A DNA stretch of 47,882 bases from positions 409,488 to 457,369 of the forward strand of contig NZ_SJPX01000003.1 in NCBI RefSeq assembly GCF_007860175.1, in the 5' to 3' direction. The notes below the pieces were generated by a model. The model worked only from the letters and a program-made list of their open reading frames with translations, was not told the DNA's origin and did not search any database. Of the stretch, positions 1 through 47,882 are shown in pieces (position 1 is the stretch's first letter; every line of letters begins with the position of its first letter). The translations under genes were made by a program, and so were the position numbers. The DNA is from Rubripirellula reticaptiva. GTDB lineage: Bacteria > Planctomycetota > Planctomycetia > Pirellulales > Pirellulaceae.

Positions 1-212
1 GCCGAACCTGTGTTTGCTGTTGGCGTTTGTTGATGGCACCGCAACGTTTTTGATTCTTCGTTTATGAACAACACGCCCTGCCGGACGACGACACCCGTTT
101 ACTTGCCGACCGGGTCAACGCCCAATTACTTGCCGCACGAATCGACGCCCGCTAGACTGTGGCGACGCGGTTTCCGCTTCCCAGAACCCGATCAACGCTC
201 GTCCATAAAAGC
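1..212 (+). repeat. Gene-less cassette family B, copy 1 (5' truncated by window)
   Basis: Matches nearly base for base the last ~212 bp of the 372-bp bodies at 29935-30306 and 38084-38455. A 74-codon reading frame (64-288) is open in all three copies but runs through the attC site, has proline/arginine-rich composition and changes where the copies differ, so I do not treat it as a gene. The body carries a promoter-like element and is followed by a co-directional gene. Confidence 0.85.
130..158 (+). promoter_or_regulatory. Sigma70-like promoter of family B copy 1
   Basis: TTGCCG (130-135), 17-bp spacer, TAGACT (153-158). The same pair and spacing recurs in the other family B and family A cassettes. 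It points towards the gene at 335. Confidence 0.5.
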
Positions 213-303
213 CGATAACCAAGTGATTCAACGGAGTCGGGCTTGCAGGGTTTTCGCAATGATCACGTCTAATCTCCCGACCCGCTGATCACCAGCGTTA
301 TCG
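213..303 (+). repeat. attC-like site 1
   Basis: R'' CGATAAC, R' GTTATCG; L'' arm CAACGGAGTCGGG with one unpaired A. Closes family B copy 1. Confidence 0.9.
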
Positions 304-334
304 CACTGATTTTGACTGCATCGAACCGCATGCC

Positions 335-691
335 ATGAAGCTGCCAATTCGCGAGCGGATCCCGGAGTCCTTCGTCGCCTACCTTGCCGAGGTTGATCAG
401 TTGATTCGGTGCTCGGATCCGTCGGCCATTACACCTTCAGATGACCTACTGCAATGCGATGACGCCTATGGTGGTCGGCTTGACGATGGATCACTGGACT
501 TTGCATTCACGTTTTTTCCAGAACCATTTGACGATCTTCCATTTCCGCCGCTTTGGTACTTCACTCTTTCAGAAGATCAGATTTCAAAAATCGCTGCTGG
601 AAACCTAACTGATCTGGATATGTGGAGATGCCCTGCCGATTGCGGATTCCGTGGCTCGACACCTGACTACTACTGCTCTCGTTGCAACTAG
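335..691 (+). CDS. Hypothetical protein with C-terminal Cys cluster
   Basis: 118 aa, ATG start 32 bp after the core of site 1; sole gene of its cassette. Acidic, no signal peptide or membrane segment. The last ~20 residues carry four cysteines (CPADCG ... YYCSRC) that look like a zinc knuckle. It lies directly downstream of the family B promoter-like element. Function not recognised. Confidence 0.65.
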   Translation: MKLPIRERIPESFVAYLAEVDQLIRCSDPSAITPSDDLLQCDDAYGGRLDDGSLDFAFTFFPEPFDDLPFPPLWYFTLSEDQISKIAAGNLTDLDMWRCPADCGFRGSTPDYYCSRCN

Positions 692-719
692 CGACGTCAA
701 CAGCTTGGGAACGTCTGGG

Positions 720-809
720 CGATAACCATGGCATTCACACGAAGCACGGCATAAGATACTTACAAATGGAAGCCACATAGGCCGTGCTCGGTGATGCCGG
801 TCGTTCTGC
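720..809 (+). repeat. attC-like site 2
   Basis: R'' CGATAAC, R' GTTCTGC (non-complementary within the site); L'' arm CACGAAGCACGGC. Confidence 0.9.
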
Positions 810-818
810 TACTGAATT

Positions 819-1274
819 ATGAATCTGCATCGCACTTTGATTTGTCTCGTTGCAACGGCTTTTTTGCCTGTAGTAACATCGTGCAATAAACGCAGGGCAC
901 CGACGACACTCAGCAACAACAAGTTCCGGACGGGGGCAGTGACGACTGGAAACAGTCTCGACGGCGATGGATATTTTGTAACGACTGTTCATCGGCCAGA
1001 CGAACCGCCATGGCTTCTCGTGGCAAAGCCGATGCCATATGGAAAGGGAGGACGGATTCACGACCGAATCCTCAACTGATTCGATTACTGTCACAATCGA
1101 CGGACGTGAATACACGCGGGAGCCCGGTGTGTGTTTCGTTGCTCTTGATACTGGCACTAAATACACGTCACAACGATTAACTGTTCCCGGAAACGCAACA
1201 CTCGAAGAACTAAAACAGGTATCGCTGGCAATCGAATTGCCTCAGTTCAAACAGCTAATCGATCCACTTGAAAG
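819..1274 (+). pseudogene. Lipoprotein gene with probable +1 frameshift
   Basis: Frame 1 (819-1079) starts with a lipoprotein signal (hydrophobic LICLVATAFLPVVTSC, lipobox Cys ~22) and stays protein-like to about residue 75 (PPWLLVAKPMPYG). A second frame, open from 1039, continues with convincing sequence (SITVTIDGREYTREPG ...) to the end of the cassette and on through the attC site to 1350. The frames overlap around 1039-1060 near GGAAAGGGAGG. The simplest reading is one ~150-residue lipoprotein broken by an indel; programmed shifting or two overlapping genes are less likely. Confidence 0.55.
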
Positions 1275-1275
1275 A

Positions 1276-1365
1276 GCAGAACCATCCGATGCACCGAAGG
1301 ACCGGGCGTCGCGTATTGACAATGGAAAATCAACTTCCGGTCCTCGGTGATCGGTACCGTTCTGC
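1276..1365 (+). repeat. attC-like site 3
   Basis: R'' GCAGAAC, R' GTTCTGC; L'' arm CACCGAAGGACCGG. Confidence 0.9.
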
Positions 1366-1382
1366 ATGGACCAAATTTGCAC

Positions 1383-1886
1383 ATGGACCTTCGCCCCACA
1401 CTTCAGCCCTCGAAGATCGACGAGGAGCTCGCCGCACGTCTTGCGGAACTTGCCGCAAAGATCGACGGTGCACGCCCCGGCGAATGGGAGGAATGGCTTG
1501 CCGAGTTCAACAATCTCGCGAGCACGTCGATTCCGTTCGGGCACTTTCAGGGAATCTACGGTGGTGAAGACCACATTGATTGGGTACGCCGTATTTTGCA
1601 CGAAGAACAAACAACGCCGGCCGAAGATGTCACACGCGAAGAGCTAATCGAGATTGTTTGTCGCGCCATGCCGGAGAATGGATACGCCGACCATCAAGCG
1701 TACATGGAAATTCTCGACAAGAATGTACCGCGACCCGATGCATCAAATTTGATCTTCTATCCGCCTGACTACGATGCGGCTACCAACACATGGGCTGATG
1801 GTCGTATGATGGGTGAATATGATCCTACGCCCGAACAGATTGTCGATTGGGCATTGCAACCCGATCCAAGAAATGCAGAACAATGA
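1383..1886 (+). CDS. Hypothetical acidic cytoplasmic protein
   Basis: 167 aa from the ATG at 1383; an upstream in-frame ATG at 1347 lies inside the attC site and is less likely. Helical, rich in Glu and Trp (EWEEWLAEF), with no signal or TM. The TGA stop lies in the CAATGA that follows R'' of site 4, so the last residues (NAEQ) are encoded by the recombination site. No family recognised. Confidence 0.65.
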   Translation: MDLRPTLQPSKIDEELAARLAELAAKIDGARPGEWEEWLAEFNNLASTSIPFGHFQGIYGGEDHIDWVRRILHEEQTTPAEDVTREELIEIVCRAMPENGYADHQAYMEILDKNVPRPDASNLIFYPPDYDAATNTWADGRMMGEYDPTPEQIVDWALQPDPRNAEQ

Positions 1887-1965
1887 CATGCACGGGAGGA
1901 CGGCTTGCGGCGTTTGCTGAAATGAATCGTCAACTCTCCGTCCCCCGTGATGTCTGCCGTTCTGT
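1875..1965 (+). repeat. attC-like site 4
   Basis: R'' GCAGAAC, R' GTTCTGT; L'' arm CACGGGAGGACGGC, a body shared with sites 17, 36, 55 and 81. Confidence 0.9.
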
Positions 1966-2010
1966 GACCTAAACAACTGCTCTGCGGCAAACGCAAAAGC
2001 CGCTCGAAAC

Positions 2011-2607
2011 TTGACAACTAACGCAGATGAATCCCTTCGCACGACATTAGCGAAATTCAACCTGACACTGGCGGAGTACGTCATGCTAAATCTCGTGCGT
2101 TACGAGCCGAGGCATGTGAATGATGCTCCCGGCTACGCTCGCGGATTGGTCACGGACACGTCCGTCCCAGTTCCGACCGTTTCCGAATGCAAAGCCGCAA
2201 TACGTACGCTTTGCGACCGGAATCTGGCACGAGTGATTGACCTCGATTCACAACGCGAGATTCGACGCTTCGTTAGCAGTCTCAATTGCATCGGCCCAAC
2301 GGATGGAATTCCTCTCATCGGCCAGTTCGATTACACCATCGACGGTGCGAGTCTTTGTCGCGATGTACTGAATTTCGCGAATTCGGATTTTGGCGACGAT
2401 TACTATTGGCACAATTACGTTTGCTTTATCCGACGACGAAGCCTTACAATCGTCTACACATTTGACTCGGAATGGGCGGACGACAGCATCACATCCTGCG
2501 AACTTGTTCCTGTCAGCGATTGGGAACCAATCGGTATTTGGCGTTCGCAATGGTGGCATGAGATTCCAAGCGGATATAGACGCGAGTGCCTCCCAGACCT
2601 CGACTGA
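2011..2607 (+). CDS. Hypothetical protein, possible winged-helix N-terminus
   Basis: 198 aa with a TTG start (the nearby ATG at 2027 is out of frame). Residues ~10-85 resemble a helix-rich DNA-binding fold (LAEYVMLNLV ... SECKAAIRTLCDRNLARVIDL). The C-terminal part is rich in aromatic residues (DDYYWHNYVCF, WRSQWWHEIPSGYR). No signal or TM. The function is not recognised and the wHTH reading is tentative. Confidence 0.6.
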   Translation: MTTNADESLRTTLAKFNLTLAEYVMLNLVRYEPRHVNDAPGYARGLVTDTSVPVPTVSECKAAIRTLCDRNLARVIDLDSQREIRRFVSSLNCIGPTDGIPLIGQFDYTIDGASLCRDVLNFANSDFGDDYYWHNYVCFIRRRSLTIVYTFDSEWADDSITSCELVPVSDWEPIGIWRSQWWHEIPSGYRRECLPDLD

Positions 2608-2613
2608 AGCAGC

Positions 2614-2703
2614 ACAGAACCATGTCATGCACACGAAGGACCGCGTGACGTTTTTACAAGTGGAAACCACATTGGCGGTCCTCGGTGATGACCGCCGTTA
2701 TCC
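2614..2703 (+). repeat. attC-like site 5
   Basis: R'' ACAGAAC, R' GTTATCC; L'' arm CACGAAGGACCGCG. Confidence 0.9.
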
Positions 2704-3054
2704 GTCTAACACTGATACGGAAAGACATGACCCGCCAGGACGCTATCAACGACCAAGAAGACTAGATGTCATGACACTTGTGACTCTCTTGGTAGCGTGA
2801 GCAGTTGCGCGGACGACATGCAACGGCGAACTGCTGCTGCGGTGATCGTCCGCATTTCACTTTAGAAGATAAAAGGTTTGAAATGCGGACGATCACCTTG
2901 CTATCTTTCGGATGGCAAACCTGATTCTTGGTTCACACACACCGGGCGACGACATGCTCGTGCAGAATCAACTTGATTCACACTTGAATCTAAGACACAA
3001 TACATTTGCCATCGCAACATCGCATGGTGGTTTCTCCCATCGCTAACTACCGAC
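2698..3054 (+). other. Gene-less cassette with long hairpin
   Basis: 357 bp between sites 5 and 6 without a convincing gene on either strand. Open frames here are short, differ in composition from the neighbouring genes and run into attC. Its distinctive content is the perfect inverted repeat at 2841-2897. Confidence 0.7.
2841..2897. repeat. Perfect 19-bp inverted repeat (hairpin)
   Basis: Arms 2841-2859 (starts GGTGATCGTCCGC) and 2879-2897 are exact reverse complements around a 19-nt loop. There is no U-tract on either side, so this is not a typical intrinsic terminator. It could be a structured RNA or a cruciform protein target. Confidence 0.85.
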
Positions 3055-3145
3055 GGATAACAAAACGATGAACCGAAGCGGCGGATTTCCGCGGTTTTGG
3101 GATGGAGAATCCAATCCCGCCACTCGGTTATCGTAGGCGTTATCC
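3055..3145 (+). repeat. attC-like site 6
   Basis: R'' GGATAAC, R' GTTATCC; L'' arm AACCGAAGCGGCGG. Closes the hairpin cassette. Confidence 0.9.
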
Positions 3146-3457
3146 GACTGACTCCCTTAGGTGTCCGGCGTATTTGTTCGCACAAGCGATCATTTCAACG
3201 CTCGAATGCGAATTGGTCGTTCGGCTTTTGCGTTAGTGAGTCGACGCGTCAAATGTTTTGATCCTCCGTTGGCGTTGGCTACAACGTTGGTTGATCGCTG
3301 ACTGATTTCCGTCTTAACGAATGGCGTTTGTCGATGGCACCGAAACGGTTCTGATCCTTCGATGAACGGAATTGCTTGCCGCGTACGTTAGGGCCCGCTA
3401 GACTTTGGCGACTTGAAATCCACTGCCCAACACTCGATCAATGCCCGTCGATAAAAC
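3140..3457 (+). repeat. Gene-less cassette family A, copy 1
   Basis: 318-bp body, the same length as the copies at 9114, 18014, 34809 and 39600. Scattered substitutions do not keep any frame. It shares its first ~100 bp and last ~100 bp with family B in looser form. Followed by the lipoprotein gene at 3571. Confidence 0.9.
3376..3404 (+). promoter_or_regulatory. Sigma70-like promoter of family A copy 1
   Basis: TTGCCG (3376-3381), 17 bp, TAGACT (3399-3404), pointing out of the cassette towards 3571. Confidence 0.5.
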
Positions 3458-3547
3458 GGATAACCATCGGTTGTACCGGAGCGGCGGTGGGCGCGTTGTT
3501 TTGAAATCACGGCACTCGCCGCCGCCCGGTAAACCGCAACGTTATGT
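3458..3547 (+). repeat. attC-like site 7
   Basis: R'' GGATAAC, R' GTTATGT; L'' arm TACCGGAGCGGCGG, typical of family A. Confidence 0.9.
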
Positions 3548-3570
3548 CGCTAAACCATGCGAGGCCCCAA

Positions 3571-4482
3571 ATGCGTTTGATTGCCCTTTCGCTTACTTGC
3601 TGTTTCCTTGGTTTGCTTGTCGGATGCTCCAAGCCTCAACCAAATGGCTTGCGTTCAGTCTCGTCATTAGAAGATGCCTCAGGTCAGGAAGACGCCGCAA
3701 ACGAAAAGCTGTCCGAACAGGCAGGTCGAAATGCAGCAAAGCTGAAATCGCTAATCACCAAAGAAATTGAGTCACTTGGCAATCACGCTTGGGCTGGGTC
3801 GTACTACATGGGCGATGGGCTAGGAGAAAACGTCTCGCTAGTAATATCACCAACCAATGGGTACGTTTTTGAATGGCATGGCTGCATGGGCTTGTATGAT
3901 CGAAATTTCGGGAAAATCAAACGCCAAAATGACCGCCTTCAACTTTCATTCACCTTTCCGAATAATCAACAGGGCTTTCAAGGGATCGCGGGAGAGTTCA
4001 CGCCTGTCTCTTGGGCAAATCGAACTTATTTGATTCCGTCGAATGATCTAGTTGGGTTTTGCAACGACATAAATAGCGGGGCGGAGCCACGCAAACAGGT
4101 TCATGGCAATTACCTACTTCGTGATGGTGATGAATCGAGTCTTGTGACTGGGCATCCTGAGATTCCCGTGAAATTCAAACCATATCTGCTCGACCAACCT
4201 ATCGAGGCAGCAATCATTGAAATTGGAGATGTTACGACTCGCCCAAGTGTTTGTGATTGGAATTTCAAGGACACTGAGGTAATCATAGACTCAGGGACCA
4301 ACGCCGGCGTCCTGCAGGGAATGGAACTATATGTCGTTGCGCCGAATGACGTAGTTGAATCGGTTATAATTCGAAGCGTAGAGAACAACAAATCTATTGG
4401 CGTAATGACTCAGATCGACGACGATGAAACAGCAATCAAAGCCGGCTGGAAACTTTCGACCCGACCACGCTGGAACGACTGA
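3571..4482 (+). CDS. Predicted lipoprotein
   Basis: 303 aa from the ATG at 3571. Signal sequence RLIALSLTCCFLGLLVGC, with a lipobox ending at Cys ~19. An in-frame ATG at 3544 lies inside R' (GTTATGT) and would add nine residues before the signal. The mature part is Asp/Glu/Asn-rich; residues ~215-300 look like a beta-rich domain (VIIDSGTNAGVLQGMELYVV), as in planctomycete proteins that hold a flagellar-assembly-like SAF/beta fold. Likely exported and lipid-anchored; function unknown. Family A copy 1 lies immediately upstream. Confidence 0.8.
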   Translation: MRLIALSLTCCFLGLLVGCSKPQPNGLRSVSSLEDASGQEDAANEKLSEQAGRNAAKLKSLITKEIESLGNHAWAGSYYMGDGLGENVSLVISPTNGYVFEWHGCMGLYDRNFGKIKRQNDRLQLSFTFPNNQQGFQGIAGEFTPVSWANRTYLIPSNDLVGFCNDINSGAEPRKQVHGNYLLRDGDESSLVTGHPEIPVKFKPYLLDQPIEAAIIEIGDVTTRPSVCDWNFKDTEVIIDSGTNAGVLQGMELYVVAPNDVVESVIIRSVENNKSIGVMTQIDDDETAIKAGWKLSTRPRWND

Positions 4483-4492
4483 AAAAATCGCG

Positions 4493-4584
4493 ACATAACA
4501 ATGCGATGCACGCGAAGCCGGACTTGCGCGTGGTTTGGAAATGGATGATCGCTGGTTCCGGCTCGGTGATCGCTGACGTTCCCC
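4493..4584 (+). repeat. attC-like site 8
   Basis: R'' ACATAAC, R' GTTCCCC; L'' arm CACGCGAAGCCGGA, shared with site 91. Confidence 0.9.
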
Positions 4585-4613
4585 GACTGAAAGATTTAAC
4601 GCGACAACCAACG

Positions 4614-5018
4614 TTGATCGATCACGAAAACCCATACGCACCTGCGTCGACGTTGCCTGCAAGCAATCGCGGTAATTGCCCAATCTGCGGCAACCGTGTT
4701 GGCTACGTTCGATTCATCTTTCCTTTCGGGCACTGTGGCGACTGCGGAAACTATTTGACGGTCCGAAATTGGGATGGTGCGAGTTGGCCGTGGTCTGTGG
4801 TTTTATTCCTGATCATTGCGTCTCCGATCATCGCGAGATACACCCTCGGTCCTGGTTCCGACGCTCCAACGATACGCCTGCTGCTATGTTGGCTCGTTGC
4901 TCATACCATCTACGACAAGCTCGTTGGGCGATTGGTGCCGGCCGTCTGCTGGGGATTGGTTGCACTTCGGGACGATGATCGCTTACCATCAAAGGACTCT
5001 CCCCATTGTCAGTCATGA
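4614..5018 (+). CDS. Membrane protein with zinc ribbon
   Basis: 134 aa if the TTG at 4614 is the start. The longer frame from 4506 begins inside attC and is not credible. Order: N-terminal ENPYAPAS motif (planctomycete membrane-protein signature); zinc ribbon CPICGNRVGY ... GHCGDCG (~23-50); then two to three membrane segments (WSVVLFLIIASPIIA; RLLLCWLVAHTIY; AVCWGLVAL). Related zinc-ribbon membrane proteins are common in Pirellulaceae. Role unknown. Confidence 0.65.
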   Translation: MIDHENPYAPASTLPASNRGNCPICGNRVGYVRFIFPFGHCGDCGNYLTVRNWDGASWPWSVVLFLIIASPIIARYTLGPGSDAPTIRLLLCWLVAHTIYDKLVGRLVPAVCWGLVALRDDDRLPSKDSPHCQS

Positions 5019-5027
5019 CGAAGAAGC

Positions 5028-5118
5028 GGGGAACCATCACATGCACCGAAGGACGCGAGTCGAGCGGTTTGGCAATGGAAAATCTTTCGCGCGTCCTCGG
5101 TGATGTGTAACGTTATCC
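5028..5118 (+). repeat. attC-like site 9
   Basis: R'' GGGGAAC, R' GTTATCC; L'' arm CACCGAAGGACGCG, as in site 75. Confidence 0.9.
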
Positions 5119-5157
5119 GACTCGCGATGTGATGTTAACCCGCTTTTACATCAGGAT

Positions 5158-5514
5158 ATGACCTACCATTCTCCCTACCGTCCGCCCATTAAAGATTGCT
5201 CCTTTGAGGGCACCTCGCCGGCTCTACGCCTGCTGGACTTCTTCAAGCGTGGCTTCCGCATGGGCGCGATTGTCATGGGAATCTATCTGGTGATTCCATG
5301 GGCGCTAATGGTCGCATCATACCTCTACCGATGGTTTTCTGGCGGCACCTGCACATCTAAGTCGGTTCCCTGGTTGCTGGCGTTGCAAACGATCGGCTCT
5401 TCGCTCGGATTTGTCGCTGCGATGGGACTGGTCTGCGGCGTGTTCTGGGCAGCACTAAACGTAGTTTACCGATTTGCCTTCGGTAAGGCTCTAAATCCTT
5501 CAGACGGCGGATAA
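5158..5514 (+). CDS. Two-TM membrane protein, SPYRPP N-terminus
   Basis: 118 aa, ATG. N-terminal YHSPYRPP variant of the NPYxP motif, then membrane segments at ~35-58 (GAIVMGIYLVIPWALMVASYL) and ~75-102. The ending SDGG-stop uses the TAA inside R'' of site 10. Probably an inner-membrane protein of unknown role. Confidence 0.7.
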   Translation: MTYHSPYRPPIKDCSFEGTSPALRLLDFFKRGFRMGAIVMGIYLVIPWALMVASYLYRWFSGGTCTSKSVPWLLALQTIGSSLGFVAAMGLVCGVFWAALNVVYRFAFGKALNPSDGG

Positions 5515-5600
5515 CCATTCCGATGCACGGGAGCGGCGAAGTCGCGTTTTTCGACAATTGAACATTTCTCGTCGCCGCCCCGTGATCGGCGACGTTACCG
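5509..5600 (+). repeat. attC-like site 10
   Basis: R'' GGATAAC, R' GTTACCG; L'' arm CACGGGAGCGGCGA. Confidence 0.9.
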
Positions 5601-5891
5601 TGACCAACAAGGCACGCCGTCACGTTGATACTGTGCTTTCCAGAACGCAAGCCTCCGAGCAGCCTCGTCCTGCGTTTCATGAGGGCCGTCAAGCGTCACG
5701 ACTCCCATCGTTGTGTACGTTTTCTCAACACCCGGATTCAATCGCTGCCGTATCGTCATCATTCGCTTATGTCCGTTGTGGTAGATCGTCCAGTACCTCA
5801 ATGGCGGTACGAACAGGCTCACCATCCACCGAAAGGGCACGGTAACAATGCCGTGCAACGGAGCGGCGGCAACGTCTGTTTTTTGATTCAT
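5595..5891 (-). CDS. Reversed cassette gene starting in attC loop
   Basis: 98 aa. The ATG at 5891 lies in the loop of site 11, behind a good Shine-Dalgarno (AAGGAA, 5 nt spacing). The N-terminus (DVAAAPLHGIV) is encoded by the attC arm and R''. The TAA stop (5595-5597) is the TTA of R' of site 10, so the gene fills its cassette exactly. Middle part LRYWTIYHNGHKRMMTIRQRLNPG; no known family. A start inside the cassette (MVSLF, ~residue 23) is the alternative. Confidence 0.6.
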   Translation of the reverse strand: MNQKTDVAAAPLHGIVTVPFRWMVSLFVPPLRYWTIYHNGHKRMMTIRQRLNPGVEKTYTTMGVVTLDGPHETQDEAARRLAFWKAQYQRDGVPCWSR

Positions 5892-5930
5892 AGTTTTTCC
5901 TTCGCCGCCCGCTGACGGCTGACGTTATCG
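5840..5930 (+). repeat. attC-like site 11 with antisense start in loop
   Basis: R'' CGGTAAC, R' GTTATCG; L'' arm CAACGGAGCGGCGG. The loop carries AAGGAA and ATG on the minus strand. Confidence 0.9.
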
Positions 5931-6203
5931 GGATGTAGCCCCGACGATTTGGTTTCGCACGTCTGCCACTTCTTCTGTGATCGGCATCCCGTGCATGATC
6001 GCTTCCGTGATGATCGCCTGCGCCCGTTTATTCAATTCGGCTACCACGATGACCGTTGCCTTTAATCTCATCTCCTCGTTCAACCCGAACGATTTCGCGG
6101 AATCGTAGCCGTGCCGCACCGCCACATTGTTTTGCATGATCTCGCGAAACTTGTCCTCCAGTTCCATCTCTGCCCGTGGTTCTTCGTATTGCTCGTCAAA
6201 CAT
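5925..6203 (-). CDS. Reversed cassette gene, small helical protein
   Basis: 92 aa; ATG at 6203 just inside the cassette, stop TAA formed by R' of site 11 (5925-5927). Strongly charged and helical (EPRAEMELEDKFREIM, RLKATVIVVAELNKRAQ), probably a cytoplasmic helical bundle. No SD is obvious. Its attC (site 12) is nearly identical to the one behind the unrelated reversed gene at 34451. Confidence 0.6.
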   Translation of the reverse strand: MFDEQYEEPRAEMELEDKFREIMQNNVAVRHGYDSAKSFGLNEEMRLKATVIVVAELNKRAQAIITEAIMHGMPITEEVADVRNQIVGATSR

Positions 6204-6211
6204 AAAACACC

Positions 6212-6301
6212 CGATAACAATGTGATGCACGGGAGTTGCGGGCAGCCCGTTTGGTGGAATCAACGTCACGGGCCGCAACCCCGTGATCACTAGCGTTATC
6301 C
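6212..6301 (+). repeat. attC-like site 12
   Basis: R'' CGATAAC, R' GTTATCC; L'' arm CACGGGAGTTGCGG. From the base after the first R'' letters to R' it is identical to site 65. Confidence 0.9.
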
Positions 6302-6316
6302 GACTGAACTGAAGCC

Positions 6317-6880
6317 ATGGCCATAAAAACGAACGACTGGGTGCGATCCTACTCTGCTGGCGTTTGGCGCGTTCTCTCGGAAGTGCCACCACACTTCGAG
6401 ATGCGAACTTCGCCCGACGAACCGAAGGAGCTCTATGACGGGCCATTGTTCATCGTCAAACGTATTGTCAACAACAAATGGAAGCCTGCGTTTGAGATTG
6501 AGGCAGCACACGCCGCATTCATCAAGCCATTGAACAAGGCTGATACCAAGAAGTTGGAAGCGTTCATCTCACAGAACGATAGCGTCCTCAACGAATTTAC
6601 GTCCTACGAGCGTCCATTGAAATGCATACTTAACATCGGATTTGCATTGAAGCGTAAGTCTGACCTCAAGAAGTTGCGCGATGAAGTTGCTGCAATATTA
6701 GGTGAAGACCTGTCCAAAGGTGTCTCGGCACCAGCAATCGCCAAAGCGATTTCCTCGACTTCATACGCTGCACTATGCAACGAGTCCCCCCAATCAGGTA
6801 CACTTCAGTTCGTCAACTTCAACTATGAAATCCGTCGGCGTGAATTGATCTTTCGAGAAATGAACGCACTGAATTTCTGA
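6317..6880 (+). CDS. Hypothetical protein, SH3/KOW-like N-terminus
   Basis: 187 aa, ATG 16 bp after R' of site 12. The first ~65 residues look like a small beta-barrel (DWVRSYSAGVWRVLSEVPP ... LFIVKRIVNNKWKPAFE). The rest is helical and Lys-rich (LKRKSDLKKLRDEVAAILGEDL). Cytoplasmic. The family is familiar as an uncharacterised one, but I cannot name it. Confidence 0.65.
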   Translation: MAIKTNDWVRSYSAGVWRVLSEVPPHFEMRTSPDEPKELYDGPLFIVKRIVNNKWKPAFEIEAAHAAFIKPLNKADTKKLEAFISQNDSVLNEFTSYERPLKCILNIGFALKRKSDLKKLRDEVAAILGEDLSKGVSAPAIAKAISSTSYAALCNESPQSGTLQFVNFNYEIRRRELIFREMNALNF

Positions 6881-6897
6881 ACTGAATGGAGAACGGC

Positions 6898-6988
6898 GGA
6901 TAACCAAGCGGTGAACGGGAGCCGCCGATGACGCGGGTTTTGAAATCATAGTCCATTGGCGGCGGCCCCGTTACCGCCAGCGTTCCCC
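6898..6988 (+). repeat. attC-like site 13
   Basis: R'' GGATAAC, R' GTTCCCC; L'' arm AACGGGAGCCGCCG. Confidence 0.9.
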
Positions 6989-7000
6989 GACTGAAGAATC

Positions 7001-7378
7001 GTGTCCGAACCGATTGCTGAAACCAAATTCGATTGCGTCGATCGACACGGAAACGCTTTTGTAGCGACCGTCCAGATCGGCGATCCAACGACCCGCGAGG
7101 ACAAGCACGGCCGGACCGAGTACCTCATTCACATTTCGTTTGATCCGTTCATCGCAAAACGTCCACAAGGCGGACACGACACATTCACTGTGATGTGTTT
7201 CGCGATCGAACTTGTGCGTAAGGCACTGCGAGTGTTTGTGGCTCATGGTGGTTCGGTGTTTATGCACGGCACGCGCTCTCCCATCGACATCGACGACCCA
7301 TACTTTACGCCCATCTGTGGTATCATCGATCGTAAGTTCATCGACGGAGAGCCCGCCCCAGGTTCACCTCGGCTCTGA
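7001..7378 (+). CDS. DUF6968-like protein
   Basis: 125 aa with a GTG start 13 bp after R'. The pattern VQIGDPTTREDKHGRTEYLIHISF ... GGHDTFTVMCFAIELVRKAL resembles the DUF6968 family of small bacterial proteins found among immunity/antitoxin-type cargo. The family name is from memory of the pattern, not a search. Single-gene cassette, cytoplasmic. Confidence 0.55.
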   Translation: MSEPIAETKFDCVDRHGNAFVATVQIGDPTTREDKHGRTEYLIHISFDPFIAKRPQGGHDTFTVMCFAIELVRKALRVFVAHGGSVFMHGTRSPIDIDDPYFTPICGIIDRKFIDGEPAPGSPRL

Positions 7379-7384
7379 GATAGC

Positions 7385-7474
7385 GGGGAACCATCCCGTG
7401 CACCGGAGCCGGGCTTGCGAGTTTTTTCAAATGGACAATCAACTTTCCCGGCCCGGTGACGGGTGACGTTATCC
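7385..7474 (+). repeat. attC-like site 14
   Basis: R'' GGGGAAC, R' GTTATCC; L'' arm CACCGGAGCCGGGC. Confidence 0.9.
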
Positions 7475-7487
7475 GACTGAAATACTC

Positions 7488-7832
7488 ATGCATGAACCCA
7501 ATCCCTACGCTACACCAGTAGGCAATGCCGATCGCGACAAACCCCGATCGGACGCAACTACCAACTGGTTTGACGCGCGATTTCTGTTTCGCTGTATGCT
7601 TGCGACCGTGGCGTCATTCCTAGTGCTGCCTCTCCTGTGGATCGTTACGCTCACTGTTCGCGACTACGACCGCGGAACTGACTTAACTGTGCTTGGCGAC
7701 ACGTTCTGGCAATATGTCTTCGTCTCAAAACTTCCTGTTCTCTTTATGCTCGGGTGCGTCGCGGCATTGGCTCTCCTCTTTTTCCTTTCGCGGTCTCACC
7801 GCAAACGATCATTCAGCAAACGCGCGTCGTAG
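7488..7832 (+). CDS. Two-TM membrane protein, NPYATP N-terminus
   Basis: 114 aa. EPNPYATP at residues 3-10, then hydrophobic segments at ~36-58 (MLATVASFLVLPLLWIVTLTV) and ~80-100 (LPVLFMLGCVAALALLFFL), ending in a basic tail (RSHRKRSFSKR) that would stay in the cytoplasm. A promoter-like pair follows the stop at 7859. Confidence 0.7.
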   Translation: MHEPNPYATPVGNADRDKPRSDATTNWFDARFLFRCMLATVASFLVLPLLWIVTLTVRDYDRGTDLTVLGDTFWQYVFVSKLPVLFMLGCVAALALLFFLSRSHRKRSFSKRAS

Positions 7833-7858
7833 CCCATTCCGTGGTGTGCGCGGACGTA

Positions 7859-7888
7859 TTGCTTGGGCATTGGTGGCTCGACTATACT
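7859..7888 (+). promoter_or_regulatory. Trailing sigma70-like promoter
   Basis: TTGCTT (7859-7864), 18-bp spacer, TATACT (7883-7888), between the stop of the previous gene and R'' of site 15. It would transcribe the next cassette (PEP-CTERM gene). Confidence 0.5.
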
Positions 7889-7930
7889 ATCGCGGACGGT
7901 TCTGGTCCTGCGATGCAACGGCGCGTGAGC

Positions 7931-8020
7931 GGATAACCAAGCCATGCACCGGAGCCGGGCTTGCGCGTTTTTACAAATGGAACATCAACCGTCCCGGCCC
8001 GGTGATGGCAGACGTTATCC
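7931..8020 (+). repeat. attC-like site 15
   Basis: R'' GGATAAC, R' GTTATCC; L'' arm CACCGGAGCCGGGC. Confidence 0.9.
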
Positions 8021-8048
8021 GTCTGTAACCCTAAGCACAGGTCCAATC

Positions 8049-8489
8049 ATGATCGAGAATCGATACTCAAACGCAAACTTTCTTTCGAAACTCGGCTTGT
8101 TTGTAACATTCGAAATCGCAGTGTTCGCGATCGCGTCGCCGCCTGCCTACGCGGATCTTATTTACACGACTTACTTATACAACAGTGATGGCTTTACCGA
8201 CATCGGCGACACCTACCGTTCGGTTGACTACGATGGAAGTACGGTTGGCTGGTCAGCGTTACGATCCGACGGGTCTTTCTACGTTCAGTCGCAAGGCGTG
8301 ATTGACACATCCTCTCTTAGCGGCGAAATCGTTGACTGGGCATTTTCTACTTCTTCGGGTGGCTACGTCATTACTAGATCAATCGCGGTCCCGGAACCCT
8401 CGTCGGTACTTTCTGTCGGACTTCTGTTTCTATTTCTTGGGATAGCGCGTCGGCGTATTCGGCCAGGCTCCCCAACCACAGGTCAATGA
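8049..8489 (+). CDS. PEP-CTERM sorting-domain protein
   Basis: 146 aa from the ATG at 8049, preceded by CACAGG. Signal peptide ~1-36 (LGLFVTFEIAVFAIASPPAYA), a short beta-rich exported part, then a textbook PEP-CTERM anchor: VPEPSS, hydrophobic VLSVGLLFLFLGIA, basic RRRIR. Such proteins are processed by an exosortase and typically reach the surface or matrix; neither exosortase nor EPS genes are in this window. The trailing promoter-like pair of the previous cassette lies upstream. Confidence 0.85.
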   Translation: MIENRYSNANFLSKLGLFVTFEIAVFAIASPPAYADLIYTTYLYNSDGFTDIGDTYRSVDYDGSTVGWSALRSDGSFYVQSQGVIDTSSLSGEIVDWAFSTSSGGYVITRSIAVPEPSSVLSVGLLFLFLGIARRRIRPGSPTTGQ

Positions 8490-8490
8490 C

Positions 8491-8581
8491 GGATAACCAC
8501 GCAATGCACCCGAGACGCGAAGTCGGGCGTTTTGACAATGGAGAATCTCTCGTCGCGACCGGGTGATTTTAGACGTTCCCT
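8491..8581 (+). repeat. attC-like site 16
   Basis: R'' GGATAAC, R' GTTCCCT; L'' arm CACCCGAGACGCGA. Confidence 0.9.
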
Positions 8582-8595
8582 CAATGAGTTGACAT

Positions 8596-9030
8596 GTGAT
8601 ACGTCGCACCCTCATTTGCACTGCGATCCTTCTGGCCATCGCGGCGGGATCGTGGGGCGTGTGGATCGCGTCTCAGGTCGCCGGAATACCACGCGAGGCG
8701 TACGCGTCAGATTGGACAGCGGTATTCATCATTGACCACATTCGCACGACGGGTGCTTGGCCCAACGGTTGGGACGATCTTCGCGACGAATACGATCGCA
8801 TGGCCGTTCCACAACACTACGCGTGGACATTCGACGAACTCCAACAACTAATCGACGTGAACTGGAACACAACGGTTGACGAAATTCGTGGCTCGCCAAG
8901 TCCGCCAGACAATGTGCGTCTGACTAGCGGTCGTCAGCTTAGTTACAATGGCGACCCAGACAAATTGATCCACGACTTCGTCTTAACTGGCAACGACCCT
9001 CATCAAATCAGCGAACGAATCGGAAACTGA
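8596..9030 (+). CDS. Single-TM or secreted hypothetical protein
   Basis: 144 aa with a GTG start (the overlapping ATG at 8594 stops at once). N-terminal hydrophobic anchor RRTLICTAILLAIAAGSWGVWIA, then a soluble domain (TGAWPNGWDDLRDEYDRM ... FDELQQLIDVNW). The TGA overlaps the first base of R'' (AGGGAAC). Function unknown. Confidence 0.7.
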   Translation: MIRRTLICTAILLAIAAGSWGVWIASQVAGIPREAYASDWTAVFIIDHIRTTGAWPNGWDDLRDEYDRMAVPQHYAWTFDELQQLIDVNWNTTVDEIRGSPSPPDNVRLTSGRQLSYNGDPDKLIHDFVLTGNDPHQISERIGN

Positions 9031-9119
9031 GGGAACCATGACATGCACGGGAGGACGGCTTGCGCGGTTTTTGAAATGGAGAATCTTTCGTCCGTCCCCC
9101 GTGATGTCTACCGTTATCC
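9030..9119 (+). repeat. attC-like site 17
   Basis: R'' AGGGAAC, R' GTTATCC; L'' arm CACGGGAGGACGGC. Confidence 0.9.
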
Positions 9120-9431
9120 GACATACTCCCTCAGGTGTCCGGCGTATTTCTTCGCACAAGCGATCACTTCAACCTTCGATTGCGAATTGGTCGTTCGGCT
9201 TTTGCGTTAGTGAATCGACGCGTCAAACGTTTTGATCCTCCGTTGGCGTTGGCTGCAACGTTGGTTGATCGCTGACTGACTGCGGTCTTTACGGTTGGCG
9301 TTTGCCGATGGCATCACAACGGTTCCGATCCTTCGATGAACGGAATTGCTTGCCTGGGACTTTAGGGCCCGCTAGACTCTGGCGACTTGAAACCCACTGC
9401 CCAACACTCGATCAATGCCCGTCGATAAAGC
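9114..9431 (+). repeat. Gene-less cassette family A, copy 2
   Basis: 318-bp body. The most divergent copy around the -35 (TTGCCTGGGAC). Followed by the secreted-protein gene at 9540. Confidence 0.9.
9350..9378 (+). promoter_or_regulatory. Sigma70-like promoter of family A copy 2
   Basis: TTGCCT (9350-9355), 17 bp, TAGACT (9373-9378). Confidence 0.5.
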
Positions 9432-9521
9432 GGATAACCATCGGTTGTACCGGAGCGGCGGTGGTCACGTCCTGTCGAAATCACGGCCTTCGCCGCCGCC
9501 CGGTAAACCGTAACGTTATCC
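9432..9521 (+). repeat. attC-like site 18
   Basis: R'' GGATAAC, R' GTTATCC; L'' arm TACCGGAGCGGCGG. Confidence 0.9.
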
Positions 9522-9539
9522 GAGCTACCGAGAATTCGC

Positions 9540-10136
9540 ATGCGAACTCTTGCTGTCTGCATCCTATTCGCTTCAACTTCGATTGCATGCGCTGAGAACG
9601 TTACGCACTTCTACCCAATTGGCACACAAGTAAGATTCACGGTCGACTCCAGCACGTTTGCACCGACACCCAAATGGCGACCGAGTAAGGGAAGGGTGCC
9701 GTTGTCTAGTGAGGACGCAATCGCCGTCGCGATGCGTTACCATAACTCTCTTTCGTTCTCGCGGTCGTTGGCACAACCTTATCGTTGGCAATTTGCTAGA
9801 GCCATCTTGATCTCACACGATGATGAACACTGGTACTGGGTCGTGACGTACAAAGGGGTGTTCGATATGAAGCTGATGGGCGCGGGTCACGCCAACTTCG
9901 GCGGCTATTCGGGCCCCTCCTTTCCGAAGACGATATTCACCCACTACCCGGTGCTGTTTAGTGGTGAAATGCCGAAGCCTGTTAAGCGACAGCGGGATGA
10001 TCCACACCGCCCGGCAGAAACAGCGGGTGATCTGATCAAGATGCTAGAGAGTGATGGAGAAAAATTCACTCCGATCCTAAACCTCAATGAATGGCCTGTC
10101 CTAAACAACGGTACTCCAACGAGTGACGACGGATAA
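9540..10136 (+). CDS. Secreted hypothetical protein
   Basis: 198 aa, ATG 18 bp after R'. Signal peptide RTLAVCILFASTSIACA with likely cleavage before EN (~18). The mature protein has DAIAVAMRYHNSLSF and an aromatic/Gly-rich stretch (EHWYWVVTYKGVFD, HANFGGYSGPSFP). The stop TAA is inside R'' of site 19. Lies behind family A copy 2. No family recognised. Confidence 0.75.
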   Translation: MRTLAVCILFASTSIACAENVTHFYPIGTQVRFTVDSSTFAPTPKWRPSKGRVPLSSEDAIAVAMRYHNSLSFSRSLAQPYRWQFARAILISHDDEHWYWVVTYKGVFDMKLMGAGHANFGGYSGPSFPKTIFTHYPVLFSGEMPKPVKRQRDDPHRPAETAGDLIKMLESDGEKFTPILNLNEWPVLNNGTPTSDDG

Positions 10137-10221
10137 CCATCGCGTGCACACGGAGGCCCGTTGGTTCGTTTTCACAAATGGATACTCAACTCACGGGCCC
10201 CGGTGACGCGGGCCGTTCCCC
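10131..10221 (+). repeat. attC-like site 19
   Basis: R'' GGATAAC, R' GTTCCCC; L'' arm CACACGGAGGCCCG with two unpaired A residues. Confidence 0.9.
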
Positions 10222-10232
10222 GACCGAAATTG

Positions 10233-10727
10233 ATGACCACAAGACGCACACCGACTCAACGTTACGCATCCTATGCTATTGCGACGTTGCTGATTTGCGC
10301 TGCTCTATTCGGACTGCTATACAACGCAGGCTCACTCTTTGCGGCGTTTCAAGGTGCGTTCGACGAATCGCCGGACATCGCTCAATTGCCGCACTTTTTC
10401 ACTGCGTTTTATGTAATGTCCACGATTTGCATCGTCTGCTACATCTCGATCATCGTCGCTTCTGTTGGGCTCTGCCTTGGCTCCGCGACCTGTGCACGGT
10501 TACTTGCGATGTTGCTGCTGTTTGAAGTTCTTTACTTTTTCGCGATTGGTGCGATGTGGACTCTACCGAACGCGGGTCGGGGAATTGGAGCCGCAACAGG
10601 GATCGCGAACGGCGGACTTATGGCTCAGTTCATCCTCTTAATGCCGATTTGGATACCGATTGCATTTGCTTTCCTTGGGCTCTACCGCCAAAATCCAGTG
10701 TTTGCTGATGATGGCACGTTGACCTGA
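10233..10727 (+). CDS. Four-TM membrane protein
   Basis: 164 aa from the ATG at 10233 (MTTRRTPTQRY). An upstream in-frame ATG at 10161 is inside attC. Four hydrophobic segments: YAIATLLICAALFGLLY, FFTAFYVMSTICIVCYISIIV, LLAMLLLFEVLYFFAIGAMW and FILLMPIWIPIAFAFLGLY. Integral membrane protein of unknown role. Confidence 0.7.
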   Translation: MTTRRTPTQRYASYAIATLLICAALFGLLYNAGSLFAAFQGAFDESPDIAQLPHFFTAFYVMSTICIVCYISIIVASVGLCLGSATCARLLAMLLLFEVLYFFAIGAMWTLPNAGRGIGAATGIANGGLMAQFILLMPIWIPIAFAFLGLYRQNPVFADDGTLT

Positions 10728-10745
10728 ACACCATTACCACACGGC

Positions 10746-10835
10746 GGGGAACCAAACGATGCAACCGAGCGGCGAAGTCGGGCGATTTGAAGTGGTTGAT
10801 CTTCCGTCGCCGCCGGCTGATCGTAACCGTTATGC
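10746..10835 (+). repeat. attC-like site 20
   Basis: R'' GGGGAAC, R' GTTATGC; L'' arm CAACCGAGCGGCGA, as in sites 86 and 90. Confidence 0.9.
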
Positions 10836-11090
10836 CTTACGAGTGTTCCATTTCTCCAGCACCTTCGCCTCGGCCTGCTCGCGTATCGAATACGTTCCTA
10901 CACCTTGCTTCCATTCTTCAGCTTGCTCAGCAAATCCTATCCCACATAGTTCACAACGAATGCCCACCATGTTCGGCGTGTAACCCCAGTCGCCTTGCTT
11001 GAATGTCATTTGGACGCTGCTTCCGCAAAACGGGCACGGCATAACAATCGGTTGCACGGGAGCACTTATCGTCGTTTTCTCTGAACTCAT
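10830..11090 (-). CDS. Lar-like zinc-ribbon protein, reversed, start in attC loop
   Basis: 86 aa. The ATG (11090) sits in the loop of site 21 behind AAAGGAAAG. The first ~16 residues (SSEKTTISAPVQPIV) come from the attC arm, then the domain begins: CPFCGSS ... VGIRCELCGIGF ... EAKVLEKWNTR, the pattern of the Lar restriction-alleviation family (two CxxC pairs and a terminal WN). Family members protect DNA from type I restriction in Rac prophage; most are uncharacterised zinc ribbons. The stop is the TTA of R' of site 20. Confidence 0.75.
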   Translation of the reverse strand: MSSEKTTISAPVQPIVMPCPFCGSSVQMTFKQGDWGYTPNMVGIRCELCGIGFAEQAEEWKQGVGTYSIREQAEAKVLEKWNTRKA

Positions 11091-11129
11091 AGCTTTCCTT
11101 TCGTGCCCCGTGAACCGCAAGCGTTAGCC
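11039..11129 (+). repeat. attC-like site 21 with antisense start in loop
   Basis: R'' GCATAAC, R' GTTAGCC (a canonical GTTRRYY-like core); L'' arm CACGGGAGCAC. Minus-strand SD and ATG in the loop. Confidence 0.9.
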
Positions 11130-11146
11130 CACAGATTTGAAGGCTC

Positions 11147-11755
11147 ATGAATAGTCAGGTTCGCTTTGCGATGCATCCCGCCGACGAACGCGACTTCGAG
11201 CATTTGCTCGTCAGTGATGAGGCGATCCGTTTCATCGCAGGCCCTCGGTGGAAGGCGGAAACGCCAGTAACTTCGAGATCGCTTGCCGACATTGACACTA
11301 ACTACTGCATCGTTTGGTCCACAAGCGACATCGCGAAACTGAAGGCCGAGTACATACCCGCGTGCGACGACTGGTACTGCCGTTCCGAGTACGCAACCAT
11401 CCAGTTTCTTCGTTCTGAAATCGACGAGGCGTTGATCACTGAGGGGCGCATTGCAGTCTCTACGGTTCCAAGCCGCGACTTTCCGACGTCGCGCGTCAAG
11501 AGCCTCGAGAAACGATACAGCGACCTGCGGAAATACTTCCGGAAGAACTACTCGAATTCGATAATCCAATGGCGTAACCCGACTGTTGCTTATGCCCCCG
11601 CCGGTCCCAATCGCTCCGCGAACCCAAGCAAGCCCGATCCACAAGTATGGGTTGGTCCGCATGCGTTACGTTGGCTCCGCGAAGAGCCGGACCGTAGAAT
11701 AAAGCAAAGTCGACAATCGATCGTCGAGGCCGTCCTCGTCGATGGCATGGGCTAA
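11147..11755 (+). CDS. Hypothetical protein
   Basis: 202 aa, ATG 18 bp after R'. Soluble, with no signal. Notable stretches: RWKAETPVTSRSLADIDTNYCIVWS and a basic C-terminal half (RYSDLRKYFRKNYSNSIIQW). Residues near 150-185 (NPSKPDPQVWVGPHALRWL) resemble a peptide-like linker. The stop TAA is in R'' GGCTAAC. Function not recognised. Confidence 0.65.
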   Translation: MNSQVRFAMHPADERDFEHLLVSDEAIRFIAGPRWKAETPVTSRSLADIDTNYCIVWSTSDIAKLKAEYIPACDDWYCRSEYATIQFLRSEIDEALITEGRIAVSTVPSRDFPTSRVKSLEKRYSDLRKYFRKNYSNSIIQWRNPTVAYAPAGPNRSANPSKPDPQVWVGPHALRWLREEPDRRIKQSRQSIVEAVLVDGMG

Positions 11756-11839
11756 CCATCGCATGCAACGGAGCCGGCGGTCGGGTCGGTTTTGAAATCA
11801 ACGCATTTCGCGCCGGCCCGCTGATGCGTGTCGTTCGCC
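11750..11839 (+). repeat. attC-like site 22
   Basis: R'' GGCTAAC, R' GTTCGCC; L'' arm CAACGGAGCCGGCG; body shared with sites 42 and 82. Confidence 0.9.
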
Positions 11840-11843
11840 CATC

Positions 11844-12107
11844 ATGACAACCGTCATTTTTTCAATCTTCTTCGGCATCGGCTGGGTCTTTGCTATTCTC
11901 GGAGCAATCAACGACTTCCGCATCCTGGTACACGGAAAAATCGAAGAAGACACGAACATGACTGGTATCCCAACGGAGGAACTTACCGGCATCGCAACCC
12001 GGCTCGGCTTCGTTCGCTTGATCGCTGCCCTCCGTTTGGTATTCGCCATCGCTTGGATCATCGCTGTTCCGATGCTTGCGATCCGAGCGTGGTGGGGCGA
12101 ACCATGA
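11844..12107 (+). CDS. Small two-TM membrane protein
   Basis: 87 aa, ATG 5 bp after R'. TM1 VIFSIFFGIGWVFAILGAI, TM2 LIAALRLVFAIAWIIAVPML. A short polar loop between them carries TGIPTEELTGIATRLG. It ends WWGEP-stop, where GEP and the TGA are supplied by R'' and spacer of site 23. Confidence 0.7.
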   Translation: MTTVIFSIFFGIGWVFAILGAINDFRILVHGKIEEDTNMTGIPTEELTGIATRLGFVRLIAALRLVFAIAWIIAVPMLAIRAWWGEP

Positions 12108-12188
12108 AATGCACGGGAGGACGGGAGTCGCGTTTCTTGGTCAGCTTGCAAGTCTTTCACCCGTCCCCCGTGATTTCTAACGTTCCCC
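12096..12188 (+). repeat. attC-like site 23
   Basis: R'' GGCGAAC, R' GTTCCCC; L'' arm CACGGGAGGACGGG. Confidence 0.9.
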
Positions 12189-12197
12189 GACTGAAGA

Positions 12198-12635
12198 ATG
12201 AAGCTCAAGTATCTCGTCGTTGGGCTATTGCTATTGGCGATTCCGCCAATCTTCCTTCTCTGCGCTGGCGCTCCGTTGCTTTTCCCAAACCGTGAAGGCT
12301 TCCCGCCATGGGAGAAGTTTCCGGATGGCAATGGCATCACATACGTTGACAAATACACACATGACCCAGGGATTGATCCTCTCTACCTTGCGTCATTCCG
12401 CTACGACGATGACGCGGCACTCGAACGCTTCATACAAACGTTTGGCCTTGTTCCACTTCAAGGCGAGGAAGACGCGGCAACGTTCACGACCACGATGCCT
12501 GATGCCGTGCCCTGGTTTCCGCTCTCAAACGTGACTACACAATACGTATACCCGGACAAGGATGTTGAATATGTCGCGAACGTTTGGATCGATTCCACGC
12601 AAAACTATGGTATCATCGAACGAACTTGGTGGTGA
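12198..12635 (+). CDS. Membrane-anchored or exported hypothetical protein
   Basis: 145 aa, ATG 10 bp after R'. N-terminal hydrophobic stretch KYLVVGLLLLAIPPIFLLCAGAP (signal anchor or lipoprotein-like, Cys ~22). The soluble part is acidic and aromatic (DDDAALERFIQTFGLVPLQGEED). No family recognised. Confidence 0.7.
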   Translation: MKLKYLVVGLLLLAIPPIFLLCAGAPLLFPNREGFPPWEKFPDGNGITYVDKYTHDPGIDPLYLASFRYDDDAALERFIQTFGLVPLQGEEDAATFTTTMPDAVPWFPLSNVTTQYVYPDKDVEYVANVWIDSTQNYGIIERTWW

Positions 12636-12657
12636 AACCAACACTCACCCAAGATAC

Positions 12658-12748
12658 GGGGAACCATGACATGCACGGGAGCACGGCTTGCGGCGTTGTT
12701 TGCAATGGATCGTCAACTCTCCGTGCCCCGTGATGTCTACCGTTATCC
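12658..12748 (+). repeat. attC-like site 24
   Basis: R'' GGGGAAC, R' GTTATCC; L'' arm CACGGGAGCACGGC. Confidence 0.9.
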
Positions 12749-12764
12749 TATAAATTGATGCTTG

Positions 12765-13508
12765 ATGGCACTTCGACTATTCAACCATACAAGTCGGAAC
12801 ATTTTCGAGGCATCAGTTGCCGAGTCTGACGAACGTGTTGGGAAGTTCTTCACGGATTCAAACTCGCGACGCATTGGGCGTACCAGCTTCGAGCTCGTAG
12901 CGACGCTTGACGCTCGCTTCCTCGGTAACCCGAGTCTGGGTCTTCCTGCACAAGTGCCATTCGTGTATCGGGTGCGAAGCCCAGATTTCCATCCGTTTGC
13001 ATATAGCGTCCGACCGAACGGACGCATCAAAATACTGTCGAAGTTTCTAACTGTTTCACTCCCGAAGATAGAGCTGAAATCGGAGCAATTGATTTTCGGC
13101 ACCCGGCGTAAATACGATCCGACTGACGCACAGGACGCGCTTGATTGGGCCGGCGTATTTGGACTCGATCAGCTCGACAGCTCTCAACGTCAACGCGCAA
13201 TTTCGCTCGTTACGGAATCCTGGGGTGATGATTGGTCGTCGCATTGCATTTGTCCAATCAAATATTACGACTCGCCATGGTCAATCCTTCGTGGCGAATG
13301 GATTCGACCGTTCTCGCAGAGTGCAAGCTTTTTTTGTCCGGTCCGTAATTCAAATTGTAACGAATTGGCCGGTCCAAGATCGACCGTTCCCATTGCCACT
13401 TTGAAAACTGACGATGCGTTCGATCTCTTCGGAGGATATCATGCAACGCTGATATTGACATTCTGCAAAGTTTGCAAAACGTTTTGCGTCGAGAATGAGG
13501 CAAACTAG
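12765..13508 (+). CDS. Hypothetical protein with C-terminal CxxC
   Basis: 247 aa, ATG at 12765 (TTG one codon earlier). Soluble; N-terminal half basic (SRRIGRTSFELVATLDARFLG). The C-terminus has several cysteines (CHATLILTFCKVCKTFCVEN region, ~230-245) that may bind metal. TAG stop overlaps the first base of R''. One of the longer genes of the window; function unknown. Confidence 0.65.
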   Translation: MALRLFNHTSRNIFEASVAESDERVGKFFTDSNSRRIGRTSFELVATLDARFLGNPSLGLPAQVPFVYRVRSPDFHPFAYSVRPNGRIKILSKFLTVSLPKIELKSEQLIFGTRRKYDPTDAQDALDWAGVFGLDQLDSSQRQRAISLVTESWGDDWSSHCICPIKYYDSPWSILRGEWIRPFSQSASFFCPVRNSNCNELAGPRSTVPIATLKTDDAFDLFGGYHATLILTFCKVCKTFCVENEAN

Positions 13509-13599
13509 GATAACCATCGCGTGAACCGGAGAACGCGAGCTGAGCGTTTTGGTCATTAGAGACTTTTCCGCGCGTTCCCGGTTACGCGTACCGTTACCC
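13508..13599 (+). repeat. attC-like site 25
   Basis: R'' GGATAAC, R' GTTACCC; L'' arm AACCGGAGAACGCG; body shared with sites 40, 49, 58 and 89. Confidence 0.9.
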
Positions 13600-13611
13600 G
13601 ACTGAAATGCC

Positions 13612-14187
13612 ATGACTGAAACAGAACGCCACAACCGGGTCAACATTCATCATCACTTACGTGACGATGTTCTCGTTCTGCTTCCCTATGTCGCGTATCG
13701 AAACGGAACGCTCGGATACGGCGATGGCTGTGTATTAGCCCGACGTGAATCGGAAGCGATCGGCGATGCAGTCTTGCGTATGCTCGACCATTGCAAGACT
13801 GTTAACACACATCCACTGGAGCGAGCGCGAGACGCCGCAATGCAACGGCTACGCGAAGGTTTTGAACTGACGTTCGATGAACAGTTTCCGTCATTTGGCT
13901 TTCCGGACAATTGGGGACGCTTGTACGAGCAATACCCTGAAATCCTGCTTCATCCATTGCGGTCTGCACGATACTTTTCAACTGCTGGCATTTCGGATCG
14001 CAACGGCCCTGACCTCCTTGTTCTCGAACATTTAGTTCCGAATCGCAAGAATCGTGGAATCTACTATCCTACTGACACCACGAACCTGGATCGTCATCTC
14101 GGTAGGGCTGTGATCGGTGAGACGATTGCAGAGAAGCTACACTCCTGGAGACCCGCGCCGGGCATCCTTGCTCGTTTGATCGCTTAG
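13612..14187 (+). CDS. Hypothetical cytoplasmic protein
   Basis: 191 aa, ATG 13 bp after R'. Charged, helical (LERARDAAMQRLREGFELTFDEQFPSFGF), with a His-rich N-terminus (NIHHHLRDD). No signal or TM. No family recognised. Confidence 0.65.
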   Translation: MTETERHNRVNIHHHLRDDVLVLLPYVAYRNGTLGYGDGCVLARRESEAIGDAVLRMLDHCKTVNTHPLERARDAAMQRLREGFELTFDEQFPSFGFPDNWGRLYEQYPEILLHPLRSARYFSTAGISDRNGPDLLVLEHLVPNRKNRGIYYPTDTTNLDRHLGRAVIGETIAEKLHSWRPAPGILARLIA

Positions 14188-14196
14188 TCACGTTGC

Positions 14197-14285
14197 GGGT
14201 AACCAAGCCGTGCACCGGAGTACGGCATCGCGCGTTAACAAATGGTAAATCAACTCGCCGTACCCGGTGACGGCCAACGTTATGC
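14197..14285 (+). repeat. attC-like site 26
   Basis: R'' GGGTAAC, R' GTTATGC; L'' arm CACCGGAGTACGGC, as in site 37. Confidence 0.9.
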
Positions 14286-14492
14286 GGACGCAAGGCATTC
14301 GTCACAAAGACACCAGCCCTCGAATCCTTCTGGATGTTCAGGCTTCCCGTAGTTCGGTGCATCCTTCCGCGTCTCCCAGTTGTCCGCCACCGTCGCGATG
14401 TGGTCCGACAACCACTTGGGCGCATCATATTGGGCCAGCACGTAACTGAGTGATTCGACTAATGTCATGTCGTCCGCGAGTGTTTTGGCCAT
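14280..14492 (-). CDS. Reversed cassette gene, small Cys-containing protein
   Basis: 70 aa from the ATG at 14492; an alternative start in the attC arm (14528) would add 12 residues. Helical body (LVESLSYVLAQYDAPKWLSDHIATV), ending GWCLCDECLASA with three cysteines. The stop TAA is R' of site 26. Weak purine-rich stretch GAGAAA upstream. Confidence 0.6.
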   Translation of the reverse strand: MAKTLADDMTLVESLSYVLAQYDAPKWLSDHIATVADNWETRKDAPNYGKPEHPEGFEGWCLCDECLASA

Positions 14493-14509
14493 GTTTTTCT
14501 CAAATCGCC

Positions 14510-14599
14510 GCATAACAATGCCGTGCAACGGAGCGGCGAAGTTGCCGTTACACGAATGGAAAATCTTTCGTCGCCGCCCGCTGACGACAGGCGTTCTCC
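14510..14599 (+). repeat. attC-like site 27
   Basis: R'' GCATAAC, R' GTTCTCC; L'' arm CAACGGAGCGGCGA. Confidence 0.9.
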
Positions 14600-14989
14600 C
14601 GCTCGACTATTGGCTGCCGAAGATCAACCTCAATGGATCGTCTTGATAGAATGATGCGCGTGATGATTAGAGTCGCTCACAGATCTCGAATTCGCAATTC
14701 ATGACGAGATTGAACGCGATTGTGAATACCATTTTCGCCCGCAGGCTTCCAGCACGGCTAAGACTGACCTTGCTGAAAACAAACCCTTCGAGATGAGCCG
14801 GATAAACTTCGGTAACGCCAATAAAAAAATCGCAGGCTCCCAGCGCGACGATATCTGACCATGCTCAAATCTTTACCTTTCGAGATGAACGGGATAGACT
14901 TCGGTCGTCCCAAAACGAACTTGGTTCAAATACTTTGACATCCCTCACGAAGATCGAATATACTTCTCCTAGCAGGCTGACGGATAGCG
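14594..14989 (+). other. Gene-less cassette with strong promoter
   Basis: 396 bp without a plausible gene. Contains an imperfect direct repeat around 14787 and 14880 (TCGAGATGAGCCGGATAAAC versus TCGAGATGAACGGGATAGAC) and ends in the near-consensus promoter at 14935-14964. Confidence 0.7.
14935..14964 (+). promoter_or_regulatory. Near-consensus sigma70 promoter
   Basis: TTGACA (14935-14940, 6/6), 18-bp spacer, TATACT (14959-14964, 5/6). It is 26 bp before R'' and fires out of the cassette. The best promoter match I see in the window. Confidence 0.75.
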
Positions 14990-15078
14990 GGAGAACCATG
15001 CGTTCAACCAAAGCCGCCGAGCTTGTCCAACTTACTAAACAGCGTTACCCGGCGGCTTGGTTAACGCTCACGTTCCGC
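14990..15078 (+). repeat. attC-like site 28
   Basis: R'' GGAGAAC, R' GTTCCGC; L'' arm AACCAAAGCCGCCG; different loop (GTCCAACTTACTAA), shared only with site 29. Confidence 0.85.
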
Positions 15079-15512
15079 CGCTGATGCGCTTGGCAGGTAA
15101 TCGTACGCGCTTGATGAAGAAGAGACAGTTGCGATTGCAGAATTACCTGTCTTGAATCTTATCTCAGAGAAGAAGAACCTCTTCAAACTGACAGAAGTTC
15201 CAAGAAAGCAATGCTCGATGGCTTGCGGTAGTTTTCGGCACTCGATGAACAACTTTGGATAGCATTGTGTCTCGATATCTTCGATATGATGTATGTTGAT
15301 ATTGCCGGGTTCGGGCTGACGCGATCAATCGCTGTTGGAACGACAACTTTGGATAGCATGGATTCACAACAACTTCGAACTGGCTGCGCTTGATTCTCGA
15401 ACGCACTGGTGTATTCACAAACGCAGGCTTCCAGACCGACGGGACGAAATGCTGGACAAACCAATTCAGTTTCGATAGACTTACCCTCGGCAAACGCAGG
15501 GCGACAAATGCG
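15073..15512. other. Gene-less cassette with direct repeat
   Basis: 440 bp. Minus-strand frames are open (15183-15527 and 15061-15252) but low-complexity, Ser/Cys-rich and unlike real proteins, and one crosses attC. Contains an exact 17-bp direct repeat (15249-15265 and 15343-15359). Confidence 0.55.
15249..15359 (+). repeat. 17-bp direct repeat pair
   Basis: ACAACTTTGGATAGCAT at 15249-15265 and again at 15343-15359, 94 bp apart, inside the gene-less cassette. Confidence 0.8.
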
Positions 15513-15602
15513 GCGGAACAATGCCATGAACCCAAGTCGCCGAGCCTGTCCAACTTACTAACACAATCATTCGCGGCGACTGGGTTATGGCCGCCGTTAT
15601 TC
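15513..15602 (+). repeat. attC-like site 29
   Basis: R'' GCGGAAC, R' GTTATTC; L'' arm AACCCAAGTCGCCG; loop as in site 28. Confidence 0.85.
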
Positions 15603-15615
15603 GGCTTGAATCACC

Positions 15616-16041
15616 GTGAACCCCTACCAGCCGCCAGTAACGGAAAACAAGCGAAGTTCGACTGGCGAGCTCGTGACGTCTCGTCGCGGGCCTGCTTTGT
15701 ACATCATCGCCGCAGGGCTTGTTGGCGGCATCTGCTCGGTACCACTCCTAGTGATGCGAAGCCCGCTTGCTCTCCTTACGCCACTCGCAGGTTGCGTTGT
15801 CGGCGGACTAATTTTTCGTTCCGTTTCTCAACACTGGCCGCACGATCCGACTGTCCGGTCTCGTCAGACTCTGTTTTCGCTGCTCGCACTCACGGTGCTG
15901 CCCATCGCACTTGTCATCACCGCGAGGATCGAAGCGTATCGCTTGCCGTTTGGAATAATTGGTTTGTCGATTGGCAGTGCTGTCTCAGCCGGTATAATGG
16001 TGAGCGGTACTCGGCGTCTGAAGAGATACACGTGCGAATAA
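15616..16041 (+). CDS. Four-TM membrane protein, NPYQPP N-terminus
   Basis: 141 aa with a GTG start giving MNPYQPP, the typical planctomycete opening. TM segments: LYIIAAGLVGGICSVPLLV, LALLTPLAGCVVGGLIF, TLFSLLALTVLPIALVI and FGIIGLSIGSAVSAGIMV. The stop lies in R'' GAATAAC. Function unknown. Confidence 0.7.
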   Translation: MNPYQPPVTENKRSSTGELVTSRRGPALYIIAAGLVGGICSVPLLVMRSPLALLTPLAGCVVGGLIFRSVSQHWPHDPTVRSRQTLFSLLALTVLPIALVITARIEAYRLPFGIIGLSIGSAVSAGIMVSGTRRLKRYTCE

Positions 16042-16129
16042 CAAGGCGGATGCACCGCAGGCCGTGTGGCGACCGGAATTTTGCGGATCCAAGTCTTTCT
16101 CACGGCCGCAGTGATCCTATTCGTTACCC
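16036..16129 (+). repeat. attC-like site 30
   Basis: R'' GAATAAC, R' GTTACCC; L'' arm CACCGCAGGCCGTG; the longest site (94 bp). Confidence 0.85.
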
Positions 16130-16151
16130 GAAGATGGACGAAACATAATAA

Positions 16152-16667
16152 ATGCCCTCAGACTACTTCAGCGATTTTCGCAGGCCTTTGAAGACCGAAC
16201 TGACCCAACTTCTTGCACAGCTCGCGGGGTACTCGGACAACTACGGTTTTGCTCTCGCCATTCCGAGTGACTATGGAAGTGCTTTCATGGTCTACGCGGT
16301 CGGGAAGGAATCAAATCTTAAGACCGATTCACTTGACAACCGGTATTCACCGGTTGAATGGACTCCGAGTTGGATGCCGTTAGCTGACGCAAACGACGCG
16401 TTGCAAGAGGCTGTCGCACGATTTTCTACGGACTACGAAATCGTCGATGACGAAGAACGAGAGGCGTTGCATGATCGGTTCATCGCTGATTGTGCCACAG
16501 CGTGTCTCGAAGTTCTTCAGGAGCTTGATGAGGAGGGACTCTTTGGCAGCATCTGGTACAAGGTGCTGGACATGTCCGACGAGGAGCATCCAGTTGTGGC
16601 TGAAGCGTTTCGTCGACTCAACACCGGCCGAGCCCGGTCAGAGGCTGCACCGCTTTTTGACTATTGA
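16152..16667 (+). CDS. DUF4303-like protein
   Basis: 171 aa. Layout fits DUF4303: a helical N-terminus, GYSDNYGFALAIPSDYGSAFMVY (strand core), SPVEWTPSWMPLADANDALQEAV, then a helical acidic C-terminal half ending in HDRFIADCATACLEVLQELDEEGLFGS. DUF4303 proteins often occur with SUKH-type immunity genes. Assignment by pattern only. Single-gene cassette. Confidence 0.6.
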   Translation: MPSDYFSDFRRPLKTELTQLLAQLAGYSDNYGFALAIPSDYGSAFMVYAVGKESNLKTDSLDNRYSPVEWTPSWMPLADANDALQEAVARFSTDYEIVDDEEREALHDRFIADCATACLEVLQELDEEGLFGSIWYKVLDMSDEEHPVVAEAFRRLNTGRARSEAAPLFDY

Positions 16668-16694
16668 CCGTCAGCCTCCGACGACCGGATTGGC

Positions 16695-16784
16695 GGGTAA
16701 CCATCGCGTGAACCGGAGCACGCGAGGGAGCGTTTTTGAAATTGAGAGTCTTTCGCGCGTGCCCGGTTACGCGTAGCGTTACCC
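16695..16784 (+). repeat. attC-like site 31
   Basis: R'' GGGTAAC, R' GTTACCC; L'' arm AACCGGAGCACGCG. Confidence 0.9.
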
Positions 16785-16793
16785 GACTGACTC

Positions 16794-17285
16794 ATGCTGA
16801 ACGCTAGCGATCTGGACCGAATTGCGATTGACGTGGACGTTCTCGAGATTGTCCCCGAATCTGTCGCACGGAACCACACGGTCCTTCCGCTCTCGTGGGA
16901 TGAAACGACCATCCATCTCGTAATCCCTTCTGACACGCCGGGCCGCACCGACGAACTGCTGACGACCTTGCGATTTATTCTTGATCGCAAACTAACCTTT
17001 GACGTTGCTGAACGCTCAATACTCGAAACTACCGTTGACCTTCACTATTCAGCCTGCGGTTCTGTAATTCAAAACTGCCCTCGAACGTTTCTGTTCCGCT
17101 GCAACAAGCGATGGGTTGACCTGGACCGAACAAGCGATTCACAGCTCCGGCATTGTGGCAAATGCGACACCAACGTCCGCCTATGCAAGATCGGAGACGA
17201 ACTTGATGCCGCAGTTGCTCGTGGTGAATGCGTGGCGTACTATGATCGCTCTGAGGCATTTCTTGGCATCATCTGCGACGACTGA
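16794..17285 (+). CDS. GspE N-terminal-like domain plus zinc domain
   Basis: 163 aa. Residues ~13-85 follow the MshEN/GspE-N pattern (VPESVARNHTVLPLSWDETTIHLVIPSD ... LLTTLRFILDRKLTFDVA ... LHYS). This domain sits at the N-terminus of type II secretion/pilus ATPases and can bind c-di-GMP. Residues ~92-160 are a planctomycete zinc-type module (CPRTFLFRCNKRWVDL ... RHCGKCDTNVRLC ... GECVAYY). No ATPase domain follows, so the protein is a stand-alone sensor or adaptor rather than a secretion motor (inference). Confidence 0.65.
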   Translation: MLNASDLDRIAIDVDVLEIVPESVARNHTVLPLSWDETTIHLVIPSDTPGRTDELLTTLRFILDRKLTFDVAERSILETTVDLHYSACGSVIQNCPRTFLFRCNKRWVDLDRTSDSQLRHCGKCDTNVRLCKIGDELDAAVARGECVAYYDRSEAFLGIICDD

Positions 17286-17303
17286 CCGGTATACTCAAAT
17301 CGC

Positions 17304-17394
17304 GGGTAACCAAGCCATGCAACGGCGCACGGCTTGCGCGGTTTTTGGCAATGGACAATCAACTTTCCGTGCCCGCTGATGGCCAACGTTCGCC
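17304..17394 (+). repeat. attC-like site 32 (unpaired C instead of A)
   Basis: R'' GGGTAAC, R' GTTCGCC; L'' arm CAACGGCGCACGGC, where the extra base is C, unlike the other sites. Confidence 0.88.
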
Positions 17395-17403
17395 CACTCA
17401 AAG

Positions 17404-17901
17404 ATGAAACTCCGCTATACGATTCGATCAGCGCTATTTGCAACCTTCGCTATCGCCGTTGCGTGCGGATGGTATGCGTGGAACGTAGCGGAACGCCAAA
17501 ACGAAATCTTAGTCCTGGGTAATCTAGAGCGTCTGACTGAGCACGGTGTTGTCATCGCCGATGGTGGGCATCCTTACGACGGATGCGGAACATGGAGCGG
17601 CGCAATGGCCCACCTCGACTTCCGTGGTCCGTCATTTTTACGCGATCTGAATCTCGACGCATTCAAGCGTGTTGTGCGAATCGAAATTCAATACGAACAG
17701 AATTCGGAAATCATCGCACTGATCGGACAATTTAAACATCTCGACGAGGTCTTTTTCGACAACGGTTCCATCTATGCCAAAGATGAATTGCCGCCGGAAG
17801 AAATCGGATACCTGACTGCTGTTCGGGAATTTCGCTCCTCAAATCCCACAACGAAAGTCCGATTCTGGGACTACGATGAACCGGACGAAACAATAGATTG
17901 A
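17404..17901 (+). CDS. Membrane-anchored protein, LRR-like
   Basis: 165 aa, ATG 10 bp after R'. N-terminal anchor of the common planctomycete type (RYTIRSALFATFAIAVACGWYAW), then a soluble part with repeat-like LNLDAFKRVVRIEIQ ... ALIGQFKHLDEVFFDNGSI, possibly degenerate leucine-rich repeats. Acidic C-terminus (DYDEPDETID). Role unknown. Confidence 0.65.
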   Translation: MKLRYTIRSALFATFAIAVACGWYAWNVAERQNEILVLGNLERLTEHGVVIADGGHPYDGCGTWSGAMAHLDFRGPSFLRDLNLDAFKRVVRIEIQYEQNSEIIALIGQFKHLDEVFFDNGSIYAKDELPPEEIGYLTAVREFRSSNPTTKVRFWDYDEPDETID

Positions 17902-17930
17902 TCGCTGATTTGTCCACAACCTTAAGACGG

Positions 17931-18019
17931 GGCGAACCATGTGGTGCACCGGAGGACTCAAAAACGCGTTTCCTACTGGTGGCCTTTTCGTTCGTCCCCG
18001 GTGACCACCAACGTTATCC
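17931..18019 (+). repeat. attC-like site 33
   Basis: R'' GGCGAAC, R' GTTATCC; L'' arm CACCGGAGGAC. Confidence 0.9.
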
Positions 18020-18331
18020 GACTGACTCCCTCAGGTGTCCGGCGTATTTGTTCGCACAAGCGATCATTTCAACGCTCGAATGCGAATTTGTCGTTCGGCT
18101 TTTGCGTTAATGAATCGACGCGTCAAACGTTTTGATCCTCCGTTGGCGTTGGCTGCAACGCTGGTTGATCGCTGACTGATTTCCGTCTCAACGCCTGGCG
18201 TTTGTCGATGGCACCGCAACGGTTCTGATCCTTCGATGAACGGAATTGGTTGCCGCGTACTTTAGGCCCCGCTAGACTTTGGCGACTTGAAATCCACTGC
18301 CCAACACTCGACCAATGCCCGTCGATAAAGC
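18014..18331 (+). repeat. Gene-less cassette family A, copy 3
   Basis: 318-bp body, followed by the small membrane-protein gene at 18533. Confidence 0.9.
18250..18278 (+). promoter_or_regulatory. Sigma70-like promoter of family A copy 3
   Basis: TTGCCG (18250-18255), 17 bp, TAGACT (18273-18278). Confidence 0.5.
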
Positions 18332-18421
18332 GGATAACCATCGGTTGTACCGGAGCGGCGGTGGTCGCGCTGTTTTGAAATCACGGCACTCGCCGCCGCC
18401 CGGTAAACCGTAACGTTATCC
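18332..18421 (+). repeat. attC-like site 34
   Basis: R'' GGATAAC, R' GTTATCC; L'' arm TACCGGAGCGGCGG. Confidence 0.9.
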
Positions 18422-18441
18422 CTTGCAGCAGGATGGAACCG

Positions 18442-18471
18442 TTGTATGGCACTTTGCTTTGGTCTTAGAAT
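18442..18471 (+). promoter_or_regulatory. Leader promoter of the 18533 cassette
   Basis: TTGTAT (18442-18447), 18 bp, TAGAAT (18466-18471, 5/6), 62 bp before the start codon. This cassette has an unusually long leader (111 bp), consistent with its own promoter. Confidence 0.5.
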
Positions 18472-18532
18472 ACCCTGTTAAGTCCGTGCTGTTTGCAGAT
18501 GATGACCTATAAACTGAGGCTTCAATTTACCT

Positions 18533-18814
18533 ATGGAAAACACGTATACACCCTCAAGAATATCTGGCGCGTTCTTGATCTTAGCGTTTTATTCATTTGC
18601 CGGAATTCTGGCATCAATTGTCTACAGTGGCTACGTTGCGATTGTGATTGGCATCGTTGTCATTGCTCTTGCACTTGGAACAAAGTATCCTGACGCAAAG
18701 CGAGACCGAACTATTGTATTTTCATTAGCTGCCACAAGCGTACTACTTGGCGTCGGTGCAATTACACTTGGCGCCGTGGCACGGACGCTCACTCAAATAA
18801 TACAAGCGGGATAA
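18533..18814 (+). CDS. Small membrane protein, 3 hydrophobic segments
   Basis: 93 aa, ATG at 18533. Hydrophobic runs FLILAFYSFAGILASIVY, VAIVIGIVVIALALG and IVFSLAATSVLLGVGAITLG with a short basic loop (YPDAKRDR). The AT content of its leader is higher than in neighbouring cassettes. The stop TAA is inside R''. Confidence 0.7.
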   Translation: MENTYTPSRISGAFLILAFYSFAGILASIVYSGYVAIVIGIVVIALALGTKYPDAKRDRTIVFSLAATSVLLGVGAITLGAVARTLTQIIQAG

Positions 18815-18899
18815 CAAAGCGATGCACCTAAGCCGCCGAGCGGGGCGTTTTGACAATGGAAAGATCACTCCGGCGGCTAGGTGATCGCTGTCGTTCGCC
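18809..18899 (+). repeat. attC-like site 35
   Basis: R'' GGATAAC, R' GTTCGCC; L'' arm CACCTAAGCCGCCG. Confidence 0.9.
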
Positions 18900-18940
18900 G
18901 ACTGAACCGCACACCTGCTACGCCGTCACCTCGCGTCCTT

Positions 18941-19384
18941 ATGACTATCCGGTACCTTTTGTTTCTAACCGCGTTGACCGCCGCAGTATCGGTTGTCTGG
19001 GTATCCAATTGGGCTATTGGTGCATTTCTGGCGGCCGCTGCATTGCTTCTCGCGTCAACACACCTTCGGGGGAACATTCCCAAGCAGCGAACCTTGAGAC
19101 GCTCGGCAGTCCTTTCCGCCGTTGTCCTCGTGTACACTCTTGCGGTTGGCCCGGCGCTCGCAATCGCACATGTCTGCAATAAGCTTCCAACATCTGTGCA
19201 CGAAACAAAGGTGGTCGGAACCATGTTTCCCATGCAGGCTCGCGTGATCGACTCGGTCGCTATAACTGGTGCTCCAAATGGCAATAGCCTCACTTGCGAT
19301 ATTATTGCTGACTACGTGTATAACTGGCGTCGCGTCGGCGGTACCTGTCGCAGGTTTCTAACTGTACTTCGCGGCGAACCATGA
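18941..19384 (+). CDS. Membrane protein, paralogue family C member 1
   Basis: 147 aa from the ATG at 18941. TM-rich N-terminal half (TIRYLLFLTALTAAVSVVW, IGAFLAAAALLLAS, AVLSAVVLVYTLAVGPALAI), then a soluble tail ending YNWRRVGGTCRRFLTVLRGEP. Clearly related to the gene at 21176 (MTIRFLL opening, NW motif, WRxVGxxCRxF ending). GEP and the stop come from R''/spacer of site 36. Confidence 0.7.
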   Translation: MTIRYLLFLTALTAAVSVVWVSNWAIGAFLAAAALLLASTHLRGNIPKQRTLRRSAVLSAVVLVYTLAVGPALAIAHVCNKLPTSVHETKVVGTMFPMQARVIDSVAITGAPNGNSLTCDIIADYVYNWRRVGGTCRRFLTVLRGEP

Positions 19385-19463
19385 CATGCACGGGAGGACG
19401 GCTTGCGCGTTTTCTTGAAGTGGTGAGTCTTTCGTCCGTCCCCCGTGATGTCGGACGTTCCCC
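19373..19463 (+). repeat. attC-like site 36
   Basis: R'' GGCGAAC, R' GTTCCCC; L'' arm CACGGGAGGACGGC. Confidence 0.9.
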
Positions 19464-19475
19464 GACTGAAACGCG

Positions 19476-19910
19476 ATGGGTTACGACCTTCACATCACCC
19501 GAAATACAGAGCCAAGCGAAGACGACTTCGACGGTGGTATCGACTTCGATGAATGGAAAACGTACGTCGAGGGTGATCCATCTTTGCGACTGGACGGATA
19601 CGCGGAGGCACACGGGCCGAACGGCGAGACGTTACGTGTCACCGACGATGGGATTGCGGTTTGGACGGATCACCCAACCGCAAACGGCGAACACGGTTGG
19701 GCGTGGCTACACTTCCGCAGTGGCGAAATCTGTGTCAAAAGCCCCGACCAAGAATTCCTCGCTAAAATGCTCTCGATCGCTGCCGATCTCAACGCGTTTG
19801 TTGTCGGCGACGACGGCGAGCTGTATGAACGACCGGATGACCACGGTGTGCTTCCGGCTGAAACGCTCGCTCCGAAACCAGCATCAAAACCGTGGTGGCA
19901 ATTCTGGTAA
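19476..19910 (+). CDS. MGYDLHITR-type uncharacterised protein
   Basis: 144 aa. The opening MGYDLHITR followed by an acidic W-containing stretch (FDEWKTYVEGDPSL), a beta region (GEHGWAWLHFRSGEICVKSPD) and AKMLSIAADLNAFVVGDDGELY belongs to a widespread uncharacterised bacterial family. It ends PASKPWWQFW, an aromatic tail. Cytoplasmic. The exact family number is not recalled. Confidence 0.65.
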   Translation: MGYDLHITRNTEPSEDDFDGGIDFDEWKTYVEGDPSLRLDGYAEAHGPNGETLRVTDDGIAVWTDHPTANGEHGWAWLHFRSGEICVKSPDQEFLAKMLSIAADLNAFVVGDDGELYERPDDHGVLPAETLAPKPASKPWWQFW

Positions 19911-19921
19911 CTCAAAACAGC

Positions 19922-20010
19922 GGGGAACAATGCCGTGCACCGGAGTACGGCATCGCGCGTTTACAAATGGAAACTCAACTCGCCGTACCCGGTGACGGCG
20001 GACGTTCGCC
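19922..20010 (+). repeat. attC-like site 37
   Basis: R'' GGGGAAC, R' GTTCGCC; L'' arm CACCGGAGTACGGC. Confidence 0.9.
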
Positions 20011-20046
20011 GACAAAAACAAACTGCTTCTCACTTGGTCACGCTGA

Positions 20047-20535
20047 TTGATCCGTCGCTTCTCCATCTTCGCCACGCTACTTGCGGCCTCATGGGTTGTG
20101 ATGACCTTCACACACGAATGCGGGCACATCATCGGTGGCATGACCTGCGGCGCAACGCTCACCGATTTCGACCTCGCTCCATGGCGCATGCCGTATAGCT
20201 TGCACTCTCCTGATCCACACCCGCTCGTGACGCTTTGGGCCGGTCCGATACTAGGCATCGCTGTCCCAATTTCCTTGGCGGCGATCATCCGCAAACGTTG
20301 GGCATGGTTCGTCGCTGACTTCTGCCTTATCGCCAACGGCGGCTACCTCGCGTTGGCGTGGCTATCGGGCGACCGCTTTCTCGACACGCCTCGGCTGCTC
20401 GACGCTGGGGCCCATCCGGTAACGATCGTGATATATTGCGTGTTGACGATCGGTGCCGGATACGTCTGGTTTCGGTCCGACTGTACCCACTACATAGCGC
20501 CCACACCGAAACCGCAGGACGGCGGCGAACCATGA
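20047..20535 (+). CDS. M50-like membrane metallopeptidase homologue
   Basis: 162 aa with a TTG start. HExxH motif in THECGHIIGGMTCGA (~residues 22-36) inside the first membrane segment, followed by three hydrophobic segments (LVTLWAGPILGIAVPISLAAII, FCLIANGGYLALAWL, IVIYCVLTIGAGYVWF). This is the arrangement of site-2-protease/peptidase M50B-like proteins. A third zinc ligand could be the Asp in SGDRFLDTPRLLD; not certain. Substrate unknown. GEP-stop is supplied by R''/spacer of site 38. Confidence 0.65.
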   Translation: MIRRFSIFATLLAASWVVMTFTHECGHIIGGMTCGATLTDFDLAPWRMPYSLHSPDPHPLVTLWAGPILGIAVPISLAAIIRKRWAWFVADFCLIANGGYLALAWLSGDRFLDTPRLLDAGAHPVTIVIYCVLTIGAGYVWFRSDCTHYIAPTPKPQDGGEP

Positions 20536-20615
20536 ATTGCAACGAAGTACGCGAGCAAAGCAACTTGGCCATCACAACGTCGTCCGCGCGTACTCGCTGA
20601 ATTCCAACGTTCCCC
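20524..20615 (+). repeat. attC-like site 38
   Basis: R'' GGCGAAC, R' GTTCCCC; L'' arm CAACGAAGTACGCG. Confidence 0.9.
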
Positions 20616-20627
20616 GACTGAATCGTT

Positions 20628-21059
20628 GTGACCGCAATCAACACTGACGTACTGGAAGCTGTTAGAAGGTTTGCGTCTGAGCAGTGGGCCTCACTATCGG
20701 AGCGTGCATCAAACAACGCAGTCGACAGTCTTGTCCGACTGGTACTGGCGGAGCACTCCGACTTTGACGCAGATCGACTCTATACATCTGGACCTGCGAT
20801 CCGCGCTTGGACCTCAGATGATTTGTTCACATCAACAGCCAATGTCAACGTTGTCGGGTCCACCTGCGTGGACAAACGTCGTTTTTACACCATGTACGAA
20901 ACGCCCTTAATATCGTTCTTTGTTCCTGACCAACCGACTGGCGTGCTGGTAAACTGTCGTTACGGTCCGCGATGGGGCCGAGGCGGTTGGTTCGATATTG
21001 CGACAGATTCAATGCCGGCCATCTTGCTCGAGCGTGATTTCGGCGGATGGATCAAGTAG
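20628..21059 (+). CDS. Hypothetical cytoplasmic protein
   Basis: 143 aa with a GTG start 13 bp after R'. Helical N-terminal half (VLEAVRRFASEQWASLSERASNNAVDSLVRLVLAEH), then a beta/Gly-rich C-terminal half (RYGPRWGRGGWFDIATD). No signal or TM, no recognised family. Confidence 0.65.
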   Translation: MTAINTDVLEAVRRFASEQWASLSERASNNAVDSLVRLVLAEHSDFDADRLYTSGPAIRAWTSDDLFTSTANVNVVGSTCVDKRRFYTMYETPLISFFVPDQPTGVLVNCRYGPRWGRGGWFDIATDSMPAILLERDFGGWIK

Positions 21060-21060
21060 C

Positions 21061-21149
21061 GGGGAACCATGCGATGCAACGGAGCCGGGCTTGCAAGGAT
21101 TCACGAATAGATAGTCAAACGTCCCGGCCCGCTGATCGCCGCCGTTATC
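21061..21149 (+). repeat. attC-like site 39
   Basis: R'' GGGGAAC, R' GTTATCT; L'' arm CAACGGAGCCGGGC; second helix GCGAT/ATCGC. Confidence 0.9.
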
Positions 21150-21175
21150 TCAGCTAGTCTTGTGACCGCTCGAAA

Positions 21176-21622
21176 ATGACTATCCGTTTCTTGCTTGCCG
21201 TCACCCTTGCCGTGGCTTTGTGCATCGTCGCTTGGAAGATCAACTGGGGAGTGTCAATCTTTCTATCCGCCGCGACATTCGTCGTTGTTGCTTCCGTTGG
21301 ACTGAAGCGGATTGCCCCGACCAGAACCACACGTATTCTCGTATGCACGCTTCTGATCGTTGTTGCGTACGCATTGTCATTCGGCCCGGCTATCGCGGTG
21401 GACCAATTCCTTCATTGCCACAGACCTGGCACAACCAAATATTATGCCGTACCGACCGTTTGCCAACGTCTCTACCCGCTGCACTCGATACTTAGCGATC
21501 CTTCAGAAACGGGCGATGCTGCAAGGCGATATCGCCGACTCATCAGCAGCTACCAGATGCATTGGCGGAGTGTCGGCACAGACTGCCGGATGTTCGCGGA
21601 TGCATTCCTTCAAAACATATGA
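21176..21622 (+). CDS. Membrane protein, paralogue family C member 2
   Basis: 148 aa, ATG 27 bp after R'. TM segments IRFLLAVTLAVALCIVAW, VSIFLSAATFVVVASVG and ILVCTLLIVVAYALSFGPAIAV, then a soluble tail with five cysteines ending MHWRSVGTDCRMFADAFLQNI. Parallels the gene at 18941, two cassettes upstream. TGA overlaps R'' AGATAAC. Confidence 0.7.
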   Translation: MTIRFLLAVTLAVALCIVAWKINWGVSIFLSAATFVVVASVGLKRIAPTRTTRILVCTLLIVVAYALSFGPAIAVDQFLHCHRPGTTKYYAVPTVCQRLYPLHSILSDPSETGDAARRYRRLISSYQMHWRSVGTDCRMFADAFLQNI

Positions 21623-21713
21623 GATAACCATCGCGTGAACCGGAGAACGCGAGCTAAGCGATTTGGCCGTTAGAAACTTTTCCGCGCGTTCCCGGTTACG
21701 CGTACCGTTATTT
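21622..21713 (+). repeat. attC-like site 40
   Basis: R'' AGATAAC, R' GTTATTT; L'' arm AACCGGAGAACGCG. Confidence 0.9.
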
Positions 21714-22005
21714 GCGAACGCCTTCGACGCAATTCGTAGCACCGCATTTGATCGCTCGAATGACGTGATGATTGGTCGCCGAACGGGCGGAACGCTATCC
21801 ACGCGGCATGGACGTGTCGCAATCGATATCTGCTCATCAGCCGTAGGTGCGGGATACTCGACTTCTCTGCGTTGCCGATCGCCGTGATCGCAAAATCAAT
21901 CCAAAAGTTGCGGGTGGAATTCGACACCGATACAATGCCCACTCCCGGGCCGAACAGTGATGCTGACGAAGCCTTGTGGGAACCAACACTGACTCAATGC
22001 CCAGC
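21708..22005 (+). other. Gene-less cassette with promoter
   Basis: 298 bp. Frames on both strands (21663-21887 plus, 21670-21942 minus) are Arg/Ser-rich and cross the attC site, so I do not call a gene. Ends with the promoter-like pair at 21908-21936. Confidence 0.6.
21908..21936 (+). promoter_or_regulatory. Sigma70-like promoter
   Basis: TTGCGG (21908-21913), 17 bp, TACAAT (21931-21936, 5/6), 70 bp before R''. It would serve the lipoprotein gene at 22116. Confidence 0.5.
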
Positions 22006-22096
22006 AAATAACCAAGTCGTGAACCGGAGCCGCGTGCTGCGGCGTCTGGTCGGGGCAAACTCTCCCGACGCGACCCGGTTACGACCACCGTTCGCC
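22006..22096 (+). repeat. attC-like site 41
   Basis: R'' AAATAAC, R' GTTCGCC; L'' arm AACCGGAGCCGCGT. Confidence 0.9.
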
Positions 22097-22115
22097 AACA
22101 AACAGAGGATTCACT

Positions 22116-22544
22116 GTGTTCCGTACCACGCTGTTACTGTCACTTGCCTTCGCGTGCGGTTGCGGACAATCTGACATTACGCCCATGGATTTTTCTTCGA
22201 CGATCAGCGCGGATGCCGAGCCATCGCAATCGGTCAGCGCTATCGACTTTGACGAAGCAGGCGGGGTTGTTTCCCTGGATACCCGGATTCCACCCCGCCA
22301 AAGACAAAGTTTTGGTATCGGCCAGGGATCGGTCACGCTCGAGACGATCGAAGTGAAGGACAGTCATTTGACATTCTTGTACACTCCGGAGATTGAAGGC
22401 GGATACACGACCTACGAGTGCACCGTTCCAGTCTCTGACTCACCAATTACGATCAAGGTGAATAGGGACGGAACACCGGGCGTGACGTCCTTCGACCTTA
22501 CAGAGTGTCGCGTCGTGAAATCTGGAAATTTGCACTGGGAATGA
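22116..22544 (+). CDS. Predicted lipoprotein
   Basis: 142 aa with a GTG start. Short signal FRTTLLLSLAFACGC with a Cys at ~14-16 as the likely lipidation site. The mature part is acidic and beta-rich (SVTLETIEVKDSHLTFLYTPEIEGGYTTYECTV). Preceded by a gene-less promoter cassette. Function unknown. Confidence 0.65.
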   Translation: MFRTTLLLSLAFACGCGQSDITPMDFSSTISADAEPSQSVSAIDFDEAGGVVSLDTRIPPRQRQSFGIGQGSVTLETIEVKDSHLTFLYTPEIEGGYTTYECTVPVSDSPITIKVNRDGTPGVTSFDLTECRVVKSGNLHWE

Positions 22545-22549
22545 AACTC

Positions 22550-22639
22550 GGCGAACAATCGCATGCAACGGAGCCGGCGGTCGGGTCGGTTTTGAAATCA
22601 AAGCGTCTCGCGCCGGCCCGCTGATGCGTGTCGTTATTT
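22550..22639 (+). repeat. attC-like site 42
   Basis: R'' GGCGAAC, R' GTTATTT; L'' arm CAACGGAGCCGGCG. Confidence 0.9.
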
Positions 22640-22644
22640 GGCTG

Positions 22645-23145
22645 ATGATGCCCATGCAAATGCAAACGACGTACGGCATCTTCGACAACGAAGCCGATCA
22701 CATCATTGCGATGGTTTACGATCACGCGTCACTTGAATCGATCGTCGGCACTCCTTGCCCCGCGTGCGGCGCAAACATAGTCGTTGCGTTCAGCGAGGAT
22801 GGCACTGGATTCTCGCTGAATTGTGACGGCGATCCACTACACATCACCAAACAACAGCAAATCGACAATCCGCCGCCATGGTGGCAACAGTGCTACGAAG
22901 AGCCAACTGATACGACATGGTATTGGCGCGAATGGCATTCGTATGATGACGATGGAACACTTCACATGAAGATTTCGGGATGGCAGGCCGACGACGTACG
23001 TTGGTCGGGTGCGATGGAATGCGCGCGGGATCATCGCGACTACGAATTGTGGCGATGGATACTCAACGAATCCGGTTGCACCAAAGACCTCATCAGCGAT
23101 ACTGATCTCGACGAACTTCGAGCCCAATACGAAAAAGCCAAATAA
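22645..23145 (+). CDS. Hypothetical protein with CxxC and Trp-rich core
   Basis: 166 aa if the ATG at 22645 is used; several Met codons follow (MMPMQMQ) and an upstream one at 22624 is inside attC. Contains CPACGANIVVAF (~37-48), a possible zinc pair, and a Trp-rich stretch (PPPWWQQCYEEPTDTTWYWREWHSY). The C-terminus is helical. TAA in R'' AAATAAC. Not recognised. Confidence 0.65.
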   Translation: MMPMQMQTTYGIFDNEADHIIAMVYDHASLESIVGTPCPACGANIVVAFSEDGTGFSLNCDGDPLHITKQQQIDNPPPWWQQCYEEPTDTTWYWREWHSYDDDGTLHMKISGWQADDVRWSGAMECARDHRDYELWRWILNESGCTKDLISDTDLDELRAQYEKAK

Positions 23146-23230
23146 CAATGCCGTGCACACGGAGCACGGCTTGCAAGTTTTCACAGATGGAAAGTCGTCT
23201 CTCCGTGCCCGGTGACGGCTGCCGTTATCC
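23140..23230 (+). repeat. attC-like site 43
   Basis: R'' AAATAAC, R' GTTATCC; L'' arm CACACGGAGCACGGC with two unpaired A residues. Confidence 0.9.
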
Positions 23231-23237
23231 GACTAAC

Positions 23238-23588
23238 ATGCCCGTGACCCAAGACCCATACGCACCGTTGTCGCAGCAATCAGGATCGTCCCAGTCCCCG
23301 CACTCACGCCGTCGCGTTGCAGGTGCGGCTGTCGCCGTTATCGCTGCCATAGTCGTCGCTGGTTCTGGTATCGCTAACCAAAGGATCTCCCTTGATCACC
23401 CATTTCCGGATGGGACACGTTACGCGACGTACGATCCGGAGTTCTTCTTCCTTGGGATTCCTGCTTCGCCCGAGACTGCACGTTGGATCTCGTTCACGGT
23501 CGTCCCTATACTGATCGCATTGGCTATCGTGTTGCTTCGTCCACTTGTTCGTAAGGCTCGAATGCCGGAATCCCAGGACGGCGGATAA
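23238..23588 (+). CDS. Two-TM membrane protein, DPYAPL N-terminus
   Basis: 116 aa from the ATG at 23238. QDPYAPLSQQSG opening, then TM1 VAGAAVAVIAAIVVAGSGIA and TM2 WISFTVVPILIALAIVLLRPL, with an extracytoplasmic loop between. DGG-stop is encoded by R'' of site 44. Confidence 0.7.
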   Translation: MPVTQDPYAPLSQQSGSSQSPHSRRRVAGAAVAVIAAIVVAGSGIANQRISLDHPFPDGTRYATYDPEFFFLGIPASPETARWISFTVVPILIALAIVLLRPLVRKARMPESQDGG

Positions 23589-23673
23589 CCAAGCCGTGCA
23601 CACGGAGCACGGCTTGCGAGATTTCACAAATGGAAAGTCGTCTCTCCGTGCCCGGTGACGGCAACCGTTACCC
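23583..23673 (+). repeat. attC-like site 44
   Basis: R'' GGATAAC, R' GTTACCC; L'' arm CACACGGAGCACGGC, near-identical to sites 43 and 53. Confidence 0.9.
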
Positions 23674-23684
23674 GACTGAATCGC

Positions 23685-24095
23685 ATGCCTAGTCCACGGT
23701 TCAATGTTCGCGTCTTGCTCATTGCCGTTGCTGTTTGCGCGGTGAGTTTTCTTGCCTTGCCATCGCTGATGGCGGTCTACCATCGCTCGAGACTCGATCC
23801 AGCAGTCTCCAAGTGGCTGAGTGTCGAACGAGACGCCAGCCAGAAATCCGAAATCGACTACAGGCTAGAACGCCTCGTGTCCCTCGGTGTGATCGAACGC
23901 CATGAGTTCGTGCAAATTTCGTCCATCGAAGATGGCCTTCCTGAACACGATATTTCTCAAGAGTTGATGGCGAACGATTGCCCTCCGGCGGTGTACTGGG
24001 ATTTCGCTAGTTCCGACGTTGCACTACAAATGATCGTCGTGTGGTGCGAACCCGGTGACGAGGTTGCCTGGAAGCATTTCGTGAATGGCGACTGA
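23685..24095 (+). CDS. Membrane-anchored hypothetical protein
   Basis: 136 aa from the ATG at 23685. N-terminal anchor FNVRVLLIAVAVCAVSFLALPSL, then a charged soluble part (SKWLSVERDASQKSEIDYRLERLVSLGVIERHEF). Probably a single-pass protein with a periplasmic domain. Function unknown. Confidence 0.65.
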   Translation: MPSPRFNVRVLLIAVAVCAVSFLALPSLMAVYHRSRLDPAVSKWLSVERDASQKSEIDYRLERLVSLGVIERHEFVQISSIEDGLPEHDISQELMANDCPPAVYWDFASSDVALQMIVVWCEPGDEVAWKHFVNGD

Positions 24096-24132
24096 TTTAT
24101 CACTCAATACAATTCTTGTGATCTAGAATCGC

Positions 24133-24222
24133 GGGTAACCATCGCATGCAACGGAGCCGGGCTTGCGCGTTTTCACAAATGGAGCATCAACCTTCCCGGC
24201 CCGCTGATGCGTAACGTTCGCC
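24133..24222 (+). repeat. attC-like site 45
   Basis: R'' GGGTAAC, R' GTTCGCC; L'' arm CAACGGAGCCGGGC; second helix CGCAT/ATGCG. Confidence 0.9.
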
Positions 24223-24231
24223 GACAAACAT

Positions 24232-24825
24232 ATGACCAACCCCTACGATTCACCGCATGCATCGCCGCGGGAACCAAATGTTGCACCGATTTGGTACACG
24301 TGGTTTTACAAACTGTATTGGCCGGCTTGGTGGATTGGGACTGCACTCATCGCTGGTAGCTGGTTCGGAATCGTGTCTTCGAATGTTGGTTGGATTGGTT
24401 TTGGTTTGGCCGGCGCTGCCGCTTTTGGCTCATACGTCTTGCCGTCACTTGCAGGCGTCGAGACGGAAGATTTCGTCATCCTTGATTCTCGACTTTTGAA
24501 GACGAAAGGTGACGCATACGTAAATGCGATCGAACGTTTCAAGGATGGGGCTTCGCTGATGTATGATGGGGTTGCGTTCGGATTCCGGCCTAGCAATGAA
24601 ATTGCGTGCGGCATCGTCGCTGACAACGCTGACTTAGACGACAAGGCCGCGATGGCTTTAGCGAATCATGCCCAAGCGGCTTTTGACACTCTCAAGTCCG
24701 AATCCTCCGAATTTCGCACTGCTGTCGTGGGTCGTCAATTTCGTATTTCAATTATGTCGGGCATGGATCAATTTGCCCGCGAACTTTGCCGTGTGGTTGA
24801 TGGTAAACTGGATTGGCGACGCTGA
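24232..24825 (+). CDS. Membrane protein, NPYDSP N-terminus
   Basis: 197 aa, ATG 10 bp after R'. TNPYDSPHASP opening; membrane segments WWIGTALIAGSWFGIVSS and VGWIGFGLAGAAAFGSYVLPSLA (~35-76); then a ~115-residue soluble domain (NAIERFKDGASLMYDGVAFGFRP ... MSGMDQFARELCRVVDGKLDWRR). Role unknown. Confidence 0.7.
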   Translation: MTNPYDSPHASPREPNVAPIWYTWFYKLYWPAWWIGTALIAGSWFGIVSSNVGWIGFGLAGAAAFGSYVLPSLAGVETEDFVILDSRLLKTKGDAYVNAIERFKDGASLMYDGVAFGFRPSNEIACGIVADNADLDDKAAMALANHAQAAFDTLKSESSEFRTAVVGRQFRISIMSGMDQFARELCRVVDGKLDWRR

Positions 24826-24831
24826 ACGTGC

Positions 24832-24922
24832 GGCGAACCATGCGATGAACCGAAGTCGCGGAGTCGTCGTTTTCGACCATTGAAAATCAACCGCCGCGAC
24901 TCGGTTATCGCGGTCGTTCGCC
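24832..24922 (+). repeat. attC-like site 46
   Basis: R'' GGCGAAC, R' GTTCGCC; L'' arm AACCGAAGTCGCGG, as in site 54. Confidence 0.9.
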
Positions 24923-25000
24923 GACAGAAATGGACAGCGCATCCCACTGCTGTGCCATGGGTTGGCACTATGCAATTTTCGGAACATCACGACTGATCGC

Positions 25001-25357
25001 ATGACTCCAAGTCAAACATCTCGTTCCGACGCAAACCACGACGGAATTACTCTGCAATCGCTACGTCGGTTTACTGCAACGATCGGCTTGTGGGCGTTCG
25101 GGGTTGTTGCGATTCTTGGCTCGGTGATCTCACTCGGCCTACTGATTGTCGTCCCATTATTTTCGCTCGAGAACGAGTTGTGGCATCGTGCCGACAACCC
25201 GCATACCCTGACAAACGTCATCATGTACGCTGCGATTGGCGTGACTGCGATATTTGCCGCGCGTAGTTCGGACCGCATTCGCTTTTGGCTTGGCGTCACC
25301 GCTTTCGTTGTTTGCATGCTCTACGGGTTGTATGATCTTGGATTGTTCCATGGATGA
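25001..25357 (+). CDS. Three-TM membrane protein
   Basis: 118 aa from the ATG at 25001; an earlier in-frame ATG at 24962 is possible. TMs: LWAFGVVAILGSVISLGLLIVV, VIMYAAIGVTAIFAA and FWLGVTAFVVCMLYGLYDL. No motif recognised. Confidence 0.65.
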   Translation: MTPSQTSRSDANHDGITLQSLRRFTATIGLWAFGVVAILGSVISLGLLIVVPLFSLENELWHRADNPHTLTNVIMYAAIGVTAIFAARSSDRIRFWLGVTAFVVCMLYGLYDLGLFHG

Positions 25358-25388
25358 TCTTCGCTCGCATGCGTGTGCGAGAACAGGC

Positions 25389-25478
25389 GGCGAACCATGC
25401 GATGCAACGGAGCCGGGCTTGCAAGGTTTTACAAATGGAAAGTCAACGGTCCCGGCCCGCTGATCGCTGCCGTTCGCC
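25389..25478 (+). repeat. attC-like site 47
   Basis: R'' GGCGAAC, R' GTTCGCC; L'' arm CAACGGAGCCGGGC. Confidence 0.9.
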
Positions 25479-25502
25479 GACAGAATTGCATCGCAGACTC
25501 AA

Positions 25503-25991
25503 ATGGAAACCTTTGACCAAATCTGGGAGTCTTCACGGACCAACTCGCTGTCATGGATGTATCCTGCTGCGGTTTGGTGCGGTGCCGGAATCCTGATCGC
25601 GCTCAGCGTCATCAAGAACCGCTGGTTGCGTCGCATTGGCAAACTCGCTGCGATTTTTGGCTTTGCGATACTTGCAACCGAGTTTTCCGCACAAGAAATC
25701 TACGAAAAATGGCGGTTACGACGTGAATGGGCTGATCTACATCCTGCCCAGATGACAGAAGACGGTTTGCAAGCTCTGACGGTTGATGGCGCTAACTTGA
25801 CCCTCGGACCGTTGATCTATGGTTTCCAAGCGTTTCTGGTGTTTGTGGGCATTGCGGTAGGACTGTCGGTGCTTCGTGCCCTGTTCAAATCTCGACGCAA
25901 AGACACGATGACCGACACCAACGATCAACCTACACATCCCGAAATCCAAACTTCCGACAATCCGTATCATCCACCGAACGTCGCAACCTGA
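25503..25991 (+). CDS. Membrane protein with C-terminal NPYHPP
   Basis: 162 aa. TMs YPAAVWCGAGILIALSVI, AAIFGFAILATEFSA and LIYGFQAFLVFVGIAVGLSVLRAL. The NPYxPP motif, normally N-terminal in this array, is here at the extreme C-terminus (DNPYHPPNVAT), still in the predicted cytoplasmic tail. Function unknown. Confidence 0.65.
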   Translation: METFDQIWESSRTNSLSWMYPAAVWCGAGILIALSVIKNRWLRRIGKLAAIFGFAILATEFSAQEIYEKWRLRREWADLHPAQMTEDGLQALTVDGANLTLGPLIYGFQAFLVFVGIAVGLSVLRALFKSRRKDTMTDTNDQPTHPEIQTSDNPYHPPNVAT

Positions 25992-26000
25992 CACAGAAGC

Positions 26001-26091
26001 GGCGAACCATCCGATGCAACCGAGTCGCGGTAGCCGGGCGTTTTCAAATGGAAGATCAACCGCCGCGACCGGCTGATCGGTACCGTTACCC
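26001..26091 (+). repeat. attC-like site 48
   Basis: R'' GGCGAAC, R' GTTACCC; L'' arm CAACCGAGTCGCGG. Confidence 0.9.
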
Positions 26092-26123
26092 GACTAGATC
26101 AAATCGGTTTCCGACACAGACCA

Positions 26124-26474
26124 ATGCGCAAACAAGCTCCGGCCGAACGACGATTGCGCCGAATCAAATCTGTTGCCGCGCTCATTATGTTCGGATGTAT
26201 TGTCATTTCCGTTTTCGGAACGGTTCACGGAATGGTGCGGAGCTTCAACGCAATTGCACTGGGGGGATCGGCACCGATTGAAGCGGACCTTGCCGAATCA
26301 ATTCAATGGTCGATGACACTCACACGCATCTTAATGCCTGCCACGTTTATTGCTGCGATTGTTTGGGTCGGTAGCTGGTACAAACTTCGAACGCCGCTTA
26401 CCATCGGTATACGTTCCGGTCGATTGGCCGCAGATGATTCGGGCCACCAACACAAACAGCAAAACGACGGGTAA
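26124..26474 (+). CDS. Two-TM protein, distantly TolQ/ExbB-like (copy 1)
   Basis: 116 aa. Basic N-terminus (RKQAPAERRLRR), TM1 SVAALIMFGCIVISVFG, then GGSAPIEADLAESIQWSMTLTRILMPATFIAAIVWVG. The LAxSIxxxMxxT stretch before TM2 recalls the MotA/TolQ/ExbB channel fold, but the protein is far shorter than those. The assignment is weak. The whole cassette is present again at 45777-46245. Confidence 0.65.
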   Translation: MRKQAPAERRLRRIKSVAALIMFGCIVISVFGTVHGMVRSFNAIALGGSAPIEADLAESIQWSMTLTRILMPATFIAAIVWVGSWYKLRTPLTIGIRSGRLAADDSGHQHKQQNDG

Positions 26475-26560
26475 CCATCGCGTGAACCGGAGGACGCGAG
26501 CTAAGCGATTTGGCAGTTAGAGACTTCCCCACGCGTCCCCGGTTACGCGTACCGTTATCC
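26469..26560 (+). repeat. attC-like site 49
   Basis: R'' GGGTAAC, R' GTTATCC; L'' arm AACCGGAGGACGCG; same body as site 89, which follows the duplicate gene. Confidence 0.9.
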
Positions 26561-26936
26561 CACTGGGCGCGTGAAGTTGCGCGGTCTTCACACTCGGTTG
26601 TTGGTGCGCGTGATCTCATGCCCGAAATTGGTGCGCTGCCCCTGCGTTCGACGATTGGTGCGCTCGATCCTGTGCCCGATGACTGGTACACTCCCTCAAT
26701 GCTCGTTGATTGTTGCGCTCGACTCGCCCGGAACTTGGGTTCCCGAAAGTTGCTTGACTGGCCCCGCTTTGATACTATCACACATGACCGAGCGTCACCC
26801 ACGTGGACGAAGTACGCGCTGGCGGCGTCCCGCCGTCGTTTTCCCCTCACGGGGTTCATGCTGGCGACGTTCCGTCGTTGCTTTCCGCTCGCGCGGCCTA
26901 TGCTCGCTGGCGGTCCACATCGTAACACATAATCGG
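26555..26936 (+). other. Gene-less or relic cassette with promoter
   Basis: 382 bp. A 140-codon frame (26510-26932) is open but starts in attC and looks like translated repeats. From the ATG at 26783 a 52-codon Arg-rich frame (TERHPRGRSTRWRRP) follows immediately after the -10; it could be a relic of a longer gene. Tandem imperfect repeats near 26820-26915 (CTGGCGGCGTCCCGCCG versus CTGGCGACGTTCCGTCG). Confidence 0.5.
26750..26778 (+). promoter_or_regulatory. Sigma70-like promoter
   Basis: TTGCTT (26750-26755), 17 bp, TACTAT (26773-26778). The ATG at 26783 falls near the expected +1, so a leaderless transcript is conceivable. Confidence 0.5.
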
Positions 26937-27029
26937 GGATAACCATGCGATGCACCGGAGCCGGGCTTGCGAGCGGGCTTGTCTGCTTGCATGTCAACAC
27001 TCCCGGCCCGGTGATCGCGGACGTTATCC
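26937..27029 (+). repeat. attC-like site 50
   Basis: R'' GGATAAC, R' GTTATCC; L'' arm CACCGGAGCCGGGC. Confidence 0.9.
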
Positions 27030-27146
27030 CAACTAATGCGCGGAGGTGCCGGCTGATCCTGCTTCGTTGCGGTTCGATCGGCAACGCTCGACTGCGGGGG
27101 ATGTCGGCCGACTTTAGTGCAAATGGTTTTCTCGAAATCGCGTCCG

Positions 27147-27223
27147 AACGTGACGTACCGCATCGCCGGAAAATCTCTTGGTCGCGCTGATCTATTTTTT
27201 CCGGCGATGCGGAACGTCACGTT
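27147..27223. repeat. 27-bp inverted repeat (hairpin), 1 mismatch
   Basis: Arms 27147-27173 and 27197-27223, 23-nt loop, one mismatch. Left arm begins AACGTGACGTACCGCATCGC. Confidence 0.85.
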
Positions 27224-27304
27224 CTCCAAGTTGCTGCCAGCTTTTCCCCATGCCCGAAGCTTGCGGTTCGTCTTGCATTAGAATGGTTTACTCCGCTGCA
27301 AGCT

Positions 27305-27389
27305 GCCGAAACGCGGACACTCTCGCCAATGGCTCGATTTGTCTTTTCCCACCGGGGCTCGCCATTGGTGAGAGAGTCCGCGTTTCGGC
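27305..27389. repeat. 29-bp inverted repeat (hairpin), 2 mismatches
   Basis: Arms 27305-27333 and 27361-27389, 27-nt loop, two mismatches. Left arm begins GCCGAAACGCGGACACTCTC. Confidence 0.85.
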
Positions 27390-27439
27390 TCCCTTCGGTC
27401 GCCGTGCGCGACCCGCTGACGGTCGGCAACGCTCGAAAC

Positions 27440-27468
27440 TTGCCGCACGATTCAATGCCCGCTATGCT
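27440..27468 (+). promoter_or_regulatory. Promoter element related to families A/B
   Basis: TTGCCG (27440-27445), 17 bp ending GCCCGC, TATGCT (27463-27468). The -35, spacer length and GCCCGC before the -10 match family B. Confidence 0.5.
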
Positions 27469-27524
27469 GTCGAACGGTGGTCACCACTGCCCATCGCTGA
27501 TTCAATGCTCGATTCAATGCAATG

Positions 27525-27614
27525 GGATAACCACGGCATGCACCGGAGTGGCGGTGGTGCGGTTTTCTCGAAATCACGATTTTCGCCGCCACCCGGTGAT
27601 GCCAACCGTTATCC
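27525..27614 (+). repeat. attC-like site 51
   Basis: R'' GGATAAC, R' GTTATCC; L'' arm CACCGGAGTGGCGG. Confidence 0.9.
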
Positions 27615-27732
27615 GACCAAATTGTCCTCTCGTCATGCGATTCATGCCTTGATTTGTTGCGGCCCTCCGTTTTGTCGAATCTCCTTCAATGCTTCGCCGC
27701 AAGCCCTCACTCACTATTCTCGCAGCAATACA

Positions 27733-27975
27733 ATGAAACGATTGTTTCTCAATTTCTCGACTACCGCATTGGTTGTGTTGATGACGATGGGTGCTCTCGA
27801 CATGCTCGATAAACAGAACTACATCATAGCGGGTGTATTCTTGTTCCTTGCATTCTGGTTCCCTGCACGTGACGAGCTTGACGAACTATTCAAGCGTAGA
27901 TTCGGAGTTGGAATGGATGCCGAGGCAGATTCAAACATTGGTCACGAAGTCGGCTCACAAGAAAAAGAGCGTTAG
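27733..27975 (+). CDS. Small two-TM membrane protein
   Basis: 80 aa from the ATG at 27733. TM1 FLNFSTTALVVLMTMGALDML, TM2 NYIIAGVFLFLAFWFP, then an acidic/basic tail (ARDELDELFKRRFGVG ... GSQEKER). The ~120-bp leader before it is unusually long for this array and holds no clear promoter. The 265-codon frame that contains it crosses attC and is not a gene. Confidence 0.65.
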   Translation: MKRLFLNFSTTALVVLMTMGALDMLDKQNYIIAGVFLFLAFWFPARDELDELFKRRFGVGMDAEADSNIGHEVGSQEKER

Positions 27976-28004
27976 TGTTGTGCTGAGATTCTGGATCGTG
28001 CGCC

Positions 28005-28094
28005 GGATAACAATGGCATGAACGCGGAGCCGCCGATAACGCGTTTTCAAATGGAGCAACAACCGCGGCGGCCCGGTTATGCCAAACGTTATCG
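28005..28094 (+). repeat. attC-like site 52
   Basis: R'' GGATAAC, R' GTTATCG; L'' arm AACGCGGAGCCGCCG. Confidence 0.9.
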
Positions 28095-28365
28095 GTACTA
28101 CGCGTTGGACTTGTTGTAACCGCATGACGTCGATCGTGAATCAAAACTCGCGTCTCAATCCGTTGGTGGCCTACGATACCGTGGCCGACACTTTGACCGC
28201 ACGACGACCTGCGCAACCGAACATGGATCGCGGCTATATCGAGACCGCATCGGAACACTGCTGCGGGACCGCGTCGGATTTGCTTGCTGGACGACCCAAC
28301 GCTCGGTATGCTGACTTCAAGGTCACGCGGGTTTACTGACCGATCCAATGCTCGTTCCGGACGAC
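28089..28365 (+). other. Gene-less cassette with promoter
   Basis: 277 bp. The only open frame (28079-28339) begins in attC and is not protein-like. Ends with a TTGCTG-N17-TATGCT pair. Confidence 0.6.
28284..28312 (+). promoter_or_regulatory. Sigma70-like promoter
   Basis: TTGCTG (28284-28289), 17 bp, TATGCT (28307-28312), facing the exported-protein gene at 28487. Confidence 0.45.
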
Positions 28366-28456
28366 CGATAACAATGTCGTGCACACGGAGCACGGCTTGC
28401 ATGTTTTCACAAGTGGAAAGTTGTCTCTCCGTGCCCGGTGACGACCGCCGTTATCC
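28366..28456 (+). repeat. attC-like site 53
   Basis: R'' CGATAAC, R' GTTATCC; L'' arm CACACGGAGCACGGC. Confidence 0.9.
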
Positions 28457-28486
28457 GACTGAAATACCCTCAACAGGACATCCGAA

Positions 28487-28939
28487 ATGAAACACTACCT
28501 CGCCATGCTTTCGATTCTCGCAATCGCGATGACGTCGCTGGTTTCCTACACCAACAGCGCACCATCGCTGAACGCTGCCCCGGCTGACGATTCGTCGCGG
28601 CCTGACACCGAGCTAGTGGAGATTGCAACACATCCTCAGTCGTATCGGTTCATCGACCAAGCCACGGATCGTGTAGACGGTAATGAAATGGTAAAAATTC
28701 ACTCCACCGCGCCGCTTGCTAGCAACCACAAGTATGTCGAACTGCGGCCCGGTTCAATACGGTACTTCCGAACCGATGGTGCCACTGCTGCCGACGGAGA
28801 ACGCGCGACAATTACATGGTCGATTAACGGAAAGACCATGACCACCGACGTCGGTCGGCCGGGTGGCGTCATTATGGCTGTTCGATCTCTTGACGGTGTC
28901 ATCTCCTGGTATTCACTAATGATGGACATGCGCTGCTAA
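28487..28939 (+). CDS. Secreted hypothetical protein
   Basis: 150 aa, ATG with a recognisable SD (AGGA) 8 bp upstream, unusual in this array. Signal peptide HYLAMLSILAIAMTSLVSYTNSA, then a beta-rich domain (HKYVELRPGSIRYFRTDG ... RATITWSINGKTMTTDVGRPGG). Exported; unknown function. Preceded by a gene-less promoter cassette. Confidence 0.75.
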   Translation: MKHYLAMLSILAIAMTSLVSYTNSAPSLNAAPADDSSRPDTELVEIATHPQSYRFIDQATDRVDGNEMVKIHSTAPLASNHKYVELRPGSIRYFRTDGATAADGERATITWSINGKTMTTDVGRPGGVIMAVRSLDGVISWYSLMMDMRC

Positions 28940-28959
28940 CATTTTCGCGCAGGACGGGC

Positions 28960-29050
28960 GGATAACCATGCGATGAACCGAAGTCGCGGAACTGTCGTTT
29001 TTGACAATGGAAAACCAATCGCCGCGACTCGGTTATCGCGGACGTTCGCC
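28960..29050 (+). repeat. attC-like site 54
   Basis: R'' GGATAAC, R' GTTCGCC; L'' arm AACCGAAGTCGCGG. Confidence 0.9.
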
Positions 29051-29098
29051 CATACTGATTTGCTGCCCAAAATGGATTGATCGTCTGGTCCTCCGTCG

Positions 29099-29488
29099 GT
29101 GATCTTCGTGTTCCGAATCATACTCGCCGTCTTGACGCTAACCACTGCGTTCTACGTCTATCGGGATTTACCTGAGTACCGAGTGACTATCACGATCGGC
29201 GTTGGGATTCCATTGGCGACGCTTGTCTTGATTGTTCGTCGAATTCATGTTTTCCCCATTGTCTGCTGTGCTGCTTTCTCCTTAATCGGCGCGGCGCTCA
29301 ACACGTCCGTGTATTGCACACACGGCAACGGACTTGGGATCGACAGCCAATCCATGATTGTGGGCGTTGTGATCGGAGGCGGTTTCGGGATGTTCTTGAA
29401 TGCGATACGGTCGCAGCGGATACTCGCCAATATCCACTCGACCACTGGCGTTGATCAATTCCTCACCAAGGCGGAGGGCGAACCATGA
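29099..29488 (+). CDS. Four-TM membrane protein
   Basis: 129 aa with a GTG start. TMs: FRIILAVLTLTTAFYVY, VTITIGVGIPLATLVLIV, FPIVCCAAFSLIGAALNTSVY and SMIVGVVIGGGFGMFLNAI. The last codons (GEP-stop) come from R''/spacer of site 55. Confidence 0.65.
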   Translation: MIFVFRIILAVLTLTTAFYVYRDLPEYRVTITIGVGIPLATLVLIVRRIHVFPIVCCAAFSLIGAALNTSVYCTHGNGLGIDSQSMIVGVVIGGGFGMFLNAIRSQRILANIHSTTGVDQFLTKAEGEP

Positions 29489-29567
29489 CATGCACGGGAG
29501 GACGGCTTGCGGCGTTTCCTACAATGGATGACGAACCCCCCGTCCCCCGTGATGTCCACCGTTCGTC
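29476..29567 (+). repeat. attC-like site 55
   Basis: R'' GGCGAAC, R' GTTCGTC; L'' arm CACGGGAGGACGGC. Confidence 0.9.
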
Positions 29568-29850
29568 AGCTCGACAACGATCAATGCCAAACGACGATCT
29601 ACGGCGCGGTCAGTTGCTCGGTCGATATGTTGCGCGGTCGTGTGCGCCGCTGATTTGGCACTTTCGAAGTTGCGCTGCTAATTACATTCGCTGTCATGTG
29701 CGCGGTCGACATTCAATGCTCGAACCGGCGCGGTCGATTGCTGGACCGACTACCATCGCGAATCTTGCTTGGCGATGCAACGGCGATCGGCTACACTGCA
29801 ATCGACATGAACCGCGTTGGTTCGTGTCCGCCGTGCTGACAAAGATCGCT
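29562..29850 (+). other. Gene-less cassette with promoter
   Basis: 289 bp of short CGCGGTCGATTGCTGG-type degenerate repeats without a plausible gene; the open frame 29485-29925 starts and ends in attC sites. Promoter-like pair at 29769-29797. Confidence 0.6.
29769..29797 (+). promoter_or_regulatory. Sigma70-like promoter
   Basis: TTGGCG (29769-29774), 17 bp, TACACT (29792-29797), 54 bp before R''. Confidence 0.45.
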
Positions 29851-29940
29851 GACGAACAATGCGGTGCACCTCAGCGGCGTAAAAGGTTTTTATACACTGC
29901 AACGTCCACCGACGCCGCGAGGTGACCGCTAGCGTTATCG
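29851..29940 (+). repeat. attC-like site 56
   Basis: R'' GACGAAC, R' GTTATCG; L'' arm CACCTCAGCGGCGT. Confidence 0.88.
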
Positions 29941-30306
29941 GGCTGACTCCTCATGTGTTTGGCGTGTTCGCTTGCGTTAGCGATTACTGCAACGCTGGAT
30001 TGCGAATTTTTCGTTCGGTGTTTGCTTTAGTGTTTTGGCAATTCAAACGCTTTGATCCTCCGTTGACGATTGCCACAACGTAGAGCGTTCCCAAGCCGAA
30101 CCTGTGTTTGCTGTTGGCGTTTGTTGATGGCACCGCAACGTTTTTGATTCTTCGTTTATGAACAACACGCCCTGCCGGACGACGACACCCGTTTACTTGC
30201 CGACCGGGTCAACGCCCAATTGCTTGCCGCACGAATCGACGCCCGCTAGACTGTGGCGACGCGGTTTCCGCTTCCCAGAACCCGATCAACGCTCGTCCAT
30301 AAAAGC
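29935..30306 (+). repeat. Gene-less cassette family B, copy 2
   Basis: 372-bp body, almost identical to 38084-38455. Followed by the gene at 30438. A gene-less cassette also precedes it, so two promoter cassettes stand in tandem. Confidence 0.9.
30224..30252 (+). promoter_or_regulatory. Sigma70-like promoter of family B copy 2
   Basis: TTGCCG (30224-30229), 17 bp, TAGACT (30247-30252). Confidence 0.5.
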
Positions 30307-30397
30307 CGATAACCAAGTGATTCAACGGAGTCGGGCTTGCAAGGTTTTCGCAATGATCACGTCTAATCTCCCGACCCGCTGATCACCAGCGTTATCC
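30307..30397 (+). repeat. attC-like site 57
   Basis: R'' CGATAAC, R' GTTATCC; L'' arm CAACGGAGTCGGGC. Confidence 0.9.
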
Positions 30398-30437
30398 CGC
30401 TCTGTGTTTCGCTTGCTGACGGCGTGAGGGTCGCGAC

Positions 30438-30773
30438 ATGAGTAATGACCACATATTACGCAAGAAAATACGAAACTACATCATCGCGGAATTTGGCGAC
30501 GACTTTAACGCTTCGATTGTTGTTGTCCAATCAATCAAAGATCCGATTCGTTTTGTTGGGCCGGTCTATCTCGCTGTGGTATCGTTAAGACCTCTTGCGG
30601 AAGGCGTTTCGACTACTCTTACCGATTGCGATCCGGATGACATTGAACGGATGCAGCGGTTACTTTCCGATGGCGACGAGGTTTCCTGTGTTTTCAACAA
30701 CTCCGGCCAAGAAATTGAACGACATTTTCGGGGCATGGATTACTTTTTTGACTACCAAAAGATCGAAATGTAA
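30438..30773 (+). CDS. Hypothetical cytoplasmic protein
   Basis: 111 aa, ATG, purine-rich GTGAGGG upstream. Mixed alpha/beta, acidic C-terminus (QEIERHFRGMDYFFDYQKIEM). No signal or TM. Sits behind family B copy 2. Function not recognised. Confidence 0.65.
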   Translation: MSNDHILRKKIRNYIIAEFGDDFNASIVVVQSIKDPIRFVGPVYLAVVSLRPLAEGVSTTLTDCDPDDIERMQRLLSDGDEVSCVFNNSGQEIERHFRGMDYFFDYQKIEM

Positions 30774-30797
30774 TTGGATCCAATTGCATGAAACTCG

Positions 30798-30889
30798 GGA
30801 TAACCATCGCGTGAACCGGAGAACGCGAGCTGAGCGATTTGGTTGCTAGAGACTTTTCCGCGCGTTCCCGGTTACGCGTGCCGTTATCC
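30798..30889 (+). repeat. attC-like site 58
   Basis: R'' GGATAAC, R' GTTATCC; L'' arm AACCGGAGAACGCG. Confidence 0.9.
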
Positions 30890-30927
30890 GACTCAACGCG
30901 TTGTAATGACGCCTTAAAATCGAGCCC

Positions 30928-31338
30928 ATGCGTAAATTCGGGATCCAACACTTGCTGCTAGCGACGCTGTCTGCGGCATTGGCATTCCCCGTCGCGCGGA
31001 TTGTTGGTTTCCGTGTTCTGCTTCCGTTCTTTGCGCTAACTGTTGTTTTTGCCCCTGCCGTTTTTTACTCGATGGCGGCACTACCAACTTCGACGACACG
31101 ATCTATGCGACGATCCATACGATACACTCTGCTTGCCGGAACTCTAGGAGCATGTATTGTTACTGGCGTTGCTGTCGATGGATTCACCGTACTTCCTCCT
31201 TTGCTTGCGCTGCTGTTCGCGTTTTGGTTTCCGCAACTTGTTTTTCTCGAAATTGGATCGGCATACCGATCCGGTCTGATTGGCTCGCTTTACTGGGGAT
31301 GCCGACCCGAAAACATTGCCGGCGAAGACGGCGGATAA
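30928..31338 (+). CDS. Four-TM membrane protein
   Basis: 136 aa. Opening RKFGIQHLLLATLSAALAF (IQxLLxxT-type planctomycete leader), further TMs VLLPFFALTVVFAPAVFY, LLAGTLGACIVTGVAV and VLPPLLALLFAFWFPQLVFL. EDGG-stop encoded by R'' of site 59. Confidence 0.7.
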   Translation: MRKFGIQHLLLATLSAALAFPVARIVGFRVLLPFFALTVVFAPAVFYSMAALPTSTTRSMRRSIRYTLLAGTLGACIVTGVAVDGFTVLPPLLALLFAFWFPQLVFLEIGSAYRSGLIGSLYWGCRPENIAGEDGG

Positions 31339-31425
31339 CAATCGCATGCACCGGAGGACGGGTGGTCCATTTCCTCTTTTGCTTGCGTGCGTTTCGCCCG
31401 TCCCCGGTGATGCGTTACGTTATCT
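31333..31425 (+). repeat. attC-like site 59
   Basis: R'' GGATAAC, R' GTTATCT; L'' arm CACCGGAGGACGGG. Confidence 0.9.
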
Positions 31426-31426
31426 G

Positions 31427-31645
31427 CTAAAGCCAAACCCTCACCCGTGTCCCCAGTTTACCGCTGCGGGACGGGTGCGATTCTTCCATTCTCACTTCCA
31501 AATTCTCAACAGTTGTCTCATACACATTTGGCAAAGGCACGCTGTGATCGCAATCCGGCTTTCCTGTACCGGTGCAAGTGACCTGTACGTCGCCGTGCTC
31601 GTTCTTTTGCCGCTCCAACTGCTCAATCAGTTCCGAAATCAACAC
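31427..31645 (-). CDS. Reversed cassette gene, ISELIEQL-type protein
   Basis: 72 aa with a GTG start at 31645 behind GAGGTG. An alternative ATG at 31672 lies in the attC spacer. The opening LISELIEQLERQKNEHGDVQV matches a small widespread family (SELIxxLxxxKxxHGDxxV) common in phages and mobile elements, of unknown function; the family call is from pattern memory. Confidence 0.6.
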   Translation of the reverse strand: MLISELIEQLERQKNEHGDVQVTCTGTGKPDCDHSVPLPNVYETTVENLEVRMEESHPSRSGKLGTRVRVWL

Positions 31646-31657
31646 TCGACACCTCGC

Positions 31658-31747
31658 AGATAACCAAAACATGCACGGGAGTTGCCGGGCTACCGTGTCT
31701 GAAATGGGGCATCGCTCGCGGCAACCCCGTGATGTTGTACGTTCGTC
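31658..31747 (+). repeat. attC-like site 60
   Basis: R'' AGATAAC, R' GTTCGTC; L'' arm CACGGGAGTTGCCG. Confidence 0.9.
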
Positions 31748-31798
31748 CAACTAAGAAACATCATCTCCGACCCTAACTCCAACTTAGGCACAAGCAAT

Positions 31799-32179
31799 AT
31801 GCAAGCGACCCGACAGGACTTTGAACGCGCCGGTAATGCCTACAATGAGCGATTCGCTAAGTTCGAGGAATTCTGCGAGGCCGCGCTTGAAATTCCGGCG
31901 ATTCCAACCATGACAATCGAACGACCACGACCCGACGTATTGTCAATTCGCTATCTAAACGCCACGTACGAGATGTGGTTTGGATTCATTGAGCCAGAAC
32001 CTCACCGATACTACGGTCAAATCACTTCGTGTATGGTTGATCCTTTCGACGATTCTAAACGCACCGCAAAACGTCAATTGCCGTTTGATCGCCTTGGAAA
32101 CATAGGACCGGATCTTCCACATGCGAATATGTGTTTGCCCGACGACACGGAAAAGGTAATACTTGAACTTTTGGTTTAG
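31799..32179 (+). CDS. Hypothetical cytoplasmic protein
   Basis: 126 aa, ATG. Helical start (QDFERAGNAYNERFAKFEEFCEAAL), then beta strands (VLSIRYLNATYEMWFGFIEPEPHRYYGQIT). Acidic tail. No family recognised. Confidence 0.65.
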   Translation: MQATRQDFERAGNAYNERFAKFEEFCEAALEIPAIPTMTIERPRPDVLSIRYLNATYEMWFGFIEPEPHRYYGQITSCMVDPFDDSKRTAKRQLPFDRLGNIGPDLPHANMCLPDDTEKVILELLV

Positions 32180-32209
32180 CCGCACGCCTTAGGACAAACC
32201 AGCGTACAG

Positions 32210-32299
32210 GACGAACAATGCGATGCAACGGAGCCGGGCTTGCACGGTTTCACGAATGGAAAGTCAACTCTTCCGGCCCGCTGATCGCCGCCGTTATCC
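32210..32299 (+). repeat. attC-like site 61
   Basis: R'' GACGAAC, R' GTTATCC; L'' arm CAACGGAGCCGGGC. Confidence 0.9.
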
Positions 32300-32318
32300 G
32301 ACTGATCGTCGCCTCACA

Positions 32319-32786
32319 ATGAATCTTGACGACATCCCAAAACGTTTCGCGAATCACTTTGGCGACGACCGATCTGACTACACGCTGAACCCGCCTTCGA
32401 CCTCGACCGAACTTGAATCCGCCGAACTTCGACTCAGCGCATCATTTCCTGCTGACATTGCAACCTTTTTTCTCCGCTTCAATGGTTGTCTCGTGCCGAA
32501 CCCTCACGTTGACATACTGCCACTCAATCTATGGTCACGTGCTTCCGATAGCCTGGTTCAATTTGCTTGGGTCGATTTTTCCGCAACCCTCTGCTTCGAT
32601 ACATCGTGCATCAACGATGCTGGACAATGGGACATTGTCTGTCCTGGTTCCCGGTTCCGTATTACACACACATTCGCAAGTCTGTTCACGGTTCACATAT
32701 GGAAATGGATCGACCGCCGCATCCCGTTCTGGCTTCCAGACTGGCTCGACTATGCCCAAGGTCGTAAAACCCATGCTGGCGGATAA
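32319..32786 (+). CDS. SMI1/KNR4 (SUKH) family protein
   Basis: 155 aa from the ATG at 32319 (the frame open from 32223 starts in attC). SUKH hallmarks: TSTELESAELRLSASFPADIATFFLRFNGCLV (helix, then xLPxDxxxFFLxxNG), ILPLNLW, and a late WxxxxxRxPFWLPDW region. SUKH proteins commonly act as immunity proteins against polymorphic or contact-dependent toxins. Stop in R'' of site 62. Confidence 0.75.
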   Translation: MNLDDIPKRFANHFGDDRSDYTLNPPSTSTELESAELRLSASFPADIATFFLRFNGCLVPNPHVDILPLNLWSRASDSLVQFAWVDFSATLCFDTSCINDAGQWDIVCPGSRFRITHTFASLFTVHIWKWIDRRIPFWLPDWLDYAQGRKTHAGG

Positions 32787-32873
32787 CCATGGCGTGCACA
32801 CGGAGCGGGGCTTGCGGCTGGTTATGAAATGGACAACTTTACTCTCCCCGCCCGGTGACGCCGGTCGTTCTGT
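32781..32873 (+). repeat. attC-like site 62
   Basis: R'' GGATAAC, R' GTTCTGT; L'' arm CACACGGAGCGGGGC with two unpaired A residues. Confidence 0.9.
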
Positions 32874-33304
32874 CGCATGATTTCCTTTTTGGCGCAGGGA
32901 CCTCACTACCATGAGAACAGCATCGACCATTATCACAGCGATGGTTCCATTCGCCGGATAATTCGCAACAACGCAGTTCTGCTGAGGCCATCCTCTGACT
33001 TGGCTCGGTCCGAGCCTGATTTACGTATCAACGCCAATCGCGGTCACAGCCGTCGTATTGCAGCACCGACGCCTCAGTGGCGGCGCCCGAACGTGGTCGC
33101 TACTACTGCTTGCCGCTACTACTGCTTGCCGTTACTATGCTACAATGTCTCTTCATCACAGGATTGACCTGCATCGGCGTCTATTACGACGGCATTCAGT
33201 TCTTCTTCAACGTATTTGGCATCCATTCGTAGAGGACGTGTCGGTGCGGCTGCTGCACCGAATGGTCGGTCGTAGTAGAGGCCAATCCTCTCGCGCGAGT
33301 TGCG
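32868..33304 (+). pseudogene. Degenerate membrane-protein cassette
   Basis: 438-bp cassette with protein-like pieces in different frames. A signal-like RTASTIITAMVPFAG starts at the ATG 32911 and stops early. A hydrophobic segment (SLIYVSTPIAVTAVV, SLLLLAATTA) lies in another frame. LFITGLTCIGVYYDGIQFFFNVFG follows in a third. I read this as a membrane-protein gene broken by several indels. An open 96-codon frame from 32877 is less protein-like. Promoter-like sequence lies within it at 33110-33146. Confidence 0.45.
33110..33146 (+). promoter_or_regulatory. Promoter-like sequence, overlapping -10 elements
   Basis: TTGCCG (33110-33115), 17 bp, TACTAT (33133-33138), overlapping an extended -10 TGCTACAAT ending at 33146. 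Could serve the large gene at 33403. Confidence 0.4.
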
Positions 33305-33394
33305 ACAGAACAAAGCCGTGAACCGGAGCACTCAATCGCGCGGCAACTGAAATCAAAGTCTTCCGTTCGTGCCCGGTTACGGCAGACGTTCTGC
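33305..33394 (+). repeat. attC-like site 63
   Basis: R'' ACAGAAC, R' GTTCTGC; L'' arm AACCGGAGCAC. Confidence 0.88.
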
Positions 33395-33402
33395 TATATC
33401 TC

Positions 33403-34392
33403 ATGGAAACACCAAACCTAGTACGACAACGGATTGCAACATCGCATTTGGTCGGCCAATCCATCGTCACGGAGCAAGCGTTGCGAGGGATGGTCGAGCA
33501 ACTGCGCAACTCTGAGCGGAAACCGGTTGTCATGGTGGAGCATGACATACTGTGTCCACCGCTTGGCCATACGCTCTCCGGCGAGGTTACAGAACTAGAT
33601 GATGGATTCCACGCGTTGGACGTAGTTGCCGAGATCTACGGCCCGCCTCAACCATCCGCTCTACCGGATGGCGAGGATGGATACGTCGTTGCAAGCACGA
33701 CACACCAGAACCCATTGTCAATTGGTATTCACCAACACGAAAGTGACGAGAATGTCATTCGGATTGACCCCGTCAATTTTGGAAGCCTCGAAGAGGCCGA
33801 TCGTTTCTTCGACAAACTTCGTGCTGATGGTTGCGATGGATTCACACGGGGTCACTCCGAACGCCGATCAGAACTGCCCGATCCGCAGGTGGTATTTGAC
33901 CTCGGCTTAAACGCATCGGTTGTTTGGATTGGTTACCGTATTGCGAAGGCAGCGGCTGATGCCTTGGACCCAACGCTCAAAACGTTTTTCCAGTCTATGT
34001 ACGCCGCAATCCGTCGTTCAGCAAGCGAAATGTTGCCTAGAAATCGTCCGGTAACTTTCGTGCTTAATGTCAACGGCAAACCAAATTTGCAATTCGTCGC
34101 GCGAACTCGCGATGCAGAGGCTGTGGTTAATGCTTTCGAATCCGAAACGCTTTCGGACCTCAAATCTACGATCGACACAGCGTTAGATCGATTTGATGCT
34201 GAAATGGTGCAATTCGTGCTGTCGGAAAGTGGCAACTGGGTCCTAAACTACATGGTCTCAACGACTGGCAGAAGCATCGGATCGAAGCGGGCGTTCAAGG
34301 TCCGCTCGGCTCGAATCGCGGAACTGGACGGTCTTCCTGACGTAAGTGAGGACAGAGCAGAACCAGACGATGCACGTGAGTCGCCGAGCTGA
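33403..34392 (+). CDS. Large hypothetical protein, largest gene of the window
   Basis: 329 aa, ATG 9 bp after R'. N-terminal ~85 residues acidic (VVMVEHDILCPPLGHTLSGEVTELDDGFHALDVVAEIYG). Centre ~150-200 includes a hydrophobic helix (LGLNASVVWIGYRIAKAAADAL). C-terminal ~200-310 looks like an RNA/protein-binding alpha/beta region (PVTFVLNVNGKPNLQFVARTRDAEAVVNAFESE). The frame passes R'' and ends in the L'' arm of site 64, so the tail AEPDDARESPS is attC-encoded. No family recognised. Confidence 0.7.
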   Translation: METPNLVRQRIATSHLVGQSIVTEQALRGMVEQLRNSERKPVVMVEHDILCPPLGHTLSGEVTELDDGFHALDVVAEIYGPPQPSALPDGEDGYVVASTTHQNPLSIGIHQHESDENVIRIDPVNFGSLEEADRFFDKLRADGCDGFTRGHSERRSELPDPQVVFDLGLNASVVWIGYRIAKAAADALDPTLKTFFQSMYAAIRRSASEMLPRNRPVTFVLNVNGKPNLQFVARTRDAEAVVNAFESETLSDLKSTIDTALDRFDAEMVQFVLSESGNWVLNYMVSTTGRSIGSKRAFKVRSARIAELDGLPDVSEDRAEPDDARESPS

Positions 34393-34446
34393 GGTTATTG
34401 AAGTGGTATGTCGTTCGCGGCGACCACGTGATCGTAAACGTTATCT
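34357..34446 (+). repeat. attC-like site 64
   Basis: R'' GCAGAAC, R' GTTATCT; L'' arm CACGTGAGTCGCCG. Codes for the last ~11 residues of the upstream gene. Confidence 0.9.
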
Positions 34447-34450
34447 GCAC

Positions 34451-34720
34451 CTACTCGGTTCCGTGTGCTGCCCAAAACAAATCTGATCCGTGCTTCGTCG
34501 CCATGTACGAAAAACAGCCCGTCGCATATCCGTTGTCGTAATCGCCACCTTCAAGGACGTGGCTCAAATGTCCTGCCATTGCTCGCACCGTAAACTCTGC
34601 CTCATCGTCCCACGGCAAAACCTGATCCCATTCGTCGCACCATTTGCGAATCCACCGTTTAGCAGACTCCAAATCTGGACACTCTTTGCGAAGATACTCG
34701 TACAAATCAGGTTTGGACAT
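34451..34720 (-). CDS. Reversed cassette gene, acidic protein
   Basis: 89 aa, ATG at 34720. Trp/Asp-rich helical N-terminal half (LESAKRWIRKWCDEWDQVLPWDDEAEF), then AGHLSHVLEGGDYDNGYATGCFSYMATKHG. Cytoplasmic, no SD seen. Its attC is a near-copy of the one next to the unrelated reversed gene at 5925. Confidence 0.6.
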   Translation of the reverse strand: MSKPDLYEYLRKECPDLESAKRWIRKWCDEWDQVLPWDDEAEFTVRAMAGHLSHVLEGGDYDNGYATGCFSYMATKHGSDLFWAAHGTE

Positions 34721-34724
34721 GGAC

Positions 34725-34814
34725 AGATAACAATGTGATGCACGGGAGTTGCGGGCAGCCCGTTTGGTGGAATCAACGTCACGGGCCGCAACCCCGTGAT
34801 CACTAGCGTTATCC
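34725..34814 (+). repeat. attC-like site 65
   Basis: R'' AGATAAC, R' GTTATCC; L'' arm CACGGGAGTTGCGG. Confidence 0.9.
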
Positions 34815-35126
34815 GACATACTCCCTCTGGTGTCCGGCGTATTTCTTCGCACAAGCGATCACTTCAACCTTCGATTGCGAATTGGTCGTTCGGCTTTTGC
34901 GTTAGTGAATCGACGCGTCAAATGTTTTGATCCTCCGTTGGCGTTGGCTGCAACGTTGGTTGATCGCTGACTGATTTCCGTCTTAACGACTGGCGTTTGT
35001 CGATGGCACCGAAACGGTTCTGATCCTTCGATGAACGGAATTGGTTGCCGCGTACTTTAGGCCCCGCTAGACTTTGGCGACTTGAAATCCACTGCCCAAC
35101 ACTCGATCAATGCCCGTCGATAAAAC
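34809..35126 (+). repeat. Gene-less cassette family A, copy 4
   Basis: 318-bp body; followed by the HNH nuclease gene at 35286. Confidence 0.9.
35045..35073 (+). promoter_or_regulatory. Sigma70-like promoter of family A copy 4
   Basis: TTGCCG (35045-35050), 17 bp, TAGACT (35068-35073). Confidence 0.5.
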
Positions 35127-35216
35127 GGATAACCATCGGTTGTACCGGAGCGGCGGTGGTACCGCTGTTTTGAAATCACGGCACTCGCCGCCGCCCGGTA
35201 AACCGTAACGTTACAT
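35127..35216 (+). repeat. attC-like site 66
   Basis: R'' GGATAAC, R' GTTACAT; L'' arm TACCGGAGCGGCGG. Confidence 0.9.
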
Positions 35217-35285
35217 GCCTCAGACGAACCCGCTCCGACCTTCGCGTGTCGTTGATACGACTGGTCACATTTCTGGCGAGGCGAC

Positions 35286-36089
35286 ATGACTCAATATTGC
35301 TGCATCTTCTGCAAGTCTGACGACCGCGAATTCACATCGCGTGAACACGTCGTTCCCGAATCTCTCGGCAATTCTGAGCACATACTACCGCGCGGCATCG
35401 TGTGCGATTGGTGCAACAACTACTTCGCGAGAAAGGTCGAAGCTCCGGTTCTAAATTCCGCGTTTTTCACGCAAGCACGCAATCGAACAGGAATCCCGAA
35501 CAAGCGGCGGAACATTCCGCCAATTGACGTCCTGTCATATCCTGTTGCGCTTCATTTGCAACTTGCAGCGTCGACTGGTGGTGACCGATCAATCTATGCT
35601 GCGAATGACTCGGACAACGATGCCTTCGTTGATATGATCACTAAACGAAAACGATTCTCGGTCGTATTTCCGGTTCCGAAATTGCCCTCCGGCCGTTTGT
35701 TTGCTCGATTTCTCGCCATGATGGCGCTCGAAGCATGGGCAAAGACAATCCTCGATGCGAACGGTGACCTTCACGGCGATCTCATCGACAAACCGGAACT
35801 GGACGAAATCCGTGGCTTCGCTCGCTTCGGCACCGGCGCTGACGCATGGGTTTACGCGTCGCGGCGGCTCTATGCCGAGGATCATCACTTCGTTGATGAC
35901 GATGGCTCCACCTTCGATGTGCTTCACGAATACACACTGCTCTATACTGACGCGAACGAACTGTACTTCGTGATTGCAATTCTTGGCATTGAATTTGCGA
36001 TCAACCTAGGTGGCCCGGAAATCGACGGTTACAATGACTGGCTGAAATCGAATGCAGGCCGAAGTCCTCTGTACCCAAACGGCATGTAA
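35286..36089 (+). CDS. HNH endonuclease family protein
   Basis: 267 aa, ATG behind GGCGAGGCGAC. N-terminal HNH module: CIFCKSDDREFTSREHVVPESLGN ... LPRGIVCDWCNNYFARKVE, with CxxC zinc pairs, the catalytic His in EHVVPESLG and the Asn/His finger CDxCNN. The remaining ~200 residues are unassigned. Such proteins cut DNA or sit in defence/mobile contexts; the target is unknown. Directly behind family A copy 4. TAA in R'' ATGTAAC. Confidence 0.85.
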   Translation: MTQYCCIFCKSDDREFTSREHVVPESLGNSEHILPRGIVCDWCNNYFARKVEAPVLNSAFFTQARNRTGIPNKRRNIPPIDVLSYPVALHLQLAASTGGDRSIYAANDSDNDAFVDMITKRKRFSVVFPVPKLPSGRLFARFLAMMALEAWAKTILDANGDLHGDLIDKPELDEIRGFARFGTGADAWVYASRRLYAEDHHFVDDDGSTFDVLHEYTLLYTDANELYFVIAILGIEFAINLGGPEIDGYNDWLKSNAGRSPLYPNGM

Positions 36090-36172
36090 CAAATCGGTGA
36101 ACGGGAGGGCTCGGCGCAGTCGGTCCTGAAGTCAAGTCCTCTCCTCGCCCCCCGTTACCGCAAGCGTTCGCA
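36084..36172 (+). repeat. attC-like site 67
   Basis: R'' ATGTAAC, R' GTTCGCA; L'' arm AACGGGAGGGCTCGG. Confidence 0.88.
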
Positions 36173-36176
36173 GGAC

Positions 36177-36428
36177 TCAAATCGAGTCGTGCGTGTATCC
36201 TCGAAAATGCTTCTTGGCACACGACCGGCCAACCGGGAAGAATCCCATGTAGCCCGAATCGCTCTGGTCTGGATCAAGGCCGGGAGCTGCGACTTGCCCG
36301 CCACCGTCGATGACCTCAACGTAAACTGGTTCGCTCGTCAGCTTTCGACCGCAGCAGGCACAATGCTCCATGCTGCCGTTTGTGTCTTTGTCTGACCACT
36401 TCATCGGTATCATTGATGCTGTTGTCAT
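36177..36428 (-). CDS. Reversed cassette gene, zinc-ribbon protein
   Basis: 83 aa from the ATG at 36428 (a second Met, HCACCG, at ~20). CACCGRKL near residue 23 and SCAKKHF near 70 give a split Cys-cluster typical of small zinc proteins; the segment VYVEVIDGGGQVAAPGLDPDQSDSG lies between. Function unknown. Confidence 0.6.
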   Translation of the reverse strand: MTTASMIPMKWSDKDTNGSMEHCACCGRKLTSEPVYVEVIDGGGQVAAPGLDPDQSDSGYMGFFPVGRSCAKKHFRGYTHDSI

Positions 36429-36436
36429 ACTGAGCC

Positions 36437-36526
36437 TGCGAACAAACCAATGCAATCGAGTTGCCGTCGATGCGTGTTTGGGATGGAAAATCAATCGCGG
36501 CAACCGATTGATTGGTAGCGTTCGTC
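36437..36526 (+). repeat. attC-like site 68
   Basis: R'' TGCGAAC, R' GTTCGTC; L'' arm CAATCGAGTTGCCG. Confidence 0.9.
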
Positions 36527-36651
36527 GGTGCTGCAACGCCCGGCCCCGGCCCGAATCCAGAACTGAATCAACGCTCGTTGAACACTGGTTCGCCCACGTT
36601 CGATACACTGTCATGTGGCCATACTCGTTCGAACTGTCGCCGTTGGGACAC
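36521..36651 (+). other. Minimal gene-less cassette
   Basis: 131-bp body, the smallest in the window and too short for a gene. Contains TACACT (36604-36609) with a distant TTGAAC; the spacing of 20 bp is poor. Confidence 0.75.
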
Positions 36652-36742
36652 GACGAACTATCCCGATGCACGGCAGCGGCCAAGACGCTATTTTGGAACT
36701 TCCAACCTTTCACCGGCCGCTCCGTGATCGGCGGTGTTAGCA
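36652..36742 (+). repeat. attC-like site 69
   Basis: R'' GACGAAC, R' GTTAGCA; L'' arm CACGGCAGCGGCC. Confidence 0.88.
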
Positions 36743-37030
36743 CGACGAGAAAACCTCGAAGTGCCCTTTGTACGGAACGTCGCCCAAATCGACGTGCGGC
36801 GAATTTGAATCAACTCTTGCTCGAATACGGTTCCACTCGACGCGATCAGGGCCGCGAGACTTGTAGCCCTCCAAGTAGACGACATTCACGCCATCATCCC
36901 AAACACTGAGCACGTTGCCGTCGAACCACTCGCCATCCGGTCGCTGGAATATCACAACATCACCAACCTTGACTCGCGTGCTAACAACCGCATGCACGGG
37001 AGCACTCATCGACGCGTTTTCTGATTGCAT
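36737..37030 (-). CDS. Reversed cassette gene starting in attC loop, SH3/KOW-like
   Basis: 97 aa. ATG at 37030 in the loop of site 70, preceded by GAAAGGAAAAAC. N-terminal QSENASMSAPVHAVV is attC-encoded. The body TRVKVGDVVIFQRPDGEWFDGNVLSVWDDGVNVVYLEGYKSRGP is a small beta-barrel of SH3/KOW type (binding domain, partner unknown). The stop TAA is the TTA of R' of site 69. Confidence 0.65.
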   Translation of the reverse strand: MQSENASMSAPVHAVVSTRVKVGDVVIFQRPDGEWFDGNVLSVWDDGVNVVYLEGYKSRGPDRVEWNRIRARVDSNSPHVDLGDVPYKGHFEVFSSC

Positions 37031-37069
37031 AGTTTTTCCTTTCGTGCCCCGTGATGCGGGACGTTATCG
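36979..37069 (+). repeat. attC-like site 70 with antisense start in loop
   Basis: R'' TGCTAAC, R' GTTATCG; L'' arm CACGGGAGCAC. Loop very similar to site 21. Confidence 0.9.
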
Positions 37070-37103
37070 GACTAACCGACGATGCACGAGAAGATCGCTG
37101 CCG

Positions 37104-37436
37104 ATGAGTGAGGTTGCGTTTACGAAAGACCGTTTCTCCGAGATCATGACAATGCTATCGACTGATCGTGTCACGTTGACTTCGATTGATCCGGAGCCCG
37201 TTCAACGACGGAATTCAACTTGGCAGCGATATGAAGCATCACGCGATTCTGCAATGGCAATGCTTGTACTACACACTCGATGGGAGTTGCCCGATCACGT
37301 CGTATTCATTTTGTCGCGAGACATGCGGCGCGTTTGTCGCCCTTCAACATGGTCCGGTGACACCAAGCTCGTAAAGGAACTCGACCGGCGACTGCTGGAT
37401 GCAGATGGCTGGTACCTCGGAGACGGAAAGGGCTAA
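37104..37436 (+). CDS. Hypothetical cytoplasmic protein
   Basis: 110 aa from the ATG at 37104. Composition ordinary, with a Thr/Ser-rich middle and RELDRRLLDADGWYLGDGKG-like end (KELDRRLLDADGWYLGDGKG). No signal or TM. Not recognised. Confidence 0.6.
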   Translation: MSEVAFTKDRFSEIMTMLSTDRVTLTSIDPEPVQRRNSTWQRYEASRDSAMAMLVLHTRWELPDHVVFILSRDMRRVCRPSTWSGDTKLVKELDRRLLDADGWYLGDGKG

Positions 37437-37461
37437 ACTGTATCGCGATTTAACAGAGTGC

Positions 37462-37552
37462 CGATAACCAAGCCGTGAACCGGAGCGGCGAAGTCGAGCG
37501 TTTTGACAATGGACAATTTTCCGTCGCCGCCCGGTTACGGCAATCGTTACCG
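37462..37552 (+). repeat. attC-like site 71
   Basis: R'' CGATAAC, R' GTTACCG; L'' arm AACCGGAGCGGCGA. Confidence 0.9.
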
Positions 37553-37603
37553 GACTGAATTCGTGCGCAGGCTGCGACAAATGAGCAACCCGCAATCACC
37601 GCC

Positions 37604-38005
37604 GTGAAGATGAACGTTTACGATCCATCACCGAGTGACGTAGCAGCCTGGGTTCAGCTCGGGATACCGACTCCCTGGCCAGACCAAGACTGGGACATGT
37701 ACGTGTGCAATGGGCTCAACGATGATCTAATCCTAGCGTACGCCAATGATCCGTCTTGCATTCAACGCGAGTTCTTCGTTCATTGCCTCTATCAACTTGT
37801 CGGCGATTTCACTGCATGGAGCACTGGCAACACGGTCCTAGGTGCACGGATCGAGGAGCTGCTCGCAAATGTCGACGCGAAGAGTCACGAAGATGTTAGC
37901 AAATGGCGTGATGAAACGATTGCACTCCGTGGTGGCGAGCTGTCGTTTGACCTTAACTATTGGGTTCATCATCTATACGCCGACCAAATCCCAGACGGCC
38001 GGTAA
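37604..38005 (+). CDS. Hypothetical acidic protein
   Basis: 133 aa with a GTG start (ATG two codons later). Asp/Trp-rich: DVAAWVQLGIPTPWPDQDWDMYV, then FFVHCLYQLVGDFTAW and a C-terminal NYWVHHLYADQIPDGR. Soluble. Overall look is that of small immunity-type proteins, but no family is identified. TAA in R''. Confidence 0.65.
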   Translation: MKMNVYDPSPSDVAAWVQLGIPTPWPDQDWDMYVCNGLNDDLILAYANDPSCIQREFFVHCLYQLVGDFTAWSTGNTVLGARIEELLANVDAKSHEDVSKWRDETIALRGGELSFDLNYWVHHLYADQIPDGR

Positions 38006-38089
38006 CCATCGCATGCAACGGAGCCGGGCTTGCGGGATTTTACAAATGGAACATCAACCTTCCCGGCCCGCTGATGCGTACCGTTATCG
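38000..38089 (+). repeat. attC-like site 72
   Basis: R'' CGGTAAC, R' GTTATCG; L'' arm CAACGGAGCCGGGC. Confidence 0.9.
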
Positions 38090-38455
38090 GGCTGACTCCT
38101 CATGTGTTTGGTGTGTTCGCTTGCGTTAGCGATTACTGCAACGCTGGATTGCGAATTTTTCGTTCGGTGTTTGCTTTAGTGTTTTGGCAATTCAAACGCT
38201 TTGATCCTCCGTTGACGATTGCCACAACGTAGAGCGTTCCCAAGCCGAACCTGTGTTTGCTGTTGGCGTTTGTTGATGGCACCGCAACGTTTTTGATTCT
38301 TCGTTTATGAACAACACGCCCTGCCGGACGACGACACCCGTTTACTTGCCGACCGGGTCAACGCCCAATTGCTTGCCGCACGAATCGACGCCCGCTAGAC
38401 TGTGGCGACGCGGTTTCCGCTTCCCAGAACCCGATCAACGCTCGTCCATAAAAGC
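38084..38455 (+). repeat. Gene-less cassette family B, copy 3
   Basis: 372-bp body, almost identical to copy 2 (one early difference: TTTGGTGTG versus TTTGGCGTG). Followed by the gene at 38556. Confidence 0.9.
38373..38401 (+). promoter_or_regulatory. Sigma70-like promoter of family B copy 3
   Basis: TTGCCG (38373-38378), 17 bp, TAGACT (38396-38401). Confidence 0.5.
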
Positions 38456-38546
38456 CGATAACCAAGTGATTCAACGGAGTCGGGCTTGCAAGGTTTTCGC
38501 AATGATCACGTCTAATCTCCCGACCCGCTGATCACCAGCGTTATCC
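38456..38546 (+). repeat. attC-like site 73
   Basis: R'' CGATAAC, R' GTTATCC; L'' arm CAACGGAGTCGGGC. Confidence 0.9.
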
Positions 38547-38555
38547 GACTGAATC

Positions 38556-38888
38556 ATGACAGTGCCTGACGCAAATCCCTACGCTGCGACAGCGCGAACT
38601 CCAAGTCAGAGCCATCGGTCGGAATCGCCGTTCTTCTGGCTTGCTGCCGTTGGTTTTGCGACCGCTCTACTCGTTGCTGCCCCTGGGGCCTTGCTCTGGC
38701 TGCACGAATTGCTCGCATCACAAGCCAGGGTCGGTATTTACGACGTTGAACTCCTGGGATTCTCGGTTGATCCGCCAACCGTAATCCGTTGGTCCTTCGG
38801 TTTCGCTTCTGTCGCCGCCTTCGTGTCCGCCTCACTCGTCGTGATCGGTATCCGCCGCTCCCGGGCCGGCACCGAGGCGAGATCTTGA
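38556..38888 (+). CDS. Two-TM membrane protein, NPYAAT N-terminus
   Basis: 110 aa, ATG 10 bp after R'. DANPYAATARTP opening, TM1 FFWLAAVGFATALLVAAPGALLW, TM2 WSFGFASVAAFVSASLVVIGI, basic tail (RRSRAGTEARS). A promoter-like pair overlaps its stop codon. Confidence 0.7.
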   Translation: MTVPDANPYAATARTPSQSHRSESPFFWLAAVGFATALLVAAPGALLWLHELLASQARVGIYDVELLGFSVDPPTVIRWSFGFASVAAFVSASLVVIGIRRSRAGTEARS

Positions 38889-38914
38889 TTCTTGCTTCCT
38901 TGCCGTGTTACAAT
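38885..38914 (+). promoter_or_regulatory. Trailing sigma70-like promoter
   Basis: TTGATT (38885-38890), 18 bp, TACAAT (38909-38914, 5/6), starting at the stop codon of the 38556 gene and facing the gene at 39047. Confidence 0.5.
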
Positions 38915-38942
38915 ACTGGGACAACGGCGAACCCAAACTCGC

Positions 38943-39035
38943 GGATAACCAACGGTTGCAACGGAGTGGCGGTGGTCGGCGTTTCCGTTTGCTTGCACGG
39001 GAACTCCCGCCACCCGCTGAACCGAACCGTTCCGC
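38943..39035 (+). repeat. attC-like site 74
   Basis: R'' GGATAAC, R' GTTCCGC; L'' arm CAACGGAGTGGCGG. Confidence 0.9.
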
Positions 39036-39046
39036 TACAATTAATC

Positions 39047-39451
39047 ATGAAATCCATTGCTTGGACCGTTGCTACAGCACTGCTTGTGCTGATCGTCGCA
39101 TCGTTGGTGGGAGTTGTCGGATTTCACTATCCAAATGTGATTGAGAACGAGCCACTGAACGATCCGATCAAAGTGCTCCGCGTGGAAGGAAATCACCTCC
39201 ATCTTGCTGATTCTCGTATCATCGAAATTCAGAACGCTTCAGATGAGGCGTTGACGAAAGCAATCGCAGAGTCTGATTTCCTTGTCGACGTGGAAGGCAG
39301 TGGATCACTCGTCACTGTTCATGCACGCCAGGACGGATGGGTTTGCGGCACGCCCTGGGCGCAGCCGATCCGAATACCACTTTTTGCGGACACCGTATAC
39401 CGAAACCGACGCGATTTGATTGCAATCGGCGAGTTCGTCGGGTCTAATTGA
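39047..39451 (+). CDS. Membrane-anchored hypothetical protein
   Basis: 134 aa from the ATG at 39047. Signal anchor IAWTVATALLVLIVASLVGVVGF, then a periplasmic-type beta domain (KVLRVEGNHLHLADSRIIEIQNASDEALTKAIAESDFLVDVEGSGSLVTVHARQDG). Likely one-pass protein; function unknown. Confidence 0.7.
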   Translation: MKSIAWTVATALLVLIVASLVGVVGFHYPNVIENEPLNDPIKVLRVEGNHLHLADSRIIEIQNASDEALTKAIAESDFLVDVEGSGSLVTVHARQDGWVCGTPWAQPIRIPLFADTVYRNRRDLIAIGEFVGSN

Positions 39452-39515
39452 TTGCTTGAATTGCGATTTTATGCAATCGATCAGTACTAGACTGGAGAGA
39501 CGCTGTAAACAAAGA

Positions 39516-39605
39516 GCGGAACCAAGAATTGCACCGAAGGACGCGGAGCCGTTTTTCTCCAGATCAATGTTCACTGCGCGTCCTCGGTGAATTCAAACGT
39601 TATCC
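39516..39605 (+). repeat. attC-like site 75
   Basis: R'' GCGGAAC, R' GTTATCC; L'' arm CACCGAAGGACGCG. Confidence 0.9.
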
Positions 39606-39917
39606 GACATACTCCCTCAGGTGTCCGGCGTATTTCTTCGCACAAGCGATCACTTCAACCTTCGATTGCGAATTGGTCGTTCGGCTTTTGCGTTAGTGCA
39701 TCGACGCGTCAAACGTTTTGATCCTCCTTTGGCGTTGGCTGCAACGCTGGTTGATCGCTGACTGATTTCCGTCTTAACGACTGGCGTTTGTCGATGGCAC
39801 CGCAACGGTTCTGATCCTTCGATGAACGGAATTGCTTGTCGCGTACTTTAGGACCCGCTAGACTTTGGCGACTTGAAATCCACTGCCCAACACTCGATCA
39901 ATGCCCGTCGATAAAAC
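39600..39917 (+). repeat. Gene-less cassette family A, copy 5
   Basis: 318-bp body. Unlike the other copies, the next four genes run towards it, so its promoter would give antisense transcripts of them. Confidence 0.9.
39836..39864 (+). promoter_or_regulatory. Sigma70-like promoter of family A copy 5
   Basis: TTGTCG (39836-39841), 17 bp, TAGACT (39859-39864); -35 weakened relative to TTGCCG. Confidence 0.4.
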
Positions 39918-40007
39918 GGATAACCATCGGTTGTACCGGAGCGGCGGTGGTACCGCTGTTTTGAAATCACGGCCTTCGCCGCCGCCCGGTAAACCGTAAC
40001 GTTATGC
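39918..40007 (+). repeat. attC-like site 76
   Basis: R'' GGATAAC, R' GTTATGC; L'' arm TACCGGAGCGGCGG. Confidence 0.9.
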
Positions 40008-40322
40008 AGACGATTCCTCAGTCTGCCGTCTGTGCTGATTCTTCCATTTGTCGCTCAAATGCTTTGCGAACGCTTCAACGCTTCGCAGGTGTTCCAGTTC
40101 AACGAACGGAACCGATTCTTCGCAACGATACCGTTCCCCCTTCGCGTTGAATGTCCACTGATACGCCATTACTCTCGGTGGTGCCGATTGGCCCCACGTC
40201 CGCGTGAACATCACCAATTCGCCGAACCCCAACGATTCGCGTAGATGCCCGAACAATTCGCCCGCCGCTGCATAACAATGCGATGCAACGGAGCCGGACT
40301 TGCCAGCGTCTTTTGTACTCAT
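40002..40322 (-). CDS. Reversed cassette gene starting in attC loop
   Basis: 106 aa. ATG at 40322 in the loop of site 77 behind GGAAAGGAAAAG. The first ~20 residues (STKDAGKSGSVASHCYAAA) are attC-encoded. Then ELFGHLRESLGFGELVMFTRTWG ... VMAYQWTFNAKGERYRCEESV, a small alpha/beta protein. Stop TAA is R' of site 76. First of four consecutive reversed genes. Function unknown. Confidence 0.6.
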   Translation of the reverse strand: MSTKDAGKSGSVASHCYAAAGELFGHLRESLGFGELVMFTRTWGQSAPPRVMAYQWTFNAKGERYRCEESVPFVELEHLRSVEAFAKHLSDKWKNQHRRQTEESSA

Positions 40323-40361
40323 ATCTTTTCCTTTCCGGCCCGCTGATCGCGGACGTTATTT
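40270..40361 (+). repeat. attC-like site 77 with antisense start in loop
   Basis: R'' GCATAAC, R' GTTATTT; L'' arm CAACGGAGCCGGAC. Confidence 0.9.
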
Positions 40362-40643
40362 GGCTTCCACAGCATCCATTACCAGCATCTCCCCGAATTG
40401 CCAATTGCAATTCCCTCTCAATCCGTCCACATCTTCTTGCTGTGACTCGAAAAGATACTTCGGGTTCCGCCTGTCGCTTTCGTCTATCGACTCTTGAAGC
40501 CGCCTTTCAGCACTCTCCTTGCTTGTAAAAAACTCTGCGGACCACTCCCTACCTTGACGCATGCCGTCACATGAAACTAGACGCACACGCCAAATAACTA
40601 AGGATTGCACCGAAGTTGTCGATGCGGATTTTTCTGCACTCAA
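40356..40643 (-). CDS. Reversed cassette gene starting in attC loop (TTG)
   Basis: 95 aa. A TTG start at 40643 in the loop of site 78 with a strong SD (GGAGGG, 7 nt away); the next peptide SAEKSASTTSV is attC-encoded. Body IWRVRLVSCDGMRQGREWSAEFFTSKESAERRLQESIDESDRRNP, helical and charged. The stop is R' of site 77. An ATG at 40709 lies in the neighbouring cassette and is unlikely. Confidence 0.55.
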   Translation of the reverse strand: MSAEKSASTTSVQSLVIWRVRLVSCDGMRQGREWSAEFFTSKESAERRLQESIDESDRRNPKYLFESQQEDVDGLRGNCNWQFGEMLVMDAVEAK

Positions 40644-40681
40644 TGTCTTACCCTCCAACTCGGTAAATCCAATCGTTATCG
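40592..40681 (+). repeat. attC-like site 78 with antisense start in loop
   Basis: R'' AAATAAC, R' GTTATCG; L'' arm CACCGAAGTTGTCG. Confidence 0.88.
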
Positions 40682-41035
40682 GGATAGATTTGCTAGCCGA
40701 CTCCTGCATCTCGATTCTGCCCTTGATTTGCTTCCCAGTGAATACGGTTGCCTTGATGTGTTATCGAAGACATGCGGCATTACCTGGAATTCGTATTCAA
40801 TCGACAACGATGTATCGCGGACGCCTCCATCACGATCACGCCAAAGCCTGTAGAGCCTTGAAACAACACCAACCCGTGTGCATGACTCTAAATCATAGAT
40901 TTCATCTCCAACTTGCAATTCTGCATATTCTGCCATCTTGGAATCCAGCCAATCTCTGCGGGATTCGATTGCGGACAATACGTTTGCGTTCAACTCGTCT
41001 AGGCAAATTCGATCTTCCTCTGACATATCTTTCAT
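40676..41035 (-). CDS. Reversed cassette gene, charged protein
   Basis: 119 aa, ATG at 41035 (second Met at residue 4), AGG upstream. Helical first half (SEEDRICLDELNANVLSAIESRRDWLDSKMAEYAELQVGDEIYDLESC), beta/SH3-like second half (VGVVSRLYRLWRDRDGG), basic C-terminus. Stop is R' of site 78. Confidence 0.6.
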   Translation of the reverse strand: MKDMSEEDRICLDELNANVLSAIESRRDWLDSKMAEYAELQVGDEIYDLESCTRVGVVSRLYRLWRDRDGGVRDTSLSIEYEFQVMPHVFDNTSRQPYSLGSKSRAESRCRSRLANLSR

Positions 41036-41043
41036 AACCTACC

Positions 41044-41132
41044 CGATAACAATGCGTTCCACCAAAGCGGTGGAGCTAGTCTTGCTTAATTGAAAATCGT
41101 CCACCACCGCTTGGTGAACGCTAACGTTATGC
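41044..41132 (+). repeat. attC-like site 79
   Basis: R'' CGATAAC, R' GTTATGC; L'' arm CACCAAAGCGGTGG. Confidence 0.88.
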
Positions 41133-41134
41133 GG

Positions 41135-41413
41135 CTAGTAACCGCGTCTTGATTTCATCTTCTCGTAAGATGCTTGCACTTCCAGTAGATACTCTTTGTC
41201 TGGGTTCAACGCCAATGCTGAGATTGCCAAACCAACTCGACGCCGGTAATCGTTCCTTGCGGCGTGATCCTCAAACTGAACAACATCGCCCGCCTCGACA
41301 TCCGACACACCCTTTACCATGCGAATAGCCTGCATGATGACACCAACGCTTTCATCCTCGTTTCGGTAATCGTCATCCAATATAACCGTCAGTGTTCGCA
41401 CTCGATCTGTCAC
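41135..41413 (-). CDS. Reversed cassette gene, small phage-like protein
   Basis: 92 aa with a GTG start at 41413 behind GGAG. TDRVRTLTVILDDDYRNEDESVGVIMQAIRMVKGVSDVEAG resembles a short protein recurrent in phages and planctomycetes (LxDDxRxEDxxxxxxAIRMxxGVxxVE); no function is known. Last of the reversed block. TAG lies two bases inside the cassette. Confidence 0.6.
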   Translation of the reverse strand: MTDRVRTLTVILDDDYRNEDESVGVIMQAIRMVKGVSDVEAGDVVQFEDHAARNDYRRRVGLAISALALNPDKEYLLEVQASYEKMKSRRGY

Positions 41414-41428
41414 CTTAACTCCGATGCC

Positions 41429-41520
41429 GCATAACAACGGCAATGCACCCGAGTTGGCGAATCGGGCTGGTTTTGTAATCAACGTCACCCGCGCCAACCG
41501 GGTGATTGCTAACGTTACCC
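41429..41520 (+). repeat. attC-like site 80
   Basis: R'' GCATAAC, R' GTTACCC; L'' arm CACCCGAGTTGGCG. Confidence 0.9.
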
Positions 41521-41534
41521 CACTGAGATAGTCG

Positions 41535-42125
41535 ATGCCCACGCTTGATTGGCACCGACCGGGTGAGTTTGAACCGCAGCCCGAAGATGCGCGTGCGGTC
41601 GAATCTCTATCTGAGATCAAGTGTGGTTTCCAACTCAACCCACGTGGATTCGTATTTGGCGTTCGAGGTGGGCATCGGTTATCTGACGCGCACGTCGACG
41701 ATTTGCTGACGCTTCCTTTCTTGATGTCTTTGGTTTTGTTTCGGTTTTCACATCACGAATCGTTGTTCTCCGATGGCGGATTCAAACGACTGTGCCAGCA
41801 TCCTCGATTTCGCGCGTACATGGATCAAAACAACCCCCGCATCACCGATGACGTCACACGGCATTTGGTTGCATTTCCGCACGTGCGTTGGGTAATAGTT
41901 CCGTTCTGCAATCTCACCGATGCAGCTATTCCGAGACTTGCGGAAACCAATCATTTGTTCAGCCTCAGTTTGATTGGCAACCAAATCTCAGATGAATCCG
42001 TCCCACACATGCGCAGGATGACTGAACTTCGTCGACTCTTCCTGCGCGACACCGAGGTAACGGAGGCAGGATTCGATCAACTCAAAGGTTCTTTGCTAAA
42101 GTGCCACACACTAAAATGGGGGTAA
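41535..42125 (+). CDS. Leucine-rich-repeat protein
   Basis: 196 aa, ATG. From ~50 on, repeats of the form L(T/S)DAxVxxLxxLPxLxxLxLxx: LSDAHVDDLLTLPFLMSLVLF, ITDDVTRHLVAFPHVRWVIVPF, LTDAAIPRLAETNHLFSLSLIG, ISDESVPHMRRMTELRRLFLR, VTEAGFDQLKGSLLKC. This is the LRR subtype frequent in planctomycetes, a protein-binding scaffold. No signal peptide, so cytoplasmic. Stop in R''. Confidence 0.7.
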   Translation: MPTLDWHRPGEFEPQPEDARAVESLSEIKCGFQLNPRGFVFGVRGGHRLSDAHVDDLLTLPFLMSLVLFRFSHHESLFSDGGFKRLCQHPRFRAYMDQNNPRITDDVTRHLVAFPHVRWVIVPFCNLTDAAIPRLAETNHLFSLSLIGNQISDESVPHMRRMTELRRLFLRDTEVTEAGFDQLKGSLLKCHTLKWG

Positions 42126-42210
42126 CAATGACATGCACGGGAGGACGGCTTGCGGCGTTTTTCGCAATGGATCATTCACTCTCCGTCCCCCGTGATGTCT
42201 GCCGTTACGC
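42120..42210 (+). repeat. attC-like site 81
   Basis: R'' GGGTAAC, R' GTTACGC; L'' arm CACGGGAGGACGGC. Confidence 0.9.
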
Positions 42211-42220
42211 CTTTAAACCC

Positions 42221-42646
42221 ATGAATGACGATCGCAAGTCGAAATTGATAGCACGCGATAAGGCCATGCGTCAGGCACGCGACAAAATGCTTCGGCTTGT
42301 GTTTCAATACTTGCCGACCGTCGGATTTACTAAAGCTGGGGACGGACACTTTGTTTCGCAAACCGAAAATCAAACCAACCACATTGGGTTTCAAAAACAT
42401 ACGAGCGGACGCGAAGTTCGTGTCATGTCTCATGTCACGATGGACGGATCAACCGGGACATCGATATTGGGGCCACGCAGCGACGCCTACACACGCCCCA
42501 ACCCGCCAAACGGAATTCGCTACAATCTGAGCTGGTCCACAAGAGACGAAGATATAGCCCGCTGTGCCGACGAGTATTGTCGCTTTATCAATGACGTTTT
42601 GATCGGCTGGTTCGCGAATCCTGTTTCACCAGAAGGGATGGCGTAA
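42221..42646 (+). CDS. DUF4304-like protein
   Basis: 141 aa from the ATG at 42221. MLRLVFQYLPTVGFTKAGDGHFVSQTENQTNHIGFQKHTSGREVRV follows the DUF4304 pattern (GFxKxGxxFxR ... IGFQxxxxGxxF). The C-terminal half includes RYNLSWSTRDEDIARCADEYCRFINDVLIGWF. DUF4304 proteins are uncharacterised and often near SUKH-type genes. Pattern call only. Confidence 0.55.
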   Translation: MNDDRKSKLIARDKAMRQARDKMLRLVFQYLPTVGFTKAGDGHFVSQTENQTNHIGFQKHTSGREVRVMSHVTMDGSTGTSILGPRSDAYTRPNPPNGIRYNLSWSTRDEDIARCADEYCRFINDVLIGWFANPVSPEGMA

Positions 42647-42730
42647 CAATCGCATGCAACGGAGCCGGCGGTCGGGTCGGTTTTGAAGTCAACGCATCTC
42701 GCGCCGGCCCGCTGATGCGAAGCGTTCCCC
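42641..42730 (+). repeat. attC-like site 82
   Basis: R'' GCGTAAC, R' GTTCCCC; L'' arm CAACGGAGCCGGCG. Confidence 0.9.
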
Positions 42731-42831
42731 GACTGTAGCCAGCTTGATCAATTTGAATCGAGATCACTGTCTCCATACCGACTGTTTTCAAAACCGATCA
42801 CCACAGCCAACTTTGGTTAGGTGGCGTTTGA

Positions 42832-43191
42832 GTGACGACTAAATTTCGATTGCTGCAGCCTAGCAGAGACCGAATCGACGCGATAATGTCCATTTACGCA
42901 CTTGTTCTTCTGATTGCCATTACGTGGCTCGCATATCCAGCGGTTGGCATCATCGGACTGCGGGCTGCTATCGCGCGAGGCGATCGACCGCCGGATGCCG
43001 GGTTCAGCTATTTGCCCGAGCTGATAATCTATCCGCCACTGTTTTTCGGATTCGCGATGATCGTTGACTTTTTCGTCATGCCATGGGGGCGTTGGTTCGT
43101 TGGTATACTATGCGCTATAATTCTTGTGCTTTTCGCGGTCGACATTGGTCGAAATCTTGCCGCCATTCGTCGGATCGAGGATCGCACGTAA
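42832..43191 (+). CDS. Three-TM membrane protein
   Basis: 119 aa with a GTG start; the ATG at 42886 (SIYALVLL) is an alternative. TMs: IYALVLLIAITWLAYPAVGIIGL, LIIYPPLFFGFAMIVDFFVM and FVGILCAIILVLFAVDIG. Leader of ~100 bp. No family recognised. Confidence 0.65.
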   Translation: MTTKFRLLQPSRDRIDAIMSIYALVLLIAITWLAYPAVGIIGLRAAIARGDRPPDAGFSYLPELIIYPPLFFGFAMIVDFFVMPWGRWFVGILCAIILVLFAVDIGRNLAAIRRIEDRT

Positions 43192-43197
43192 AGACGC

Positions 43198-43288
43198 GGG
43201 GAACCATTGCGTGCACCGGAGCACGCGAGCGGTCCGGTTTTGAAATGGAAAATCTTTCGCGCGTGCCCGGTGACGCGTGCCGTTATCG
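43198..43288 (+). repeat. attC-like site 83
   Basis: R'' GGGGAAC, R' GTTATCG; L'' arm CACCGGAGCACGCG. Confidence 0.9.
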
Positions 43289-43295
43289 CAATATA

Positions 43296-43739
43296 ATGAT
43301 CCGCTTCCTCCTGGTCTTCGTCGTGCTTTCGCTTAACGGGTGCCATCGAACCGTCGTCGATCGCGAAATCGTCGTTTCTCCAGATGGACAGTCCCGTCTT
43401 CTGCTTCGATACAACACTCGGGACAACAAGGGCTTCGATTTTAACGACTTAGTACTCGAAACTCAGTCTGGAATCGATTGGGAATACGACTCGACCATAT
43501 GGAGCGGCGACGCTCACGTTGCGCCCGGCGTGAAACGCTGGGTGTCGTCTCTCGATTCTCTTGGAGACGATCGACAAACGGCGATCATTAAGATTGCTAC
43601 AATGGGGCCACGTGACGCGGTCGGTAAATCAACGGTCGAATACTCGTGGGTGCGATGGGACCTAGCCGCGAACGCTAAGATTCAAACTCTACATGTTTGC
43701 GATTCGCCGTTCGATGCACTTCCGCCAGACAAGCGATAA
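43296..43739 (+). CDS. Predicted lipoprotein
   Basis: 147 aa, ATG 8 bp after R'. Signal IRFLLVFVVLSLNGC with lipobox LNGC (Cys 16). Mature part beta-rich (REIVVSPDGQSRLLLRYNTRDNKGFDFNDLVLETQSGIDWEY). Stop TAA in R'' CGATAAC. Function unknown. Confidence 0.75.
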   Translation: MIRFLLVFVVLSLNGCHRTVVDREIVVSPDGQSRLLLRYNTRDNKGFDFNDLVLETQSGIDWEYDSTIWSGDAHVAPGVKRWVSSLDSLGDDRQTAIIKIATMGPRDAVGKSTVEYSWVRWDLAANAKIQTLHVCDSPFDALPPDKR

Positions 43740-43823
43740 CCATCGCATGCAACGGAGCCGGGCTTGCGCGTCTCTACAAATGGAACATCAACCGTCCCGG
43801 CCCGCTGATGCGTAACGTTCGTC
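43734..43823 (+). repeat. attC-like site 84
   Basis: R'' CGATAAC, R' GTTCGTC; L'' arm CAACGGAGCCGGGC. Confidence 0.9.
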
Positions 43824-43862
43824 GAATTAAGGTCACCAGTAATTGAGACGCACGCTGACTAT

Positions 43863-44264
43863 TTGAAACGCAAGATTCCGCTCGTTGCACTGCCTGGCGT
43901 TACGTCTGGCTTGGTGTGTCGCGTGAGCAAGTGTACAGACCCACACAACGCGGACTTCAGCACGATCAAAGGCCACGACTTTCGTGTCGCCAACAGTTTC
44001 GCATTGTCCGAATCTGATCTGCGTTCGGTTTGGGATCGCTTGCTAAATTGCAAGCCAACAGGTGAGTACAAGCCCAAAAGGGTGTCGGCGGATCTCGCGA
44101 TACAATTCTTCGCGGGGGATGACTGGCTGGGGGCAGCCGAGATAAAATGGGCCAATAACTCGCTGCTCGTACTGCTGCGCGACTACTTTTCTGTGCCGAT
44201 ATTTGATGCGGATTCAGAAGACGCACAGGCGATTAAACGTGACTTTGATCAACGTCTGCTTTAG
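43863..44264 (+). CDS. Hypothetical protein
   Basis: 133 aa with a TTG start (no in-frame ATG nearby). Mixed alpha/beta: LPGVTSGLVCRVSKC, LSESDLRSVWDRLLNCKPTGEYKPKRVSADLAIQFFAGDDW, NNSLLVLLRDYFSVPIFDADSEDAQAIKRDFDQ. No signal convincingly present. Not recognised. Confidence 0.6.
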   Translation: MKRKIPLVALPGVTSGLVCRVSKCTDPHNADFSTIKGHDFRVANSFALSESDLRSVWDRLLNCKPTGEYKPKRVSADLAIQFFAGDDWLGAAEIKWANNSLLVLLRDYFSVPIFDADSEDAQAIKRDFDQRLL

Positions 44265-44276
44265 GCTCAAGATCTC

Positions 44277-44365
44277 GACGAACCATGCGTTGGACCGAAG
44301 CACCGCATGTCGTCTTTGCAAATGGAAACCACATTGGCGGTGCTCGGTCAACGCCGCCGTTCCCC
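44277..44365 (+). repeat. attC-like site 85
   Basis: R'' GACGAAC, R' GTTCCCC; L'' arm GACCGAAGCACCGC. Confidence 0.88.
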
Positions 44366-44376
44366 GACTAAAGTCC

Positions 44377-44823
44377 ATGTACGGCGACCTCTCGCACTTT
44401 AACGCGAAACTTCCGTCAGACGTTGCGTGCGAATTGCTAGACCCGGCATTGGAACTCGGGTTCCACGCGGCTCGCTGGCCCACTGACGCATTTCCCGACT
44501 TTCGCTCGTTCGTCCGTTTCACATTTGGCTATTCTTCGGCACTTCAGCCCTACATCTGTGATCCCACGCGTGACGATCTGCAAGGATGGTTTCGACCTGA
44601 CGCGAGCGACATCGAACGCGCAGACAATCTCCTCGACCGTAACGCGACCACCAACACAGAAGTTCGTGAATGGATGCGCACGCAATACCCACTGCTCTCA
44701 ATACCTTGGCTCATATCGGGCCTGCATGCTAAGCTGCTTTCTATGACCGATGGCGACTGGCCCGAAATGCTCGCATACGATACTGACGGGTATGTCACGG
44801 CTTTTGTCGCTGACCTTACCTAG
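44377..44823 (+). CDS. Hypothetical cytoplasmic protein
   Basis: 148 aa, ATG 12 bp after R'. Phe/Trp-rich alpha/beta protein (WPTDAFPDFRSFVRFTFGYSSALQPYICDPTRDDLQGWF) ending DTDGYVTAFVADLT. No family recognised. Confidence 0.65.
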   Translation: MYGDLSHFNAKLPSDVACELLDPALELGFHAARWPTDAFPDFRSFVRFTFGYSSALQPYICDPTRDDLQGWFRPDASDIERADNLLDRNATTNTEVREWMRTQYPLLSIPWLISGLHAKLLSMTDGDWPEMLAYDTDGYVTAFVADLT

Positions 44824-44837
44824 TGCAAACAGACGGC

Positions 44838-44927
44838 GGGGAACCAAACGATGCAACCGAGCGGCGAAATCGGGCGTTTTGAAGTGGATGATCAACCGTC
44901 GCCGCCGGCTGATCGTAGACGTTCCCC
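44838..44927 (+). repeat. attC-like site 86
   Basis: R'' GGGGAAC, R' GTTCCCC; L'' arm CAACCGAGCGGCGA. Confidence 0.9.
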
Positions 44928-44939
44928 GACTGAAGATTC

Positions 44940-45341
44940 ATGACACAACCTGTCCACAGCTGCATGACGAAGGCGATCATCGCAGATGGTGACCAGCTGG
45001 AGACTGGGCCGCATTGGATCACCTCACGACGCGCTCGACTTCGCCTTTTCGACGACCACTTGATTTGCGGCGACTGGAACGTCCGCTACGACGACATTCG
45101 GGAAGCGGTGCTCGCATCATTTCGTTCGCCGATCCTTCGCATTCCTGGCTACGTCCTTTCTGCGCGAACTGATACTCACACGTACCACTTCGGCCTAAAC
45201 GGATGGCGGTACTGGAAGGGTGAATTGCCCTTTCCTGTAACCCGAACCAATACTCGACTTCGCATGTCGTGGATTTCAATCGCGGCGAGGGCTATACTCA
45301 TCGGCTACGTCGCGTACGCATTGTGGCGATGGGCCACGTAA
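44940..45341 (+). CDS. PH-like domain protein with C-terminal TM
   Basis: 133 aa, ATG. Residues ~25-100 resemble a bacterial PH-like beta-barrel (WITSRRARLRLFDDHLICGDWNVRYDDIREAVLASFRSPILRIPGYVLSARTDTHTYHFGLNG), followed by one membrane helix (WISIAARAILIGYVAYALWRW). Probably membrane-tethered with the domain in the cytoplasm. Domain call from pattern only. Confidence 0.6.
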   Translation: MTQPVHSCMTKAIIADGDQLETGPHWITSRRARLRLFDDHLICGDWNVRYDDIREAVLASFRSPILRIPGYVLSARTDTHTYHFGLNGWRYWKGELPFPVTRTNTRLRMSWISIAARAILIGYVAYALWRWAT

Positions 45342-45360
45342 CCTCGATCACCAATGCGGC

Positions 45361-45450
45361 GGGGAACCATGCGATGCAACGGAGTCGGGCTTGCAAGGTT
45401 TCACGAATGGAAAGTCAATCGTCCCGACCCGCTGATCGCTACCGTTCCCC
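45361..45450 (+). repeat. attC-like site 87
   Basis: R'' GGGGAAC, R' GTTCCCC; L'' arm CAACGGAGTCGGGC. Confidence 0.9.
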
Positions 45451-45691
45451 GACTGAAATTGGCTGCTCCATCGAGAACCGTGACACCCAACGCCTGTCTC
45501 CCCTCAGGTGATCGGTGCGCTGTCTCCAGGCTGTGATTGACAGTGCCCGGTCGACGCCCGAAGAAAACCAACGCCTGCAGATCCATGCTCGACTCCAGGC
45601 CGCTGATTACCCAACGCCTGTCTCCATGCTGCTACAATCCAACGCACGAAACCAGCGCCCGCAAACGGTGCGCGGTCTCCCGGCCCGAAGC
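45445..45691 (+). other. Gene-less cassette with repeats and extended -10
   Basis: 247 bp. Degenerate ~60-bp repeats, including an exact 17-bp direct repeat ACCCAACGCCTGTCTCC at 45485-45501 and 45609-45625. No gene. Extended -10 TGCTACAAT near the end. Confidence 0.65.
45630..45638 (+). promoter_or_regulatory. Extended -10 element
   Basis: TGC-TACAAT (TGn plus 5/6 -10), no good -35 at 17 bp. Faces the duplicated TolQ-like gene at 45815. Confidence 0.4.
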
Positions 45692-45782
45692 GGGGAACCA
45701 TCCAATGCACCCGAGCGGCGAAGTCGGGCGTTTTGACAATGGACAATTTCTCGTCGCCGCCGGGTGATTGGTAACGTTACCC
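45692..45782 (+). repeat. attC-like site 88
   Basis: R'' GGGGAAC, R' GTTACCC; L'' arm CACCCGAGCGGCGA. Confidence 0.9.
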
Positions 45783-46245
45783 GACTAGATCAAATCGGTT
45801 TCCGACACAGACCAATGCGCAAACAAGCTCCGGCCGAACGACGATTGCGCCGAATCAAATCTGTTGCCGCGCTCATTATGTTCGGATGTATTGTCATTTC
45901 CGTTTTCGGAACGGTTCACGGAATGGTGCGGAGCTTCAACGCAATTGCACTGGGGGGATCGGCACCGATTGAAGCGGACCTTGCCGAATCAATTCAATGG
46001 TCGATGACACTCACACGCATCTTAATGCCTGCCACGTTTATTGCTGCGATTGTTTGGGTCGGTAGCTGGTACAAACTTCGAACGCCGCTTACCATCGGTA
46101 TACGTTCCGGTCGATTGGCCGCAGATGATTCGGGCCACCAACACAAACAGCAAAACGACGGGTAACCATCGCGTGAACCGGAGGACGCGAGCTAAGCGAT
46201 TTGGCAGTTAGAGACTTCCCCACGCGTCCCCGGTTACGCGTACCG
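45777..46245 (+). repeat. Duplicate cassette (copy of 26086-26554)
   Basis: 469 bp that read identical to 26086-26554, with both ends exactly at the G/TT crossover point. Different cassettes flank each copy. Confidence 0.9.
45815..46165 (+). CDS. Two-TM protein, distantly TolQ/ExbB-like (copy 2)
   Basis: 116 aa, identical in sequence to the protein at 26124-26474. Preceded by a gene-less cassette here, by a membrane-protein cassette there, so the two copies may be expressed differently. Confidence 0.65.
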   Translation: MRKQAPAERRLRRIKSVAALIMFGCIVISVFGTVHGMVRSFNAIALGGSAPIEADLAESIQWSMTLTRILMPATFIAAIVWVGSWYKLRTPLTIGIRSGRLAADDSGHQHKQQNDG

Positions 46246-46251
46246 TTCCCC
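46160..46251 (+). repeat. attC-like site 89
   Basis: R'' GGGTAAC, R' GTTCCCC; L'' arm AACCGGAGGACGCG; identical to site 49 up to the G of R'. Confidence 0.9.
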
Positions 46252-46282
46252 GACTGAAAGATACTCTGCAACGTTACACGAT

Positions 46283-46546
46283 ATGGATCGACAACGCATG
46301 CTTCTACGCACTCTCGCTGCGTCACCAGACATCGGTCGTGAATCGGGTTTTGTCGTTGATGGGCACGACCGTTTAACTGCCGCCGTTGAATCAGACGCAC
46401 GCCTCATTGTCGAGGCAAAATACGCCGACGAGTGGAACGCGAGTGGGCTGATCCGCCGGTGGAAGTTGCAACGCAAAATGGACGCTGAAATTTCAGTGCT
46501 CGTTGCCGAAATGATGCCAGACGTTTCGCCGGACGCTTTGTTCTGA
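46283..46546 (+). CDS. Small hypothetical protein
   Basis: 87 aa, ATG 31 bp after R'. Charged helical protein (RLTAAVESDARLIVEAKYADEWNASGLIRRWKLQRKMDAEISVLVAEMMPD). Cytoplasmic. Not recognised. Confidence 0.6.
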   Translation: MDRQRMLLRTLAASPDIGRESGFVVDGHDRLTAAVESDARLIVEAKYADEWNASGLIRRWKLQRKMDAEISVLVAEMMPDVSPDALF

Positions 46547-46619
46547 TGATCTACTCGTTAAAAACTGGTCCTGCTCGATGCGGGTAGAGAACTGACGCCC
46601 ATACACGACCCTAAGCGGC

Positions 46620-46709
46620 GGGGAACCAAACGATGCAACCGAGCGGCGAAGTCGGGCGTTTTGAAATTGTTGATCTGCCGTCGCCGCCGGCTGATCGTCA
46701 CCGTTATCC
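46620..46709 (+). repeat. attC-like site 90
   Basis: R'' GGGGAAC, R' GTTATCC; L'' arm CAACCGAGCGGCGA. Confidence 0.9.
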
Positions 46710-46720
46710 CGCTAAGCCAA

Positions 46721-47272
46721 ATGATTGCCGAACTCAAAAAACTCGCCCAGTTGACGAATTCGATTTTGAGGCCTCCTGCCTCCGACGCGACCTTGGAGCT
46801 ACTCAAATCCAGCTATAGCGAAATTCCTGCATTGCTTGTCGAATTGCTTTCATTTGCAGATGGGGAACAAGATTCAAGCTTCAAATCAAATGGAATAATC
46901 GCTTTTGAGGCTTTTATTAGTGCGGAAGAGATTGCAAGAGAGCATGATTTTGTCACATCCTATGAGTACGATGACCTAAATCAATTCGTAGAATGCGATC
47001 GGATCAACCAGCGCCCAAACTGGCATTCTGGCCTGATCCCCATTTCGTTTGGCTATGACCTTCACTGTGTTTGCATCGACATGAATCCTGGCCCTGCCGG
47101 ACGCGTTGGTCAGATACTTGGGCTCAGGCCAATTTGTGGTAATATCCAAGTGATTGCTAACGACCTCGAGGCTTTGATCCAGAAAACGTTAGCTATTTAT
47201 GACGCACGATCTGTTGACGTCAGTGACCCGAATTGCCTTTGTTTGACACTTGACGACTTTCCGCCCCAGTAG
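46721..47272 (+). CDS. SMI1/KNR4 (SUKH) family protein
   Basis: 183 aa from the ATG at 46721. Clear SUKH layout: RPPASDATLELLKSSYSEIPALLVELLSFADGEQ, FISAEEIAREHDF, then the diagnostic NWHSGLIPISFGYDLHCVCIDMNPGPAGRVGQILGL and a final NDLEALIQKTL. Yeast Smi1/Knr4 relatives; bacterial members are typically immunity proteins against polymorphic toxins. No partner toxin is in the cassette or its neighbours. Codon use is more AT-rich than in nearby genes. Confidence 0.85.
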   Translation: MIAELKKLAQLTNSILRPPASDATLELLKSSYSEIPALLVELLSFADGEQDSSFKSNGIIAFEAFISAEEIAREHDFVTSYEYDDLNQFVECDRINQRPNWHSGLIPISFGYDLHCVCIDMNPGPAGRVGQILGLRPICGNIQVIANDLEALIQKTLAIYDARSVDVSDPNCLCLTLDDFPPQ

Positions 47273-47285
47273 CCAGCATATCGCG

Positions 47286-47376
47286 GGATAACAAAACGAT
47301 GCACGCGAAGCCGGACTTGCGCGTGCCAATTGAAGCAATGATTTCCGTTCCGGCTCGGTGATCGTAACCGTTATCG
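47286..47376 (+). repeat. attC-like site 91
   Basis: R'' GGATAAC, R' GTTATCG; L'' arm CACGCGAAGCCGGA. Confidence 0.9.
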
Positions 47377-47673
47377 GCACTTAGTAGCGTTGGAAGATTG
47401 TGCTCGAATTACTCATGCCCGGCTGTCCTTGGTTCTAGCTTGTCCTCTGATCGCCGGCGCAACGCTTGCATCGAACTCAACTCTAATGCCGTTGGGAGCT
47501 CTTGGGGGCCGACAATGGTACGTTCTTCGGCAACACTTCTTGTCGCACGCCGGACGAGAGCCACGCTCGAATATAGTCCTCCGAAAATTAGTTGCTCGAT
47601 CCAGAGACGGCCGATACATTCAGCAAGACGCAACACCGGCGTACCGAAAAAATGGCCCCCGATAAAACAACTC
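47371..47673 (+). other. Gene-less cassette with promoter
   Basis: 303 bp. A TTG-initiated 91-codon frame (47390-47665) and overlapping frames are open on both strands, but none looks protein-like. Ends with TTGCTC-N17-TACATT. Confidence 0.5.
47592..47620 (+). promoter_or_regulatory. Sigma70-like promoter
   Basis: TTGCTC (47592-47597), 17 bp, TACATT (47615-47620), facing the gene at 47798. Confidence 0.4.
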
Positions 47674-47762
47674 CGATAACCATCGGATGCACCGGAGTAC
47701 TCAAAAGTCTTTTCTCTGATGGTCCATCGTTCGTTCGTACCCGGTGATCCGAACTGTTATCC
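47674..47762 (+). repeat. attC-like site 92
   Basis: R'' CGATAAC, R' GTTATCC; L'' arm CACCGGAGTACTC. Confidence 0.9.
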
Positions 47763-47797
47763 GACTGACGTTGCTCGACTTTTTCGTCTCCCTCAAC

Positions 47798-47882
47798 ATG
47801 AAACCAATAGCAAAATCTATCACGATCGTAGCCGGTGTCGCACTCTGGGTGCTCTTGGTCAAACTTAATTGGGGCCTTGCAC
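47798..47882 (+). CDS. Membrane protein, partial; possible family C member 3
   Basis: First 28 residues only, cut by the window end. MKPIAKSITIVAGVALWVLLVKLNWGLA resembles the start of the proteins at 18941 and 21176 (hydrophobic segment followed by xNWGx). Likely a third paralogue of that membrane family. Confidence 0.6.
   Translation, partial: MKPIAKSITIVAGVALWVLLVKLNWGLA

Follow-up and report, generated by a model that had tools for sequence, protein, structure and literature searches.

The systems closest to the locus studied here are chromosomal integrons, or superintegrons, and CALINs, the latter being clusters of attC sites without a neighbouring integrase. The available portions of the published accounts state that, in arrays, the four variable bp of the R' box need not be complementary to R'' (PMC5371416), and they give GTTRRRY as the consensus of R' (PMC3518468, PMC12901181). 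The accessible text of PMC3518468 places the crossover exactly between the G and the TT and marks some bases as derived from the downstream cassette, and that of PMC2727003 describes a mechanism of bottom-strand recombination and reports that, in most gene cassettes, 9-11 consecutive bases are self-paired. As far as the corresponding extracts go, intI genes have been reported from the planctomycete phylum (PMC2426708) and planctomycete attC sites have been modelled before (PMC8352920).

The window analysed here is a stretch of 47,882 nucleotides from Rubripirellula reticaptiva, whose genome comprises 7.85 Mb in 13 contigs. It very probably belongs to a large chromosomal integron cassette array, and the genome holds two IntI genes. 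A search with cmsearch and an attC covariance model (R1) gave 92 sites, every one on the + strand, the worst having an E-value of 5.8e-11. The model was trained on 59 of 64 window sites from a motif scan and is limited to the part from AAC to GTT, which excludes the variable R bases, so that these introduce no bias. AAC and GTT are found at the ends of all 92 sites, and all have unpaired bases on the R''-L'' arm (two in 77 sites, three in 15) and zero on the opposite arm. The first of these unpaired bases, which is a C on the top strand in well-known integrons, is here a G in 80 of the 92 sites. Between the sites lie 91 complete cassettes, each starting with the TT of one R' box and ending with the G of the next:

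213..303, + strand: first attC of the window, with R'' at 213-219 and R' at 297-303
720..809, + strand: second attC, whose R'' (CGATAAC) has 3 mismatches with its own R' (GTTCTGC)
47674..47762, + strand: last attC of the window, with R'' at 47674-47680 and R' at 47756-47762
298..47680, + strand: the 91 complete cassettes between the 92 attC sites (cmsearch), with facing 7-mers complementary in 91/91

The window corresponds to exactly one sequence contig, flanked by gaps of 100 N (C3:409388-409487 and C3:457370-457469). Because such scaffold gaps lie at both of its ends, the order of contigs past the window is uncertain and we drew no age gradient. Neither Rfam families at the gathering threshold nor tRNA genes were found in the window. 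The cassettes themselves contain an ORF of at least 50 codons in 86 of 91 cases, the longest ORF being on the minus strand in 14 of these. Scanning 73 of the 86 proteins against Pfam at 1e-5 gave four families with one protein each (HNH_5, MshEN, DUF4303 and SMI1_KNR4). One of the 73 proteins matched the PADLOC model PDC-M40A (1.3e-11).

The first-pass annotation of this DNA had claimed that the R' with which a cassette starts pairs with the R'' with which it ends, in all 91 cassettes. A scripted comparison of the 7-mers bore this out: in 91 of 91 cassettes the opening 7-mer and the closing one are reverse complements, with 0 mismatches. The eight 7-mers that it had offered as examples, in four pairs, were found exactly where it had placed them:

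803..1282, + strand: cassette 2 and its boxes, R' GTTCTGC at 803 and R'' GCAGAAC at 1276
15596..16042, + strand: cassette 29 and its boxes, R' GTTATTC at 15596 and R'' GAATAAC at 16036
35210..36090, + strand: cassette 66 and its boxes, R' GTTACAT at 35210 and R'' ATGTAAC at 36084
42204..42647, + strand: cassette 81 and its boxes, R' GTTACGC at 42204 and R'' GCGTAAC at 42641

Shuffling the cassette ends for 20,000 rounds gave a mean of 10.3 matches (sd 2.8). Comparing the boxes at the remaining lags between -5 and +6, where lag 0 is the comparison of both 7-mers within one site, gave 11-14 matches out of 86-92. The annotation had further noted that R'' and R' often disagree inside a site, with the second attC as its example, and had suggested verifying that neighbouring R types match only at the rate of shared types. 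Only 14 of the 92 sites match internally, with 10.6 ± 2.8 expected by chance and 15% of shuffles reaching 14: within-site matching is at chance level, and neighbouring R types agree no more often than chance predicts. Against the two outcomes that it had set in opposition to its claim, many cassette-wise mismatches or equal matching within sites, stand 0 mismatched cassettes of 91 and 14 matching sites of 92.

It is extremely improbable that the match was produced by the site-finding method or by a common core type. The commonest of the 4-mers at the facing ends, ATCC, does account for 23 of the 91 cassettes, but there are 22 different 4-mers, the variable bases lie outside the model, and the 20,000 shuffles never rose above a maximum of 23 matches. 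In addition, an independent hairpin finder placed 91 of the 92 sites of the window exactly and reported 3 more.

The seven bases initially given as the pairing arm pair in 91/91 cassettes, but this length falls short of the real arm, which has eight bases (GTT and five more, with 37 different 5-mers) and is paired in 90 of 91 cassettes. Pairing of the eighth base in 90/91 compares with 46.0 ± 3.6 in shuffles. The signal of the ninth base is weak, yet above chance (31/91 against 14.2 ± 2.9), whereas that of the tenth is at chance (32/91 against 32.1 ± 3.3). The exception at the eighth base is a single cassette:

22091..22633, + strand: cassette 41, the sole one of 91 with an unpaired eighth base; its R' begins at 22090

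Our results are best explained, and we think almost certainly so, by cassettes that travel as circles with self-matching ends. In the array, an R' box consists of the G of one cassette followed by the TT and five further bases of the next, which leaves its match to the R'' of the same site to chance. Excision by IntI would produce a circle in which the first bases of the cassette (TT and five more) join its own last G, restoring the R' box, and only in the excised circle would the restored R' pair fully with the cassette's own R''. Folded as bottom strand, this circle attC would then be the substrate of integration, if the chemistry of other integrons applies here, and the enzyme moving the cassettes would presumably be an IntI of the same genome. 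We favor this model because all 91 cassettes have matching facing ends, far above the shuffled expectation, while matching within sites is at chance. It also draws on the length of the arm, on the unpaired bases being on the R''-L'' arm alone, on the presence of two IntI loci, on identical cassettes bounded by CG|TT, on the decay of the match elsewhere in the genome, and on the same pattern in relatives.

The folding of the sites was modelled with DNA energy parameters. The bottom-strand hairpin is predicted to be more stable in the circle form than in the array form for 82 cassettes, equally stable for 9, and less stable for 0 of 91, with a mean gain of 4.1 kcal/mol. On average, the modelled circle form has 7.97 of its outer 8 positions paired, against 4.56 in the array form. 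This predicted energy gain is a consequence of the match, not an independent proof of the model.

Repeated cassettes provide information on the position of the crossover. Four pairs of 100% identical cassettes occupy different places of C3 (small contigs left out), and one of them lies wholly inside the window:

26086..26554, + strand: cassette 48, of 469 bp, which has the same sequence as cassette 88 (100% identity) but other neighbours
45777..46245, + strand: cassette 88, the identical partner of cassette 48

The shared flanks of these two extend no further than CG upstream and TT downstream. In three of the four pairs, the identity ends after CG on the upstream side and after 2, 2 and 3 bases on the downstream side. 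The remaining pair has 5 bases in common upstream and at least 12 downstream, where the following cassettes start in the same way; this pair counts against the circle model, since the shared flank exceeds what the model needs. The initial reading, circular cassettes that recombine between G and TT, is supported as regards the circles, whereas the sequence places the crossover no more precisely than within the invariant CGTT, because this is where the identity of repeated cassettes stops. As for the statement that cassettes have been shuffled independently of their neighbours, it holds for R types and for repeated cassettes, but the movement itself was neither seen nor dated.

Candidate integrases were searched for with the integron-integrase model TIGR02249 and its cut-off. 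Two loci score above it, C6:4616-5563 and C3:75770-76711; both match over the length of the model and each has a few attC sites adjoining. The nearest solved structure to the IntI at C6:4616-5563 is 2a3v, named IntI4. Its closest titled relatives, with a best segment of 59-64% identity, come from Stieleria tagensis and Roseiconus nitratireducens, which we take to be planctomycetes of the family Pirellulaceae. The model has no match in the window, nor among the matches listed for C3:309-589 kb, a result that counts against the circle explanation. We filed the window as an array rather than as a complete integron because it lacks an adjoining intI.

The match is not equally well preserved throughout the genome. 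We extended the count to the array stretches retrieved, which hold 281 sites and 270 pairs, of which 2 span N gaps and were set aside (a partial attC match at L031 2555-2609 was left out). Of the remaining 268 pairs, all of same-strand neighbours with no 100-N gap between them, 237 have matching 7-mers; the genome-wide scan scored 150 of 3,202 candidates, and further sites may exist. To the 91/91 of the window, eight other short arrays or contig pieces add 70/70 together, although these counts are not all independent, as identical cassettes recur among the small contigs and between them and C3. Mismatches concern 7 of the 65 cassettes on the same scaffold beyond the window (58/65 match; Fisher test against the window, p = 0.0018) and 24 of the 42 in the array at the end of C3 (18/42 match; p = 2e-15). 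In the latter, following the reading direction, they affect 8 of 21 cassettes in the first half and 16 of 21 in the second. Single substitutions make up 19 of the 31 mismatches, some of them falling in GTT or AAC themselves. The eight cassettes with at least 3 mismatches are longer than the 237 perfect ones (median 930 against 535 bp, p = 0.0013), and rescanning them for missed sites gave one weak hairpin, in one cassette; this suggests that highly mismatched cassettes may be fused cassettes. Two orientation flips were considered as candidate inversions, one at minus-strand sites left of the window and a convergent one on C6. Both lie on 100-N gaps, and the two sides of the C6 flip are 121-bp inverted copies, 100% identical; they are taken as assembly artefacts.

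The decayed arrays of the same genome show that the match is not permanent; that it is perfect in the window therefore points to recent mobility, to selection, or to both. Our preferred reading includes the two, with selection presumably acting on the hairpin of the circle. One can conceive instead that the cassettes, matched at their ends on a recent arrival, are too young to have gathered mutations, with no need for continuing selection. This alternative, which differs from the preferred one solely in what keeps the match, is in our opinion possible but rather less probable. It fits the loss over time, mostly by single substitutions, in the other arrays of the genome, and the occurrence of several cassettes as 100% identical copies. 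Homologous cassettes speak against it, if weakly: among 41 groups of them, 7 lack a self-matched pair and 12 have a self-matched pair below 85% protein identity, and 11 of these 12 diverged groups kept both the start and the end 5-mers, but the bases just outside are also the same in 8 to 12 of the 12.

Homologous cassettes also bear on another mechanism, templated correction, by which repair in the folded attC of the circle would copy one arm onto the other and erase mismatches without selection. The absence of mismatches in 91 cassettes is what it would produce, and one homologous pair does differ in concert at both ends (ACCC and CGCC; 43% protein identity). Among 125 homologous pairs, however, this is the only one self-matched with different 4-mers, 111 being self-matched with the same 4-mer and 13 including a mismatch, and we consider correction of this kind very unlikely. 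Compensatory changes in these pairs are too few to be of use. The comparisons of homologues and of identical pairs were run before the boundary site L045 19934-20000 was added, which leaves the cassettes of the window unaffected.

The preferred model of circle-borne cassettes was also confronted with relatives, taken from the 18 genomes grouped with the window's family: around 20 IntI places, 40 stretches were analysed, none longer than 20 kb and two as short as 709 and 1,078 bases. The hairpin finder gave clustered attC sites in 17 of the 40. Facing pairs match at 4 or more bases in 159 of 215 cases, whereas 46 of 239 sites do so internally; the 159 comprise 24 pairs with exactly 4 matching bases, 93 with 5 and 42 with more. 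The 56 of 215 facing pairs that do not match count against the model; they are a mixture of false sites, missed sites and decay. Among 80 loci of other phyla, 6 have at least 4 sites at a strict threshold and 15 have clusters at a looser one. All seven pairs of L120, titled as a Granulosicoccaceae MAG, have at least 5 matching bases, and matches were found in 1/5 pairs of L069, 0/2 of L099 and 0/2 of L118, a sample too thin for comparing phyla.

The sequence by itself here supports cassette travel as circles, decayed arrays of the same genome serving as the control, and the state of the facing-end match, intact or broken, might be a simple sign of likely continuing mobility for a cassette or an array. 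A stronger proposition would be that the circle stage maintains the match, through hairpin selection or arm repair, and that its decay is a clock telling how long ago each cassette last moved, which a single genome would suffice to read and which would separate living arrays from relics; we regard it as improbable. In the open-licence literature searched, outside which lie the early papers on 59-base elements reportedly written by Hall, Stokes and colleagues, we found neither a cassette-wise count of the match nor the use of mismatch as a mark of decay.

Overall, the window resembles superintegrons in its attC sites with R'', L'', L' and R' and unpaired bases on one arm, in its short and mostly unknown ORFs, in the single direction of its cassettes and in the IntI genes of its genome. 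It differs from them by its R' types, GTT[A/C]..: at the first variable base, 57 of the 91 boxes have A and 34 have C, and the second is T, C or G. The boxes keep the invariant GTT but depart from GTTRRRY as given in the available parts of PMC3518468 and PMC12901181, a consensus that comes from other integrons and is not a requirement of attC. An arm of more than 7 bases is not new either, judging from the accessible text of PMC2727003; what distinguishes this array is the sharp end of the arm after 8 bases, with a weak ninth. The window is like a CALIN in that intI is absent from it and from the matches listed for C3:309-589 kb, and unlike one in that the genome holds two IntI loci, the scaffold gaps leaving open the true joins of the contig. 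The self-matching of cassette ends is a known property of integrons, which is unusually clear here.

A family of 402-bp cassettes is represented by 15 copies in the fetched stretches of the source genome, with 90.5-100% identity among them and an identical R type (the variable bases of the R' and R'' boxes at cassette ends) in every copy. Five copies lie within the window:

3140-3541, 402-bp family, copy 1
9114-9515, 402-bp family, copy 2
18014-18415, 402-bp family, copy 3
34809-35210, 402-bp family, copy 4
39600-40001, 402-bp family, copy 5

Three cassettes of the source genome (C3a+140, C12-5 and C3a+158) have homologues in arrays from three further genomes within the family (stretches L134, L141 and L138), at 68-79% protein identity and with identical 5-base R types. 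Such matches hint at cassette exchange between genera.

Some cassettes of the window may carry no gene, or a gene in reverse, judging from their reading frames: five (6, 65, 68, 69 and 77) lack an ORF of at least 50 codons, and the longest ORF is on the minus strand in 14.

The IntI on contig C6 (L041:4256-5788) reads as 510 amino acids, of which the family model TIGR02249 covers residues 121-436 only, leaving 74 residues after the match and about 120 before it; the start codon was chosen mechanically. In the region of the second IntI (L003/L004, G000:C3:75243-76711), this gene has beside it a possible remnant: an integrase-like sequence that is shorter and interrupted by two stop codons.

The limits of the window coincide with those of a single sequence contig, directly flanked on both sides by 100-N scaffold gaps (window positions 1 and 47882, G000:C3:409488 and 457369). 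The change of orientation to the left of the window therefore probably arose in assembly.

In the attC arm, the second unpaired base is A in 82 of the 92 window sites. The unpaired bases vary in relatives. Better-known attC sites have C as the first unpaired base, whereas those of the window mostly have G (80 of 92, top strand).
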